From positions 1 to 57,033 of the forward strand of contig CAMLQY010000011.1 of NCBI GenBank assembly GCA_946482365.1: a DNA stretch of 57,033 nucleotides. The letters run 5' to 3'. The notes beneath the pieces are model-generated. The model searched no databases. It was not told the DNA's origin and was given only the letters and a program-made list of their open reading frames with translations. The position numbers and the translations under genes were made by a program. This document shows, piece after piece, positions 1-57,033 of the stretch; positions within the stretch are counted from its first letter, which is position 1; every line of letters starts with the position of its first letter. Origin of the DNA: an uncultured Actinomycetes bacterium (GTDB taxonomy: Bacteria > Actinomycetota > Thermoleophilia > Solirubrobacterales > 70-9).

Positions 1-1293
1 GCCGAGCAGCACCTCGATCAGGCGCAGGTTCAGCATCGAGGACTCGTCGACGATCGCCAGGTCGACCGGGAGCGGGTGCCCCGGCCTGAAGGCCGGCTCG
101 CGCCCCGGCATCCACTCGAGCATCCGGTGGATCGTCTGAGCGTCGTGGCCGGTCGCCTCCTCGAGGCGGCGGGCGGCGCGGCCGGTCGGGGCGCAGAGGG
201 CGATCCGCAGGCCCGCCTCTTCGGCCTCCTCGACGATCGCCCGCGTGCAGGCCGTCTTGCCGACTCCGGGCCCGCCGGTCAGGACCGAGATCCGCGAGGT
301 GAAGGCGCCGCGCACCGCCGACCACTGCTCGTCGGTCAGCTCGGTGCCCGCGGCGTCGCGCGGCGGTTCGGCACCCGGGTCGTGGTCGAGGTGGGGAGGG
401 CCGGCGGCACGGGCCGCGAGGGTCGCGGCAACCGCGACCTCGCTGGCGTGGGTCAGCTCGCGGTAGACGTTCTCGCCCTCGATCGTCAGCCCGCGACCTT
501 CGCTCAGGACCTCGGGATCGGGGCCGAGCCCGAGCAGCTTCGCGGCGCGCATGGTCAGCTCGGCGAGCGGCAGGTAGCTGTTGCCCTGCTGTTCGGCCTC
601 GGCCAGGGCGTAGGCTGCCGCGGCCTGGGCCCGGCGGCTGGACTCGGGCGGCACGTCTGCGGCGAGCGCGATCTTGTCGGCGCGGGCGAAGCCGACCCCC
701 TCCACCTCGGTCAGCCGGTAGGGGTCCTCGTGCAGGACCGCCATCGAACGGTCGGCGAAGCGGGCGTGGATCGGCGCTGCCAGGTGGGCCAAGCCGTGCG
801 GGGCGAGCTGCACGTGCAGGTCGCGAATCGCGCGACTGGCGTGCCATGACTCGGTGGCGGCTTCCGCCTGCGCGACGCTGACGCCCCGCAGCGATCCGAA
901 CACCGCCCTGGGGTCGGCGGCGATCGCCCCCAGCACCCCCTCGCCGTGCTCGTCGACGAGCCGTTCGGCCCGGGCAGGGCCGATGTGGCGCAGCGAGGTG
1001 AGGTAGGCGATTCGGCCCTCGCGGTCAGCGGGATCCAGGGGCAGGGCCCCCTGGGCGCGGAGCTGGCGACCGTAGCGGGCGTGCGTCTGCCACTCGCCGC
1101 TGACTTCGGCGCGGTCGCCGACCCCCAGGTGGGCGACGGGGCCGACGAGGGCGAACCCCTCGCCCGACTCCGCGTCCTCGACCTCGAGCACCGCGTAGCC
1201 GTCGTCCTCGGCGCAGAAGATCACCCCCAGGACCTCGACCGTCGCGGAGTGGCCGGGGGCGTCGGTGTCGAAGAGGGTGGCCGTGCCGTTCAC
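1..1293 (-). CDS. recD2: RecD2-type ATP-dependent DNA helicase (N-terminal 431 codons, cut by window edge)
   Basis: Reads leftwards and leaves the window, so the helicase C-terminus is not visible. RecD2 is an SF1B 5'-3' helicase used in repair without RecBC. Seen: an N-terminal OB-like region (about residues 1-90), a helix-hairpin-helix region containing YRLTEVEGVGFARADKIA near residues 190-208, which is characteristic of RecD2, and a Walker A motif GGPGVGKT at residues 340-347. The start is GTG at 1293: a TAGCTT box (minus strand, 1300-1305) lies exactly 6 nt upstream, the leaderless arrangement seen repeatedly in this window. Divergent from the zinc microprotein gene with overlapping -10 boxes. 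Family assignment is firm; length compared with the family cannot be judged. Confidence 0.9.
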   Translation of the reverse strand, partial: MNGTATLFDTDAPGHSATVEVLGVIFCAEDDGYAVLEVEDAESGEGFALVGPVAHLGVGDRAEVSGEWQTHARYGRQLRAQGALPLDPADREGRIAYLTSLRHIGPARAERLVDEHGEGVLGAIAADPRAVFGSLRGVSVAQAEAATESWHASRAIRDLHVQLAPHGLAHLAAPIHARFADRSMAVLHEDPYRLTEVEGVGFARADKIALAADVPPESSRRAQAAAAYALAEAEQQGNSYLPLAELTMRAAKLLGLGPDPEVLSEGRGLTIEGENVYRELTHASEVAVAATLAARAAGPPHLDHDPGAEPPRDAAGTELTDEQWSAVRGAFTSRISVLTGGPGVGKTACTRAIVEEAEEAGLRIALCAPTGRAARRLEEATGHDAQTIHRMLEWMPGREPAFRPGHPLPVDLAIVDESSMLNLRLIEVLLG

Positions 1294-1299
1294 ACGTCA

Positions 1300-1309
1300 A
1301 AGCTAGCCT
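1300..1309. promoter_or_regulatory. Overlapping divergent -10 boxes between recD2 and the zinc microprotein gene
   Basis: On the minus strand TAGCTT (1300-1305) is 6 nt from the recD2 GTG. On the plus strand TAGCCT (1304-1309) is 9 nt from the ATG at 1319. The two hexamers share two bases, so both genes would be fired from one site of about 10 bp. No -35 match was required for this call. Confidence 0.5.
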
Positions 1310-1318
1310 GTGGCCAAG

Positions 1319-1519
1319 ATGGCCGAACGGGTGAATTCCGGTCTCTGCGACACCTGCCTGCACCAGAGGCTGGTGCCCAACACCCGTGGCTCGGTCTTTT
1401 CGCTCTGCGAGCGCTCGCGCACTGATCCGCGTTTCCCGCGCTACCCGCGGGTGCCGGTGACCGCATGCCCCGGCCACGAGCCGCGCGACCGGGGTGGAGC
1501 AAGCGCGGCCGAGGCTTAG
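1319..1519 (+). CDS. Small conserved-looking zinc-binding protein (66 aa)
   Basis: No named function recognised. From ATG 1319 the protein has CDTC at residues 10-13, Cys30 and Cys50, followed by a PGHEP tail, and the RGSVFSLCERS and FPRYPRVPV stretches look like a conserved short family of Actinobacteria (recall, not searched). The four cysteines suggest one structural zinc site. GTG 1310 is an alternative start but abuts the -10 box TAGCCT, so ATG 1319 fits a leaderless transcript better. The stop overlaps the end of the convergent cupin gene by 4 nt. Composition is codon-like and it is the only plausible gene in this gap. Confidence 0.65.
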   Translation: MAERVNSGLCDTCLHQRLVPNTRGSVFSLCERSRTDPRFPRYPRVPVTACPGHEPRDRGGASAAEA

Positions 1520-1908
1520 CTCGCCATCGGGTCCGGTTCGCCGAGCTTGGAGTTGTCGGGGGCGATGTACTCGCCGCCGGGGACGCCGCCGAGGACGAGG
1601 ATGCGGATGCCCTCCGCCCCCGGATAGACCTTGCGCATCACGCCGGGGCCGACTCGGGCGACGTGGTCGGGGTCGAGCGGGAAGCGCTCGCCGGCGATGT
1701 CCAGCTCGCCGGAGCCGCTCAGGGTCACGTAGACCTCCTCTTGGCCGTCCTGCGCGTGGTCGTGTTCTGGGTAGCCCTCGAAGCTGGGCGGCATGTCGAT
1801 GATCTGCATGCCGAACGACTCGACTCCCAGCTCCGCCCGGGCGCGCTTGAAGGCGCCGCCGTAGACGGCCTCCATGTCGTCGATCTTCTTCACCGCGTAA
1901 GTGCTCAT
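1516..1908 (-). CDS. Cupin-domain protein (130 aa)
   Basis: A single small beta-barrel cupin. Seen: the first cupin-type motif near EHDHAQDGQEEVYV (metal-ligand histidines and glutamate) and a second stretch HVARVGPGVMRKVYPG, where the usual last histidine is not obvious. Substrate unknown; related proteins bind small ligands or act as dioxygenases or isomerases. Start chosen at 1908 because GGGAGG lies 5 nt upstream on the minus strand; an in-frame ATG 11 codons further up lacks such a site. It has a Shine-Dalgarno leader, unlike many neighbours. Sits downstream of the SnoaL-like gene and probably shares its transcript. Confidence 0.75.
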   Translation of the reverse strand: MSTYAVKKIDDMEAVYGGAFKRARAELGVESFGMQIIDMPPSFEGYPEHDHAQDGQEEVYVTLSGSGELDIAGERFPLDPDHVARVGPGVMRKVYPGAEGIRILVLGGVPGGEYIAPDNSKLGEPDPMAS

Positions 1909-1947
1909 GTTGCCTCCCGAAAAGGTGACTTTGCTTTTCAAAGCAGC

Positions 1948-2382
1948 TTACTCGAGGAGGCCGACCTGGCGCAGGATCGAGACCGAGTCCGAGTAGACGT
2001 CCTTGCGTTTGATCAACCCGTTCTCGAAGGGGATCACGTCGATGCCGTCCCAGCTCACGGTCTTCCCGCTCGGCGGCGCTTCGAGGTCGCCGCGGCGCAT
2101 CGTCTGCGTGTGAGTCGCAGTCGCCGTCCACTCTTGCGTGACCACGCCATCGCGCACGTACAGGCGGCGAGTCTCGAACTTCATGTCGGGCCAGGCCTCG
2201 AAGATCCTGGCGATGTGACCGCGGACCTCCTCGCCCTGCGCCGACTCCCCCGCGGTGTGGTTGGCGAAGACCATGTCGGGCGCGTGCATGGCGACGATCG
2301 CGTCGAGGTCCTGCGCGTTCCAGGCGTCGTTGTAGCGACCGATCGCCTCGGTCAGGGCCTCGATCCCGTTGCGCTCACTCAC
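1948..2382 (-). CDS. SnoaL-like / NTF2-fold protein (144 aa)
   Basis: A nuclear transport factor 2 fold protein of the SnoaL-like type, often a ligand-binding or ester-cyclase-like enzyme of unknown substrate. Seen: an N-terminal helix with RYNDAWNAQDLDAIVAMHAPD, a central HIARIFEAWPDMKFE and the strand-rich C-terminal half with WDGIDVIPFENGLI, in the order usual for the family, at normal length. The start is GTG at 2382; TAGAGT (minus strand, 2389-2394) lies 6 nt upstream, so it is probably leaderless. The cupin gene follows 39 nt downstream on the same strand. Divergent from rlmN. The function cannot be narrowed from sequence alone. Confidence 0.8.
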   Translation of the reverse strand: MSERNGIEALTEAIGRYNDAWNAQDLDAIVAMHAPDMVFANHTAGESAQGEEVRGHIARIFEAWPDMKFETRRLYVRDGVVTQEWTATATHTQTMRRGDLEAPPSGKTVSWDGIDVIPFENGLIKRKDVYSDSVSILRQVGLLE

Positions 2383-2388
2383 GCCCTG

Positions 2389-2394
2389 ACTCTA
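2389..2394 (-). promoter_or_regulatory. -10 box of the SnoaL-like gene
   Basis: TAGAGT on the minus strand, 6 nt before the GTG start; supports leaderless initiation. Confidence 0.5.
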
Positions 2395-2439
2395 GCTCGT
2401 CCGAGCCGACGAACGACGCGGCCGGCCTGCGGGCCGCCC

Positions 2440-2445
2440 TACACT
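2440..2445 (+). promoter_or_regulatory. -10 box of rlmN
   Basis: TACACT, with a transcription start expected near 2452. The base at 2452 begins an in-frame ATC codon, not ATG or GTG; see the rlmN entry. Confidence 0.5.
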
Positions 2446-2451
2446 CGGCCG

Positions 2452-3429
2452 ATCGACCGCAGCCTGCTCGACAGAACCCTCGCCGAGGCCAACGAGCCCG
2501 GCTTCCGCGCCTCCCAGGTCTGGGAGTGGGTGGCTCGCGGAGCCCGCTCCTACGAGGAGATGACGAACCTGCCGGCTTCGCTGCGCGAGCGCCTGGCAAC
2601 GTCGGTGCCGATCTCCACCCTGACCATCGTCGAGGAGGCGAAGTCCGACGACGGCACGGTCAAGGCGCTCTTCCACACCGGCGACGGGCGCCCGGTCGAG
2701 GCGGTGCTGATGCGCTACCGCGACGGGCGCCGCTCGGTCTGCCTCTCCTCGCAATCGGGCTGCCCCCTCACCTGCACTTTTTGCGCCACCGGGCAGATGA
2801 AGTTCGGCCGCAACCTCAGCGCCGACGAGATCCTCGACCAGGCGCTGCACTTCCGCCGCACCGAAGCGATCGACCACGTCGTCTTCATGGGCATGGGGGA
2901 GCCGACGATGAACCTCGATGCGGTGCTCGGTGCCTGCGAGCGGCTGCCGGACCTCGGCGTGACCCACCGCCGCACCGCGATCTCCACGGTCGGGTGGGTG
3001 CCGGGCATCGACCGCCTCGCCGAGTGCGAGATGCCGGTCAGCCTGGCGCTCTCCCTGCACGCGCCCAACGACGGCCTGCGCTCGCAGCTGATGCCGGTCA
3101 ACGACCGCTACCCGCTGGCAGAGGTTCTCGCCGCCTGCGAGCGCTACCGGGCGAGGCGCCGGCGCAAGGTCTTCGTCGAGTACGTGATGCTCGACGGCGT
3201 CAACGACCTCCCCGAGCACGCCCGCCAGCTGGCCGCCCTGCTCGACCCCCGTGCCTACAAGGTCAACCTGATCCCCTACAACCCGACCGGCGCCTACGAC
3301 GGCTCCCCGCCGGAGAGGATCGAGCGCTTCCGGGCGATCCTCGCCGAGCACCGCCTCACCGCGACCGTCCGCCTCACCCGCGGCCGCGATATCGCAGCTG
3401 CCTGCGGCCAGCTCGCCGCCGACGCCTGA
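2452..3429 (+). CDS. rlmN: 23S rRNA/tRNA adenine-C2 methyltransferase RlmN (radical SAM)
   Basis: Methylates A2503 of 23S rRNA and A37 of some tRNAs, affecting ribosome accuracy. Seen: the radical-SAM cluster motif CPLTCTFC (Cys104, 108, 111 when counted from 2452), GMGEPTMN, and a C-terminal GRDIAAACGQL with Cys318 in the place of the mechanistic cysteine. Length is about 325 aa, slightly short for the family. Start problem: no ATG, GTG or TTG exists in frame between the SnoaL start region and residue 26. An ATC at 2452 lies 6 nt behind a TACACT box, exactly where leaderless starts fall elsewhere here. The next in-frame GTG, near 2529, would remove the conserved IDRSLLDRTLAE helix. Function is certain, start uncertain. 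Confidence 0.92.
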   Translation: MDRSLLDRTLAEANEPGFRASQVWEWVARGARSYEEMTNLPASLRERLATSVPISTLTIVEEAKSDDGTVKALFHTGDGRPVEAVLMRYRDGRRSVCLSSQSGCPLTCTFCATGQMKFGRNLSADEILDQALHFRRTEAIDHVVFMGMGEPTMNLDAVLGACERLPDLGVTHRRTAISTVGWVPGIDRLAECEMPVSLALSLHAPNDGLRSQLMPVNDRYPLAEVLAACERYRARRRRKVFVEYVMLDGVNDLPEHARQLAALLDPRAYKVNLIPYNPTGAYDGSPPERIERFRAILAEHRLTATVRLTRGRDIAAACGQLAADA

Positions 3430-3466
3430 GGGTGTTTGGCCGGTTGGCCAACTAGGATGTATGCCG

Positions 3467-4918
3467 ATGGCGGTTGAGGCGAGGGAGAGGCCCGTTGAGC
3501 GGATCGAGCCGCCGGAGCAGCTGAGCGCGAACCCGGTCCGCCGCGTCGCCGAAGACGTGCGCGCCGAGCTCAGGGTCCGGCGCCGGGGCACCTACCCGCC
3601 CGGCCCTCAGGACTTCAACTTCGGCCGCACGCTGCAGGCGGCCCGCGACCCGCTGCCCCTGCTGCTCTCCCTCTACGAGGAGCACGGGCCGATCTTCAGC
3701 GTCCGGCTCCTCCACCACCCGGTGATCTTCATGCTCGGGCCCGAGGCGAACCACTTCATCACCGTCGCCCACCCGGAGAGCTTCCACTGGCGCGAGTCGA
3801 GCTTCGGCGACCTGATCCCGCTGCTCGGCGACGGTCTGCTGACGATCGACGACGCCTATCACGACCGGGCGCGGGAGATCATGATGCCGGCCTTCCACCG
3901 CGAGCAGGTCTCGGCCGCGGTCGAGGCGATGATCGACGAGGCGACGCCTGCGGTCGATCGCCTCTGCCCCGGCCAGGTCGTCGACATATACGAGTGGATG
4001 CGGGGCCTGGCGATGCGGATCGCCATGCGCGCCCTGCTCGGCCTCGACCCCGACGAGGCCGGCAAGGGGGCGGCTGCGGCCGAGCACTTCGAGCGGGCTC
4101 TCGGCTTCTACGGGATCGACTTCCACCTCCGCCTCCTGCGCGGGCCGGGATCGCCCTGGTCGAAGATGGTCGCCTCGCGGGCGGTCCTCGACGAGATCGT
4201 CTTCGGGGAGATCGAGCGCCGCCGCGCCAGCCCCGACCCCGAGAGGATGGACATCCTCAGCCTGCTGCTCGCCGTGCGCGACGAGGCGGGCGAGGGATTC
4301 ACCGCCAAGGAGGTCCGCGACCAGGTGATGACGCTGATGTTCGCCGGCCACGACACGTCCACCTCGACCCTGACCTTCATGATGCACGAGCTGGCCCGCC
4401 ACCCCGACGTGGTCGAGAAGCTCTGGGAGGAGCAGGACCGCGTGCTCGGCGGCCGCACGCCCGACATCGACACGCTCGAGAAGGAGATGCCCTACCTCGA
4501 GATGGTGCTCGACGAGGTGCTGCGCCTCTACCCGCCCGCCTGGATCGGCCCGCGCCGGGCGATGCGGGATTTCGAATTCAACGGGCACCGGGTCAGCCGG
4601 TGGGCTTACGTCAACTACTGCTCCTGGGCGAGCCACCGCATCCCCGAGGTCTTCCCCGAGCCGGAGGCCTTCATCCCGGAGCGCTTCACCCGCGAGCGCA
4701 AGGCGGCCCTGCCCCGCGGCGCCTACGTCCCCTTCGGCGGCGGACGCCGCATATGCATCGGCAAGCGCTTCGGCCAGACCGAGGTGAAGCTGGTGGCGAC
4801 GATGCTGCTCCAAAAGCTCCGCCTAGACGCGATGCCCGGCCGCACGATGACCGTGCGCCAGATGCCGACCCTCTCCCCCAGAGGCGGCCTAGAGATGCGC
4901 GTCCTCCCCCGGGCCTAG
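3467..4918 (+). CDS. Cytochrome P450 (483 aa)
   Basis: A haem monooxygenase; substrate unknown. Seen: the oxygen-activating I-helix motif AGHDT at residues 293-297, the K-helix ExxR (DEVLRLYPP), and the haem-binding loop FGGGRRICIG with the thiolate Cys430. The pattern is closer to CYP102/CYP4-like bacterial P450s than to the short soluble CYP105 type (recall). No membrane anchor or fused reductase is present, so separate electron donors are needed; none is adjacent. TAGGAT (3453-3458) lies 8 nt before ATG 3467, supporting this start over ATG 3461. The gene ends just before a large palindromic element that separates it from convergent glnA. Confidence 0.93.
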   Translation: MAVEARERPVERIEPPEQLSANPVRRVAEDVRAELRVRRRGTYPPGPQDFNFGRTLQAARDPLPLLLSLYEEHGPIFSVRLLHHPVIFMLGPEANHFITVAHPESFHWRESSFGDLIPLLGDGLLTIDDAYHDRAREIMMPAFHREQVSAAVEAMIDEATPAVDRLCPGQVVDIYEWMRGLAMRIAMRALLGLDPDEAGKGAAAAEHFERALGFYGIDFHLRLLRGPGSPWSKMVASRAVLDEIVFGEIERRRASPDPERMDILSLLLAVRDEAGEGFTAKEVRDQVMTLMFAGHDTSTSTLTFMMHELARHPDVVEKLWEEQDRVLGGRTPDIDTLEKEMPYLEMVLDEVLRLYPPAWIGPRRAMRDFEFNGHRVSRWAYVNYCSWASHRIPEVFPEPEAFIPERFTRERKAALPRGAYVPFGGGRRICIGKRFGQTEVKLVATMLLQKLRLDAMPGRTMTVRQMPTLSPRGGLEMRVLPRA

Positions 4919-4963
4919 CAAGAAAGCTCTGGGACCAAAACAGCTCAAGCCGCGAGCGCTCCT

Positions 4964-5060
4964 CCCGCGGGTGGCGCGGCGGCGGGGGTCCCCCATAGCG
5001 CAGGGCGCGCGCAGCGCGCCCGAGCACATGGGGGAGGGCCGCCGCGACAGGACCCGCGGG
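4964..5060. repeat. Palindromic element, family 1, copy 1
   Basis: A 97-bp imperfect inverted repeat between the convergent P450 and glnA genes. Outer arms are CCCGCGGGT (4964-4972) and ACCCGCGGG (5052-5060). Next to them sit the family hallmarks: GCGGGTGGCG on the left and CGACAGGACCCGC on the right, which leave an asymmetric internal loop. Inner arms include GCGGCGG/CCGCCGC and CCCCCAT/ATGGGGG, with an innermost GGCGCGC-gca-GCGCGCC hairpin. The same ends occur at 32476-32556 (inverted) and 50321-50412. No T tract follows, so it is not a standard intrinsic terminator. Confidence 0.75.
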
Positions 5061-5078
5061 CCACAAGCGCGAGCGGCG

Positions 5079-7226
5079 CTACTTGATGAAGAGCATCTCC
5101 TCGTACTTCGGCAGCGGCCAGAGGTCGTCGGCGACGACCTTCTCCAGCTTGTCGGCTGCCTCGCGGACCCGCTCCATCGCGGCGATCTGCTTGTCGCGGG
5201 CGTGAACCGCCCACTCGAGGCCCTCGAGGCCGGGGTCGGCGTTTGCCGCCTCCAGCTCGACGAGAGCTCCGTTCAGCTTCCCGATGAGTTGCGTGATCTC
5301 CTCTAGGTCAGATCCGGTGAGCCCTGCTTCTCTCAGGAGCGCCAGGTGGCGCAGTGCCGCCGGCAGGATCATCGTCTTGGCGATCGAGTAGGTCGTCTCC
5401 GCCTCGATGTTGGCGCGGATCGCGTACTGCTCGACCCAGACCTCGTAGCGCGACTCCAGCTCACGCTTGGAGAGCACCTCGTAGTTCTCGAAGGCGGCGA
5501 CGGTTTGCTTGCTGAGGACCTCGGGCAGCGCGTCGGGCGTCGTGTGCAGGTTCTTCAGCCCGCGCTGCTCCGCCTCGGCATGCCAGGCCTCGTCGTAGTT
5601 GTCGCCGTCGAAGATGACCTGCTTGTTGGCGGAGTAGGACTCCTTGACGACCTCGATCACGGCCTCGGCGATGTCTGCGCCACCGCTGGTCTTCGCCTCG
5701 AGCTTGTCGGCAAGCTCGTCGATCGCCTCGGCGACGATCGTGTTGAGCACCGTGTTGGGGAAGGCGAGCGACATGCTCGACCCCAGTGCCCGGAACTCGA
5801 ATTTGTTGCCGGTGAAGGCGAAGGGCGAGGTGCGGTTGCGGTCGCCGCCGTGCATCGGCAGCGATGGCAGCACCGTTGCGCCCAGCTCGAGGAAGGAAGC
5901 CGGCGTGTGTGGGTCGCCTTCGCCGCTGGCGATCGCCTCGAAGGCCTTCTCCAGCTCCCCGCCGAGGAAGATCGAGATGATCGCCGGCGGCGCCTCGTTG
6001 GCGCCGAGCCGGTGGTCTTGGCCGATGTTGGCGACCGAGGCCCGCAGCAGGCCCTGGTGCTTGTTGACGGCCTGGATCACGGCCGCGCAGAAGAAGAGGA
6101 AGTGGACGTTGTCGGCGGGTGTGTCGCCCGGGTCGAGCAGGTTGGAGCCGGTGTCGGTGCCCATCGACCAGTTGTTGTGCTTGCCCGAGCCGTTGACGCC
6201 GGCGAAGGGCTTCTCGTGCAGCAGGCAGACCAAGCCGTAGCGGCGGGCGACGCTCTCCAGGACCTGCATCATCAGCTGCTGGTGGTCGGAGCCGACGTTC
6301 GAGTTCTCGAAAACCGGTGCGATCTCGTACTGGTTCGGCGCCACCTCGTTGTGGCGGGTCTTTACCGGGATGCCGAGCTTGCGCGCCTCCAGCTCGGTCT
6401 CCAGCATGCAGGCGAGGATCCGCTCCGGGATCGAGCCGAAGTAATGGTCGTCGAGCTCGTGGCCCTTCGGCGGCTTGGCGCCGAAGAGGGTGCGCCCGGT
6501 CGAGATCAAGTCGGGGCGCTCGAAGAAGTACTGCTCGTCGATCAGGAAGTACTCCTGCTCGGGCCCGACCGTGGTGAAGACGCGCTTGCTCTCGGTGTCG
6601 CCGAGCAGCTGCAGCGCCTTGATCGCCGAGCGCGAGAGCGCGTCCATCGAGCGCAGCAGCGGGATCTTCGCGTCGAGCGCCTCGCCGGTCCAGGAGGCGA
6701 AGGCGGTGGGGATGCAGAGCAGCGCCCCGTTCGGGTTCTCGAGGATGAAGGCGGGGGAGGTCGGGTCCCAGGCGGTGTAGCCGCGCGCCTCAAAGGTGGC
6801 GCGGACGCCGCCGGTGGGGAAGGAGGATGCGTCGGGCTCGCCCTGGATCAGCTCCTTGCCGGAGAAGCCGGCCAGCGCCGCGCCCTCGCCGGCGGGCTCG
6901 AAGAAGGAGTCGTGCTTCTCCGCCGTGGAGCCGGTCAGCGGCTGGAACATGTGGGTGAAGTGGGTGGCGCCGTTCTCCAGCGCCCACTCCTTCATCGCCT
7001 CGGCGACGGCGTCGGCGAGGCTCGGGTCGAGTGCCTCGCCGCCTTCCAGGGTCGCCTGCAGCTTCTCGAAGACGTCCGCGGGCAGCCGTTCACGCTGCAC
7101 GGCGACGGAGAAGACGTTGGCGCCGAAGGGGTCGTTCTCGGGCTGGGTCAGGTCAAGTGCGCCAAGGGCCTCCCCGTTGGAGCTCCACTGCGCTGCGGTC
7201 ACGTTTTGCTGGCGGATACGGGTCAT
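5079..7226 (-). CDS. glnN: Glutamine synthetase type III (GSIII, 715 aa)
   Basis: Makes glutamine from glutamate, ammonium and ATP. The length (about 715 aa) and motifs mark the large GSIII type rather than the GSI enzyme of 440-470 aa. Seen: the N-terminal [17 protein letters not shown], the EKHDSFFEP stretch, [62 protein letters not shown], and the helical C-terminal region rich in [12 protein letters not shown]. The start is ATG at 7226 with a purine-rich AGGGACGA stretch about 10 nt upstream. Ends beside the palindromic element. Adenylylation control typical of GSI does not apply to this type. Expected to work with Amt and PII encoded 9 kb away. Confidence 0.95.
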
Positions 7227-7253
7227 CGCTTTTGTCGTCCCTCGCTTGGCGTC

Positions 7254-7317
7254 GCGCCCGGCCGGCGGGCGCGGTCGATTACCGGTCGATACTCCCCTGA
7301 AAGAGTGAAAAAGAGCC
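7254..7317 (-). promoter_or_regulatory. glnA leader/promoter region with palindrome and direct repeat
   Basis: Reading leftwards towards glnA: a possible -10 TAGGCT (7312-7317), two direct CGGTCGAT copies (7272-7279 and 7283-7290, 11 bp apart, about one helical turn), and a 7-bp-arm palindrome GCGCCCG-GCCGG-CGGGCGC (7254-7272). The repeats could be an operator; no known GlnR-type box was recognised. Confidence 0.35.
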
Positions 7318-7411
7318 TAATGGCAATCGCTCTGAGATGCCTTTGTACCGGGGTATAAGGATCACCCCCGCCCTTTGTCCAGGCGTCGCCACGAGCTCTT
7401 TGCTCGCTGAG

Positions 7412-7449
7412 TTCGCCCTTTTGGGGCCTATAGGCCCGGAAAAGGCGAA
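7412..7449. terminator. Hairpin after the NlpC/P60 gene
   Basis: A 14-nt perfect palindrome GGGCCTATAGGCCC (7424-7437) is flanked by TTCGCC (7412-7417) and GGCGAA (7444-7449) with A/T-rich steps between. It begins directly after the stop of the leftward NlpC/P60 gene and lies upstream of glnA. Likely a terminator, although the run of T is short. Confidence 0.5.
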
Positions 7450-7450
7450 G

Positions 7451-7969
7451 TCAGCCGGCGAGCGGGGAGGCGGCGAGCAGGCCGAGCGGGTGGCGCAGGC
7501 GGAAGCCGCCCGTCGACCGCATCTCTTCGCTCCAGCCAGGGCCGTGCCCGTCGCCTTCGTCGGTCATCGAGGTGTCCCAGCGCAGGCCGGCGATCACGGC
7601 GAATACGTGGTCGTTGCTGGCATAGATCCGGACCCAGCTGCCGGGACCGCCTCTGCCCCAGCGCATGAAACCGCGGGAATCGAGGGGCGAGTCGAGGAGC
7701 CCGGCCGCGTGCATCACGTAGCTGACCGAGCCCGAGCAGTCATAGCCTCGCGAGCGCCAGCCGCGGTGACCGCCGCCCCACACGTAAGGGCGATGGCGGA
7801 TCCGGTTCGCCGCCTGGATCATCGCCTCGACCGCCGGGGGCGCCGAAGGGGGCGCCACCGCGCGCCCGCCGGGCAGCAGCGTCGCCTGCGGCACAGCGGC
7901 GCTCGCGCCTGGTGCCGCTGCCAGCAGGAACGCGCAGGCGGCGAGCAGGATCGTCCCCCGTCGAAGCAT
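7451..7969 (-). CDS. Secreted NlpC/P60-like (C40) cell-wall protein (172 aa)
   Basis: A probable peptidoglycan endopeptidase exported by Sec. Seen: a signal peptide at residues 1-25 (basic start, hydrophobic core, AASA-type end), then an NlpC/P60-like core with RPYVWGGG, the catalytic-type YDCSGS (Cys78) and SNDHVFAVIAG (His121). The DCSG and downstream histidine match the fold, but the segment between them is shorter than usual. Start ATG 7969 has AGAGG about 7 nt upstream. Divergent from the fadB-like gene with a 73-bp gap. A terminator-like hairpin follows the stop. Activity is inferred from motifs only. Confidence 0.8.
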   Translation of the reverse strand: MLRRGTILLAACAFLLAAAPGASAAVPQATLLPGGRAVAPPSAPPAVEAMIQAANRIRHRPYVWGGGHRGWRSRGYDCSGSVSYVMHAAGLLDSPLDSRGFMRWGRGGPGSWVRIYASNDHVFAVIAGLRWDTSMTDEGDGHGPGWSEEMRSTGGFRLRHPLGLLAASPLAG

Positions 7970-8042
7970 GAAAGACCTCTATCGGCAACCGGCCGCACAT
8001 CTATAGCCTTCGGCCGGCCCCCGACCTGGAGGAATCCAACCA

Positions 8043-10043
8043 ATGTTCGTCTCGAAGGCCGCCGTCGTCGGCGGCGGCACCATGGGCGGTGAGATCGCGC
8101 AGGCGATCGCCGCCGCCGACATCCCCGTCGTCGTCAAGGACATCGATCGGAAGTTCGTCGACGCTGCGGTCGAGAAGGCCCGCGCGGTCACCGAGGGCCA
8201 GCTCGCCCGCCTGGTCAAGAAGGAGAAGCTGACCCAGGAGGGGGCGGACGCGCGGCTTGCCGAGGTGATGGGACGGGTCACCGGCACCACCACCTACGAG
8301 GAGCTCGGCGACGTCGACTTCGTCGTCGAGGCGGTGCCGGAGCGGATGGAGGTCAAGCAGGCGGTCTTCCGCGAGCTCGACGCGGCCACTCCGGGGCACG
8401 CGATCCTCGCCTCCAACACCTCCTCGCTCTCGATCACCGAGATGGGGGAGACGACGCTGCGGCCAGACAAGGTCGTCGGCTTCCACTTCTTCTACCCGGC
8501 CTCGGTGATGCCCTTGGTCGAGGTGATCGCCGGTGAAGACACCTCTGAGGAGACGGCGACGGTCGCCTACAACTTCGCCCAAGCGATCAAGAAGCAGCCG
8601 ATCGTCTGCGGCGAGGTGCCCGGCTTCGTCGTCAACCGGATCCTGATGGCGACGATGGGAGAGGTGTGGCGCGCCCAGGAGGAGCAGGGCCTCTCGCTGA
8701 AGGCGATCGACGAGGCCTTCACGGCCGCCCAGGTCTCGCCGATGGGCCCCTTCTTCCTCACCGACCTGCTCGGGCTGGACACGGTCCTGCACGTCGCCGA
8801 GCACCTCGCCGATTCCTACGGGGAGACCTTCTACGTCCACCAGGGCTTGAAGCAGCTGGTCGCCGACGGGAAGCTCGGGGCCAAGTCGGGTGGCGAGGGG
8901 TTCTTCAAGGACGGCGAGCAGAACGTCCCCGGCGACGCCGATCCCGACGCCGGGGAGCTGGTCTCGCTGTTCACCTGCCGGGCGCTGATCGAGGCCTGCC
9001 TGTTGGTCGAGGAGGGCGTCTGCTCCGTCCGTGACATCGACGTGGGGATGATGGCCGGGGCCGGCCTCGACCCGCGCAAAGGACTGCTGCCTCCCTTCTG
9101 GAAAGCCGACGTCGAGGGCCTCGACGAGGTGCTCGAGCGGATGGAGGGCCTGCGGGAGCGCCACGGGGAGCGCTTCGCACCCCCGCGGCTGCTGCGCCGG
9201 CTCGTCGCCCAGGGCCGCCTCGGCATGGCCTCGGGCGAGGGCTTCTACCCCTACCCACGGCCCGACGAGGGCGAGCAGGCCGAGACGGTGAAGCTGGAGA
9301 CCCGCGGAGAGGTGGCGATCGCCTGGCTCGCCAACGCGCCGATGAACGCGGTCTCGCCTGACGTGATCCGAGACCTGGGGGCCGTCTGGGAGCGGGTGAA
9401 GGAGGCGGACGGGGTGGGTGCGATGGTGATCGCTTCTTCGATCCCACTCGTCTTCTCCGCCGGCGCCGACATCAAAGCCTTCACCAAGATGGACGAGAGC
9501 GGCGGCGAGGAGCTGATCCACACCGCCCACGCGCTGCTGCGCGACCTCGGCCAGGCGCGGGTGGGGACGGTCGCCGCCGTCAACTCGCTCGCCTTTGGCG
9601 GCGGCTGCGAGCTGGCGATGGCCTGCGACGTGCGGATCGCCGCCGAGGCGGCGGTGTTCGGCCAGCCCGAGGTGAAGCTGGGGATCATCCCCGGCTTCGG
9701 CGGCACCCAGCGCCTGCCCCGCCTGGTCGGGTCGAACAAGGCGCTGGAGATGAACCTCGCCGGCGATGCGATCCTGGCCGGCGAGGCCCTCGACGCCGGC
9801 CTCGTCAACCGCGTCGTCCCCGATCACGAGCTGCTCGAGACGGCCCTGATGTGGGGCCGCAAGCTGGCGGGCCAGGCGCCGGTCGCGGTCGAGCAGATCA
9901 AGCTCGTCTCGGCTGCCGGCGACCTCGACCAGGGCATCGAGGCCGAGAAGCAGGGCTTCGCCACCGCCTTCCGCAGCGAGGACGCAAAGGAGGGCATCGG
10001 CGCCTTCCTCGCCAAGCGAACCCCCAAGTGGAGCGGCAAGTAG
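8043..10043 (+). CDS. 3-hydroxyacyl-CoA dehydrogenase / enoyl-CoA hydratase fusion (666 aa)
   Basis: Bifunctional beta-oxidation protein: hydration of enoyl-CoA and NAD-dependent oxidation of 3-hydroxyacyl-CoA. Seen: an N-terminal NAD-binding domain with VGGGTMGGEIA (residues 5-15), the dehydrogenase dimer regions (VPGFVVNRI and a second copy near DPRKGLLPP), then a crotonase domain from about residue 420, with GGGCELAM Glu523 and FGQPEVKLG Glu543 in the places of the two catalytic glutamates. The domain order is the reverse of FadB/FadJ, where the crotonase part comes first. A strong Shine-Dalgarno GGAGGA lies 9 nt before the ATG. The sirtuin gene overlaps its end, so the three genes 8043-11469 look like one operon. 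Confidence 0.93.
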   Translation: MFVSKAAVVGGGTMGGEIAQAIAAADIPVVVKDIDRKFVDAAVEKARAVTEGQLARLVKKEKLTQEGADARLAEVMGRVTGTTTYEELGDVDFVVEAVPERMEVKQAVFRELDAATPGHAILASNTSSLSITEMGETTLRPDKVVGFHFFYPASVMPLVEVIAGEDTSEETATVAYNFAQAIKKQPIVCGEVPGFVVNRILMATMGEVWRAQEEQGLSLKAIDEAFTAAQVSPMGPFFLTDLLGLDTVLHVAEHLADSYGETFYVHQGLKQLVADGKLGAKSGGEGFFKDGEQNVPGDADPDAGELVSLFTCRALIEACLLVEEGVCSVRDIDVGMMAGAGLDPRKGLLPPFWKADVEGLDEVLERMEGLRERHGERFAPPRLLRRLVAQGRLGMASGEGFYPYPRPDEGEQAETVKLETRGEVAIAWLANAPMNAVSPDVIRDLGAVWERVKEADGVGAMVIASSIPLVFSAGADIKAFTKMDESGGEELIHTAHALLRDLGQARVGTVAAVNSLAFGGGCELAMACDVRIAAEAAVFGQPEVKLGIIPGFGGTQRLPRLVGSNKALEMNLAGDAILAGEALDAGLVNRVVPDHELLETALMWGRKLAGQAPVAVEQIKLVSAAGDLDQGIEAEKQGFATAFRSEDAKEGIGAFLAKRTPKWSGK

Positions 10044-10795
10044 CCGACAACCCGGCGGGGGTGGAGCAGCTGGCGGAACTGATCCGCGAGTCGCGCTGCA
10101 CCGTCGCGCTGACGGGCGCCGGGATCTCGGTGGCCTCCGGGATCCCCGACTTCCGCACGCCGGAGACCGGGCTGTGGGCGAACGTCGACCCGATGGAGGT
10201 CGCCCACATCGACGTCTTCGAGCGCGACCCCGCCCGCTTCTGGTCCTACTACCGCCCGCGCTTCCACTCGCTTGGCGACAAGGTGCCGAACGCCGGCCAC
10301 GAGGCCCTTGCCGGGCTGGAGCAGGGCGGGATGCTGGAGGGCGTGATCACGCAGAACATCGACCGCCTGCACCGGGCCGCCGGCTCGCGCAACGTGGTCG
10401 AGGTGCACGGATCGATCGAGACCTCCTCCTGCAGGGGCTGTGCCGCCTCCTACGGGATCGAGGAGGTCGACGGGCTCTTCGACGAGAGCGGCGTCGCCGT
10501 CTGCGACGCCTGCGGCGGGCCGGTGAAGCCGAACGTCGTCCTCTTCGGCGAGCTGCTGCCCGAAGAGGCGATGGGGAAGGCCCAGGAGCTGGCCGCGATG
10601 GCGGACCTGATGCTCTGCATCGGCAGCTCGCTCGTCGTCCATCCCGTCGCGGCGCTGCCGGGCGTCACCCTCGCCGCAGGGGGCCGCCTGGCGATCCTGA
10701 CCAAGGGGCCGACGCCCTACGACGAGGACGCGGCGCTGAAGCTGGAGGGCGAGATCGACGCCGAGCTGTCCGCGCTGGTGGCCGCGCTCGCATGA
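10028..10795 (+). CDS. NAD-dependent protein deacylase, sirtuin family (255 aa)
   Basis: Removes acyl groups from lysines using NAD; bacterial sirtuins often regulate acyl-CoA enzymes. Seen: GAGISVASGIPDFRT, TQNIDRLH, the catalytic histidine in VEVHGS, a four-cysteine zinc site (CRGC and CDAC) and the C-terminal NVVLFGE and IGSSLVVHP motifs. Start: GTG 10028 overlaps the upstream gene by 16 nt; GTG 10061 is also possible, since the fold starts near residue 15. Its place inside a beta-oxidation operon suggests control of acyl-CoA metabolism by deacylation (inference). Confidence 0.92.
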   Translation: MERQVADNPAGVEQLAELIRESRCTVALTGAGISVASGIPDFRTPETGLWANVDPMEVAHIDVFERDPARFWSYYRPRFHSLGDKVPNAGHEALAGLEQGGMLEGVITQNIDRLHRAAGSRNVVEVHGSIETSSCRGCAASYGIEEVDGLFDESGVAVCDACGGPVKPNVVLFGELLPEEAMGKAQELAAMADLMLCIGSSLVVHPVAALPGVTLAAGGRLAILTKGPTPYDEDAALKLEGEIDAELSALVAALA

Positions 10796-11469
10796 CCGGC
10801 CTGGGCCCTGGCGCCGGAGCGATGCTGCCGGAGGCGGTGATCTTCGACAACGACGGCCTGCTGCTCGACACCGAGTCGGTCTGGACCCGGGCCGAGCAGG
10901 ACCTCTTCGAGCGCCGCGGCCTCGACTTCACCCCGGCGCACAAGCGCGAGCTGGTCGGTACGTCGGCCGAGATCGCCGGGGGAGTGCTCGAGCGCCGCCT
11001 CGGCGAGCCGGGGCGCGCCGCCGAGCTGATCGAGGAGCTGAACGAGCTGGTCGTCGCCGAGCTCGAGCACGGGGTGGAGGCGATGGTGGGCGCGCGCGAG
11101 CTGCTGGTAGAGCTGAGGCGGCGCGGGACCCCGATCGGCCTCGTATCCAACTCGCCGCTGGTCTTCGTCCGCCGCTCGCTGGAGATCGTCGGCTTCACCG
11201 ACCACTTCGACGTCGTGCTCAGCGCACACGAAGTGACCGCGCCGAAGCCCGCACCCGACCCTTACCTCGAGGCCTGTCGCCGGCTGAACGTCGAGCCCGG
11301 ACCGGGGGTGATCGCGCTCGAGGACTCGCCCACCGGAGTCGCCGCAGCGCGCGCCGCCGGCCTGACCGTGATCGGCGTTCCCTCGCTGGAAGGGATCGAG
11401 CTGGCCGAAGCGCATGAGATCGCCGAGTCACTGCTCGACGCGGTGGTCAGTCGACGCCTTGCCCTTTGA
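10792..11469 (+). CDS. HAD-superfamily hydrolase, beta-phosphoglucomutase-like (225 aa)
   Basis: A haloacid-dehalogenase-type phosphatase or phosphomutase. Seen: motif I FDNDGLLLDTE (nucleophile Asp in DND), the helical cap domain (about residues 30-95), motif II VSNSP, motif III lysine in TAPKPAPDPY and motif IV ALEDSPTGVAAARAAG. The ATGA overlap with the sirtuin stop shows translational coupling. An in-frame ATG at codon 11 is an alternative start nearer the conserved core. Substrate not predictable. The stop lies 8 nt from the convergent stop of the next gene. Confidence 0.88.
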   Translation: MTGLGPGAGAMLPEAVIFDNDGLLLDTESVWTRAEQDLFERRGLDFTPAHKRELVGTSAEIAGGVLERRLGEPGRAAELIEELNELVVAELEHGVEAMVGARELLVELRRRGTPIGLVSNSPLVFVRRSLEIVGFTDHFDVVLSAHEVTAPKPAPDPYLEACRRLNVEPGPGVIALEDSPTGVAAARAAGLTVIGVPSLEGIELAEAHEIAESLLDAVVSRRLAL

Positions 11470-11477
11470 GCGGGGCG

Positions 11478-12395
11478 TCAGCTCTCCAGGATGCGGCGCC
11501 GGCGGAGTACCCGCTCACAGAGAGAGAGCAACTCACGCAGGGTTTTGAGCTGTTCCGGGGCGAGATCGCCGCTCAGCGCTTGGTTCGCCAGCTCGCCGGC
11601 CTCCTTGCGCCGGGCGGTGAGCGTCGCCATGTCCTCTGCGTGCCCCGGGTCGGTGAGCGCGCCTCCGAGCTCGACCAGCAGGGCCTCGAGGCCGACGCGG
11701 AGCTGCAGGGCCGCCTCGCGCACCCGTCCCGCGTCGAGGTCGGCGCGGGCGCGCAGGATGAGCGTCTCGCAGGCGTCGGAGCGCTCGCGCCCTCCCAGCA
11801 CCGCGCCGATCCGCTCCTGGGGGCGCAGCTCCTCGACTCGCTGCCGGCGGCGCGAGCCGGCTCCGGCGCGCACGTCGACCTCGCGGGCGGCGGCGAACTC
11901 GCTGACGGCCACCTCCTCGCCGCTGCCGTAGCCGATTCGCGCCGCGACCGCCCGCCGCAGGCTCACCGTCTGGGGGGAGGGGTCGCCGCTTGCCACGGCG
12001 TGGGCGTGCAGGGCCCGGTTGAGCGCCTCGATCGCTTCTGCGAGTAGGGCGTCGACCGTGTCCTCGGCCGCCGCCGACTGCTCCAGCCAGCGCCTCGCCT
12101 CGCTCTCGCCGGCGAAGGCGTCGAAGGCCCGCACCAGGGTCGTTCGCGCGAGCGGCAAGGGGGAGGGAGCCGCGTCTGCCTCGGCCTCGCGCGGCCGTCG
12201 CCTGCGCCGGCGAACCGGGGCGGGGGCACCGAGCGTTTCGAGCACCAGGACCCTCTCCTCGCCGCCGTCGCGCAAGACGTAGCGGCCGTCCGTCACGTCG
12301 AGCGTGCCGGCGAAGTCGAGCTGGGCGAATCCGAACAACTGCGTCAGGAGAGGATTATCTCGGCTACTCGCCGCTGCCGGCGTCGCCGGATCCAT
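11478..12395 (-). CDS. Uncharacterised helical protein (305 aa)
   Basis: Not recognised. Seen: a short N-terminal beta-like domain (FAGTLDVTDGRYVLRDGG, residues about 24-55), a run of arginines (RRRRRRP near residue 75), then a long alpha-helical region rich in Ala, Glu, Arg and Leu with regular heptad-like spacing to the end, plus RIGYGSGEEVAVSEF in the middle. No signal peptide or membrane segment. The start ATG 12395 overlaps the end of the upstream peptidoglycan enzyme by 32 nt, so the two are probably cotranscribed and could act together. Coding potential is clear from its length and composition. Confidence 0.7.
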   Translation of the reverse strand: MDPATPAAASSRDNPLLTQLFGFAQLDFAGTLDVTDGRYVLRDGGEERVLVLETLGAPAPVRRRRRRPREAEADAAPSPLPLARTTLVRAFDAFAGESEARRWLEQSAAAEDTVDALLAEAIEALNRALHAHAVASGDPSPQTVSLRRAVAARIGYGSGEEVAVSEFAAAREVDVRAGAGSRRRQRVEELRPQERIGAVLGGRERSDACETLILRARADLDAGRVREAALQLRVGLEALLVELGGALTDPGHAEDMATLTARRKEAGELANQALSGDLAPEQLKTLRELLSLCERVLRRRRILES

Positions 12396-14664
12396 CCGCG
12401 GCGCCCTTGCCCTGCTTCGCCGGCAGCGAGTACTCCGAGGGGGCGACCTGCACGTCGGGATTGTCGATCTCGCCGAGGCGGTCGACCAGGCGCTGCCACT
12501 GATCCGGTTTGAGCAGTTCGATGAAGCGGGCTTCGCCCCCCTCGCCGCCCAGGGGGCTGTAGCCGATGTGGACGTGGTCGGCATGGTCGGCCATCGCGAA
12601 GCTCGGCCCGCCGAGCGCCTGCAGCGAGATCAGCTCGTCGGGGACGAGGGTCCCCTGCAGGCGCAGCACCGTTCGCAGCAGCGATTCGGTGATCGAGCCG
12701 GGCCCCTGGTTGCCGAGCACCGGCGTCCCGTTGATCGCCGCGATGTCGGCCGCATTGCCGAAGGAGTGGTTGGAGATGTTGCCGCTGGTGGTGATGCTGC
12801 CATGCCGCCCGCAGAGCATCGAGGTAATCGTCAGTTCGAAGCCGTGCTCGGAGAGGAAGGCGAGGGCCGCGAGCAGGCGGCGGTCGACCTGACCGCCGCG
12901 GATTTCGACCTGGTCGCAGGCGGAGAGCTCGATCTGCTCGTCGGCGAGGACACGGCGCTGCAGTGCCTCCTTGGAGAGGAGCAGGACGCCGGCGCCGCCG
13001 AGTTTCGCCGCGAACGGGCTCTTGCCCTTGGCGCGGTAGATCGCCGTCGCCTCGAGCAGCTTCCAGCCGTCGAGGATCGGCTTCGGGTCGATGCGCGGCG
13101 CGCCCCTCCCGGCTGGGCGGATGGAGAAGTTGAGATGCGAGTCGATCCCGTTCTCGGCGCTGCCGATACGGCCGAGCACCGTCCCGGCTATTACCCTCGA
13201 CCCGACCTCGAGGGTTCCGTCTTCCCGGGTGACGTTGTCGACTTCGTCCTCGGGGGCGCTGGGCTGGTCGGCCTCGACCCGTCCCGGCAGCGCTCGCAGG
13301 CGCGGCCGCAGGTTCTCGCTGTCGATCGGGACGCGCGCCTCCCGGCCGGTGGGCATCACCACGGTGCGGTCCTCGCGGACGATCTCCCCCAGCTCGGCGT
13401 AGGTGTAGCGGTTGCCGTAGGCGTCGCGCAGGACGACGAAGCGGCCGAGCTGCTCGGAGCGGCCCATCTTCTCGATCACGCCGTCGTTGACCGCCACCAC
13501 CGGGGCGTCCTCGGCGGCGAAGATGTTGATCCCGCGCCGCGTCGGCGAGGAGGCGATCACGCCGGCCGCGTCGCCGTAGGCGTCGTCGGTGCCGTCCACC
13601 TCTCGGCTCAGCGCTTCGCGGGCCGCGAGGTCGTCTGCGTAGCGGGCGTCGGCGGCGACCGGGAAGTGCGCCCCCTCGGTCAGCCCCGTCAGCGAGCCGA
13701 CCAGGTCGGCCGGCAGCTTGCCGTAGGCGCGGGCGTAGGCGAGAACCTCCTGCACGTACCAGTCGGCGTGGTTGTAGGCGAAGATCGCGTCGTAGAGGTT
13801 CTCCGAGCCGCCGCTGAGGTCGAGGTAGTTGGCCGCGGCGCAGATCGCGTCGACCGGGTTGTAGGGGTCTTTGCGCCCGTCGCCGTTGGCGTCGAGGCCG
13901 AAGGCTTCCCAGCTCGAGGGGAGGAACTGCATCCAGCCCAGCGCGCCGGCGCTGGAGGGGCCCATGTTGGTGCCGAAGCCGGTCTCGATCTTGTTGATCG
14001 AAGCCAGCACCTGCCAGGGGATCCCGTACTCGGTTCCGCAAGCCTGGTAGATCGGCAGCAGGAAGGGCGGGATCTCGAAGGAGTCGATGACGAAGTTGGG
14101 GACCCCGATCGGCGCCGGCCCGAAGGGCGCGATCGTCGTCGTCGGGTTGGCGCTCGTGGGGGTGCCGCCGCTGCCGTACTGCACGCCGCCGCTGCTGTCT
14201 GCGTCCGGGAGCTGGACCCCGCCGGTTGCGCTGGGCGCGGTGGCCCCGCCGCCGCTGTTGCCGCCGCCACCGCTGGCGTCGCCGATCGTCTCGTTGCGGC
14301 GGACGGCGCTGCCCCCGCCTTCGATCGTGGCGCCGGCCTCGAAGCCGCCGTCGGTCGGTTGAGAGGGTGCCTCTTCCGTCGCTTCGATGTCGCTGCCCGC
14401 GGTGGGGGCGCCGGTGGCTTCCGGTTCCTCGCTGGGGTCAGACGGCGCGCTGCAGTCGGCATCTTCGAGGTCGTGGGCGCCGTCCCCGTCGTCGTCGAGC
14501 TCGTTCGAGCAGGCGGGCGCGGCGAGAGCCGGTGCCGCGGGGAGGGCGCTCGGGCCCGTCGCTTCTGCACCGGAGAGCTGCTCGGCGCCGGCAAAGCCGA
14601 CGCCGAGCGCCGTTACGGCGCCGAAGCTGGCCAGGGCCATGATCAGTGCAAGCTTGTGTCTCAT
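12364..14664 (-). CDS. Multidomain peptidoglycan enzyme: lytic transglycosylase + LytM-like + M15-like peptidase (766 aa)
   Basis: Exported cell-wall protein. Seen in order: signal peptide (residues 1-27); a low-complexity acidic linker including CSNELDDDGDGAHDLEDADC, a calcium-loop-like repeat; an SLT-type domain with catalytic-type Glu227 (INKIETGFG), SSAGALGWMQFLPSSW and NPVDAICAAANYL; a LytM/M23-like domain (about 370-550) with HLNFSIRP but without the full HxxxD zinc set, so probably inactive; and an M15/VanY-like domain with SNHSFGNAAD (His633, Asp640) and DHVHIGY (His697, His699). Start chosen at 14664 because it opens the signal peptide; a further upstream ATG would bury it. One protein thus pairs glycan cleavage with peptide cleavage. 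Confidence 0.85.
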   Translation of the reverse strand: MRHKLALIMALASFGAVTALGVGFAGAEQLSGAEATGPSALPAAPALAAPACSNELDDDGDGAHDLEDADCSAPSDPSEEPEATGAPTAGSDIEATEEAPSQPTDGGFEAGATIEGGGSAVRRNETIGDASGGGGNSGGGATAPSATGGVQLPDADSSGGVQYGSGGTPTSANPTTTIAPFGPAPIGVPNFVIDSFEIPPFLLPIYQACGTEYGIPWQVLASINKIETGFGTNMGPSSAGALGWMQFLPSSWEAFGLDANGDGRKDPYNPVDAICAAANYLDLSGGSENLYDAIFAYNHADWYVQEVLAYARAYGKLPADLVGSLTGLTEGAHFPVAADARYADDLAAREALSREVDGTDDAYGDAAGVIASSPTRRGINIFAAEDAPVVAVNDGVIEKMGRSEQLGRFVVLRDAYGNRYTYAELGEIVREDRTVVMPTGREARVPIDSENLRPRLRALPGRVEADQPSAPEDEVDNVTREDGTLEVGSRVIAGTVLGRIGSAENGIDSHLNFSIRPAGRGAPRIDPKPILDGWKLLEATAIYRAKGKSPFAAKLGGAGVLLLSKEALQRRVLADEQIELSACDQVEIRGGQVDRRLLAALAFLSEHGFELTITSMLCGRHGSITTSGNISNHSFGNAADIAAINGTPVLGNQGPGSITESLLRTVLRLQGTLVPDELISLQALGGPSFAMADHADHVHIGYSPLGGEGGEARFIELLKPDQWQRLVDRLGEIDNPDVQVAPSEYSLPAKQGKGAADGSGDAGSGE

Positions 14665-14868
14665 CAGACCGCGTCTGCGTCCCTGCTGTTCCCGAAGGGC
14701 AGCCCGTGTGCTCTCTCCCCGCGCAACACGCCAGCCCAAGCTACTTGCTTGCCCTGGGCTTCGCAACGAGCCTTAGCCGCCCCCAACAAGCCCTTAATCA
14801 ATGTCCGTCCCATGCTTGCGCGCAGCAGGATTTCACCTCGGCCGGATGCGCCGGTTAAGCTGCTGTCA
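14665..14868. other. Divergent intergenic region
   Basis: A 204-bp gap between the peptidoglycan enzyme and the coiled-coil gene. It holds a short hairpin AGCCCAAGC-tactt-GCTTG-ccc-TGGGCT (14733-14760) that would sit in the 5' leader of the leftward gene, and the -10 TAAGCT (14856-14861) of the rightward gene. No known riboswitch was convincing. Confidence 0.4.
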
Positions 14869-15195
14869 ATGGACTACGAGGATCAGGACGGGCTGCGGGC
14901 ACGCAGCGAGCAGGCGATCGGCGAGCTCGCCCAGGTTCTGCTCGACAGCAACGTCCTCGAGAACGCGGTCGCGGCCGCGTTCGGGGCCCGCGAGAAGGCA
15001 CTCGAGGCCCAGCAGGCGGCGATGAGCGCGCTCAACCTGCCCTCGGCCGGCGACGTCGAGCGTCTCGAGCGCCGTTTGCGCTCGCTTTCGCAACGGCTCG
15101 AAGAGGTCGAGGACCAGGTCGACCGCGTTTCGCGCGACCTTGGCGACATCCGTCGCCAGATTGCCGCCGAGAGGCGCGCCACGGTCCAAGACTAA
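14869..15195 (+). CDS. Small coiled-coil protein (108 aa)
   Basis: No named family assigned. The protein is almost wholly helical, with a phasin-like amphipathic first half (about residues 10-60) and a clear coiled coil with heptads in LERRLRSLSQRLEEVEDQVDRV (shown here in part). No membrane segment or catalytic motif. It resembles phasin or PhaF-like granule and scaffold proteins in pattern only. TAAGCT (14856-14861) lies 7 nt before ATG 14869, so it is probably leaderless. Its stop overlaps a hairpin shared with the convergent nucleoside phosphorylase. Confidence 0.7.
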   Translation: MDYEDQDGLRARSEQAIGELAQVLLDSNVLENAVAAAFGAREKALEAQQAAMSALNLPSAGDVERLERRLRSLSQRLEEVEDQVDRVSRDLGDIRRQIAAERRATVQD

Positions 15196-15217
15196 CTCTC
15201 AACCTTAGGTTGAGAGT
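15195..15217. terminator. Bidirectional hairpin between convergent genes
   Basis: ACTCTCAACC-TTA-GGTTGAGAGT: a perfect 10-bp stem whose loop is the stop codon of the leftward gene and whose first base is the last base of the rightward stop. No T tract follows; a compact shared terminator is likely. Confidence 0.5.
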
Positions 15218-15873
15218 ACAACCTTGGCAGCGTGCCCGGCGCGTTTCTCTGCCGTCTCGAGAGCCTCCTTCTCCAGGTGCCCTTCGCCTGCCTTCTCGGA
15301 GACGATCAGGACGGCCGCCGCATCGATTCCGAGCGTGCGGGCCCTGGCGAGCAGCGGCGCCGTCTGCATGTCGGCGGCGGCGACGCCCGGCGGTGGCGTC
15401 TGATCTGCCGGGTGGGCGTCGAAGCTGGCGACCGTGGCGCGTCGGAATCCCTCCGGCGCCTCCGCCAGCCGCCCGGTCAGCCGCCCGTCGGGCGCCACCG
15501 CCTCATCGGGGGCGACGCCGAGCGCCGTCGCGCTGCCGCCTGCAGCGATCGCCGCTTCGACGACGACGATCTCGCCCAGCTCGAGCGACTTCTCGAAGCC
15601 GGTGCAGGTCCCGACCCGCACCACCCGCCGAACGCCCAGCCCCCCGAGCTCGCCCAGCACCAACGCTGCGCTCGGCCCGCCCATCCCGGTCGACTGGATC
15701 GTCAGCGGCCGGCCCGCCGGCGTTTGGCCCGAGTACCCCCACAGCCCCCGCGAGTGGTTGCTCATCTTCGGCTGCTCGAGCAGCTCCTGGGCGAGGAGCA
15801 GGGCGCGCCCGGGGTCGCCGACGAGGACCGCGTCAGCGGCGACTGAGGCAGTGGGCCGGAGCCGGGGCGGCAT
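15205..15873 (-). CDS. Nucleoside phosphorylase family protein (222 aa)
   Basis: Member of the PNP/UDP phosphorylase family, which splits nucleosides with phosphate to a base and ribose 1-phosphate. Seen: the N-terminal phosphate region VLVGDPGRA, GMGGPSAALVLGEL, VRVGTCTGFE (the GTCG-like loop) and the late AADMQTAPLLARARTLG stretch matching the usual VEME-type ribose-binding motif, here ADMQ. The last motif (SEKAGEGH) stands where the family has a base-binding Asp. Length is a little short (usual 235-255). Whether it prefers purine or pyrimidine nucleosides cannot be told. Divergent from amt. Confidence 0.85.
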   Translation of the reverse strand: MPPRLRPTASVAADAVLVGDPGRALLLAQELLEQPKMSNHSRGLWGYSGQTPAGRPLTIQSTGMGGPSAALVLGELGGLGVRRVVRVGTCTGFEKSLELGEIVVVEAAIAAGGSATALGVAPDEAVAPDGRLTGRLAEAPEGFRRATVASFDAHPADQTPPPGVAAADMQTAPLLARARTLGIDAAAVLIVSEKAGEGHLEKEALETAEKRAGHAAKVVLST

Positions 15874-16030
15874 CGTCCCGCCACCCTATTGCGCCGAAGT
15901 CAGCTTCTTGCCACTCGTGAGAAACGTGCCCGCCGGATTTTCTCCATCCGTCCAAACACAGGGTTCGAGCCCGTCCATACGGTGGCTGCAATCGCCAAAC
16001 TGCGACCGCCGGGGCGTGCTTCGGTGGGCT

Positions 16031-16036
16031 AGGAGG
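16031..16036 (+). promoter_or_regulatory. Strong ribosome binding site of amt
   Basis: AGGAGG, nine bases before ATG 16046; it decides the start among several in-frame codons further upstream. No clear -10 or GlnR-type box was found in 15874-16030. Confidence 0.6.
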
Positions 16037-16045
16037 GAATCGGAA

Positions 16046-17521
16046 ATGAAAAAGAGGCTCTTGATCGCAGGCCCCGTGGCCGCGATTGCCTCGCTGGTCC
16101 TACCGGGCGTGGCCTTCGGCGCGGAAACGCCGATCTTGGACACGCCCGAAGCGAGCATCAACGCGATGTGGGTGATAGTCGCCGCCGTGCTGGTGATGTT
16201 CATGCAGGCGGGCTTCCTGCTTCTGGAGGTGGGCTTCTCCAGGGCCAAGAACGCCGGTGCCGGCGTCGCCAAGGTCCTGGTCAACTTCTCGATCGCGTCG
16301 CTCTGCTACTGGGCGGTGGGCTTCGCGCTCGCCTTCGGCGGGCTGGGGGAGATAGCCGGTACTCATGGCTTCTTCCTCGACGTCGGCTCCTCGATCGAGG
16401 AGGCCGGCAAGAGCATCCCGTTCGTCGAAACGTATTCGATCAGCCCGGCCGCATTCATGTTCTTCCAGTTCGTGTTCTGCGCCGTGTCGCTGGCGATCGT
16501 CTGGGGCGCGACCCTGGAGCGGATCAAATTCGGCGCCTACGTGATCTACGCGATCGTCTTCAGCTCCGTGCTCTACCCGGTCCTGAGCCACTGGATCTTC
16601 GGCGGCGGCTGGCTGCAGGTCAACGTCGGCATGCAGGACTTCGCCGGCTCGACGGTGGTCCACCTGATCGGCGCGACCGGTGCCCTGGCGGCGCTGCTGC
16701 TGCTCGGACCACGCCGGGGCAAGTACGGGCCTGACGGCAAGCCGCGGGCGATTCCCGGCCACTCGATGCCGCTCGTCGGCCTCGGTGTGCTGATCCTCTG
16801 GCTCGGCTGGTTCGGCTTCAACCCGGGCTCGACGCTCGGCGCGATGGGCGGCCGCTTCGCCGAAGTCGTCGTCGTCACCAACCTGGCCGCAGCGGCCGGC
16901 GTTGTTGCGGCGGTGGCGATCATGTACCTGAAGACGAGGACAATCGACATCGGCATGGCCGGCAACGGTGCGATCGCCGGGCTGGTCGCGATCACCGCTC
17001 CGTCGGGGTACGTCGAGTACTGGGCGGCACCGATCATCGGCGCCGTGGCCGGCGTGATCGTCGTCTACGGCGTGCTCGCGATCGAGAAGCTGATCGACGA
17101 CCCCGTGGGCGCCACCTCGGCTCACGGCCTCGCCGGGATCTGGGGGACGCTCGCCTGCGGCATCTTCACCTCGCCGCGCCTGGCCTCATTCAATGAAGTC
17201 GGCGACCCGGGCCTCTGGTACAGCGGCTCATTCCACCAGCTGGGTGCACAGGCGCTCGGCGTCGGGGTTGCCTTCGGCTGCGTGTTCGTCGTCTCCTACT
17301 CGCTCTTCTGGCTGATCAAGAAGACGATCGGCCTGCGGGTGAGCGCCGAGGAGGAGGACGCCGGCTTGGACATCTCCGAGCACGGGATGTACGGCTATCC
17401 GGAGCAGTTCATTCCGCAGCCCGAGTACTCGACGGGGCTGAAACTCGGTGGCGCTCCACCTCCGGCGGGTGCTCCCGCGGCGGCGGCCGTCAGCCAGATG
17501 ACAACAACCGACACCCACTAG
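16046..17521 (+). CDS. amt: Ammonium transporter Amt (491 aa)
   Basis: Moves ammonium across the cytoplasmic membrane. Seen: a signal-peptide-like start (residues 1-27, KKRLLIAG...AFGAE) followed by 11 predicted membrane segments, the family signature FNPGSTLGA, and the paired pore histidines in VVHLIGATGA and SAHGLAGIWGT. Usual length. The C-terminal tail is Pro/Ala-rich. glnB starts 13 nt after the stop, the classical amt-glnB pair in which PII plugs the transporter. An in-frame frame extends far upstream, but the AGGAGG site fixes the start. Confidence 0.96.
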   Translation: MKKRLLIAGPVAAIASLVLPGVAFGAETPILDTPEASINAMWVIVAAVLVMFMQAGFLLLEVGFSRAKNAGAGVAKVLVNFSIASLCYWAVGFALAFGGLGEIAGTHGFFLDVGSSIEEAGKSIPFVETYSISPAAFMFFQFVFCAVSLAIVWGATLERIKFGAYVIYAIVFSSVLYPVLSHWIFGGGWLQVNVGMQDFAGSTVVHLIGATGALAALLLLGPRRGKYGPDGKPRAIPGHSMPLVGLGVLILWLGWFGFNPGSTLGAMGGRFAEVVVVTNLAAAAGVVAAVAIMYLKTRTIDIGMAGNGAIAGLVAITAPSGYVEYWAAPIIGAVAGVIVVYGVLAIEKLIDDPVGATSAHGLAGIWGTLACGIFTSPRLASFNEVGDPGLWYSGSFHQLGAQALGVGVAFGCVFVVSYSLFWLIKKTIGLRVSAEEEDAGLDISEHGMYGYPEQFIPQPEYSTGLKLGGAPPPAGAPAAAAVSQMTTTDTH

Positions 17522-17534
17522 GAGGGTCGAGCGC

Positions 17535-17903
17535 ATGAAGAAGATAGAGGCGTTCATCCGCCACGAGGCGTTCGAGCCGATCAGGACCGAGCTGCTCGAG
17601 AAGGGATTCCCGTCCCTGTCGATACTCGAGGCCAAGGGCTCCGGCCGGCAGAAGGGGATCGTCGAGAAGTACCGCGGCTCGACGCTCACCGTCAACGTCC
17701 GGCCGAAGATCAAGCTCGAGGTCGTGGTGGAGGACAAGGACAAGGGTTTGGTCGTCGAGACGATCCTCAAACACGCCCGCACGGGCGAGGTCGGCGACGG
17801 CAAGATCTTCGTCATCCCGGTGGAGGAGGCGATTCGCATCCGCACTGGCGAGGGTGGAGAGCCGGTTCTTCAAGTCCACGAGGAGTCGGAGATACCTACA
17901 TGA
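17535..17903 (+). CDS. glnB: PII nitrogen regulatory protein without the T-loop tyrosine (122 aa)
   Basis: Trimeric signal protein binding ATP, ADP and 2-oxoglutarate; its likely target is the adjacent Amt. Seen: the T-loop GRQKGIVEKYRGSTL, where Tyr46 is kept but position 51, the uridylylated or adenylylated Tyr of many PII proteins, is Leu; GDGKIFVIPVEEAIRIRTGE, the nucleotide-binding end, is intact. Therefore control by nucleotidylation at Tyr51 seems excluded, leaving ligand binding. The Shine-Dalgarno site AGGAGGG overlaps the amt stop region. The stop is followed directly by a long palindromic element (family 2, copy 1). Confidence 0.93.
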   Translation: MKKIEAFIRHEAFEPIRTELLEKGFPSLSILEAKGSGRQKGIVEKYRGSTLTVNVRPKIKLEVVVEDKDKGLVVETILKHARTGEVGDGKIFVIPVEEAIRIRTGEGGEPVLQVHEESEIPT

Positions 17904-17909
17904 GGTGAC

Positions 17910-18016
17910 GGGCCATCCCGGCAGGGGTTCCACTTAACTTTTTCGAGCTGCGGCTGTGGCTGCTCATGGTCGAAGGCGAAAAAGTACAAGACGTTCCACC
18001 CCTGCCGGGATGGCCC
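17910..18016. repeat. Palindromic element, family 2, copy 1
   Basis: A 107-bp long hairpin. Outer arms are a perfect 18-bp pair (17910-17927 and 17999-18016, GGGCCATCCCGGCAGGGG and its complement). An asymmetric loop follows (TTCCACTTA on the left, ACAAGACGTTCCA on the right), then an inner 9-bp pair ACTTTTTCG (17937-17945) and CGAAAAAGT (17977-17985), and a variable centre. The loop and inner arm are shared with the copy at 41820-41933. It lies between glnB and the cyclase gene. The T run sits in the left arm, not after the hairpin, so intrinsic termination does not explain it. Confidence 0.8.
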
Positions 18017-18051
18017 TGAACACACCCGCCAAGTTCGTCGGACTCGGCGTC

Positions 18052-18057
18052 TAGCCT
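18052..18057 (+). promoter_or_regulatory. -10 box of the MerR-cyclase gene
   Basis: TAGCCT, 8 nt before ATG 18066; leaderless pattern. Confidence 0.5.
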
Positions 18058-18065
18058 CGCTTTCG

Positions 18066-19250
18066 ATGGCTGAGGAGCGGATATCTCTTGCCGAGGCCTC
18101 GCGACGGGCGGGGGTTTCGGCTGCGACGCTGAAGCGCTGGGCGGAGGAGAAGGTGGTGCCGGTGCGGCGTGGGCGCTGGACGGCCGCCGCCGCTGCGCAG
18201 GCACGAGTGGTGGCGCGGATGCGCGAGCGCGGCCACTCGCTCGAGGACCTGAAGCGGGCGGGCCGCGAGGGCCGCCTTGCCTTCGGCCTCGCCGAGGACC
18301 TGCTGCCCGAGGCGGAGCAACACGCGACGGTCGAGGAGGTGGCACGCGAGACCGGCCTCGAGCCAGAGCTGATCGAGCGCATCCTGGTCATCCTCGGCAC
18401 CCCCTTCGGCCGCGAGCGGATGCTCGGCCCCGCCGACGTCGCCGCCATGCGCCACTGCGCCCGCGTGCTCGCGGCGGGCTTCCCGCTGGTGGCGTTCCTG
18501 CAGCTGGTCCGGGTCTACGTCCAGTCGCTGCGGAGGATCGCCGACGCGGAGGTCCGGCTCTTCCACCTCTACGTGCACGAACCGATGATCCGCGACGGCG
18601 TGCCGGAGCTGGAGATGGCGGAGGAGATGGGGGGCCTGGCGGCTGACATCCTGCCCTTGGCTGCGCCGCTGACCGAGTACCTGCACACCCGCTACCTGCG
18701 CTTCTTCCTCGAGCAGGACGTGGTCGGCCACATGGAGAGCGAGCTCGGGTCGGCGGCTCCTCACCTCGGTCAGGTCCCGGTCACGCTCTGCTTCATAGAC
18801 CTCACCGGCTTCACCCGCTACACCGAGGAGGAGGGGGACCTCGAGGCGCTCGACGTAATCGAGAACTTCGTCGAGACGGTCGAGGCGACCCTGCCACCCG
18901 AGGCGACGATCGTGAAGACGATCGGCGACGAGGTGATGCTCGTCTCCCCCGACCGCGCCTCGCTCAGCGAGTGGGCGGTGCAGCTGCTCGACCGTCTGCC
19001 GGAGCGACCGCGCCCCCGCGTCGGCATCCACTACGCCGAGGCGGTCTACCGCGACGGTGACTACTTCGGCACTCACGTCAACCTCGTTCACCGGGTCGTT
19101 GGCCGCGCCCACGCCGGCGAGGTCCTGGTCACCGACCGCGTCGCCGAAGCGCTCGGCGATCGCGGCCTCACCTGCGAGCCGATCGGCGAGGTGACGCTGC
19201 GCGGCTTCCCCGAGCCCACCTCACTGTTCATCGTCCGCGCCGCGACCTGA
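18066..19250 (+). CDS. MerR-type DNA-binding / class III adenylate cyclase fusion (394 aa)
   Basis: Seen: an N-terminal MerR-like winged helix (SLAEASRRAGVSAATLKRWAEE, here given in part as SRRAGVSAATLKRW, residues about 12-26), a helical middle (about 70-225) resembling the regulatory half of a mycobacterial-type cyclase, and a C-terminal class III nucleotide cyclase domain. Catalytic elements are present: metal Asp245 in FIDLTGFT, Asp288 in TIGDEVM, and Asn339 and Arg343 in HVNLVHR. Substrate (ATP or GTP) is not certain; ATP is likelier. No membrane segments, so it is cytosolic and could bind DNA and make a second messenger at once. Likely leaderless. Confidence 0.88.
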   Translation: MAEERISLAEASRRAGVSAATLKRWAEEKVVPVRRGRWTAAAAAQARVVARMRERGHSLEDLKRAGREGRLAFGLAEDLLPEAEQHATVEEVARETGLEPELIERILVILGTPFGRERMLGPADVAAMRHCARVLAAGFPLVAFLQLVRVYVQSLRRIADAEVRLFHLYVHEPMIRDGVPELEMAEEMGGLAADILPLAAPLTEYLHTRYLRFFLEQDVVGHMESELGSAAPHLGQVPVTLCFIDLTGFTRYTEEEGDLEALDVIENFVETVEATLPPEATIVKTIGDEVMLVSPDRASLSEWAVQLLDRLPERPRPRVGIHYAEAVYRDGDYFGTHVNLVHRVVGRAHAGEVLVTDRVAEALGDRGLTCEPIGEVTLRGFPEPTSLFIVRAAT

Positions 19251-19261
19251 TGCCTCGGACC

Positions 19262-19267
19262 TAGACT
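19262..19267 (+). promoter_or_regulatory. -10 box of tilS
   Basis: TAGACT, 6 nt before ATG 19274; leaderless pattern. Confidence 0.5.
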
Positions 19268-19273
19268 CGTCGT

Positions 19274-20206
19274 ATGGAGAGCGAGGCGATGCTCGAGCGG
19301 GTTCGCGAGGACGGCCTGCTGGCGGATGCACCGCTCGTGGCGATGCTCTCGGGCGGGCGCGACTCGACCTGCCTGCTCGACCTCGCGGTGCGCCTGCTCG
19401 GCGCCGAGGCGGTCACCGCCCTGCACGTCAACTACGGCCTCCGCGATGATTCAGACGAGGACGAGGCGCACTGTGCGGCGCTCTGCGAACGGCTCGGCGT
19501 GCGGTTCGAGGTAGAGCGCCCGCGCCGGCCAGAGGGGCCGGGCAACCTTCAGGCCTGGGCGCGCGACACGCGCTACGCGGCGGCCGCGAGCCTGGCGCTG
19601 CCGGAGGAGGCGCTGATCGCCACCGGGCACACGGCCGACGACCAGGTCGAGACGATCCTCTACCGCCTCGCCTCCTCGCCCAGCCGGCGCGCCCTGCTCG
19701 GGATGCGGCCCCGCGACGGCAGCCTGGTTCGGCCGCTGCTCGGGTTCACCCGCGAGGAGACGACCGCCTACTGCGGGGAGCGCGAGCTGCCCTGGCGCGA
19801 CGACCCGACCAACGAGGGGGCCGGCTACGCGCGCAACCGGGTGCGTCACGGCCTCCTGCCGGCCCTGGCTGAGATCCATCCGGCGGCGGCGCGCAACGTG
19901 CTGCGCACGGCGGAGCTGCTGCGCGACGAGGCGGAGGTCCTCGACTCGCTCGTCGACGCCGAGCTGCGCAGTGCCAACGGCTCGCGGCCGGCGATCTCGC
20001 TCGATCGGCTCGGGGAGCTCCCAGGTGCGCTCCGTCGCCTGGTCGTCCAGCGCCTCGCCGATCGCGCCGCCGGCCGGCCGGTGCCGGGTGCCGCCAACCA
20101 TGCCGACGAGGTCGCCGCCCTGCGCCGCACCGGCACCGCGATGCTCGACCTCGGCGGCGGCGTCCGCGCCGTGGTCGAGCGCGGCGTCCTTCACGCCGAG
20201 CGCTGA
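19274..20206 (+). CDS. tilS: tRNA(Ile)-lysidine synthase TilS (310 aa)
   Basis: Adds lysine to C34 of the CAU tRNA-Ile, changing its codon from AUG to AUA; essential. Seen: PP-loop SGGRDS (residues 26-31), LHVNYGLRDDS, ATGHTADDQVETILYRL and the WRDDPTNEGAGYARNRVRH signature. The protein ends after the first C-terminal domain, as in short actinobacterial TilS. It opens the Bacillus-like gene string that runs to sigH. A perfect 24-bp palindrome lies between its stop and hpt. Confidence 0.94.
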   Translation: MESEAMLERVREDGLLADAPLVAMLSGGRDSTCLLDLAVRLLGAEAVTALHVNYGLRDDSDEDEAHCAALCERLGVRFEVERPRRPEGPGNLQAWARDTRYAAAASLALPEEALIATGHTADDQVETILYRLASSPSRRALLGMRPRDGSLVRPLLGFTREETTAYCGERELPWRDDPTNEGAGYARNRVRHGLLPALAEIHPAAARNVLRTAELLRDEAEVLDSLVDAELRSANGSRPAISLDRLGELPGALRRLVVQRLADRAAGRPVPGAANHADEVAALRRTGTAMLDLGGGVRAVVERGVLHAER

Positions 20207-20211
20207 ACAGC

Positions 20212-20264
20212 CCGCCGACGGGCCGATACGTCAACACATAGTTGACGTATCGGCCCGTCGGCGG
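20212..20264. repeat. Perfect 24-bp palindrome with 5-nt loop
   Basis: Left arm 20212-20235 (begins CCGCCGACGGGCC, ends CGTCAAC), loop ACATA (20236-20240), right arm 20241-20264. Every base pairs. It ends 6 nt before the -10 box of hpt. No T tract follows; it may terminate tilS, or act on DNA as a cruciform. Confidence 0.8.
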
Positions 20265-20270
20265 CATATC

Positions 20271-20276
20271 TAGACT
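20271..20276 (+). promoter_or_regulatory. -10 box of hpt
   Basis: TAGACT, 7 nt before GTG 20284. The -35 position lies inside the right arm of the palindrome, so cruciform formation could affect this promoter. Confidence 0.5.
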
Positions 20277-20283
20277 GCGGCGC

Positions 20284-20811
20284 GTGAGCGACCCCTCGAT
20301 CGGCGAGACCCTCGTCTCCAGCGAGGACCTGCAGCGGCGCGTCGCCGAGCTGGGCCTGCAGATCAGCGACGACTACGCCGGTCGCGACCTCGTCCTGGTC
20401 GGGGTGCTGAAGGGCGCCGTGCTCTTCCTCGCCGACTTGATGCGAAACGTCAGCGTGCCCTGCGAGGTGGACTTCATGGCCGTCTCCAGCTACGGGTCCC
20501 AGACCGACTCCTCGGGCGTGGTACGGATCATGAAGGACCTCGACGCTCCGATCGAGGGCCGTCACGTGCTGATCGTCGAGGACATCATCGACTCGGGCCT
20601 CACCCTGCAGTACCTGATGCGCAACCTGAAGGCGCGCAATCCCGCCTCGGTCGAGGTCTGCGCCCTGCTGACCAAGCCCGAGCGGCTGCGCGTCGACCTC
20701 TCTCCGCGGTACGTCGGCTTCGAGATACCCAACCGCTTCGCCATCGGCTACGGCCTGGACCACGCCCAGCGCTACCGCAACCTCTCCTACGTGGCCGCCC
20801 TGGACGAATAA
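20284..20811 (+). CDS. hpt: Hypoxanthine phosphoribosyltransferase (175 aa)
   Basis: Salvages hypoxanthine or guanine to the nucleotide with PRPP. Seen: the PRPP loop VLIVEDIIDSGLTL, LVGVLKGAVLFLADL, the flexible-loop SSYGSQTDSSG and the C-terminal IPNRFAIGYGLD that contacts the base. Normal length. The start is taken as GTG 20284 because of the -10 box 7 nt upstream; an earlier in-frame start would lie in the palindrome. Order tilS-hpt-ftsH matches the Bacillus tilS-hprT-ftsH string. Confidence 0.95.
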   Translation: MSDPSIGETLVSSEDLQRRVAELGLQISDDYAGRDLVLVGVLKGAVLFLADLMRNVSVPCEVDFMAVSSYGSQTDSSGVVRIMKDLDAPIEGRHVLIVEDIIDSGLTLQYLMRNLKARNPASVEVCALLTKPERLRVDLSPRYVGFEIPNRFAIGYGLDHAQRYRNLSYVAALDE

Positions 20812-20927
20812 CCAGGCACCGCCTCCTCCGCTCCCGCGCAGCCGCGCTAGTCACACCCGGCGATCTCGCGGCTGCGCTCCCGCGTCCGGGGGCGGCTGGA
20901 ATTGCCCTGGTACGCTGAATTTTCCCT

Positions 20928-22871
<1,944 letters not shown>

Positions 22872-22874
<3 letters not shown>

Positions 22875-22970
22875 GGGGCCACGCGGTGCCTCTCGTCCTG
22901 ACAAATGCCGGTCTAATTAGACCGGCATTTTGAGTATCCGCCAGTCCGAGAGGCACCGCGTGTCCCCTCA
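22872..22970. repeat. Nested palindrome joining ftsH stop and folP start
   Basis: Outer arms of 24 bp (22872-22895 and 22947-22970) pair with one mismatch; inside lies a 28-nt perfect palindrome (22903-22930, core GGTCTAATTAGACC). The left outer arm begins with the ftsH TGA, and the right arm holds the folP GTG (22960-22962). The inner hairpin has A and T flanks and could terminate in both directions; if read through, the outer stem would hide the folP start. Confidence 0.8.
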
Positions 22971-23745
22971 GGTCATGGGGATCGTCAACGTCACTCCCGA
23001 CTCGTTCTCGGACGGGGGCAGGTACCTGGACGCAGCTGCGGCGATCGGGCATGGCGAAAAGCTCGTGGAGGATGGGGCGACGATCTTGGATGTGGGCGGG
23101 GAATCGACTCGGCCGGGGGCGGAAGAAGTCGCCGAGGCAGAGGAGCTGCGACGGGTCAAGCCGGTGGTCGCCGGGCTTGCCGACAAGGCGACCCTCTCGA
23201 TCGACACCTCCAAGGCGGCGGTGGCGATGGCGGCGATCGACTCGGGGGCGACGATCGTCAACGACGTGACGGCATTGCAGGGGAACCCTGAGATGGCTTC
23301 GCTGTGCGCCGAGCGGGGGGTCGGCGTCGTGCTCATGCACATGCCCGGCAATCCGCGCACGATGCAGGACGATCCCAGCTACGACGACGTCGTCGACGAC
23401 GTCAAGGCCTTTCTCTCCGGGCAGCTGGAATTCGCCGTGTCGCGGGGCATCGCCGAAGACAGGGTCTGGCTGGATCCGGGGATCGGGTTTGGGAAGACGC
23501 CGGAGCACAACCTGGAGCTGTTGCGGCGGCTGGGAGAGCTGCGGGAGCTGGGGCGGCCGCTGGTGATAGGGACCTCTCGCAAGAGCTTCATCGCCGCGGT
23601 CGATGGGTCCTCGGTCGACGACCGCATCGGCGGCACGATCGCCTCCTCGGTTCTCGCCGTTGCCGAGGGCGCCGACGTGCTGCGCGTCCACGACGTGGCC
23701 GAGATGTCCCAGGCTTTGCGCGTCGCCGAAGCGGTGTTGGGATAG
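22960..23745 (+). CDS. folP: Dihydropteroate synthase (261 aa)
   Basis: Joins p-aminobenzoate to the pterin in folate synthesis; the sulfonamide target. Seen: MGIVNVTPDSFSDGG, GGESTRPGA, SIDTSKAAVA, VNDVTAL and the C-terminal IGTSRKSF and ADVLRVHDV motifs, all in order. The start GTG 22960 begins just before the conserved VMGIVNV; TTG 22930 is an alternative but lies in the palindrome. folB and folK follow closely, forming a folate operon. Codons in the first 600 bases use G- and T-ending forms more than neighbouring genes do. Confidence 0.96.
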   Translation: MSPQVMGIVNVTPDSFSDGGRYLDAAAAIGHGEKLVEDGATILDVGGESTRPGAEEVAEAEELRRVKPVVAGLADKATLSIDTSKAAVAMAAIDSGATIVNDVTALQGNPEMASLCAERGVGVVLMHMPGNPRTMQDDPSYDDVVDDVKAFLSGQLEFAVSRGIAEDRVWLDPGIGFGKTPEHNLELLRRLGELRELGRPLVIGTSRKSFIAAVDGSSVDDRIGGTIASSVLAVAEGADVLRVHDVAEMSQALRVAEAVLG

Positions 23746-23752
23746 TTCGACC

Positions 23753-24175
23753 ATGGAGGCTCACGACAACGGGATGGAGTCGAACGTCGAGGTTGAGCTG
23801 CGCGGGCTCTCGATCTACACCCACCACGGGGTGAGCGACTCCGAGCAGGAGGTGGGCCAGCGGCTCGAGTTCGACGTCTCCTTCGACGTTCCCGACTGCG
23901 ACGCCGTGCTGACCGACCGCATCGAGGACACGGTGGACTACGGCGAGGTCTGCGACATCGTCGCCCTCGCGGCCACCGAGCGCAGCTACCGCACCCTCGA
24001 GCGCCTCGCCCAGGTGGTCGGCCAGCGCTTGATGGAGCGTTACGGCTGCGCCTCGGTCCGCGTCCGCGCCGCCAAGCCCGAGCCGCCGTTGCCGCTGGCG
24101 ATCCAGGAGGTCGCGGTCGAGGTCGTCCAGGAACGAGCCGAAGAGCCCGACGAAGAAGAGCCCGACGAGGTTTAG
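23753..24175 (+). CDS. folB: Dihydroneopterin aldolase (140 aa)
   Basis: Converts dihydroneopterin to 6-hydroxymethyl-dihydropterin and glycolaldehyde. Seen: LRGLSIYTHHGVSDSEQEVGQRLEFDV, here cited as THHGVSDSEQEVGQ, VDYGEV, the catalytic-type Lys in RAAKPEPPLPLA. The C-terminus carries an acidic tail EEPDEEEPDEV not typical of the enzyme. Start ATG 23753 is followed by a second in-frame ATG at 23774 that lies closer to the fold. Seven bases after folP, six bases before folK. Confidence 0.94.
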   Translation: MEAHDNGMESNVEVELRGLSIYTHHGVSDSEQEVGQRLEFDVSFDVPDCDAVLTDRIEDTVDYGEVCDIVALAATERSYRTLERLAQVVGQRLMERYGCASVRVRAAKPEPPLPLAIQEVAVEVVQERAEEPDEEEPDEV

Positions 24176-24181
24176 CTGCGC

Positions 24182-24673
24182 GTGCGGACCGGCTACCTGG
24201 GGCTGGGCTCGAACGAGGGCGATCGCCGGTCGCACTTGAGGGCGGCGATCGAGTTGCTGGGCGAAAGGGGGATGGAGGTCGAGGCGGTCTCCTCCGTCTA
24301 TGAGACCGAGCCGGTCGGCGAGGTGCTCGACCAGCCCGACTTCCTCAACGCCGCGATCCGCATCCGCACCGAGCTGGAGCCCGAGGCGCTGCTCGACCTC
24401 TGCAAGCAGGTCGAGGCCGAGCGCGGCCGGGCCCTGGGCGCCCCCCGCCACAGCCCGCGCCCGCTAGACGTCGACCTGCTCATGCTCGGCGACCTGCAGC
24501 TGAAAACCGACCGCCTGACGCTGCCCCACCCCGAGGTCACCAGCCGCCGTTTCGTTCTCATGCCCCTCCTTGAACTCAATCCCGACCTCGCACTCCCGGA
24601 CGGCACGAGTCTCGCGAAGGCGCTGGATGCGCTCGGCGAACTCGAACGAGTCGATCAGGTAGGCCCGCTCTGA
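24182..24673 (+). CDS. folK: 2-amino-4-hydroxy-6-hydroxymethyldihydropteridine pyrophosphokinase (163 aa)
   Basis: Transfers pyrophosphate from ATP to the pterin, the step before FolP. Seen: YLGLGSNEGDR, VSSVYETEPVG, QPDFLNAAIRI, the ATP-binding signature RPLDVDLLMLG and LPHPEVTSRRFVLMPL. Start GTG 24182. Normal length. Last gene of the folP-folB-folK set. Confidence 0.95.
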   Translation: MRTGYLGLGSNEGDRRSHLRAAIELLGERGMEVEAVSSVYETEPVGEVLDQPDFLNAAIRIRTELEPEALLDLCKQVEAERGRALGAPRHSPRPLDVDLLMLGDLQLKTDRLTLPHPEVTSRRFVLMPLLELNPDLALPDGTSLAKALDALGELERVDQVGPL

Positions 24674-24709
24674 GTCAAGACCAGGCCATCGAATGCCGAT
24701 AGCGGTTCG

Positions 24710-25102
24710 GTGATCGCCGTCGACTTGCTGGTTGCCGCCGTCCAGGCAGTGGTTTGGATTGGAGGATGGTCGATGCTGCTTGCCCTGCCCATCGCCTGGC
24801 TGCGGGTCCGTCGCAAGCCGACCTGGACAGGCCGCCCGCCCGAGGGGCGCAGTTTCGACCTGATGGTGCTCGGAGATTTCGTCATGAGGCCGGTGTGGGT
24901 CGCAATCCTTCCGGCCTGGCTGACACTGGCTGTGATCGCGATCGCCGACTTAGGGCTCTCCTCCCAAGAGCTCTTCGCGTTGGTCTGGGGCCCCCCGACG
25001 ATCTTTGTTCCCCTTGCGGTTCTGCGGCTTGATGACGGCCGTCTTCCTGCTGTCGTTGCGGAGATGGGAGACCACCGCGCATCGGAACGGGCGGAGGGCT
25101 GA
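24710..25102 (+). CDS. Small membrane protein, unrecognised (130 aa)
   Basis: No family recognised. Seen: two or three hydrophobic segments (about residues 3-28, 60-82 and 88-102) with a basic loop RVRRKPTWTGRPPEG between the first two, and a hydrophilic tail. Codon choice is less biased to C/G wobble than in the neighbouring genes, which suggests a recent or fast-evolving gene. Start GTG 24710 is uncertain. It may be the lineage-specific insert in the folK-to-dusB part of the conserved string. Confidence 0.5.
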   Translation: MIAVDLLVAAVQAVVWIGGWSMLLALPIAWLRVRRKPTWTGRPPEGRSFDLMVLGDFVMRPVWVAILPAWLTLAVIAIADLGLSSQELFALVWGPPTIFVPLAVLRLDDGRLPAVVAEMGDHRASERAEG

Positions 25103-25120
25103 GTTGCCGGCCGACTACTA

Positions 25121-25876
25121 CTATGCAGCTGCCGGCTCGCTGCGCAGCGACTGCAGCCACGCCGGCGGGAAGGCCGGGGGGGCGTCGCCCGCGTAGTCGG
25201 GGATGACCCGCCGCGCGAACTTGCCGGCGGGCCTGGCGTCGATCGCGGGGCGCAGGTCCTGCATCGTCATCGCCAGCCGCAGGCTCGGCGCGATCTGGTA
25301 GTCGGCGGCGTACAGCTGCTCTCCGTCCAAGACCCCCGTCTCGATCCAGGCGTCGATGCGGTCGAGGAAGCCCGGCAGCGCCGCGAGGCCGCGGCGCACG
25401 TTCTCGTCGGTGGCCTGGTTGTAGTAGGCGGTCGCCGCGAGGACCGGCCCCGCGGTCGCAACCGCCAGGCCTGTCGGGATCCCCAGCTTCGCCCCCTCGG
25501 AGAAGCTGCGCAGCGGTGCCTTGTCCTTGCGCAGGGTCCACCAGATCATCTGGCGGATCGGGTGCTGGAGCTCCTCATCGCCGAAGCGCTCCGCCTCTTC
25601 GACGGCGAGCCGCTTCTCGGGGTCCTCGGGGAAGAGCGGCGGCTCGGGCCGGATGCGGTCGAGCTCGCGGGCGATCTCGCGCGAGCCCTGGACCTTTCGC
25701 CCGTCGATCTTGATGGCCGGCACGGTCTGTTTGGGGAAGCCCTGCACGCGAACCACGAGCTTCTGCATGACCGGGAAGAGGTCGGTGCGCTTGAAGGGGA
25801 TGCCCTTCGCTTTCATCATCGCCTGGACGGCGACGCCCGGGTGCGAGCCCGGGATCGTGTAGAGCCGCACGTTCAT
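25121..25876 (-). CDS. Glutathione S-transferase-like protein (251 aa)
   Basis: A thioredoxin-fold N-terminal domain (about residues 1-75: LYTIPGSHPGVAVQAMMKAKG, PAIKIDGRKVQGSREIARELD cited in part as VPAIKIDG, QGSREI) followed by an all-helical GST C-terminal domain. The cis-proline in TVPAIK and the SREI end of the thiol-binding motif are present; no CxxC is seen. Actinobacteria often lack glutathione, so the thiol partner is unknown. Start ATG 25876; TATGAT (minus strand, 25885-25890) is 8 nt upstream. Shares a 23-bp divergent promoter with coaX. Confidence 0.8.
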   Translation of the reverse strand: MNVRLYTIPGSHPGVAVQAMMKAKGIPFKRTDLFPVMQKLVVRVQGFPKQTVPAIKIDGRKVQGSREIARELDRIRPEPPLFPEDPEKRLAVEEAERFGDEELQHPIRQMIWWTLRKDKAPLRSFSEGAKLGIPTGLAVATAGPVLAATAYYNQATDENVRRGLAALPGFLDRIDAWIETGVLDGEQLYAADYQIAPSLRLAMTMQDLRPAIDARPAGKFARRVIPDYAGDAPPAFPPAWLQSLRSEPAAA

Positions 25877-25884
25877 GGCGAGGC

Positions 25885-25892
25885 ATCATAAT
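25885..25892. promoter_or_regulatory. Bidirectional leaderless promoter, GST-like gene / coaX
   Basis: The whole gap is 23 bp. Leftward -10 TATGAT (25885-25890) is 8 nt from the GST-like ATG; rightward -10 CATAAT (25887-25892) is 7 nt from the coaX GTG. The boxes share four bases, so the genes should be mutually exclusive at any moment. Confidence 0.6.
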
Positions 25893-25899
25893 CGCGGCC

Positions 25900-26673
25900 G
25901 TGCTCCTTGCGGTCGACGTCGGCAACACCCAGACCCACCTAGGCGCTTTCGACGGCGAGCGCCTGGTCGAGCATTGGCGCTTCCAGACTCGATCGGGGGC
26001 GACGGGCGACGAGCTGGCCGAGCGGATTGCCGGCTTCTTCGCCCTCTGCGGCATGTCCCTGACCGACGTTGACGCCGTTTGCGTCTCCTCGGTCGTGCCA
26101 CCGCTGGGCGCCCAGTTCGAGCGGCTCGCCAAGCGCTACCTCGACGCGGAGTGCCTGACGATCGGGCCGGGGGTGAAGACCGGCATGCCGATACGGATCG
26201 AGAACCCGCTCGAGGTCGGAGCCGACCGGCTGGTGAACGCGATCGCCGCCTACGCGCGCTTCGGCGAGGCCTGCGTCTCGGTCGACTTCGGCACCGGGAT
26301 CAACATCGACGTCGTCTCTGCCGACGGCGAGTACCTCGGCGGTGCGATCGGCCCCGGGCTCGCACCTTCGCTCAGTGCCCTGATCGACCGGGCGGCTCGG
26401 ATCAGCCGGATCGACCTTGAAGAGCCGCGGGAAGCGATCGGCCGCTCGACCCGTGCGGCGATCAACTCCGGCTTCATCTTCGGCTTCGCCGGCCTGATCG
26501 ACGGCATCGTCAGGCGAATCGAAGAGGAGCTCCCGAACCCGAGGCTGCTGGCCACCGGCGGGTACGCCTCCGCCGTCGTGCCGTTCACCGAGACGATCGA
26601 CGAGGTCGACGACATGCTTACCCTGAAGGGGCTGCGCCTGATCCATGCGAGGAACACGCCCACAGCTGACTGA
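25900..26673 (+). CDS. coaX: Type III pantothenate kinase CoaX (257 aa)
   Basis: First step of coenzyme A synthesis, ATP-dependent and insensitive to CoA feedback. Seen: the phosphate-1 motif AVDVGNTQTHLG (Asp and Asn in DVGNT), SVVPPL, GADRLVNAIAA (GxDR), DFGTGINIDVVS (usual DFGTAxTxD, here GINID) and GGAIGPGL. Length normal. Start GTG 25900, leaderless pattern. Its last 29 bases overlap dusB. Confidence 0.95.
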   Translation: MLLAVDVGNTQTHLGAFDGERLVEHWRFQTRSGATGDELAERIAGFFALCGMSLTDVDAVCVSSVVPPLGAQFERLAKRYLDAECLTIGPGVKTGMPIRIENPLEVGADRLVNAIAAYARFGEACVSVDFGTGINIDVVSADGEYLGGAIGPGLAPSLSALIDRAARISRIDLEEPREAIGRSTRAAINSGFIFGFAGLIDGIVRRIEEELPNPRLLATGGYASAVVPFTETIDEVDDMLTLKGLRLIHARNTPTAD

Positions 26674-27640
26674 TCCCTTCCGGATCGCCGACGTCGAGAT
26701 CTCCAATCGCGTCCTGCTCGCCCCCCTGGCGGGGATCGGCAACTGGTTCGTGCGCCTGCAGGCGAAGCGATACGGGGCCGGCCTGGCCGTCTCGGAGATG
26801 GTCTCGAGCTTCGGCTTGCACCACCGCAACGAGCGCACCCTGCGCGAGCTGATGCGCATCCACCCGGACGAGCACCCTGTCTCGATCCAGCTCTTCGGCC
26901 ACGACGCCGAGGTGATGCGCTCGGGGGCGGCGATCGCCGCCGAGGCCGGGGCGGACCTGATCGACATCAACATGGGATGCCCGGTGCGCAAGGTGCGCAA
27001 GACGGGGGCGGGAGCCGAGCTGCTGCGCGACCACGAGCTTGCCCTCTCGCTTGCCCGCAGCGCGGCCGAGGGCAGTGGCCTTCCCGTCACGGTGAAGCTG
27101 CGCTCGGGGATCGAAGCGGGCGATCACTCCGGATTCGAGCTCGCCGTCCGCCTGGCCGGGGAGGCGGGCGTCGCGGCGATCGCCTTTCACCCGAGGGCGG
27201 CCACGGCCGGTCACAAGGGAAGCCCCGACTACGAGCTCACGCGCGAGCTGGTCGAGCGGGTGGAGGTGCCTGTGATCGTCTCGGGGGGGTTGAGCAGCGC
27301 GGCAGCGGCTCGTGCCGCCTACGAGGAGTCAGGCGCGGCCGCGGTGATGATCGCTCGCGGCTCGCTCGGAAACCCATGGGTCTTCGAGGAGCTGACCGGC
27401 GCTCGCACCGAGCCCCCCGACCGAGCCGAGGTCGTCGCCGAGCTGCTCTGGACGATCGACCGCGCCGAGGAGCACCTCGGCAGCGACCGGGCCGGTCGCT
27501 ACCTGCGCAAGTTCTACCCCTGGTACGTCGAATCGCTCGGGATCGATTCCGAGCTTGCGGACGAGCTCCAGCGCAGTGCCGAGCTGCCCGAGGCCCGTCG
27601 TCTGATCGCCGAGCTAGGCACTCCAGCTCCCTCGCTATAA
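26645..27640 (+). CDS. dusB: tRNA-dihydrouridine synthase (DusB type, 331 aa)
   Basis: FMN enzyme that reduces uridines in the tRNA D-loop. Seen: TIM barrel start VLLAPLAGIGNWFVRL, QLFGHDAEVM, DINMGCPVRKV with the active-site Cys, VTVKLRSG, IAFHPRAATAGHKG (usual HGRTR, here HPRAA) and IARGSLGNPWVF. The change in the HGRTR motif is worth noting. Overlaps the end of coaX, so expression is coupled. Same place as dusB in Bacillus, before lysS. Confidence 0.93.
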   Translation: MRGTRPQLTDPFRIADVEISNRVLLAPLAGIGNWFVRLQAKRYGAGLAVSEMVSSFGLHHRNERTLRELMRIHPDEHPVSIQLFGHDAEVMRSGAAIAAEAGADLIDINMGCPVRKVRKTGAGAELLRDHELALSLARSAAEGSGLPVTVKLRSGIEAGDHSGFELAVRLAGEAGVAAIAFHPRAATAGHKGSPDYELTRELVERVEVPVIVSGGLSSAAAARAAYEESGAAAVMIARGSLGNPWVFEELTGARTEPPDRAEVVAELLWTIDRAEEHLGSDRAGRYLRKFYPWYVESLGIDSELADELQRSAELPEARRLIAELGTPAPSL

Positions 27641-27750
27641 TCCCGCGACTTCCGGCCCTGGTGTGGTGACTCGATGCCGCCGCACCTGGCCGTTTTTTCG
27701 GTCTAGGAGCCGGCGCCGCCGTCTCAATCCAAGAAGCGAGGTCAGGACAA

Positions 27751-28230
27751 GTGAGTCGCCAGTCCGTAATCACCCCTGAGGGTCTCGAGAAGCTCAAGGA
27801 GGAGATAGAGCGCCTTTCGACTGTGAAGCGGCGCGAGGTCGCCGAGCGGATCAAGGAGGCGCGCGAGTTCGGTGACATCTCTGAGAACGCCGAGTACGAC
27901 GACGCCAAGAACGAGCAGGCCCTGCTCGAGCAGCGGATCGCCCAGCTCGAAGAGAGGCTGCGCCGTGCCACGGTGATCGACGAGAAGGATCTCGGCACAG
28001 ACGAGGTCCAGTTCGGCTCGATCGTCCACGTCAAAGACCAGAAGACGGGCGACTCGCAGAAGTTCCAGATCGTCGGCTCGACCGAGGCCGACCCGCTCGA
28101 GCACAAGCTCTCCAACGAGTCGCCGATCGGCAAAGCGCTGATTGGGCACAAGCGCAACGACATCGTCACGGTCGAGGTTCCGCGCGGGCCCAAGAAGAAA
28201 TTGAAGATCACCAAGATCGAGACCGCATAG
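27751..28230 (+). CDS. greA: Transcription elongation factor GreA (159 aa)
   Basis: Rescues backtracked RNA polymerase by stimulating RNA cleavage. Seen: an N-terminal coiled coil with the acidic tip FGDISENAEYDDAKNEQA (catalytic-type Asp and Glu), and a C-terminal FKBP-like domain with SPIGKALIGHKRNDIVTVEVP. Normal length. Start GTG 27751, preceded by GAGGTCAGGA. The 110-bp gap before it contains a T6 run (27694-27699) but no clear stem. Lies 12 nt before lysS. Confidence 0.95.
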   Translation: MSRQSVITPEGLEKLKEEIERLSTVKRREVAERIKEAREFGDISENAEYDDAKNEQALLEQRIAQLEERLRRATVIDEKDLGTDEVQFGSIVHVKDQKTGDSQKFQIVGSTEADPLEHKLSNESPIGKALIGHKRNDIVTVEVPRGPKKKLKITKIETA

Positions 28231-28242
28231 GGTCTCGCTCCA

Positions 28243-29721
28243 ATGGGCGAGACCGAAGAGCCGAAACTCTCCGACGTTCTCGCCGACAGGCGGGAGAAGC
28301 TGGAGCGGTTGCGGGAGGCTGGGATCGACCCGTTCCCTCCCGAGTTCGCCGAGAAGGAGGACATCGGCGAGGTTCGCGCCGCGCACGAGGGGCTGGCGCC
28401 GGGGATCGAGACCGAGTCGCGCCACCGGGTCGCCGGGCGGATCGTCGGGCGCCGCGGCCACGGCAAGGCCTGCTTCCTCGACCTCCGCGACGGCAGCGGC
28501 CAGATCCAGCTCCATGCCCGCGAGGACCTCCTCGGCGAGGAGCCGTACCGCCTGCTGGTCGACCTCGACCTCGGCGACGTCGTCGGCGTCGAGGGCACGG
28601 CCCTGGCGACCAGGCGCGGCGGGGAGCTTTCGCTGGCGATCGACCGCTGGCGCCTTCTCGCCAAGAGCCTTCGGCCGCCCCCCGACAAGTTCCACGGCCT
28701 CGAGGACGTGGAGACCCGCTATCGCCATCGCGAGCTGGACCTGATCGCCAACGAGGAGAGCCGGCGCCGCTTCGCGCTGCGCGCCCGCACCGTCAGCGAG
28801 ATTCGCCGCTGGCTCGACGAACGCGGTTTCGTCGAGGTCGAGACGCCGGTCCTGCAGCCGCTCTACGGCGGTGCCCTGGCACGGCCGTTCACGACCCACC
28901 ACAACGCCCTCGATCGCGACTTCTACCTGCGGATCGCCACCGAGCTCTACCTCAAGCGGCTCGTGGTGGGCGGCATCGACCGCGTCTACGAGCTGGGCAA
29001 GGACTTCCGCAACGAGGGCGTCTCGCACAAGCACAACCCCGAGTTCACGATGCTCGAGTGGTACGAGGCCTGTGCGGACTACACCGCCACCGCGCACAAG
29101 GTCGAGACGATGGTCGCCGAGGTCGCCGAGCGGGTGCTGGGAACGACCGAGGTGAGGCGCGGCGAGGCGACGATCGACTTCGCCCCGCCCTGGAAGCGGG
29201 TGACCCTGCGCGACGCCATCCGCGAGCGCACCGGCATCGACGTCGCCGAGCACCCCACCCGGGAGGCCCTGGCCGAGGCGATGGGAACGGAGCCCGACCC
29301 CGAGGAGGGCTGGGGCAAGCTGGTCGACGGGCTGCTCTCCAGGTCGGTCGAGCCGGAGCTGGTCCAGCCCACCTTCGTCCTCGACTATCCGGTCGAGCTC
29401 TCGCCCTTCGCCAAGTCCCACCGCTCCGAGGAGGGCCTGGTCGAGCGCTTCGAGGCCTTCGCCGGGGGGATGGAGATCGCCAACGGGTTCAGCGAGCTCA
29501 ACGACCCCGACGAGCAGCGCCGGCGCTTCGAGCAGCAGGCGGAGGAGCTGGCCCGCGGCGACGAGGAGGCCCAGCCCTACGACGAGGACTTCGTCGCCGC
29601 GCTCGAACAGGGAATGCCGCCGACCGGAGGCGTCGGCATCGGGATCGACCGCCTGGTGATGCTGCTGACCGGCGCGAAGAGCGTTCGCGAGGTCGTTCTC
29701 TACCCCGCGATGCGCAGCTGA
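28243..29721 (+). CDS. lysS: Lysyl-tRNA synthetase, class II (492 aa)
   Basis: Charges tRNA-Lys. Seen: N-terminal OB-fold anticodon domain (residues about 60-140, VAGRIVGRRGHGKACFLDLRD cited in part as GRRGHGKACFLDLRD), class II motif 1 (FVEVETPVLQPLYGG), motif 2 (FRNEGVSHKHNPEFTMLEWY) and motif 3 (GVGIGIDRLVMLLTG). Normal length. Cotranscribed with greA. A weak hairpin GGCC-aaaa-GGCC (29725-29736) follows the stop. Confidence 0.96.
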   Translation: MGETEEPKLSDVLADRREKLERLREAGIDPFPPEFAEKEDIGEVRAAHEGLAPGIETESRHRVAGRIVGRRGHGKACFLDLRDGSGQIQLHAREDLLGEEPYRLLVDLDLGDVVGVEGTALATRRGGELSLAIDRWRLLAKSLRPPPDKFHGLEDVETRYRHRELDLIANEESRRRFALRARTVSEIRRWLDERGFVEVETPVLQPLYGGALARPFTTHHNALDRDFYLRIATELYLKRLVVGGIDRVYELGKDFRNEGVSHKHNPEFTMLEWYEACADYTATAHKVETMVAEVAERVLGTTEVRRGEATIDFAPPWKRVTLRDAIRERTGIDVAEHPTREALAEAMGTEPDPEEGWGKLVDGLLSRSVEPELVQPTFVLDYPVELSPFAKSHRSEEGLVERFEAFAGGMEIANGFSELNDPDEQRRRFEQQAEELARGDEEAQPYDEDFVAALEQGMPPTGGVGIGIDRLVMLLTGAKSVREVVLYPAMRS

Positions 29722-29876
29722 ACCGGCCAAAAGGCCGCTCTGAGCGAAATTTTGCGTCCCGGGGCCGGTTGGACGCTCTCGGTATCGTTAGTGGGCACAT
29801 GGGCGCTTCCCGATGAACCGAAGGGCGTCCGCCGATACTTACTCAGCGTCGCTGCGTTGAGTGGATAGAGAGACTT
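29722..29876 (+). promoter_or_regulatory. clpC upstream region
   Basis: 155 bp between lysS and clpC. It holds the GGCC-aaaa-GGCC hairpin and several A/T-rich hexamers (TATCGT near 29786, TACTTA near 29837) that could be -10 elements. I looked for CtsR, HspR and ClgR type repeats and found no good match. Confidence 0.3.
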
Positions 29877-32474
<2,598 letters not shown>

Positions 32475-32475
32475 G

Positions 32476-32556
32476 CGCGCGGGTCCTGTCGTGGGGCAGG
32501 GGGGCCTGCGGGCGAGGTGTACGTCCTCGACCCCCCTGCCCCACGCCACCCGCGCG
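32476..32556. repeat. Palindromic element, family 1, copy 2 (inverted)
   Basis: An 81-bp element just after the clpC stop. Outer arms CGCGCGGGT (32476-32484) and ACCCGCGCG (32548-32556); the left side reads GCGGGTCCTGTCG and the right CGCCACCCGC, that is, the reverse orientation of the copies near 5.0 and 50.4 kb. Inner arms are a perfect 15-bp pair (32490-32504 and 32531-32545, CGTGGGGCAGGGGGG), and the centre has CGAGG/CCTCG. No T tract. Confidence 0.8.
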
Positions 32557-32567
32557 AGCTGCGGCCT

Positions 32568-32573
32568 TATGGT
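32568..32573 (+). promoter_or_regulatory. -10 box of the aldo/keto reductase-like gene
   Basis: TATGGT, 8 nt before ATG 32582; 11 bp after the palindromic element. Confidence 0.45.
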
Positions 32574-32581
32574 TCGGTCTC

Positions 32582-33712
32582 ATGCCTGAGCCTGGACGTA
32601 CTGCCATCGGTACTTGGAGCGGGGGGCGCTTTCTCCGTTTTGGGGAGGCTGTCGACGAGGAGCGCTTGATGGAGCTGTTGAGGTCCGGTGGGGGGATTGA
32701 GACTGTTCTGACCGCTGACACTTATGGGCAGGGGGAGGCAGACGCTTTGCTGGGGCGGGCGCTGGGTGGGGTGCCGCGTGGCGATTACTGCCTGGTCGGG
32801 GCGGTGGGGCATGACTTCTACGAGGGGGAGAGGGACGGGCCGCGGGGGTACCCGCGGTTTACGGATCCGCGGTTGCGGGGGGAGAGCGAGTATGCGGGGT
32901 ATCTGCGGATGGCCGCCGAGAAGAGCCTCGAGCGGATCGGCGTTTCCTCCTTCGACCTGCTGCTGCTGCACAACCCGGACCGGATCGGCTACTCGAGCGA
33001 GGCGGTCTGGGACGGCATGGAGGCGCTGCGAGAGGCGGGGCTGACGGCGCAGATCGGCATCGCCCCCGGGCCGGCCAACGGCTTCACGCTCGACCTGATC
33101 TCCTGCCTGGAGCGCTTCGGCGAGCGGATCGATTGGGCGATGATCATCCTCAACCCGTTCGAGCCCTGGCCGGGCGAGCTCTGCCTCGAGGCCGCCGAGC
33201 GCCACGGCGTCAGGGTGATCACCCGGGTAGTCGACTACGGCGGCCTCTTCTGGGGGGACCTGAGCCCGCAGACCCAGCTGGCCGAGCACGATCACCGGGC
33301 CTTCCGCCCGCCTGGCTGGATCGAGGCGGGGCTGGAGAAGCTGGAGCGGCTTCAGCCCTTCGCCGAACGGGCCAGGCTCACCTTCATCCAGCTCGCCTGC
33401 CAGTGGAACCTCGCCCACCCGGCGGTCGAGTGCGCCGTCCCCACCTTGATCCAGGAGCTGGGAGAAGCGGCCTGCCCAATCGAGGCGAAGCGGCTGGAGC
33501 TCGCGACGCTGCCCACCGAGCAACGCCTCTCCGACGAGGACGTCGCCGCGATCCGCGCGATCGGCGACAACACCGGCAGCATGGCGCTGAAGGGCGCCAA
33601 CCCCCAGCACGAGGGCGAGGAGCGCCCTGACCGCTGGTCGCTCAGCGACGAGCTGGCCGAAGTCGGGGGGCGCTGGGGCATCGACCCCGGTCGCGACCTC
33701 CTCGCCACATAG
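32582..33712 (+). CDS. Aldo/keto reductase-like protein with altered catalytic residues (376 aa)
   Basis: The TIM-barrel AKR pattern is clear: ADTYGQGEADALLGRAL (AKR Tyr kept), LLLLHNPDRIGYS (His kept), GLTAQIGIAPGPA, and the late SMALKGANPQH. However, the usual Asp four residues before the Tyr is Leu (VLTADTYG), and the usual catalytic Lys in a VxTKVG motif is Ala (CLVGAVGHD). If the by-eye alignment holds, two of the four catalytic residues are missing. The first 300 bases use G- and T-ending codons far more than the rest, a mosaic look. Occupies the place where Bacillus has radA. Confidence 0.75.
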   Translation: MPEPGRTAIGTWSGGRFLRFGEAVDEERLMELLRSGGGIETVLTADTYGQGEADALLGRALGGVPRGDYCLVGAVGHDFYEGERDGPRGYPRFTDPRLRGESEYAGYLRMAAEKSLERIGVSSFDLLLLHNPDRIGYSSEAVWDGMEALREAGLTAQIGIAPGPANGFTLDLISCLERFGERIDWAMIILNPFEPWPGELCLEAAERHGVRVITRVVDYGGLFWGDLSPQTQLAEHDHRAFRPPGWIEAGLEKLERLQPFAERARLTFIQLACQWNLAHPAVECAVPTLIQELGEAACPIEAKRLELATLPTEQRLSDEDVAAIRAIGDNTGSMALKGANPQHEGEERPDRWSLSDELAEVGGRWGIDPGRDLLAT

Positions 33713-33715
33713 CCT
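33710..33715 (+). promoter_or_regulatory. -10 box of the MFS gene, overlapping the upstream stop codon
   Basis: TAGCCT: its first three bases are the TAG stop of the upstream gene, and it lies 7 nt before ATG 33723. The MFS gene may thus have its own leaderless transcript. Confidence 0.5.
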
Positions 33716-33722
33716 GCGCTCG

Positions 33723-35153
33723 ATGGACCGCAAGTGGTGGACCCTGATCGGGGCCTGCTCCGGGCTCTTCCTGCTGATGCTGGATTCCACCGTCGTGGCG
33801 CTGGCGCTGTCCTCGATCCGCGCCGACCTCGGCACCGATGCGGCGGAGCTGCAGTGGGTGATGAACGGCTACCTGCTGACGATCGCCGTGCTCGTGGTGA
33901 CCGCCGGGCGGCTGGGCGACATGTTCGGTCGCAAGCGGGTCTTCGTCGTCGGCATGGCGCTCTTCGGGGCGGGCTCGGTGCTCTCGGGCGCGGCGCAGGA
34001 CCCGCTGATGCTGATCGGCGGGCGGGTCCTGCAGGGCGTCGGCGCAGCTCCCGTCCTCTCGCTCTCGCTGGCGATCGTCTGCAACGCCTTTCCGGCCGGC
34101 GAGCAGCCGCGGGCGCTGGGCGCCTGGGCGGCGGTCTCGGCGGTTGCCCTGGCGATCGGCCCGGTCCTCGGCGGGGCGCTCGTCGCACTCGACTGGCGGC
34201 TGATCTTCTGGGTCAACCTGCCGGTGGTCGCGCTCGGCCTGGCGATCGTCGTGGCCGCCGCGCCGGAGTCGACCGATCCCGGTGCTGGCAGGCGGATCGA
34301 CCTGCCCGGGCTGCTGGCGCTCACCGTCGGCCTGACCGCCGTCGTCCTGGCGATGATCCAGTCGCGGGCCTGGGCCGCGGCGGCCACCGCCTCCCTGGCG
34401 GTGCTGGGCGTCCTAGCCCTGGCGCTCTTCGCCCGGATCGAGCGCCGCGTGCGCGAGCCGATCGTCGAATTCGAGCTCTTTCGCAACGGCCCCTACTTCG
34501 GCGCCAGCGCCGCCGCCTTCGCCGTCGTCGGCTCTTACTGGGCCGTGATGTTCTTCCAGCCCCAGTACCTCCAGGACGCGCTCGGGCACTCGGCGATCCT
34601 CAGCGGCGTGCTGATCCTGCCGGTCACGGTCCCGATGGTGTTCATCTCACCCTTCTCGGGCCGGCTGATCGGTCGCTTCGGCGCGCGCCGGCTGATGACG
34701 GCGGGGATGCTCTTCGGCACCGCGGGGCTCCTCGTCTTGACCCGGATCGCGCCGGACACCTCCTATGCCCTGGCGCTGGTCGGCTACCTGCTCTTCGGAA
34801 TCGCGATCGGCCTCGTCTACGCCCCGATGTCGACGGCGGCGATGGCGGCGATGCCGGCGGAGAAGGTCGGGATCGCCTCCGGGGTGCTGGCGATGGACCG
34901 GATCGTCGCCGGCTCGCTTGCCCTTGCCGCGACGGGCGCGGCCTTTCACGCGCTGCAGGCCGCAGGCGACTCGTTCACGGACTCGATCGCCGGCTCGACC
35001 TGGGTCTCGGTCGCCCTCTGTGCCCTCGGCACCGTCCTGACCTGGCTCTTCGTTCGCGATCCAGGCTCGCCCGGTCCCGACCCCGCCGTGGCGGGCGAGC
35101 CCCGGGCGGAAGACCTCCAGCACCACCGCCATCACCGTCGTTTCCACCTCTGA
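33723..35153 (+). CDS. MFS drug-efflux transporter, DHA2 type (476 aa)
   Basis: Proton-driven exporter of the 14-helix EmrB/QacA group. Seen: motif A-like GRLGDMFGRKRVFVVG after helix 2, LDSTVVALAL in helix 1, motif C-like region AIGPVLGGALVALDWRLIFWVNLP (cited in part as GPVLGGALVALDWR), and further helices to residue about 450, then a His-rich tail (HHRHHRRFHL). Substrate unknown. Ten bases after the aldo/keto reductase-like gene. Confidence 0.9.
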   Translation: MDRKWWTLIGACSGLFLLMLDSTVVALALSSIRADLGTDAAELQWVMNGYLLTIAVLVVTAGRLGDMFGRKRVFVVGMALFGAGSVLSGAAQDPLMLIGGRVLQGVGAAPVLSLSLAIVCNAFPAGEQPRALGAWAAVSAVALAIGPVLGGALVALDWRLIFWVNLPVVALGLAIVVAAAPESTDPGAGRRIDLPGLLALTVGLTAVVLAMIQSRAWAAAATASLAVLGVLALALFARIERRVREPIVEFELFRNGPYFGASAAAFAVVGSYWAVMFFQPQYLQDALGHSAILSGVLILPVTVPMVFISPFSGRLIGRFGARRLMTAGMLFGTAGLLVLTRIAPDTSYALALVGYLLFGIAIGLVYAPMSTAAMAAMPAEKVGIASGVLAMDRIVAGSLALAATGAAFHALQAAGDSFTDSIAGSTWVSVALCALGTVLTWLFVRDPGSPGPDPAVAGEPRAEDLQHHRHHRRFHL

Positions 35154-35187
35154 TTGCGGGACTTGCGGCCTTGGGTGACGAGACTCC

Positions 35188-35216
35188 TTGACAACGACCA
35201 TCCCGACCTGTCCACT
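35188..35216 (+). promoter_or_regulatory. Candidate promoter of disA
   Basis: TTGACA (35188-35193), 17-nt spacer, TCCACT (35211-35216). The -35 is a perfect match, the -10 moderate. Transcription would start near 35223, ahead of a small hairpin with a T run. Confidence 0.45.
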
Positions 35217-35229
35217 TGGATTTGCCCAC

Positions 35230-35251
35230 ACCGCATTGGAAAGCGGTTTTT
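35230..35251 (+). terminator. Terminator-like hairpin in the disA leader
   Basis: ACCGC-attggaa-AGCGGT-like stem (CCGC 35231-35234, GCGG 35243-35246) followed by TTTTT (35247-35251). It lies between the candidate promoter and the disA start, so it could attenuate disA or, in part, end the MFS transcript. The stem is short. Confidence 0.35.
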
Positions 35252-35267
35252 GCCATCCTAGACGGCG

Positions 35268-36380
35268 ATGTCAGCGCTTCCTGGGGATGAGCTTCATGAG
35301 TTGTCCGAACGCCAAGATCCCCGCCTACTGAGAGCTCTCGACGTGGTCGCGCCGGGCGGTGCCCTGCGCGAGGGGCTCGACAACATCGTCCACTCCCGCA
35401 GCGGTGGCCTGATCGTCGTCGGCGACCCGGGCGACATCTCCCACCTGCTCTCCGGAGGGATCCAGCTCGACATCGACTACACGCCGGCGATGCTGTACCA
35501 GGTGGCGAAGATGGACGGTGCCATCGTGCTCAACGCCGAGGCGACGAAGATCGTCTGGGCCAACGTCCAGCTGATGCCCGACCCGACGATCCTCTCGGCC
35601 GAGACCGGCACCCGCCACCGCACGGCCGAGCGTGTCTCCAAACAGACCGAGGCGCTGGTGATCGCCATCTCCCAGCGCCGCGACGTGGTCTCCCTATACG
35701 TCGAGGGGACGAAGTACATCCTGCAGGACATCCCCGCGGTGCTGGCCAAGGCGAACCAGGGCCTGGCGACCCTCGACAAGTACCGCGCCCGGCTCGACCA
35801 GGTCTCCAACCGGCTCACCGTGCTCGAGTTCGAGGGCGGCGGGGTCCTCTACGACGCGCTCGCCGTCCTCCAGCGCGCCGAGCTGGTGACCCGGATGGCG
35901 GTCGAGGTCGAGCGCTACATCGTCGAGCTCGGCACCGAGGGCCGCCTGATCGAGATGCAGCTGGAGGAGACGATGGTCGGCGTCGCCGCCGACAAGTCGT
36001 CGCTGATCCGCGACTACAGCCTCGAAGACTCCGAGGAGAACCTGGCGACGGTGCTGCAGTCGCTGGCGCGGCTGCCGCACCAGGACGTGCTCGACTTCGG
36101 CCGTCTCGCCGAGCTGCTCGGCTACGACCGCAAGCTGAACACCCTCGACTTCCCGGTCGCTCCGCGGGGCTACCGCGTGCTCGGCCGCGTGCCGCGCATC
36201 CCAAAGCTTGTCGTCCAGAAGATCATCCACGAGCTGGGTGGGCTGGAGGAGGTCCTGGCTGCCTCCGACGCCGACCTCGAGGCTGTCGAGGACGTCGGCC
36301 CGACCAGGGCAAAGGACATCCGCGAGGGCCTGCGCAGGCTTCAGGAGGTCGACCTGGTCGACCGGTACCTACAAAGCTGA
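35268..36380 (+). CDS. disA: Diadenylate cyclase DisA, DNA integrity scanning protein (370 aa)
   Basis: Makes c-di-AMP from two ATP and scans DNA for branched structures. Seen: DAC domain with DGA (residues 83-85) and RHR (116-118), a helical linker, and a C-terminal helix-hairpin-helix domain with LGGLEEVLAASDADLEAVEDVGPTRA (cited in part as EAVEDVGPTRAKDI). Usual length, octamer expected. Given that DisA binds branched DNA, the many long palindromes in this chromosome are of interest as possible targets (inference). carD follows in the same frame 63 bases downstream. Confidence 0.97.
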   Translation: MSALPGDELHELSERQDPRLLRALDVVAPGGALREGLDNIVHSRSGGLIVVGDPGDISHLLSGGIQLDIDYTPAMLYQVAKMDGAIVLNAEATKIVWANVQLMPDPTILSAETGTRHRTAERVSKQTEALVIAISQRRDVVSLYVEGTKYILQDIPAVLAKANQGLATLDKYRARLDQVSNRLTVLEFEGGGVLYDALAVLQRAELVTRMAVEVERYIVELGTEGRLIEMQLEETMVGVAADKSSLIRDYSLEDSEENLATVLQSLARLPHQDVLDFGRLAELLGYDRKLNTLDFPVAPRGYRVLGRVPRIPKLVVQKIIHELGGLEEVLAASDADLEAVEDVGPTRAKDIREGLRRLQEVDLVDRYLQS

Positions 36381-36443
36381 ACGGCGAATCGACGCCGTCG
36401 AAAAGGAAAGGAGCACCCGATTTCTGAGCTAGCAGAGGAGGCC

Positions 36444-36986
36444 ATGGAGGTGGGCTTCGAGTCCGACGTCCCTTACGTCTGCGACTTCGAAGAGGGGGAC
36501 AAGGTCGTCTATCCCCATCACGGCGCTGGCCTGGTACTGAAGAAGGAGTCTCGTGAGCTGATGGGGGAGGAGCGGGACTACCTGACGATCAAGATCCTCC
36601 ACAACGAACTCACGGTGATGGTCCCCTGCGAGAACGCCGGCGTCGCCGGCCTTCGGCGGGTCATCGACGAGGTGGAAATCAAGAAGGTCACGGACGTCCT
36701 CACCGATGAGGTGTCCGACATGCCGAAGAACTGGAACCGGCGCTTCAAGTACAACCGCGAGAAGATCAAGACCGGCGACGTGTTCGAGCTGGCCGAGGTT
36801 GTCCGCAACCTCGCGATCCGCGAGATGGAAAAGGGCCTCTCCACCGGCGAGAAGCAGATGTACACGCGGGCGAAGAAAATCCTCGCCTCGGAGTTCATGT
36901 ACGCGCTCGACAAGGACGAGGAGGGCGCAGAGGAATACCTCGACGGCTTGCTGGAGGAGCGCTTCGCCGCCACGGCGACCGCGTAG
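36444..36986 (+). CDS. carD: CarD-family RNA polymerase-binding regulator (180 aa; start may be ATT 36420)
   Basis: Stabilises open promoter complexes by binding the RNA polymerase beta subunit. Seen: N-terminal RID/Tudor-like domain (EEGDKVVYPHHGAGLVL), then a helical DNA-binding domain with PKNWNRRFKYNREKIKTGD and YTRAKKILASEFMYAL. Start: ATG 36444 has GGAGG only 2 nt upstream, too close. Eight codons earlier an in-frame ATT (36420) has AAAGGAG (36407-36413) at an ideal 6 nt. No other start exists between the disA stop and 36444. The extended N-terminus ISELAEEA resembles family members with a short helix there (recall). Confidence 0.93.
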   Translation: MEVGFESDVPYVCDFEEGDKVVYPHHGAGLVLKKESRELMGEERDYLTIKILHNELTVMVPCENAGVAGLRRVIDEVEIKKVTDVLTDEVSDMPKNWNRRFKYNREKIKTGDVFELAEVVRNLAIREMEKGLSTGEKQMYTRAKKILASEFMYALDKDEEGAEEYLDGLLEERFAATATA

Positions 36987-36996
36987 CGCCGGCAGC

Positions 36997-37716
36997 GTCA
37001 CCGCGGTCCTCGCGGCCGCCGGCTCCGGGCAGAGGCTCGGAGCCGGCGGCCCGAAGGCCTTCGTGCCGCTGGCCGGAAGGCGGATGGTCGAGTGGTCGAT
37101 CGCGGCTTGCCGCAAGGCCGTTTCCGTGCGCTCGATCGTGGTCGCCTGCCCGCCCGGGCACGTCCACGACCTGGCGGGGAGCGACCTCGGCGTGGTCGAC
37201 GGTGGCGCCACGCGCGCTCAATCGGTGTCGAACGCCCTCGCAGCGGTCGAGACCGGGCTGGTCGCGATCCACGACGCGGCGCGGCCGCTGGTCACGGCGG
37301 GCCTGATCGAGGACGTCGTGGCGACCCTCCTCGCCGATCCCGACGCCGCCGCCGCGATCGCCGCGACCCCCGTCACCGACACGATCAAGCGGGCCACGTC
37401 TTCCCACAGCCCTGGGTGCAACGCGTTGGATGCCCATACCACGGCAAAAACGTTGCACCCGGAGGTTGAGGGGACGGTGGACCGAGGGCGGCTGTGGGCA
37501 GCGCAGACGCCCCAGGTCTTCAGGGTCGAGGCCTTGCGAGAGGCGCTGGGGGGCGATCCGGATCGCGTCGCGGCGGCAACCGACGAGTCGATGCTGGTCG
37601 AGGGGGCGGGGGGGAAGGTGCTGATCCACCCCTCGCCGGCGGAGAACCTCAAGGTGACGACGCCGCTCGACCTCAGGCTGGCGGAGCAGCTCCTCAGGGA
37701 GCGCTCAGCGCAGTAG
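36997..37716 (+). CDS. ispD: IspD, MEP cytidylyltransferase, with no canonical start and an in-frame palindromic insertion
   Basis: Transfers CMP to methylerythritol 4-phosphate in isoprenoid synthesis. Seen: AVLAAAGSGQRLG, GGPKAFVPLAGR, VHDAARPLV-like AIHDAARPLVTAGL, ATPVTDTIKR, LWAAQTPQVFRVE and ATDESMLVEGAGG, all intact and in frame. Two oddities. First, the frame has no ATG, GTG or TTG near the N-terminus; the codon where GTG is expected reads GTC (36997), 11 bases after the carD stop, so the start given is provisional. Second, after TIKR there are about 20 extra residues (roughly 133-158) encoded around a 10-bp inverted repeat (37414-37423 and 37451-37460). Confidence 0.85.
   Translation, partial: VTAVLAAAGSGQRLGAGGPKAFVPLAGRRMVEWSIAACRKAVSVRSIVVACPPGHVHDLAGSDLGVVDGGATRAQSVSNALAAVETGLVAIHDAARPLVTAGLIEDVVATLLADPDAAAAIAATPVTDTIKRATSSHSPGCNALDAHTTAKTLHPEVEGTVDRGRLWAAQTPQVFRVEALREALGGDPDRVAAATDESMLVEGAGGKVLIHPSPAENLKVTTPLDLRLAEQLLRERSAQ
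37414..37460. repeat. Palindromic insertion inside ispD
   Basis: Perfect arms GGGTGCAACG (37414-37423) and CGTTGCACCC (37451-37460) around a 27-base centre. The stretch encodes SPGCNALDAHTTAKTLHPE, which has no counterpart in normal IspD between TIKR and VDRGRLWAAQTP. Confidence 0.7.
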
Positions 37717-37866
37717 GGCCCAGACGAGCGCTGCGGTGAAGCAGAGCTGCCCGATCCCCAGAGCGACCCCGAGGCTGGCGGCGCCGAGCGCCCCGGCGAC
37801 CGCCGCTCCGCCGAGGAAGGCGCCGGCGAGGAGGCCGAGCTGGGCCCCGGCGCGACCCTCAGGCAC
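37705..37866 (-). CDS. Small two-helix membrane protein (53 aa)
   Basis: Reading leftwards from GTG 37866: a short polar start (VPEGRAGAQ), then two hydrophobic Gly/Ala/Leu segments (about residues 9-32 and 33-51) and an Arg end. It overlaps the stop of the DUF389 gene by 8 nt, so it should be cotranslated, and its last 12 bases overlap the convergent end of ispD. No function known; a partner of the DUF389 protein is plausible. Confidence 0.6.
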   Translation of the reverse strand: MPEGRAGAQLGLLAGAFLGGAAVAGALGAASLGVALGIGQLCFTAALVWALLR

Positions 37867-38809
37867 GTCCGGCCTCGGCGACGTGGCGCCGCCTGCGCCG
37901 CTCGAAGAGCGCTCTCTGCACGGACAGCGTGGCGACGCCGGCGAGGACGATCGCGGTGAGGTTGACGCTGAGCTGCAGCATCGCGCCCCGCCAGTCCGCC
38001 CAGTTGCCGAGTGCCGCCGCCACGCCGATGTTCGCCGCGGCGGGAATCGTCGTCACTGAGATCAGCACCCCGACCAGCGCACCCGACTTGGCGGAGGTGA
38101 GCGAGAGCATGCCGGCTGCGCCGGCGAAGATGGCGACGATGAAGGAGAAGGTGTCGGGCTCGGCGATGAACCGGGTCAGCGGGTTGTCGACGCTCTTGAA
38201 GCCGGAGTCGACCAGGCCGACGGAAACGCAGAGGAGTGTGAAGAGGAAGGCGGCGGTGATGCCGACCGGAAAGCCGACGGCGAGCGCCGCCAGCGAGCGC
38301 ACCGCGACGCTGCGACGCCGCTCGACGGCCGCCACGCAGAGCCCTGCCAGGGGCCCGAACTCGGGGCCGACGACCATTGCGCCGATGATCAGGATCGGCG
38401 AGCCGGTGAAGATCCCGACCGAGGCGATCAGGCAGGCGAGGGACATGAAGAAGAGGAAGTTGCCGCCCAGCTCGGTGGTCTCCGAGGTGCGGGCCTCGAC
38501 CTCCTCCCAGACGACGGCGTCCGATGGCACCCCGCGCGCCGCTCGCTCGGCCCGCTTGGCTGCGTCGGAGAGCTGCGAGTCGATCTGCTCGAGCGCGATC
38601 GAGCCGTCGCGCGCCACCCCAAGCTCCTTCAGGTCCTCGATCAGGACGCTCGCTTCCTCGCGGGCGATGTCGCAGAGGACGACGTCGCCGCGGGGCTGGC
38701 GGGCGGCGCCGGGCAGGAGAACCAGATTGGAGGTCGACGGTGCCGTTTCGAGCAGGTCGAGGACCTTCTGGCAGCGGTCTTCGGGGACGACGATCCGCAA
38801 GTGGACCAT
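37859..38809 (-). CDS. DUF389 membrane protein (316 aa)
   Basis: Family of unknown function. Seen: a soluble N-terminal domain (residues 1-110, ferredoxin-like, MVHLRIVVPEDRCQKVLDLL), the family hallmark GAMVVGPEFGPLAGLCVA in the first membrane pair, and five to six membrane segments to residue about 300 with a basic tail RRRRRR. TACGCT (minus strand, 38816-38821) lies 6 nt before the ATG, so it is likely leaderless. Divergent from the PHP gene, and inserted with it between ispD and ispF. Confidence 0.88.
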   Translation of the reverse strand: MVHLRIVVPEDRCQKVLDLLETAPSTSNLVLLPGAARQPRGDVVLCDIAREEASVLIEDLKELGVARDGSIALEQIDSQLSDAAKRAERAARGVPSDAVVWEEVEARTSETTELGGNFLFFMSLACLIASVGIFTGSPILIIGAMVVGPEFGPLAGLCVAAVERRRSVAVRSLAALAVGFPVGITAAFLFTLLCVSVGLVDSGFKSVDNPLTRFIAEPDTFSFIVAIFAGAAGMLSLTSAKSGALVGVLISVTTIPAAANIGVAAALGNWADWRGAMLQLSVNLTAIVLAGVATLSVQRALFERRRRRHVAEAGRA

Positions 38810-38815
38810 GGCGTC

Positions 38816-38845
38816 AGCGTATCCGCGCCCCGGGTCGCCTACTCT
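38816..38845. promoter_or_regulatory. Divergent -10 boxes, DUF389 / PHP genes
   Basis: TACGCT on the minus strand (38816-38821), 6 nt from the DUF389 ATG; TACTCT on the plus strand (38840-38845), 9 nt from the PHP ATG at 38855. Confidence 0.45.
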
Positions 38846-38854
38846 GCGCGTCCG

Positions 38855-39697
38855 ATGCTGACCGACTACCACCTGCACCTGCGCCCGGACGATCCGGGCA
38901 CGCTGCCCGAGAGCTTCTTCACCGCCGAGAACGTCGAGCGCTACCTGGCGGCCGCCCGCGACGCCGGGATCGAGGAGCTCGGCGTCTCCGAGCACGTCTA
39001 CCGCTTCACCCAGGCGCTCGACCTCTGGCGCCACCCGTTCTGGGAGGAACAGGCGCGCGACGACCTCGACGCCTACTGCGAGTTCGTCCGCGGGACGCCG
39101 CTGCGGCTGGGGATCGAGTGCGACTTCGTCCCCGGCGCCGAGGACCGCACCGCGACCCTGCTGGAGGCACGGGACTTCGACTACGTGGTCGGCTCGGTCC
39201 ACTTCGTCGGCGAGGCCGCGGTCGACCACGAGGGCTGGGACGTCTGGGATCGCAAGGGGGACGCGGACGAGGTCTGGCGTCGTTACTTCGACGCCCTGGC
39301 GGAGTGCGCCCGCTCCGGCCTCTTCGACGTCCTCGCCCATCCCGACCTGGTCAAGGTCTGGGGCGCCGGCCGGCCGCTGCCCGAGCGCGACCCGCGCCGC
39401 TACTACGAGCCGGCGGTCGAGGCGATCGCGGAGAGCGGGATCGCGGTCGAGGTCTCCACGGCGGGCCTGCGCAAGCCGGTCGGGGAGATCTACCCCGCGC
39501 GCGCGTTTGCCGAGATGTGCGTCGAGGCGGGGGCGGTTTTCGCGCTTTCCTCCGACGCCCACCGTCCCGAGCACGTCGGCTTCCGCTACGAGGACGCTGT
39601 CGGGTTCCTCGGCGAGCTGGGGGTGGAGGAGATCTGTGCCTTCGAGAGCCGCCGGCGACGGCTGGAGCCGCTCGGCGCCGCGGTGCGCGAGGATTGA
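38855..39697 (+). CDS. PHP-domain phosphatase, histidinol-phosphatase-like (280 aa)
   Basis: Metal-dependent phosphoesterase of the PHP group, HisJ/HisK-like. Seen: DYHLHL (metal ligands), GVSEHVYRF, GIECDFVPG, GSVHFVGE, VLAHPDLVK and ALSSDAHRPEHVG, which together supply the trinuclear site. Length fits histidinol phosphatase, but the window has no his operon to confirm the role. Start ATG 38855. Four bases before ispF. Confidence 0.85.
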   Translation: MLTDYHLHLRPDDPGTLPESFFTAENVERYLAAARDAGIEELGVSEHVYRFTQALDLWRHPFWEEQARDDLDAYCEFVRGTPLRLGIECDFVPGAEDRTATLLEARDFDYVVGSVHFVGEAAVDHEGWDVWDRKGDADEVWRRYFDALAECARSGLFDVLAHPDLVKVWGAGRPLPERDPRRYYEPAVEAIAESGIAVEVSTAGLRKPVGEIYPARAFAEMCVEAGAVFALSSDAHRPEHVGFRYEDAVGFLGELGVEEICAFESRRRRLEPLGAAVRED

Positions 39698-39701
39698 GCC
39701 G

Positions 39702-40157
39702 ATGAGCGTCGGCATCGGCTACGACAGCCACCGCTTCGCCGAGGGACGTCGCCTGGTCCTCGGCGGGGTCGAGATCGAGCACACGCGGGGCCTCGCCGGC
39801 CACTCCGACGCCGACGTCCTCACCCACGCCGTGATCGACGCCCTGCTCGGCGCCGCCGGCATGGGGGACATCGGCACACTCTTCCCCGACGACGAGGATC
39901 GCTGGCGCGACGCCGACTCGATCGACCTGCTGCGTACGGTGGTCGGCACCGTCTCCGGCCGGATCGTCAACGTCGACGCGACCCTCGTCTGCGAGGAGCC
40001 GCGCATCGGCCCCTTCCGCGCGGAGATGGAGCGGGTCCTGGCCGAGGCGACCTCGGCCAGGGTCAGCGTCAAGGCGACCACCAACGAGGGCATGGGCTGG
40101 ATCGGGCGCGGCGAGGGCATCGCATGCATCGCGGTGGCCTCCCTCGATAGCGAATAA
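39702..40157 (+). CDS. ispF: IspF, 2-C-methyl-D-erythritol 2,4-cyclodiphosphate synthase (151 aa)
   Basis: Cyclises the MEP-pathway intermediate with release of CMP; zinc-dependent trimer. Seen: GIGYDSHRF (Asp8 and His10 as zinc ligands), GLAGHSDADVLTHAVIDALLGA (His42 region, cited in part as LAGHSDADVLTHA), GDIGTLFPD and the C-terminal KATTNEGMGWIGRGEGI. Normal length. Separated from ispD by the DUF389 and PHP genes, unlike the adjacent pair in Bacillus. The TAA stop is part of the hexamer TAACCT, 10 nt before the acyl-CoA ligase ATG. Confidence 0.95.
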   Translation: MSVGIGYDSHRFAEGRRLVLGGVEIEHTRGLAGHSDADVLTHAVIDALLGAAGMGDIGTLFPDDEDRWRDADSIDLLRTVVGTVSGRIVNVDATLVCEEPRIGPFRAEMERVLAEATSARVSVKATTNEGMGWIGRGEGIACIAVASLDSE

Positions 40158-40170
40158 CCTTCTCGCTCCG

Positions 40171-41835
40171 ATGGGGAAACTCGGCTCCATAGCTACCGGC
40201 GCGCGGCAATCGCTCGCCGACACGGTCTTCGAGGCGAAGGTCCTGCGCGAGGCCGGGATCCTCGGCTTCTCGCGGCCCGACAGGGCAGCAAAGGTCGCGG
40301 CGACCTTCCTGCGCTGGGGCGCCTCTCCGGCGACCGGCGTCGCCACCGCCGCCCACAAATACCCGCACGAGACCTTCATCGTCGACGAACGGGGCTCACT
40401 CAGCTTCGAGCGCGTCCAGCGCCGCACGAACGCCCTCGCCCATGCCTTCGCCGGGATGGGGATCGGCTACGGAGACGGGATCGGGATCATGTGCCGAAAC
40501 CACCGGGGGTTCATCGAGGCTACCGTCGCGGCGGCCAAGCTCGGCGCCAGCGCGCTCTACCTGAACACGATGTTCGCCGGCCCCCAGCTGGTCGAGGTGA
40601 TGCGGCGCGAGGGGCCGAAGGCGCTGGTCTACGACGAGGAGTTCGCCAGCCTGCTGGACGGCGTGGACGGGGGCGTCGAGCGGATCGTCGCCTGGGCCGA
40701 CGGGGAGCCGGAAGGACAATCCCTGGAGTCCTTGATCGCCGCCAACGACGACTCGAACCTGAAGCCTCCGCCCGACAAACCGCGCTTCGTCATCCTCACC
40801 TCGGGCACCACCGGCACCCCGAAGGGAGCGCAGCGCTCCAGCCCCGACGGACTGCTCTCGCTGGCGGCGCTGATCGACAGGATCCCCTTTCGCGCTCGCG
40901 AGACGATGATGATCGCGGCGCCGCTCTTCCATTCCTGGGGCTTCTTCCACTTCGTGATGAGCCTGCCGACCGCTTCGACGATCGTGCTGCGCCGTCGTTT
41001 CGACGAGGAGGGGACGCTGGGCGCGATCCAGGAGCATCGCGCCCAGGTGCTCGCCGTCGTGCCGGTGATGCTGCAGCGCATCCTCCAGCTACCGCGGGAG
41101 ACGCTCGACGCATACGACCTCTCCTCGCTGCGGATCACCTCGGTCTCCGGCTCGTCCCTTCCGGGCGAGCTGGCCACGGAGTGGATGGACCGCTTCGGCG
41201 ACACCGTCTACAACCTCTACGGCTCGACCGAGGTCGCCTACGCGACGGTCGCCACCCCCGAGGACCTTCGAGCGGCGCCGGGCACCGCGGGGAAGGCGCC
41301 ACGTGGCACGGTGGTCAGGCTCTACGACGAGGCGGGGCAGGAGGTCCCGACCGGAGAGGTCGGGCGGATCTTCGTCGGCAACGAAATGTCCTTCGAGGGC
41401 TACACCGGCGGCGGCGGCAAGGAGGCGATCGACGGGCTGCTCTGCAGCGGCGACGTCGGCCACGTCGACTCCGCCGGCCGCCTCTTCATCGACGGCCGCG
41501 ACGACGAGATGATCGTCTCCGGCGGCGAGAACGTCTTCCCGCGCGAGGTCGAGGACCTGCTCGCCGACCACGGCGAGGTGGTCGAGGTCGCGGTGATCGG
41601 GGTGGAGGACGAGGAGTTCGGCCAGCGGCTGAAGGCCTTCGTCGTGCTCGCCGCCGAGGCCAGGGTCTCCGAGGAGGACCTGCAGGCCCATGTCAAGGCC
41701 AACCTCGCCTCCTACAAGTCGCCGCGCGAGATCGAGTTTCTGGACGAGCTGCCGCGAAACGCGACGGGGAAGGTGTTGAAGCGGGAGCTGCGGGAGCGTG
41801 AGGCCGAGGGGTCTGCGGAGAGCCCGTCCCGGTAG
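40171..41835 (+). CDS. Acyl-CoA synthetase (AMP-forming), fatty-acid type (554 aa)
   Basis: ANL-superfamily ligase that adenylates a carboxylic acid and passes it to CoA. Seen: P-loop-like TSGTTGTPKG, the acyl pocket AAPLFHSWGFFHF, NLYGSTEVAYAT, GDVGHVDSAGRLFIDGRDDEMIVSGG and the C-terminal catalytic Lys in PRNATGKVLKREL. An N-terminal extension of about 60 residues precedes the usual start. The final codons and the TAG stop (41833-41835) lie inside the left arm of a family 2 palindromic element, so the element supplies the C-terminus. Confidence 0.92.
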   Translation: MGKLGSIATGARQSLADTVFEAKVLREAGILGFSRPDRAAKVAATFLRWGASPATGVATAAHKYPHETFIVDERGSLSFERVQRRTNALAHAFAGMGIGYGDGIGIMCRNHRGFIEATVAAAKLGASALYLNTMFAGPQLVEVMRREGPKALVYDEEFASLLDGVDGGVERIVAWADGEPEGQSLESLIAANDDSNLKPPPDKPRFVILTSGTTGTPKGAQRSSPDGLLSLAALIDRIPFRARETMMIAAPLFHSWGFFHFVMSLPTASTIVLRRRFDEEGTLGAIQEHRAQVLAVVPVMLQRILQLPRETLDAYDLSSLRITSVSGSSLPGELATEWMDRFGDTVYNLYGSTEVAYATVATPEDLRAAPGTAGKAPRGTVVRLYDEAGQEVPTGEVGRIFVGNEMSFEGYTGGGGKEAIDGLLCSGDVGHVDSAGRLFIDGRDDEMIVSGGENVFPREVEDLLADHGEVVEVAVIGVEDEEFGQRLKAFVVLAAEARVSEEDLQAHVKANLASYKSPREIEFLDELPRNATGKVLKRELREREAEGSAESPSR

Positions 41836-41933
41836 GGGTTCCGCTTAACTTTTTCGAGAGGCGGCGACTGCTTGACGCTCAAGGCGCACTCGCGAAAAAG
41901 TACAAGACGCTCCACCCCTACCGGGACGGGCTC
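41820..41933. repeat. Palindromic element, family 2, copy 2
   Basis: A 114-bp hairpin. Perfect 19-bp outer arms (41820-41838 and 41915-41933, GAGCCCGTCCCGGTAGGGG and complement), asymmetric loop TTCCGCTTA / ACAAGACGCTCCA, inner pair ACTTTTTCG (41848-41856) and CGAAAAAGT (41893-41901), variable centre. Against the copy at 17910-18016, a C-G pair has become T-A, and the loop base A facing T has become G facing C. The T of the changed pair creates the stop codon of the upstream gene. Confidence 0.8.
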
Positions 41934-42012
41934 TTAAGGGGCAATCTCCCCTAATTGCGGCCTCGCGAGGGGGAAAGGCTAGCTGGGCTTCCGATGGCGG
42001 TTGTAGGTTGCA

Positions 42013-42888
42013 ATGCCAATGGGTGAGCCTGCGAGGCATTTGAAGGCGGTCGGCGCGGCCAACGAGGAGCTGCGCGAGACGGCTAGCCAGGCGCTCGAGT
42101 GGGTTCGGGTCAGCGAGGAGCGGGTTGCCAGGGCCGAAGCGCGCAACGAGGAGATCCGCGCCGAGCTGAAGGAGCGGGCGATGGCCACGCTGCGGAAGCT
42201 CGGAGACGAGGGGCGCGCGCGAATTGCCGCGGAACGCGACCGCAGGCGGGAGGCCGAGGCCCGGGCGGCTCGGGCCGAGGCGGCCCGCGACCGTGCCGAG
42301 AAGGCGTTCGAGCAGGCCCAGCAGCGCGCGCAGGGCGACCGGGAGGCGCTCGCGGCGGAGCTTGCATCCCTCCGCGCCGGAGCGGAGGAGTCGCTGGCCG
42401 CTGAGCTCGGGAAGGCGGAACGGGAGGCGGAGAAGCGCTACGAAGAGGCCTTCGACCGGGCCAAGCTCGATGCGGACCAGCGCGTGGCGGCGGCCGAGCA
42501 GCGCGCCGCCGAAGCCGAGGCCGCCGCGAGCGAGGCGCACGAGCTCGCCCTCCGTCTCGAGGCCGAGATCGAGGAGCGCGTGATGCAGGGCACCGAGGAC
42601 GTCCGGCGCGAAGCCGAGGAGCGCGTGCGATCGCTGGTCGAGAAAGTAGAAGGCGAGGCGGTCGAGCAGGCACGAGCGCGGGCCGAGGAGGTCCTGAAGG
42701 CCGAGTCCGAGCGGATCAGGGTGCAGGCCGAGCAGCGCGAGGAGCGGGTCCGCCGCGCCGCCGAGGACGAGATCAAGGCAACCGCCTCGCGGGCACGCCG
42801 AGAGGCCCTCGCCGCCGCCGATGCGACGGCTCCCTCCTGGGCCCGGCGGGAGTCCGCCGGCACGGGCTCCGGATACCGAACCTTTTAG
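42013..42888 (+). CDS. Long coiled-coil protein, Ala/Glu/Arg-rich (291 aa)
   Basis: No family named. Residues about 15-275 form one near-continuous charged helix of Ala, Glu, Arg and Lys with heptad spacing; there is no membrane segment or catalytic motif. The end is polar and Gly/Ser-rich. Such proteins often scaffold or brace the cell envelope or chromosome; a DivIVA-like role is a guess only. ATG 42013 or ATG 42019 could start it; TAGGTT (42004-42009) lies 9 nt before the latter. Ends 22 bases before cysS. Confidence 0.75.
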   Translation: MPMGEPARHLKAVGAANEELRETASQALEWVRVSEERVARAEARNEEIRAELKERAMATLRKLGDEGRARIAAERDRRREAEARAARAEAARDRAEKAFEQAQQRAQGDREALAAELASLRAGAEESLAAELGKAEREAEKRYEEAFDRAKLDADQRVAAAEQRAAEAEAAASEAHELALRLEAEIEERVMQGTEDVRREAEERVRSLVEKVEGEAVEQARARAEEVLKAESERIRVQAEQREERVRRAAEDEIKATASRARREALAAADATAPSWARRESAGTGSGYRTF

Positions 42889-42895
42889 AGCCGTT

Positions 42896-42901
42896 TAGCA
42901 T
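42896..42901 (+). promoter_or_regulatory. -10 box of cysS
   Basis: TAGCAT, 9 nt before ATG 42911. Confidence 0.4.
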
Positions 42902-42910
42902 TCCGCACCC

Positions 42911-44311
42911 ATGCGAGAGGTGCGGATCAGGGACACGCTGAGCGGCGAGCTGAGGTCGCTCGACCCCGGGGAGGAGGTCGGGATCTACGCCTGCGGGCCC
43001 ACCGTCTACAGCCGGATCCACATCGGCAACGCACGGCCGTTCGTCGTCTTCTCGCTTCTGGCGCAGTTTCTGAGGTCTGAGGGGTACAGGGCGAAGCTGG
43101 TGGTGAACGTCACCGACGTCAACGACAAGATCTACCTGGCGGCGCAGGAGGCGGGGGAGCGCTCGGCGGAGTTCGCGCAGCGGATGACCCGGGCCTACCT
43201 CGAGGACACCGACCGCCTCGGCCTGGGCCGGCCCGATGCGGAGCCTTTGGCAACCGCGACGATCGACGGGATCGTCGCGCTGATCGCCGACCTGGTCGAG
43301 GCGGGGCGCGCCTATGAGTCGGGCGGCGACGTCTACTTCCGGGTGCGCAGCTTCGAGGGCTACGGCAAGCTCTCCAACCGTCGCCCCGAGGACATGGACC
43401 AGGGCGAGGAGGCCGGCTCGGCGTCGCTCAAGGAGGACCCCCTCGACTTCGCGCTGTGGAAGGCGCACAAGCCCGGCGAGGACACCTCCTGGAACTCCCC
43501 CTGGGGGCCCGGGCGCCCGGCCTGGCACATCGAGTGCTCGGTGATGGCCGAGCAGGAGCTGGGTCCCTCCTTCGCGATTCACGGTGGCGGCTCGGACCTG
43601 ATCTTCCCCCACCACGAGAACGAGATCGCCCAGTCCGAGGGCGCGGGGCGCCCGTTTGCCCGCGTCTGGATGCACAACGGCATGATCGAGACCGGGGCGG
43701 AGAAGATGTCGAAATCCGACGGCAACATCTTTCAGCTGTCCGAGGCGCTCGACCGCTATGGACGAGAGGCGGTCGTCGCCTATCTGATCTCGGGGCACTA
43801 TCGGCAACCCCTTGCATTTGGATCTGAACAGATGGAGCAGGCGGTGGCCCGGGTGGAGCGGTTGCGGAACTTCTTCCGTGAGCACCCGGTTGGGGGCGGG
43901 CGGACCTCGGGGGAGGGTCCGGCGGAGCAACAGCGGGGAGGCTCCGGCGGACCCTCCCCCGAGTCCCGCCTTGCGGCCTTTCGGTCTGCCCTCGCAGACG
44001 ACTTCAACACGCCCCGGGCCATGGCTGAGGTGTTCGAGCTTGTCGGCGCAGCCAATCGCGGCGAGGTTCTGGAGTCGGAGGCGGCTGAAGTGCTGGCGGA
44101 GATGCTCGACCTCGTCGGCCTCAGCTCCCTTACCCAGCCGGATGAGGGAGCTGAGGCCGACGACGAGGCGGAGAAGCTGTTGGGGGAACGGCAGGAGGCT
44201 CGGGCGGCCAAGGATTTTGGGCGAGCTGACGAGATTCGGGACAGGCTGGCTGAGCTGGGGTGGGAGGTTCGGGACTCGGCTGAGGGCGCGAAGCTGGTTC
44301 CCAAGGCTTAG
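42911..44311 (+). CDS. cysS: Cysteinyl-tRNA synthetase with in-frame palindromic insertion (466 aa)
   Basis: Charges tRNA-Cys. Seen: HIGH-type motif SRIHIGNARPF, a zinc-site Cys in YACGPTVYS and in HIECSVMAEQ, and KMSKS at GAEKMSKSDGN. Between RLRNFFREHP and LAAFRSALADDFNTPRAMAEVFEL, where the family has a short link, lie about 25 extra Gly/Ser/Pro/Glu residues (about 329-354) encoded by a 23-bp inverted repeat. The frame stays open and all catalytic motifs are intact, so the enzyme should work. The last 450 bases have G/T-ending codons in excess. rlmB begins on the base after its stop. Confidence 0.94.
   Translation: MREVRIRDTLSGELRSLDPGEEVGIYACGPTVYSRIHIGNARPFVVFSLLAQFLRSEGYRAKLVVNVTDVNDKIYLAAQEAGERSAEFAQRMTRAYLEDTDRLGLGRPDAEPLATATIDGIVALIADLVEAGRAYESGGDVYFRVRSFEGYGKLSNRRPEDMDQGEEAGSASLKEDPLDFALWKAHKPGEDTSWNSPWGPGRPAWHIECSVMAEQELGPSFAIHGGGSDLIFPHHENEIAQSEGAGRPFARVWMHNGMIETGAEKMSKSDGNIFQLSEALDRYGREAVVAYLISGHYRQPLAFGSEQMEQAVARVERLRNFFREHPVGGGRTSGEGPAEQQRGGSGGPSPESRLAAFRSALADDFNTPRAMAEVFELVGAANRGEVLESEAAEVLAEMLDLVGLSSLTQPDEGAEADDEAEKLLGERQEARAAKDFGRADEIRDRLAELGWEVRDSAEGAKLVPKA
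43906..43963. repeat. Palindromic insertion inside cysS
   Basis: Arms 43906-43928 and 43941-43963 (begin CTCGGGGGAGGGTCCG) pair over 22 of 23 bases around AACAGCGGGGAG; GGCGGG/CCCGCC extends the stem outward across an asymmetric loop. The layout (GC-rich outer clamp, asymmetric loop, long inner stem) recalls the family 1 elements, but the end sequences differ. Confidence 0.75.
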
Positions 44312-44965
44312 ATGGCTTCGCAGCTGATCTATGGCAAGCAGCCGGTTGCCGAGGCGGAGCGGGGGCGGCGGCGGGTGCACCGGGTTTGGCGGGCGCCTGA
44401 GACGCCGGCGGAGGAGTTGGAGCGGCTCTGCGGGTCGGCGGACCACCAGGGGGTCGTCGCGGAGGTCGACCCCTATCCCTACGTGGGTGCCAGGGAGCTG
44501 TTGCGCAGGGAGGACGCCCTGCTCGTCGCCCTGGACCAGGTGCAGGACCCCCGCAACCTCGGCGCGGTCTGCCGCTCCGCCGAGGTCGCCGGCGCCGCCG
44601 GGGTGGTCATCCCCGATCGGCGCTCAGCCGAGGTGACCCCGACCGTCTGCAAGACCTCCGCCGGTGCCGTCGAGCACCTCTCGATCGCCCGCGTCCGCAA
44701 CCTCGCCGACTGGCTCGCAGAAGCCAAGCAGGCCGGCTTCTGGATCTGGGCCGCCGACGCCTCGGCCGAGAAGGCCCCCTGGGACGCAGACCTCACCGGC
44801 CCCACCATCCTCGTCCTCGGCGGCGAGGGCAAAGGCATCCGACCCCGCGTCGCGGCCTCCTGCGACGGCCATATCGCCCTCCCCCAACAAGGTCGAACAG
44901 CTTCCCTGAACGTTTCCGCAGCCGCCACCGCCCTGCTCTACGAGGCCGTCCGGCAGCGAACCTGA
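44312..44965 (+). CDS. rlmB: 23S rRNA (guanosine-2'-O-)-methyltransferase RlmB / TrmH family (217 aa)
   Basis: SPOUT-class enzyme that 2'-O-methylates 23S rRNA (G2251 in E. coli). Seen: a short N-terminal substrate domain with LIYGKQPVAEAERGRRRVHRVW (cited in part as LIYGKQPVAEA), then the knotted fold with NLGAVCRSAEVAGAAGVV, LVLGGEGKGIRPRV and SLNVSAAATALLYE. A little shorter than usual (230-250). Start directly abuts the cysS stop. Same neighbours as in Bacillus (cysS, rlmB, sigH), with mrnC and yacP missing. Wobble bases change from G-rich at the start to C-rich at the end. Confidence 0.93.
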   Translation: MASQLIYGKQPVAEAERGRRRVHRVWRAPETPAEELERLCGSADHQGVVAEVDPYPYVGARELLRREDALLVALDQVQDPRNLGAVCRSAEVAGAAGVVIPDRRSAEVTPTVCKTSAGAVEHLSIARVRNLADWLAEAKQAGFWIWAADASAEKAPWDADLTGPTILVLGGEGKGIRPRVAASCDGHIALPQQGRTASLNVSAAATALLYEAVRQRT

Positions 44966-45008
44966 CCCGCAGCCAACCGCCCTGGCTCCTACGAACATAA
45001 GTTCGGGG

Positions 45009-45036
45009 TTGACAGAACTCTGCGCAGCCGTAAACT
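45009..45036 (+). promoter_or_regulatory. Sigma-70-type promoter of sigH
   Basis: TTGACA (45009-45014), 16-nt spacer, TAAACT (45031-45036). The best two-part promoter in the window. Transcription from near 45043 gives a leader of about 105 nt. Confidence 0.7.
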
Positions 45037-45047
45037 ACCGCCGCAAA

Positions 45048-45138
45048 TAGGGGTGAACCTCAGCTTGAGTCTGAGACAACCCCAGTCATACAGGGCGCCC
45101 CAGGGGAGGTACGGCGCCACGAACCCTTCATTCAAGGA
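45048..45138 (+). promoter_or_regulatory. Structured 5' leader of sigH
   Basis: Contains GGGGT-gaac-CTCAG-cttgagt-CTGAG-aca-ACCCC (45050-45084), a two-part stem, then paired GGCGCC sites (45098-45103 and 45114-45119) and the ribosome binding site AAGGAG ahead of GTG 45148. No known riboswitch class recognised. Confidence 0.35.
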
Positions 45139-45147
45139 GAAGGATCC

Positions 45148-45855
45148 GTGGCTCTATCTTCGCCTACGCAGGAAATGCAGCTCCCCACCGGCCGCCTCAA
45201 CGGCTCGCTCAGGCCGGCCGAATCTAACCCTCAACCCGAGCTTGATGACCATTACTTGGTCGCTCTCGCCAAGGACGGCCGAGCCGATGCCTACGACGCG
45301 ATCGTGCGGCGCTACCGCGGCTTCGTCCGCCTCAAGGCCTCGTCCTACTTCCTGCTCGGGGGCGAGTCCGACGACCTGATCCAGGAAGGCCTGCTCGGCC
45401 TCTACAAGGCGATCCGCGACTACCGCACCGACCGCGAGTCGAGCTTCCGCAACTTCGCCGAGCTCTGCATCACGCGCCAGATCATCACCGCGGTCAAGAC
45501 CGCGACCCGCAACAAGCACACGCCGCTCAACCAGTACGTCTCCTTCAGTCAGACCCCGGCCGCAGCGGGCGACTCCGACACCACGCTCGACGAGATCCTG
45601 CCTGGGCCAGCCGTCCACGACCCGGTCAACCAGGTGATCGCCTCCGAAGAGCTGGAGAGCCTCGTCTCCTGCCTCTCCGGGGTCTCCGGCGTCCTCTCCG
45701 ACCTCGAGAGCCGGGTCCTCTCGCTCTACCTCGACGGGCACTCCTACGAGGCGACGGCCGAGCGGCTGGAGTGCGACACCAAGACCGTCGACAACGCCCT
45801 GCAGCGCGTCAAGCGCAAGGTGGGCGCCCACCTTGCATCGCGAGAGCCGGTCTAA
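45148..45855 (+). CDS. sigH: RNA polymerase sigma factor, SigH type (235 aa)
   Basis: Sigma-70 family factor close to Bacillus SigH. Seen: region 2 with DAYDAIVRRYRGFVRLKAS, DDLIQEGLLGLYKAIRDY and SFRNFAELCITRQIITAVKTATR (cited in part as FAELCITRQIITAVKT), and region 4 with LSLYLDGHSYEATAERL and VDNALQRVKRKV. Start GTG 45148 has a good Shine-Dalgarno site. Its place after rlmB is the same as in Bacillus, although sporulation genes are not evident here, so a stress or growth-phase role is likelier. The stop overlaps the convergent next gene by 4 nt. Confidence 0.94.
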   Translation: MALSSPTQEMQLPTGRLNGSLRPAESNPQPELDDHYLVALAKDGRADAYDAIVRRYRGFVRLKASSYFLLGGESDDLIQEGLLGLYKAIRDYRTDRESSFRNFAELCITRQIITAVKTATRNKHTPLNQYVSFSQTPAAAGDSDTTLDEILPGPAVHDPVNQVIASEELESLVSCLSGVSGVLSDLESRVLSLYLDGHSYEATAERLECDTKTVDNALQRVKRKVGAHLASREPV

Positions 45856-46862
45856 GGCAGGTCGGCCAGCACGTACTCGAGCAGCTCCCGGCCGTGCTCG
45901 GAGGCGACGGAGACGTCGTCGGCCTTGATCCGGGCGCGGTGCAGGGACTGCATGCGCAGCACGTCGCCGTCGCAGCGGCTGTTGGGGAAGACGCCGGCGT
46001 AAGAGACGCCCAGTCGCTCGAGGTGGTCTCCTACGAGGGCGGTGGCCGGCGTGTCGAGCGGCAGGTCGAGGTAGACGGCATCGAGGCTGAGGCGGTGGAA
46101 GAGGTGGTGGCGCTCGGCGGCGACCACGGTCTCGAGATCGGTGCCTGGGACCTCGACCGTGATCAGCGCCAGGTTGTGGTCGGCATCGACCGCCACGTGC
46201 AGCTCGGTTCGCTCCTCCAGGGCGAAATCTGCGGGAGGCCCGGCGAGCGTCCCGCGCAGCTCGCACAGCTCCAGCGTCCGGCCGACGATCTCCCGGTGGC
46301 GCTCCGGGGCGTAGGCCGGCCGCTCGTGGCCGTCGTTCAGCTTCGTGTAGAAGAGCGCCGCCGACTGGCGCCCCCGCCGACCCTCGCCGGCGGCGTCGTT
46401 GGAGACCGAGGCCGGGATCCAGCCCAGCAGGAACCCGGTCTCGTGCGCGCCCAGCTCGACGTTGGCGCGCTGGCTGTAGGGGTGCGCGGCGGTCGCCTCG
46501 CTGTACATGCCCGCCATCCCCTGCCCGGCCGCCCAGTCCATCAGAAAGCGCTTGGTCCGCGTGAACAGGTGCTGCCCCCGCGCCGCCGGCATCGTCACCG
46601 CCTGCCCGGAATGACCGACCGCGTCCCCCGCCGCGGCCAGGCTCATCCCCTCGTGGCAGAGCAGCTCCCCCTGCGGCGTCTCCGCCACGCACGAAACGTA
46701 GGTGCCCTCGGCCAGCCGCCTCGACACCTCCTCCGCGTCGTAGACCCAGCGCACGTCATAGCTCTCACCGTAAGCGCTCCGGATTGCCTCGCTCAGCAGT
46801 GCGCCTTCGTCGGGTTCGAGGAAGCGAAACCGTGCTTCGATGCCGTTCCCTGACTCCCCCAC
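45852..46862 (-). CDS. GNAT-like acetyltransferase-domain protein (336 aa)
   Basis: Weak but consistent GNAT pattern: an acceptor-side start (EPDEGALLSEAIRSAYGE), a central strand-helix (GDAVGHSGQAVTMPAARGQHLFTRTKRFLMDW, cited in part as VTMPAARGQHLF) where acetyl-CoA would bind, and EATAAHPYSQRANVELGAHETGFLLG, a stretch I associate with GNAT-like proteins fused or linked to anti-sigma kinases in related bacteria. The last 130 residues form a second, less clear domain. Substrate unknown. Start GTG 46862. Convergent with sigH. Confidence 0.65.
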   Translation of the reverse strand: MGESGNGIEARFRFLEPDEGALLSEAIRSAYGESYDVRWVYDAEEVSRRLAEGTYVSCVAETPQGELLCHEGMSLAAAGDAVGHSGQAVTMPAARGQHLFTRTKRFLMDWAAGQGMAGMYSEATAAHPYSQRANVELGAHETGFLLGWIPASVSNDAAGEGRRGRQSAALFYTKLNDGHERPAYAPERHREIVGRTLELCELRGTLAGPPADFALEERTELHVAVDADHNLALITVEVPGTDLETVVAAERHHLFHRLSLDAVYLDLPLDTPATALVGDHLERLGVSYAGVFPNSRCDGDVLRMQSLHRARIKADDVSVASEHGRELLEYVLADLP

Positions 46863-46883
46863 GATCTCTATATTCGACAGACT

Positions 46884-46956
46884 GCCCGCCTAGCTTAATT
46901 GGTAAAGCATCGCTCTTGTAAAGCGGAGAGTTCCGGTTCGAGTCCGGAGGCGGGCT
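46884..46956 (+). tRNA. tRNA-Thr (anticodon UGU)
   Basis: Seven-base acceptor GCCCGCC pairs with GGCGGGC; D arm GCTT...AAGC; anticodon stem TCGCT/AGCGG with loop CTTGTAA, so the anticodon is TGT (46917-46919); T arm TCCGG-TTCGAGT-CCGGA. Discriminator T; CCA is not encoded. Decodes ACA (and by wobble ACG). Confidence 0.95.
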
Positions 46957-46963
46957 CTCCTTC

Positions 46964-48352
46964 TCAGGCTGAAGCTGAGCCTCCGCCACCGAGCACCCGT
47001 GCCTTCTCCGCCGCCAGCTCCTCGTCGTCGAGTATGCCCTTCTCGTGCAGGGTGGCGAGGCGCTCCAGGCGGGCGATGCGGGTGTCGTCGTCGAGAGCCT
47101 GGGTGGGGGCTTCCGAGGGCGCGGCTGCGGACTCGGGCTTGCGCATCTCCGGCAGGCGCAGCTTCGAGGCCCGCTCGCCGAGGTTGGCGTCCTTGACGGC
47201 GTCGACGACACGCTCCTTGGTGCGGCCGAAGAAGTCTCCGTACTCGGCGTCGGGGAATTCCTCGGCGGCCTGCTTGCGCAGCTCGTGGATGCCGAAGGCG
47301 GCCAGCCCGGCGATGACCAGGGTGGTCAGGAAGGAGCGCAGGTTCTGGGTCGGGGCCTGGAGGAAGTAGATGCCGACGACGATCGCCAGCGCGCTGTAGA
47401 CGTAGGCGGGGTACTCGCGCAGGGCCGGTGCCACGAATTTGCGAGTCGACCGGGCGGAGGACGTCGGCGAGGCCAGCCAGCCGGCGATTCCGAAGAGGAC
47501 GCCGACCACGATCACGGTCGTCGCGATGCTGGTCATCAGCGAGGTGCCGATCGACCAGGCCGCTTCCGCCGCCGGCCGCGCGCTTTCTTCGACCACGAGC
47601 TGGTCGACGACGATCCCGCCGAAGATCTCCCGGGCGACGATCACGGCGAAGCCCGCCGCGATCAGCCCGACGCCGCAGAAGAGCACGGTCACCCAGCGTT
47701 CCTCCCGCGCGAGGTAGATCGCCAGCCCGAAGCAGAGGAACGTGAGCAGCGAGAGCACCAGGGCAAGGCCCTTGATCGCGACGACGACGTCCTGCGCGGT
47801 CTTCAACTGGTCGGACTCGAGGATCGTGAACTTGCCCGCGTCGGGTGGCAGCTTTTCCGCCAGGTCGGCGCCGATCCCGACCTGGTCGGCGAGATTGGTG
47901 ACGAGGCTGCCGAGGTTGAGGCTGACTTCGCCTTCTTCGGTCGAGACCGTGCCTTCCTTTTCCTCGAGGACGGCGATCAGTTCTTCGTGGGCGGTTCGGT
48001 TGGCGCCCTTCCAGAGCTCCTGGGCGGTGGACGTTTCCAGCACCCGGTTGGCCCCGTCGCCGGCCACCTGGCGCAGGCCGCCGGAGATCGGGCCGGCGAG
48101 GTCCTTGGTGTCGCCGGGCAGGATCTCGCTGAGTTCTTCCTCGACGTCGACGTTTTCGTAGAGCTGGTCGACCAGGTAATCCCCCACCGCCTGGCGGATC
48201 GTTTCGTCCTGGATCAGGCGGCCGCTGGTGTCGACCCAGTCGTCGGTGTTGAGCGCCTGCCGCTCGGTCCAGATCGCGAAGACGCTGAGGAAGGCCAGGA
48301 CGGCACCCAGCACGACCAGCACTCGGACCAGGCGTCGCCTTCCACGGGTCAT
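46964..48352 (-). CDS. Integral membrane protein with C-terminal SHOCT domain (462 aa)
   Basis: Seen: a membrane segment at about residues 9-28, a large extracytoplasmic part (about 30-200) with NTDDWVDTSGRLIQDETIR and VGDYLVDQLYENVDVEEEL, four to five membrane segments (about 203-350), a linker, and a short SHOCT domain at the end (RIARLERLATLHEKGILDDEELAAEK, cited in part as LHEKGILDDEELAAEK). The function is unknown; SHOCT often marks oligomerising or regulatory tails. Ends 8 bases from tRNA-Thr. Likely leaderless: TAGCAT on the minus strand (48361-48366) is 8 nt before the ATG. Confidence 0.82.
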   Translation of the reverse strand: MTRGRRRLVRVLVVLGAVLAFLSVFAIWTERQALNTDDWVDTSGRLIQDETIRQAVGDYLVDQLYENVDVEEELSEILPGDTKDLAGPISGGLRQVAGDGANRVLETSTAQELWKGANRTAHEELIAVLEEKEGTVSTEEGEVSLNLGSLVTNLADQVGIGADLAEKLPPDAGKFTILESDQLKTAQDVVVAIKGLALVLSLLTFLCFGLAIYLAREERWVTVLFCGVGLIAAGFAVIVAREIFGGIVVDQLVVEESARPAAEAAWSIGTSLMTSIATTVIVVGVLFGIAGWLASPTSSARSTRKFVAPALREYPAYVYSALAIVVGIYFLQAPTQNLRSFLTTLVIAGLAAFGIHELRKQAAEEFPDAEYGDFFGRTKERVVDAVKDANLGERASKLRLPEMRKPESAAAPSEAPTQALDDDTRIARLERLATLHEKGILDDEELAAEKARVLGGGGSASA

Positions 48353-48360
48353 CCGTATGG

Positions 48361-48370
48361 ATGCTATACG
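48361..48370. promoter_or_regulatory. Overlapping divergent -10 boxes, SHOCT / dioxygenase genes
   Basis: The 25-bp gap holds TAGCAT on the minus strand (48361-48366, 8 nt from the leftward ATG) and TATACG on the plus strand (48365-48370, 7 nt from ATG 48378), sharing two bases. Confidence 0.5.
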
Positions 48371-48377
48371 TGGAGCA

Positions 48378-49298
48378 ATGAAGCTCGAGGGAATTCACCA
48401 CATCACCGCGATCACGGCCGACGCCCAGAGCAACGTCGACTTCTACGCGGGGACGATGGGGCTGCGCCTGGTCAAGAAGACGGTCAACCAGGACAACCCC
48501 ACCGTCTATCACCTCTTCTTCGCCGACGAGAAGGGCAGCGCCGGCTCCGACCTCACCTTCTTCGAGTTCCCCGGAGTTCCCCCGGGGAAGGCGGGCGCGG
48601 GCGACGTGCACAGGATCGTCTGGCGCGTGGCCTCGCATGCCGCGCTCGACTTCTGGGAGGAGCGACTCGGCGCGGCCGGGATCGAGTCGGAGCGGGCCGG
48701 GGGAGGGTTGCGCTTCGCCGACCCGGAGGGCCTCGCGCATGAGCTGGCCGTGGTCGAGGTCGCCGACGAGCCGCTGATCGCCGATCACCCGGAGGTCCCT
48801 GCTGACCACGCGCTTCGCGGCTTCCACGCGGTCTGCACCTACAGCGGGGCGCCCGACGCCAGCCACTCGCTGTTGGAAGCGCTCGAGTTCGAGTCCCTCG
48901 GCGAGGAGACCTGGGAGGCGCGGGGGGCAAGCCGGGGCGGTCTCTACGTCTACGAACGCCCCCCCGAGGAGCCGTCGCGCCAGGGCGCCGGCAGCGTCCA
49001 TCACATCGCCTGGGCGTCGACCCTCGACGAGCACGAGCAATGGCGGGACCGCGCGATCTCGGCAGGAGCGCACCCGACTCCGGTGATCGACCGCTTCTAC
49101 TTCCGCTCGATCTACTTCCGCGAGCCGAGCGGGGTCCTCTTCGAGATCGCCACCCTCGGCCCCGGCTTCACCGTCGACGAGCCGCTCGAGCACCTGGGCG
49201 AGAAGCTCTCCCTGCCGCCCGACTTCGAGCACCTGAGGGCGGAGGTCGAACCGAACCTTCCCCCGGTGGTCAATCCACGGACCGTCTCGACCGGGTGA
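48378..49298 (+). CDS. VOC-superfamily ring-cleaving dioxygenase, LinE/PcpA-like (306 aa)
   Basis: Two VOC modules in tandem (about residues 5-130 and 145-270). Metal ligands expected from GIHHITAIT, VHHIAWAS and LFEIATLGPG are present. DNVxFYAGTMGLRLVKKTVNQDNP-type stretches (seen as VDFYAGTMGLRLVKKTVNQD) are typical of hydroquinone-cleaving enzymes such as LinE, PcpA and MhqO. The next gene encodes a maleylacetate reductase-like protein with a 4-bp overlap, so the pair probably opens a hydroquinone-type ring and reduces the product to 3-oxoadipate (inference). The true aromatic substrate is unknown. Confidence 0.87.
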   Translation: MKLEGIHHITAITADAQSNVDFYAGTMGLRLVKKTVNQDNPTVYHLFFADEKGSAGSDLTFFEFPGVPPGKAGAGDVHRIVWRVASHAALDFWEERLGAAGIESERAGGGLRFADPEGLAHELAVVEVADEPLIADHPEVPADHALRGFHAVCTYSGAPDASHSLLEALEFESLGEETWEARGASRGGLYVYERPPEEPSRQGAGSVHHIAWASTLDEHEQWRDRAISAGAHPTPVIDRFYFRSIYFREPSGVLFEIATLGPGFTVDEPLEHLGEKLSLPPDFEHLRAEVEPNLPPVVNPRTVSTG

Positions 49299-50311
49299 GC
49301 GGCAACTTCGTCTGGCGCGACGCCGGACGCACTGTCGTCTTTCGCGACAGCGGCATCGACGACGCGCCGCAGCTGCTGGCCGAGAGCGGCATGGAGCGCT
49401 TCGAGCTGCTCTCGACCTCGCGGCACCTGAAGCAGGCGGGGGGGCTGGCAAGCGCCGCGCTGGCTGTGCATGAGGTCCCGGCGGGCGCACCGGCGTCCGC
49501 GGTTCCCGAGGCCGCCGCGGAGCTGCTCGGGTCCGCCCGGGCCACGACCCTCGTCGCCCTCGGCGGCGGCCGCACGATCGACACGGCGAAGGCCATCGCC
49601 TCGGTCACCGGCGCCCGTGTCGCCGCGATCCCGACGACGATGTCCGGGGCCGAGATGACCGGCATCCATCGCCTGCCGGCGGGAGCTGAGGACCGGGTGC
49701 GCGCCCTCGTTCGCCCCTCGCTGGTGATCGCCGACCCGGGGGCGATGACCAGCGCCCCGGAGCCGGAGTTGCGGGCGAGCTCGATGAACGCCCTGGCCCA
49801 CGGTGCCGACTCGCTCTACACCCCCTTCGCCAACCCCGTCTCGGAGATGACCGCCTTGCGCGGGGCCGAGCTGATCGCGACCGCGCTCGACGAAACTCCC
49901 GCCGAGCGGGGCCGCGCAGCCCTCGCCCTCGCCTCGATCCTCTGCGGCTACGCGATCGACTCCGGCGCCTTCGCCCTCCACCACGTCGTCTGTCAGACCC
50001 TGGCCCGCGTCTGCGGCACCCCCCATGCCGGCACCAACGCCACAATCCTCCCCCGAGCAATGGCCTTCATGGTTCCGAGAGCCCCCGACGGCCTAGTCCC
50101 CCTGGCCAGAGCTCTCGAATCCGAACCGAGCGAAATCGAACCCCGCCTTCTCCACCTGGGCGGCAACCCTCCCGGCCTAGGAGCCCTGGGCGCCGACCGC
50201 TCCAAGCTCCCCCAAGCTCTCGAATCAATGCTCCTGCGGCCCGAGCTGGCCTTCTCGCCGGAACCCCCGACGAGGACCGACCTGGAAAAGCTCCTCGACG
50301 CAGCCTGGTAA
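49295..50311 (+). CDS. Maleylacetate reductase-like iron-containing alcohol dehydrogenase (338 aa)
   Basis: NAD(P)H-dependent reductase of the group III iron-ADH fold. Seen: VALGGGRTIDTAKAIA (nucleotide binding), IPTTMSGAEMT (family PTTxxGSEMT), NALAHGADSLY, and FALHHVVCQTLARVCGTPHAGTNA with the metal-region histidines. The GTGA overlap with the dioxygenase stop shows coupling, and the pair corresponds to linE-linF or pcpA-pcpE in other bacteria. The last 250 bases are strongly C-rich on the coding strand. Followed by a family 1 palindromic element. Confidence 0.87.
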   Translation: MSGNFVWRDAGRTVVFRDSGIDDAPQLLAESGMERFELLSTSRHLKQAGGLASAALAVHEVPAGAPASAVPEAAAELLGSARATTLVALGGGRTIDTAKAIASVTGARVAAIPTTMSGAEMTGIHRLPAGAEDRVRALVRPSLVIADPGAMTSAPEPELRASSMNALAHGADSLYTPFANPVSEMTALRGAELIATALDETPAERGRAALALASILCGYAIDSGAFALHHVVCQTLARVCGTPHAGTNATILPRAMAFMVPRAPDGLVPLARALESEPSEIEPRLLHLGGNPPGLGALGADRSKLPQALESMLLRPELAFSPEPPTRTDLEKLLDAAW

Positions 50312-50320
50312 TCCGCGTCT

Positions 50321-50412
50321 CCGGCGGGTGGCGTCGTAGGGGGGACCGCCCCTGAGGACGCTTTAGCGACCGGAAGGGGCGGTGGGTCCCCTGCGGCGAC
50401 AGGACCCGCCGG
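50321..50412. repeat. Palindromic element, family 1, copy 3
   Basis: A 92-bp element. Outer arms CCGGCGGGT (50321-50329) and ACCCGCCGG (50404-50412), family ends GCGGGTGGCG and CGACAGGACCCGC with the same asymmetric loop as the other copies, then inner pairs AGGGG/CCCCT and ACCGCCCCT/AGGGGCGGT and a small CGCT/AGCG centre. Same orientation as the copy near 5.0 kb. Inner stem sequences differ among copies while pairing is kept. Confidence 0.8.
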
Positions 50413-50450
50413 TCGGTAACCATGATCCTGAGGCCGTGTAGCCAATACGG

Positions 50451-52115
50451 ATGGACCCCTCCCGCCTCCAGGCGTACCACGAGTACACGCGCCGCCACGG
50501 CGTCAACCCCGTGCTCTACATCCTCGCCCGCATCTTCATGACCCCCTTCTTCCTCGTCTACTTCCGCTACGCGAGGACGGGCCGCGAGCACGCCCGCCTC
50601 AAGGGCGGCCTGATCGTCGCCGCCAACCACCGCAGCTTCCTCGACCCGTTCGCGATCGGCGGCGCCCTCCCCTGGCGACGGCCGATGAACTACGTCGCCA
50701 AGGTCGAGCTCTTCGAGCGGCGCTGGCAGGGGTGGGTTCTCTCCCGCCTAGGTGCCTTCCCGATCCGCCGCGGGGAGTCCGACGAGGACGCGGTGGAGAC
50801 ATCGCGCCAGGTCGTCGAGCGCGGCGGCGCCGTCTGCATCTTCCCGGAGGGCACCCGCATCCGCCGCGGCTCGCTGGCCGAGCCCAAGCGCGGCGTCGGC
50901 CGCCTGGCGCTGATGACCGGCGCCCCCGTCATCCCGGCCGCCGTCCTCGGCACCGAACACGTGCGCCGTGGCTGGCGGATACGCCCGCACAAGATCCGGG
51001 TCCGTCTCGGCAAGGCGATGACCTTCCCCCGGGCGGAGGATCCGTCGCGAGGCCTTGCCACCACCGTGACCGGGCGGATCTGGCCCAACGTCGAGCTCCA
51101 GTGGGAGGACCTCGGCGGCCTGCCGCCGATGCGCCGCGCGGCGGTGATCGGCGCCGGCAGCTGGGGCACCGCCCTCGCGGTGCTCCTCGCCCGCGGCGGC
51201 CTCGAGGTCCAGCTGGCGACCCGCACCGCGGAGCAGGCAACCGAGCTCGGCGAGGCGCGCGAGAACCGCCGCTACCTCGAGGGCGTGCGGCTGCCCGACT
51301 CGGTCCAGGTCCGGCAGGCTTCCGAAGTCGAGCTGGCCGGCATGGACCTCGTCTGCCTGGCGATTCCCTCGGGCTCGCTGCCGCAGGCCGTCGGGAGCAT
51401 CGCCGACCGGGTCGGCACCCGCGCCGCCGTGCTGTTGCTGACCAAGGGCTTGATCGCTCCGCAGGGGCTGCTTCCGGCCGAGTACGTGGGCGAGCGGGTT
51501 CGCGCGCGTGCGATCGCCTCCCTCGGCGGCCCTGCGCACGCTCGCGAGGCGGTCTCCGGCTCGGCCGCGCTCGTGCTCGCCTCCGCCGACGAGGACCTGC
51601 GCGATCAGCTCGGCGGGGTCTTCGACCGTGCCGGCCTGTTCTGCGAGCGCTCGCGCGACGTGGTCGGGGTCGAGATGGCCGGAGCCGCGAAGAACGCCGC
51701 CGCCCTCGCCGCCGCCGCCGCCGAGCCGCACGGGCTCAACGCGGCCGGGATCGCGGCCGCCCAGGTCTGGTGCGAGTGCATCGACCACGCGATCGACCGC
51801 GGTGCAGAGCTCGAGACGTTCTCCGGTCTCGCCGGGGTCGGCGACCTGACCGCGACGGTGATGGCTCCGGAGGGCCGCAACCGCCGCGCCGGTGAGCTGC
51901 TCGGACGGGGCACGCCCGCCGGCGAGATCCCAGGGCTGATCGGCCAGGCGTCGGAGGGCCTCGACGCGGTGCCCCTGCTGGCCGCGGCAACCTCTGCGGC
52001 GGGCGGCGACGCCGAGGCTCTGTCCGGCTTCGCCGCGCTGATCCGCGGGGAGATCGCCGCCGATGCATGGGTCGCGGGCCTGCGCCGGGTCGAGCGCGCG
52101 CGGGAGGCGGCGTGA
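50451..52115 (+). CDS. PlsC-GpsA fusion: acylglycerol-phosphate acyltransferase + glycerol-3-phosphate dehydrogenase (554 aa)
   Basis: Residues 1-226 are a PlsC-type acyltransferase: HX4D motif NHRSFLD (His60, Asp65), the FPEGTRIRRGS motif and VIPAAVLGTEH. Residues 227-554 are a full GpsA: VIGAGSWGTALA, LLTKGLIAP, and the catalytic AAKNAAALAAAAAEPHGLN with the conserved Lys. The junction (about DLGGLPPMRR) has an in-frame ATG at 51129, but no Shine-Dalgarno before it, and no stop or gap interrupts the frame. GpsA makes glycerol 3-phosphate and PlsC acylates lysophosphatidate, so the fusion joins the first and third steps of phospholipid synthesis; PlsX/PlsY are not adjacent. Confidence 0.93.
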   Translation: MDPSRLQAYHEYTRRHGVNPVLYILARIFMTPFFLVYFRYARTGREHARLKGGLIVAANHRSFLDPFAIGGALPWRRPMNYVAKVELFERRWQGWVLSRLGAFPIRRGESDEDAVETSRQVVERGGAVCIFPEGTRIRRGSLAEPKRGVGRLALMTGAPVIPAAVLGTEHVRRGWRIRPHKIRVRLGKAMTFPRAEDPSRGLATTVTGRIWPNVELQWEDLGGLPPMRRAAVIGAGSWGTALAVLLARGGLEVQLATRTAEQATELGEARENRRYLEGVRLPDSVQVRQASEVELAGMDLVCLAIPSGSLPQAVGSIADRVGTRAAVLLLTKGLIAPQGLLPAEYVGERVRARAIASLGGPAHAREAVSGSAALVLASADEDLRDQLGGVFDRAGLFCERSRDVVGVEMAGAAKNAAALAAAAAEPHGLNAAGIAAAQVWCECIDHAIDRGAELETFSGLAGVGDLTATVMAPEGRNRRAGELLGRGTPAGEIPGLIGQASEGLDAVPLLAAATSAAGGDAEALSGFAALIRGEIAADAWVAGLRRVERAREAA

Positions 52116-52142
52116 GCGCGCGCGATCTGTTTCCTCCGGTAC

Positions 52143-52148
52143 TAGGCT
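52143..52148 (+). promoter_or_regulatory. -10 box of the ECF sigma factor gene
   Basis: TAGGCT, 6 nt before GTG 52155; leaderless pattern. Confidence 0.5.
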
Positions 52149-52154
52149 TGAACT

Positions 52155-52715
52155 GTGAGCGGCGCAGCGGAGAACGTCGAGCCGGCAAGTCTCGACCCGG
52201 CCGCCAAGGCGGAGCTGGACCGCGCCTTCGAGGATCTCTACCGGGCGCACCTGCGCGACGTCTATTCCTACGCCTACTACCGGGTCGGCAACCAGCACGA
52301 CGCGGAGGACCTCACCGAGCAGGCCTTCCTGCAGGCATACCGCCACTTCGATCGCGCTCGCCGCGAGTCCGACGGGCGGCCGCTGCGCCCCTGGCTGATC
52401 CGCATCGCCCACAACCTCGCCTCGAACTACTACCGCGACCGCTCGCGCCGGCCGCAGACCTCGCTGGAGGTTGCCGACCCGATTCCCACGCGGCACGGCA
52501 CCGAGGCGATCGCCGAGGGCCGCGAGGAGCTGCGACGGGTGATGGCGAACCTCGAGAATCTCTCCGACGACCGCCGCGAGGTGCTGATCATGCGCTTCGC
52601 GCTCGGCATGGACAATCGCGAGATCGCACGTGCCCTGGGCCGCAGCGACGGGGCCACCAAGGTGCTCATCCACCGTGCGATCAAGCAGCTCCAGGAGGAG
52701 ATGGACGATGAGTGA
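52155..52715 (+). CDS. ECF-type RNA polymerase sigma factor (186 aa)
   Basis: Seen: sigma region 2 (YRAHLRDVYSYAYYRVGNQHDAEDLTEQAFLQAYRHF, cited in part as NQHDAEDLTEQAFLQAYRHF), the linker with RPLRPWLIRIAHNLASNYYRD, and region 4 with LSDDRREVLIMRFALGMDNREIA and ALGRSDGATKVLIHRAIKQL. No region 3, as expected for ECF. Start GTG 52155. The overlapping next gene likely encodes its anti-sigma partner. The target signal is unknown. Confidence 0.92.
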   Translation: MSGAAENVEPASLDPAAKAELDRAFEDLYRAHLRDVYSYAYYRVGNQHDAEDLTEQAFLQAYRHFDRARRESDGRPLRPWLIRIAHNLASNYYRDRSRRPQTSLEVADPIPTRHGTEAIAEGREELRRVMANLENLSDDRREVLIMRFALGMDNREIARALGRSDGATKVLIHRAIKQLQEEMDDE

Positions 52716-53049
52716 GGCCCAGCGACTGAGCGGCACCACCTGGGACGTCGAGCACCTCCTTGCCGACGCGCTGCGGCCGATGGAGCCCCCCGAGCGCCTC
52801 TCCGGCCGGCTCGAGGACACCCTCTCCGCGGTCACGCAGGCGGCTGCGGAGGAGCTCTCGGACTGGGCCGAGGAGCTTTCCGAGAGCGAGCTGCGCGCCC
52901 TCCGCGATCCGCGCAACTGGGTCCGTCCGGTGTTCGCCGTCGGTGCAGGTGGGGCCGCCGCCGGCGCCCTCGTACTGCTCGAGGCGCGCCGGCGGAGTCA
53001 GCGGCAGGCCAGGGGCAGGTTCCAGTCCCTGACCGAACGTCTCAGGTAG
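52708..53049 (+). CDS. Small single-span membrane protein, probable anti-sigma partner (113 aa)
   Basis: Start ATG 52708 overlaps the sigma gene by 8 nt. A cytosolic acidic N-terminal part (WDVEHLLADALRPMEPPERLS, cited in part as HLLADALRPMEPPERL), a helix ELSDWAEELSESELRALRD, then one membrane segment (about residues 73-93, WVRPVFAVGAGGAAAGALVLLE cited in part as AVGAGGAAAGALVLLE) and a basic tail. No zinc-binding HxxxCxxC anti-sigma motif. The context suggests regulation of the sigma factor; this is inference. Confidence 0.7.
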   Translation: MSEAQRLSGTTWDVEHLLADALRPMEPPERLSGRLEDTLSAVTQAAAEELSDWAEELSESELRALRDPRNWVRPVFAVGAGGAAAGALVLLEARRRSQRQARGRFQSLTERLR

Positions 53050-53458
53050 CGGGAGCCGCCCTCTCCCTCTCCACGCTCACTGGCGTGGCCATCGCCGCGC
53101 CGACGCCGAGCAGGCCGAGGATCAGGTGCAAAATGTTGTCCTCGGTATTGACCGGGATGAAACCGAGGATCGAGTCGCCGCTGCCGATGATGAATCCCCA
53201 GGCGGCTACCACCAGGTAGACGATCCCCAGTCCAAGTGCGTACTGGCGGGCGGCATAGCCGGCCACCAGCAGGCCGATGGCGCCGGTGAGGATGTGGACG
53301 ATGTTGTGCCAGGCGTTGACGGCGAGAATGCCGAACACGTCGTCGACTTCGCCCGGTGAGCCGAACGACGCGCTGTAGAAGAAGCCGATGATGCCGGCGA
53401 CCACCAGCACGCCGCCGACGAGAGTCGCGTAGAGCCTTGCGGGGCTTGCACCTTCCAT
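53042..53458 (-). CDS. DUF4383 membrane protein (138 aa)
   Basis: Four membrane segments (about residues 8-27, 45-66, 70-92 and 100-122) with the family-like NAWHNIVHILTGAIGLL and NTEDNILHLILGLLGV, two short HxxH-like repeats characteristic of DUF4383. Function unknown. The start is ATG 53458 with AGGAGGAGAGGA directly upstream; earlier in-frame starts lack such a site. Overlaps the end of the anti-sigma-like gene by 8 nt in convergent direction. Confidence 0.85.
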   Translation of the reverse strand: MEGASPARLYATLVGGVLVVAGIIGFFYSASFGSPGEVDDVFGILAVNAWHNIVHILTGAIGLLVAGYAARQYALGLGIVYLVVAAWGFIIGSGDSILGFIPVNTEDNILHLILGLLGVGAAMATPVSVERERAAPAT

Positions 53459-53517
53459 TCCTCTCCTCCTTCGGTCAAGGATGGGTGTGCAACGAATTGT
53501 AGGCTCCCGTCTCCTCG

Positions 53518-54342
53518 ATGGCGCAAACTTGCTACCGGCACCCAAACCGCGAGACGGCCGTTTCCTGCTCTTCTTGCGGGCGGTCGATCTGCCCCGACTG
53601 CATGACGCCGACGCCGGTCGGCATGCGCTGCCCGGAGTGCGCCAGCCAGCGCACCCGCGTCGTCAGGGGGGTCGGCGAGGCGGGCCTTTTCGCCAGTGCT
53701 CCGGCGACGTTCGTCTTGATCGCGCTGAACGCGGCTGCATTTCTCGCTGAGATAGCCAGCGCCGGCGGTGGGCTCACGGTCGGCAACAGCTCGGTCGTCT
53801 TCGACTTCGGCCTCTACGGACCACTCGTCGCCGAAGGGGAGTGGTACCGGCTCCTCACCGGCGGCTTCCTCCACGCCAGCATCTTCCACATCGGCTTCAA
53901 CATGTTCGCGCTCTATTTCCTCGGCAGGCTGCTGGAGCCGTCGATCGGCACACCCCGCTTTCTCGCCGTCTACTTCGCCTCGCTCTTCGGCGGTGCCTTC
54001 GGCGCCCTCCTGCTCAGCCCGGAGGCGCTCACGGTCGGCGCTTCGGGGGCGGTCTTCGGCCTCTTCGGCGCGGCGTTCCTGATCGCCCGCGACCGCGGCT
54101 TCGATGCGGTCGCGTCGTCGATCGGCTTCATCCTCCTGCTCAACCTCGCCTTCAGCTTCGGCGGCGCCGGGCACATCAGCCTCGGCGGCCACCTCGGCGG
54201 GCTGGTGGCCGGGGTCCTGTGCGCCGCGGCGATCATGGCGGGAGATCGCGGGATGCTCGGCCAGCGCCAGTTTCCCGCCGAGATGATCGCGATGACGGCC
54301 GTGGCCGTGCTCTCGATCGTCGGCGCGCTGGCGATCGCCTGA
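53518..54342 (+). CDS. Rhomboid-family intramembrane serine protease with N-terminal zinc finger (274 aa)
   Basis: Residues 4-42 form a B-box-like zinc finger (CYRHPNRETAVSCSSCGRSICPDCM seen as CYRHPNRE, CSSCGRSICPDC, MRCPECA). The rhomboid core follows with six membrane segments: GEWYRLLTGGFLHASIFHIGFNM (cited in part as LLTGGFLHASIFHIGFN), catalytic Ser in GASGAVFGLFG and catalytic His in SLGGHLGGLVAG. Cleaves membrane proteins within the bilayer. TAGGCT (53500-53505) lies 12 nt before the ATG, giving a very short leader at most. Confidence 0.92.
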   Translation: MAQTCYRHPNRETAVSCSSCGRSICPDCMTPTPVGMRCPECASQRTRVVRGVGEAGLFASAPATFVLIALNAAAFLAEIASAGGGLTVGNSSVVFDFGLYGPLVAEGEWYRLLTGGFLHASIFHIGFNMFALYFLGRLLEPSIGTPRFLAVYFASLFGGAFGALLLSPEALTVGASGAVFGLFGAAFLIARDRGFDAVASSIGFILLLNLAFSFGGAGHISLGGHLGGLVAGVLCAAAIMAGDRGMLGQRQFPAEMIAMTAVAVLSIVGALAIA

Positions 54343-54351
54343 GCTCAGGAC

Positions 54352-55272
54352 TCAGCCTGCGTGACCACCCCGTGCGTGCGAGGAGCGCAGCTCGGCGAAG
54401 CCGATGTTCCCCGGCGCGCCGACTAAGTCGGGGTGCAGCAGGTGACCGAGCAGCTCGACGCCGTCGACGAGTCGCGGGCCGGGCCGGGAGAAGGTCGACG
54501 CGGCGTCGACCGCGAACACCCTCTGGGGGCCGAGTTCCTCGATGCGGAACCAGTATTCGAGCGCCTGGGTTCGAGCGCCGTCGACGTACCAACCACAGGG
54601 CATCGCGATCACGACGTCGGGGTTGAGGCCCGAAAGCTCGCCCCAGGAGACTTCGGGAGACTTCAGCCCCGGTGGGCCGGCGACGTCCTCGCCCCCCGCG
54701 ATCGAGATCATCTCGGGGATCCAGTGCCCCCCGACGTAGGGCGGGTCGAGCCACTCGAGGGCGATCACCCGGGGCAGCGCCGTCCCCGAGACCGCGGCGC
54801 GGACCGTCGCCAGCCGTCCCTCCAGTTCCCCTCGCAGCTCGTGCGCCTGACGCGGTACCGCGGCCGCCTCTCCAAGGCGGATCACGTCCTCGAGCATCTC
54901 CCCGAGCGTGCTCGGGTCCTGCTGCAGGACCCGCGGCCTGCTGGAGAGGCGGGCGGCCACTTCGAGCACGTCCTCGAAGGAGACGGCGCAGACGGCGCAG
55001 ACCGCCTGGGTGACGATCAGGTCTGGCGCCAGGCTCTCGAGCAGCTCCTCGTCGAGCTCGTAGAGCGCCCGCCCCTCGGCGACCCTCGCCTTCACCTCCC
55101 GGTCGATCTCGGCGGCGCTGAGGTTCGGCCGCAGCACGGTCTTGGTCAGGTGGGGGAGCGAACGTGCCTCTGGCGGGTAGTCGCACTCATGGGTGACCGC
55201 GACGACGCTGTCGCCGAGTCCGAGTGCATAGAGCATCTCGGTCGCAGAGGGAACGAGGCTTGCGATGCGCAT
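54352..55272 (-). CDS. Cobalamin/periplasmic-binding-like protein, BtuF type, without signal peptide (306 aa)
   Basis: The PBP class III fold is recognisable: RIASLVPSATEMLYALGLGD, VAVTHECDYPPEA, APDLIVTQAVCAVCAV, WIPEMISIAGG and LNPDVVIAMPCG. Proteins of this type annotated as cobalamin-binding often lack a signal peptide and a neighbouring ABC permease, as here, so transport is doubtful; a cytosolic corrinoid or haem-binding role is possible. Start ATG 55272 gives the conserved opening; an in-frame start six codons earlier is less likely. Confidence 0.82.
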   Translation of the reverse strand: MRIASLVPSATEMLYALGLGDSVVAVTHECDYPPEARSLPHLTKTVLRPNLSAAEIDREVKARVAEGRALYELDEELLESLAPDLIVTQAVCAVCAVSFEDVLEVAARLSSRPRVLQQDPSTLGEMLEDVIRLGEAAAVPRQAHELRGELEGRLATVRAAVSGTALPRVIALEWLDPPYVGGHWIPEMISIAGGEDVAGPPGLKSPEVSWGELSGLNPDVVIAMPCGWYVDGARTQALEYWFRIEELGPQRVFAVDAASTFSRPGPRLVDGVELLGHLLHPDLVGAPGNIGFAELRSSHARGGHAG

Positions 55273-55319
55273 CCTGGGGCAATATCTCACCCTCTCGCTG
55301 GATCCGCGGAGCGGAAAGC

Positions 55320-55325
55320 TATATT
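55320..55325 (+). promoter_or_regulatory. -10 box of the leader ORF and CNNM gene
   Basis: TATATT, 11 nt before ATG 55337; the closest to consensus of the single -10 boxes here. Confidence 0.5.
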
Positions 55326-55336
55326 GCGTACGCCGA

Positions 55337-55384
55337 ATGGCCGACGACGACCTCCCCCGAAGTACCGGGTCAAATAGACGATGA
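55337..55384 (+). CDS. Possible 15-aa leader peptide coupled to the CNNM gene
   Basis: [15 protein letters not shown]. It begins 11 nt after TATATT and its TGA overlaps the next ATG as ATGA (55381-55384). The CNNM gene has no Shine-Dalgarno site of its own, so translation may arrive by coupling from this leader. Too short to judge by codon use. Confidence 0.4.
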   Translation: MADDDLPRSTGSNRR

Positions 55385-56688
55385 GCGCCCTGCTGCTCGT
55401 CCTCCTGCTCCTGCTGCTGGCCGTCAACGGCTTCTTCGTCGCAGCCGAGTTCGCGCTCGTGCGCAGCCGCCGCGGCAAGATCGAACAGCTCGCCGAGGAA
55501 GGCGAAAGCGGTGCCGAGGCTGTGATCGAGCAGCTCGACAAGATCGACGAATCGCTTTCCGCTTGCCAGATCGGCATCACGATGGCCTCAATCGGCATCG
55601 GCTTCCTCGGCGAGCCCTCCCTGGCCGTGTTGCTCGAGCCGGTCTTCGGCGGGCTCTCCCACGGCGTCGCGGTCGGGCTCTCGGTGGCGATCGCCTTCAC
55701 CATCGTCACCGCGCTGCACATCAGCGTCGGCGAGCAGGTGCCGAAGATGCTGGCGATCAGCCACGCCGAGCGCACCGCCCGCCGGGTCTCGCGACCGCTC
55801 AACTGGTTCCGCATCGCGACCGCACCGTTGACCTACGCGCTGAGCGCATTCTCGAATGCGATCGTGCGGCTCTTCGGCGTCGACCCGACCGACATAGAGG
55901 TGCGCCACACCGCCGAGGATCTGAAGCAGATCATCGACAGCTCGCGGATCGGCGGCACGCTCGACCCGGGCGAGGCGGGAATGCTCGGCGGTGTCTTCCA
56001 CCTGCACGAGCAGGAGGCGCGCGAGGTGATGACGCCGATCCCCGCGGTCGTGACCGTCGATGCCTCCGAGACAGTCGAGACGGCGCTGCGGCGCTGCGTC
56101 ACCTCCGGCCACACGCGGCTGGTGGTGATCGAGGACGAGAACCCCGACCGCGTGAAGGGGATCGTCCACAACAACAGCCTCGCCCGCCTCTACATGAGCG
56201 ACGGCCCCGAGGCTGAGATCTCCCCAGCGATCCGCGACGCCGTGATCGTCCCCGAGACCCGGCCGCTCGACGACCTCCTGCACGACCTCCAGGTCCAGCG
56301 CACCTCGCTCTCGGTCGTCGTCGACGAGTACGGGCGGACGGTCGGGATCGTCACCGTCGAGGACATCCTCGAGGAGGTGGTTGGGGAGATCGAGGACGAG
56401 ACCGACCCGCGCGCCGCGGCGCTGCGCCAGCTCGCCAGCGGCGAGTGGTTCGTCCGCGGTCACGTCTCGCTCGGGGACCTCTCAGACGTGGGGATCGAGC
56501 TGCCAGTCGACACCGACGCCTACAACTCGGTCGGCGGCTACGTCTTCGGCGAGCTAGGCCGCCTGCCCAAGCGCGGCGACACGATCGTCGCCAACGGCTA
56601 CACGATCCGGGTCGAGTCGGTGCGCGAGAACCGGATCGAGGCGGTCCGGATCAGCGGCCGGTCCGGTTCCGTCCGCCAGGGCTCCTAG
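55381..56688 (+). CDS. CNNM/CorC (hemolysin-C-like) membrane protein (435 aa)
   Basis: Seen: a DUF21/CNNM membrane domain (residues 1-180; [52 protein letters not shown]), a CBS-pair (about 200-330; [39 protein letters not shown]), and a C-terminal CorC/HlyC domain with [20 protein letters not shown]. Such proteins act in magnesium or cobalt efflux. Start ATG 55381, overlapping the leader stop. Confidence 0.94.
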
Positions 56689-56732
56689 CTTCTTCGGGCA
56701 ACCCGCGTTTCATCGAACCACGGAGGTCTCGC

Positions 56733-56960
56733 ATGTGGGTTGTGCGCATGAGCGACAAGCAGTTGGAGGTTCTCAGGGCACTTCTGCGATCCGAGCAGCA
56801 CCTCGGGCCCGCGCTCAAAGGCGCGGCCGAGGCACTGGACTTGGCGCGCTGGGACGATCTCCCCGAGGCCGAGCTCCCCTGGGACGAAGTCGAGGAGATC
56901 GCCCGCCGCCAGGGCATCTCGCCCGCCGACGTGATTTGGGACCTCGCTAAAAAGCAGTGA
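56733..56960 (+). CDS. Small conserved-looking protein (75 aa)
   Basis: No family recognised. Helical, acidic and Trp-containing: SDKQLEVLRALLRSEQHLGPALKGAAEALDL then WDDLPEAELPWDEVEEIARRQG (each cited as LRALLRSEQHLGPALK and LPWDEVEEIARRQG). No signal or membrane segment. The start is ATG 56733 with GGAGG 7 nt upstream; ATG 56748 is a second choice. Ends shortly before a strong terminator. Confidence 0.65.
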   Translation: MWVVRMSDKQLEVLRALLRSEQHLGPALKGAAEALDLARWDDLPEAELPWDEVEEIARRQGISPADVIWDLAKKQ

Positions 56961-57003
56961 TTGGTGGGTTGGGTGGGGGATGGCGGGTGCGCCTCCCCAA
57001 AAC

Positions 57004-57033
57004 GCGCGGCAGGAGCCGCGCTTGAGTGTTTTG
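57004..57033 (+). terminator. Rho-independent terminator
   Basis: GCGCGGC-agga-GCCGCGC (57004-57010 and 57015-57021) followed by TTGAGTGTTTTG at the window edge. The best canonical terminator in the window. Confidence 0.65.

Follow-up and report, generated by a model that had tools for sequence, protein, structure and literature searches.

A dispersed family of small palindromic elements, perhaps co-opted as transcript 3' ends, in Solirubrobacterales-type Actinomycetota

The main finding of this work was that two palindromic sequences in the window, i.e., the whole analysed stretch of 57,033 nucleotides from an uncultured member of the Solirubrobacterales (contig CAMLQY010000011.1), are copies of a dispersed palindrome family which, among the genomes searched, is confined to one Solirubrobacterales-type clade of Actinomycetota. 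Our results are best read as showing a new family of palindromic elements, small and mobile, which may have been recruited to form the 3' ends of transcripts. The original prediction was made from the two window copies only, and from these it could show neither the family nor the gene-end position, the presence and absence at orthologous places or the in-frame copies described below. Searches of open-licence PMC papers listed no earlier description of such an element in this group.

Results

Anatomy of the two window copies

The predicted positions of both copies were borne out, and the left and right strings common to them are as originally given; the exact arms are listed in Table 1. The outer arms are complementary over their whole length, in copy 1 (19/19) as in copy 2 (21/21). 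The hairpin begins on the outside with a locus-specific stem of some 20 bp. Further in, this is followed by a symmetric 3x3 mismatch of pyrimidines, which reads TCC/TCC in both window copies and TYC/TYC in many copies of type A, and by the two-pair step RC/GY. Next comes an internal loop, both conserved and asymmetric, in which TTA faces ACAAGAC; beyond it lie the inner stem (ACTTTTTCG/CGAAAAAGT), which is also conserved, and a tip that varies. When folded as single strands, the window copies gave z values of -7.0 and -10.0, and 0 of 200 shuffles folded equally well. Two compensated changes had been predicted between the copies; their compensated nature was confirmed and their number was not, as five were found with no uncompensated one. 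Four of the 19 common arm pairs differ (G-C to A-T, G-C to C-G, A-T to G-C and C-G to T-A), all with compensation, and the fifth difference is an A-T to G-C change in the R/Y pair adjoining the internal loop. Two other readings were dropped: that of the two copies as the ends of a transposon, as they lie 24 kb apart in the same direction, and that of an integron attC site, for which no cassette context was noted, although the motif RCTTAAC presumably resembles the attC R'' box.

Table 1. Location of the two element copies, their parts and their host genes in the window.
Feature	Position	Strand	Remarks
Element copy 1 (model span)	17909..18020	+	111.8 bits; starts 6 bp past the P-II gene stop, same direction
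Copy 1, left outer arm	17910..17928	+
Copy 1, inner stem, left strand ACTTTTTCG	17937..17945	+	internal-loop TTA (17934-17936) lies directly before it
Copy 1, inner stem, right strand CGAAAAAGT, with long side of internal loop ACAAGAC	17977..17992	+
Copy 1, right outer arm	17998..18016	+
Element copy 2	41819..41936	+	109 bits; overlaps the stop codon of the AMP-binding enzyme gene, same direction
Copy 2, left outer arm	41819..41839	+	includes the upstream gene's TAG stop (41833-41835)
Copy 2, inner stem, left strand	41848..41856	+
Copy 2, inner stem, right strand, with ACAAGAC loop	41893..41908	+
Copy 2, right outer arm	41914..41934	+
Host gene of copy 1: nitrogen regulatory protein P-II (named glnB here)	17535..17903	+	Pfam P-II, E 4.2e-25
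Host gene of copy 2: AMP-binding enzyme	40171..41835	+	Pfam AMP-binding, E 7.9e-66

Extent of the family

Searches of other genomes recovered further copies, which together make up a family of palindromes of about 110 bp. When the genome collection was scanned with an exact pattern, 21 copies turned up on 19 contigs, all of them in five MAGs named Solirubrobacterales or Thermoleophilia. A covariance model was then built from 23 copies (the two of the window and the 21 of the scan), and its copy counts are lower bounds, the best 150 (five genomes), 18 (order) or 9 (class) first-pass candidates being scored per genome. This model matched 5/5 of those MAGs with 11-29 listed matches each, and by our own count the distinct places without reverse-strand echoes in G001 to G005 number 25, 9, 18, 13 and 12, respectively. 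In the order, matches were obtained in 12 of 201 sampled genomes, which are Solirubrobacterales-type MAGs, and in the class in 9 of 399, all nine being among the order's twelve. The closest sampled relatives of the window, judged by one gene, are G001 (85%) and G005 (83%).

After overlaps and echoes had been taken out, the working set comprised 105 matches, 104 of them distinct since L096 and L068, each at a contig end of a single draft, are identical in sequence. About a dozen of the 105 represent a more distant form that scores near or below 45 bits. Each locus has outer arms of its own, although their inner portion is partly common among copies. Among the variants are CTCAAC...ACAAGCCG, one with the inner stem ACCCTT.../...AGGGT and a more distant one (CTGGGTTTTTCGCC...GCGAAAAACAGGACGCCG).

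Position relative to genes

According to a home-made Markov-model gene caller, 59 of the 105 copies have a same-direction gene whose end falls in the range -45..+30 bp relative to where the element starts, and in 16 of the 105 a facing gene ends at the element's other side. The same caller divides the set into 47 copies with a sense gene end only, 4 with an antisense one only, 12 with both and 42 with neither, the last class consisting partly of contig ends, intragenic copies and miscalls. A caller-free count, which used open frames of at least 150 aa, gave 69/105 in sense and 38/105 in antisense, compared to 11.5% of 2100 random positions. All ten upstream genes chosen for Pfam analysis had domains in the sense frame, and they are varied and ordinary, including RNase J, acyl-CoA dehydrogenase, UvrA, H+-pyrophosphatase and PNTB, among others.

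By our count, the match list holds 11 close pairs of copies, 10 tail to tail and 1 in tandem. One tail-to-tail pair (L054) marks a convergent gene pair with Pfam domains in both genes, each with its own sense copy, and the same arrangement is assigned at L078 by the gene caller only. Three of the ten tail-to-tail pairs (L040, L080 and L105) lie at one gene, here called gene Y, and not at two convergent genes. The flanking open frames of close pairs had a Pfam domain in 3/8 cases and none in 5/8, and several gene calls at these pairs are therefore unproven. A paired-element (REPIN-like) reading of these pairs was dropped. In one genome (G082), the close pairs look like a unit.

Presence and absence at orthologous junctions

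The gene names clpP, ndk, maf, miaB, miaA, glnN, sucD, gltB and M23 peptidase are presumptive, being assigned from the protein sequences. At the clpP junction a copy occurs in 2 of 30 loci, the other 28 having none in 190 bases (two are shortened by contig ends). The three remaining junctions were scored partly by eye. Between ndk and maf, 3 of 15 loci have a copy, a fourth has an unrelated palindrome and one is unjudgeable; between miaB and miaA, 3/15 have a full copy, a fourth has a tip-deleted copy, another has a small hairpin and four loci are incomplete; and at glnN, 3/14 have a full copy, one an internally deleted remnant, one an apparent right-arm remnant and two other palindromes. Orthologous junctions thus hold a copy in certain genomes and none in the rest. 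The junctions are often tightly packed, so each copy acts as a separate unit that can be gained and lost.

Similar comparisons were made for the window's own loci. At the AMP-binding gene, none of the 16 judgeable relatives (a seventeenth ends at the gene) has a family copy, and three of them carry other palindromes at the identical spot. At glnB, 0/7 relatives have a family copy; four (L255-L258) have a GC-rich simple hairpin there, two (L259 and L260) a different hairpin and one (L261) no hairpin of 10 bp. Replacement of a terminator is just one possible reading of this locus.

No target-site duplication was found at clpP, ndk-maf, miaB-miaA or glnN, where the divergence between filled sites and empty ones is too great to reveal one, nor were near-identical recent copies found among those collected. 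The family's own enzyme was sought as Y1_Tnp only, which gave 0/12 element-bearing draft genomes. Because near-identical copies, a target-site duplication and a transposase were not found, current mobility is not demonstrated. In miaB, the left arm of the element aligns by eye, without gaps, with coding sequence of the relatives, so that it may belong to the target and not to the element. The idea that arms are self-templated from target DNA at insertion fits miaB and was dropped because it does not fit ndk-maf, where the empty sites, inspected by eye, lack such sequence.

Copies inside genes

The gene caller placed ten matches inside genes, and the nine examined, distributed over five genes, have a long frame that stays open through the element in all five genes. 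GC-rich sequence has many open frames, so homology on both sides of the insert is the stronger evidence for in-frame insertion. In the glycosyltransferase of L035, the insert occupies a linker with VDTEEFxP on one side and LVVFVG on the other. Among the 120 homologs listed of 7993 matches, 41 contain the peptide ASC(T/A)F...KKLSG by a strict pattern, with four more recognised by eye, two contain LNFF...EKVQDAP, the reading of the sense strand, 37 lack the peptide and have just a short linker, and 36 have other inserts. From the peptide in these protein sequences, we infer that the inserts which carry it would be elements. Gene Y, which had no Pfam match, is represented by three filled orthologs and an empty one (L300) among six caught by a text pattern (17 genomes with a match). 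Some intragenic copies are antisense to their gene.

Covariation of the arms

In the set of 23 copies, 134 cells carry a change in both partners, compared with 38 in shuffles, and pairing holds in 96.2% of the cells, compared with 40-54% when the partner was slid, with the inner-stem and loop letters invariant in this set because the scan pattern fixed them. The R and Y of the RC/GY step covary (15 G-C and 8 A-T of 23), and the inner stem of the family also varies in a complementary manner. Selection on an RNA stem is expected to make G·U pairs commoner than A·C pairs, since G·U is tolerated in RNA. In the outer arms of 71 copies, i.e., without the 34/105 that failed the anchor or had a low helix score, several of which are visibly perfect-armed (e.g., L030 and L032), the 1410 pairs comprised 1355 Watson-Crick, 22 A·C, 17 G·U and 16 other pairs. 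The inner stems of 59 copies (46/105 left out) gave 508 Watson-Crick, 1 A·C, 2 G·U and 3 other pairs out of 514. As a control, 443 tRNA stem pairs from the collected loci comprised 429 Watson-Crick, 0 A·C, 13 G·U and 1 other, from stems drawn by ARAGORN, which itself prefers G·U over A·C, with overlapping loci included and 37 distinct tRNA sequences. Thus G·U is not commoner than A·C in the element arms, contrary to the expectation for selection on RNA pairing, and as an A·C on one strand is a G·U on the other, wobble is clearly favoured on neither strand. The balance of A·C and G·U points to DNA-level copying of the arms and not to selection of an RNA fold. Compensated changes had originally been taken to argue that the folded form is selected; the covariation is real and massive, and as proof of fold selection it does not hold.

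Template switching between inverted repeats, a known process (PMC8794818), makes one arm a copy of the other in a single event. It can alter both arms at once and accounts for covariation by Watson-Crick pairs only. The mismatch of the internal loop would tend to be lost by the same process, and the conservation of this loop suggests that the core is selected separately. A folded or strand-specific feature of some kind is probably under selection, since the non-complementary loop stays asymmetric and conserved.

Discussion

Origin and retention of the elements

Taken together, we think it probable, with reasonable confidence, that the copies are small dispersed palindromes of a mobile type, spread by a trans-acting enzyme, with arms kept by DNA copying and with gene-end copies retained as 3'-end hairpins. 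The element would be non-autonomous, and the putative enzyme, acting in trans, would recognise the folded single strand via its conserved mismatched internal loop and so spread the copies. After landing, the outer arms would be held complementary by template switching at the DNA level, which would leave the Watson-Crick-only covariation, and copies that lie behind genes would be retained as hairpins of transcript 3' ends. The last role is suggested by glnB, where the window has the element and several relatives have an ordinary GC-rich hairpin. Against this explanation, the sense bias behind genes exceeds the need of a purely selfish element, and the copies between same-direction genes (clpP, ndk-maf and miaB-miaA) argue against a strong terminator.

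The sense orientation behind genes could also reflect a structured RNA in 3' UTRs, acting as a protein-binding or stability element, with its RNA fold under selection and its copies derived from ordinary duplication. The conserved asymmetric internal loop, the very stable folds and the occurrence of a separate sense copy for either gene of at least one convergent pair (L054 by Pfam, L078 by the gene caller only) agree with such an RNA, which we nevertheless regard as unlikely, because G·U is not favoured over A·C in the arms (17 against 22 of 1410) or the inner stem (2 against 1 of 514), unlike in tRNA, and because some copies inside genes are antisense. At gathering score, moreover, Rfam gave no match to the element, only a tRNA elsewhere in the window, and below that score copy 1 gave chance-level matches only. 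Still less credit is due to plain Rho-independent terminators that share sequence by descent: the gene-end position and the presence of the element at glnB where several relatives have an ordinary hairpin would suit them, but there is no T tract (four T in a row occur in the 16 bases around the right-arm end in just 2 of the 80 best-scoring copies of the 105), and the 110-bp length, the conserved core and the in-frame intragenic copies are foreign to such terminators.

Non-autonomous palindromes moved by a REP-associated tyrosine transposase (RAYT) seem to us the most improbable of these origins. The copies are indeed palindromic, dispersed and often in inverted pairs, and an arm can provide the TAG stop of a gene, which PMC3733652 also reports for GTAG REPs; nevertheless, Y1_Tnp was found in 24/201 genomes but not in any of the 12 drafts that bear the element (about 1.4 expected by chance), and size and architecture differ.

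Comparison with known systems

The nearest known kinds are the palindromic elements of Rickettsia, for the in-frame habit, and SPRITE, for the gene-end habit, both of which the element resembles in behaviour. Rickettsia palindromic elements, in the sections of PMC10969869 devoted to them, are about 150 bp long, fall into several families and occur between genes as well as in frame within unrelated protein genes. The present family is likewise a dispersed palindrome in the 100-150 bp range (105 matches of about 110 bp) with in-frame copies in unrelated genes that encode a conserved peptide (9 copies in 5 genes). It differs in belonging to another phylum, in having many copies flush behind stops in sense and in combining locus-specific arms with a fixed asymmetric core. 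SPRITE of Streptococcus pneumoniae is described, in the portion of PMC3049150 concerning it, as a dispersed hairpin repeat with an 18-bp stem, enriched near gene 3' ends and proposed to be a co-opted terminator. The element shares this gene-end habit, whereas SPRITE, as presented there, has a uridine-rich tract after its stem, and our element has no T tract and outer stems that differ by locus.

REP and BIME sequences are also palindromic, multi-copy, located near gene ends and able to supply a TAG stop, all of which holds for the element; REPs, in the accounts given within PMC3733652 and PMC12306157, measure 20-40 bp, carry a GTAG or CGTC tag and are linked to RAYT transposases. In contrast, the element is of about 110 bp, its GTAG, where present, lies inside the paired arm and is not an unpaired tag, and the element-bearing genomes have no Y1_Tnp. 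Unlike a MITE, it has no terminal inverted repeats common to its copies, since the outer arms differ by locus. Template-switch hairpins are similar in their multi-base compensatory arm changes, which the pertinent passages of PMC8794818 explain by DNA template switching. That work concerns RNA genes, in which, according to the same passages, most two-step changes go via G-U pairs; unlike those genes, the element shows no enrichment of G·U over A·C.

Implications

The family offers a natural case of near-perfect stem covariation that seemingly does not come from RNA selection, and it calls for caution in covariation-based RNA discovery. The comparison of G·U with A·C is a simple test that separates selection of an RNA fold from copying at the DNA level. 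In-frame palindromic insertion, best known from Rickettsia (PMC10969869), is extended here to Actinomycetota known from metagenomes, and small palindromes are shown both at operon junctions and where relatives have an ordinary hairpin. A bolder idea, which we put forward tentatively and hold to be possible though rather doubtful, is that the identity of the element resides in its folded single strand, with a fixed asymmetric core for the putative enzyme and arms rewritten at each site, and that it would serve as 3'-end hairpin and as a source of linker peptides, while unrelated palindrome families would use identical landing sites. If true, every copy would carry its own palindrome, its arms being rewritten by DNA copying at each site.

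Other palindromes in the window and in related genomes

Palindromes outside the main element family, which comprises elements of about 110 bp, also lie within or at the ends of genes in the window (table). One of them sits in frame within a gene identified through Pfam as encoding cysteinyl-tRNA synthetase, where it encodes a Gly-rich segment that separates the catalytic domain from the DALR domain. A palindrome that resembles it by eye was found behind the AMP-binding gene at a related locus, L224. A second palindrome, similar in architecture to the main element family but different in sequence, extends across the stop of a gene of the FtsH type (AAA and peptidase M41 domains). A hairpin begins 6 bp past the end of a PP-loop family gene. 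Another family, distinct from the main element, is present in three copies in genome G005, and on inspection these share the between-arm sequence CGTCCG...AGTCGCTCCCA. Among the 120 listed glycosyltransferase homologs (of 7993 matches), a single linker hosts several unrelated insert families, for example PAGGAVGG..EEALATGGGGGSPAATGPAG and GRGSCHGGRGACGRA..HATRGR, and, judged from the peptides, carries the main element in both orientations.

Palindromes and inverted pairs by location
Feature	Location	Structure
Palindrome, not main family (cysteinyl-tRNA synthetase gene)	window 43899-43970	30-nt arms, 90% complementary
Palindrome (FtsH-type gene)	window 22868-22974	outer arms 24/25 bp; inner stem AAATGCCGGTC/GACCGGCATTT
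Hairpin (PP-loop family gene)	window 20212-20264	perfect 24-bp stem, 5-nt loop
Additional family, G005	L128 9674-9782	
Additional family, G005	L130 19477-19577	
Additional family, G005	L136 3977-4074	
Inverted pair of main element, G082	L110 1714-2129	
Inverted pair of main element, G082	L110 6335-6748	
Inverted pair of main element, G082	L054 1501-1852	

Doubled copies and the end of clpP

In the three inverted pairs of genome G082, the plus copies resemble each other by eye, as do the minus copies, and the spacers of the two L110 pairs appear similar (177-178 bp); judged from sequence, the inverted pair looks as if it were a single composite unit. At locus L214, the full copy of the main element behind ndk is, by eye, followed immediately by the right half of a second copy.

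At five clpP loci (L147, L149, L153, L154 and L156), the apparent start codon of the downstream gene overlaps the clpP stop, the overlap reading ATTAAG or CTGAAG by eye, which suggests that the start of the gene behind clpP is coupled and uses a non-standard codon.
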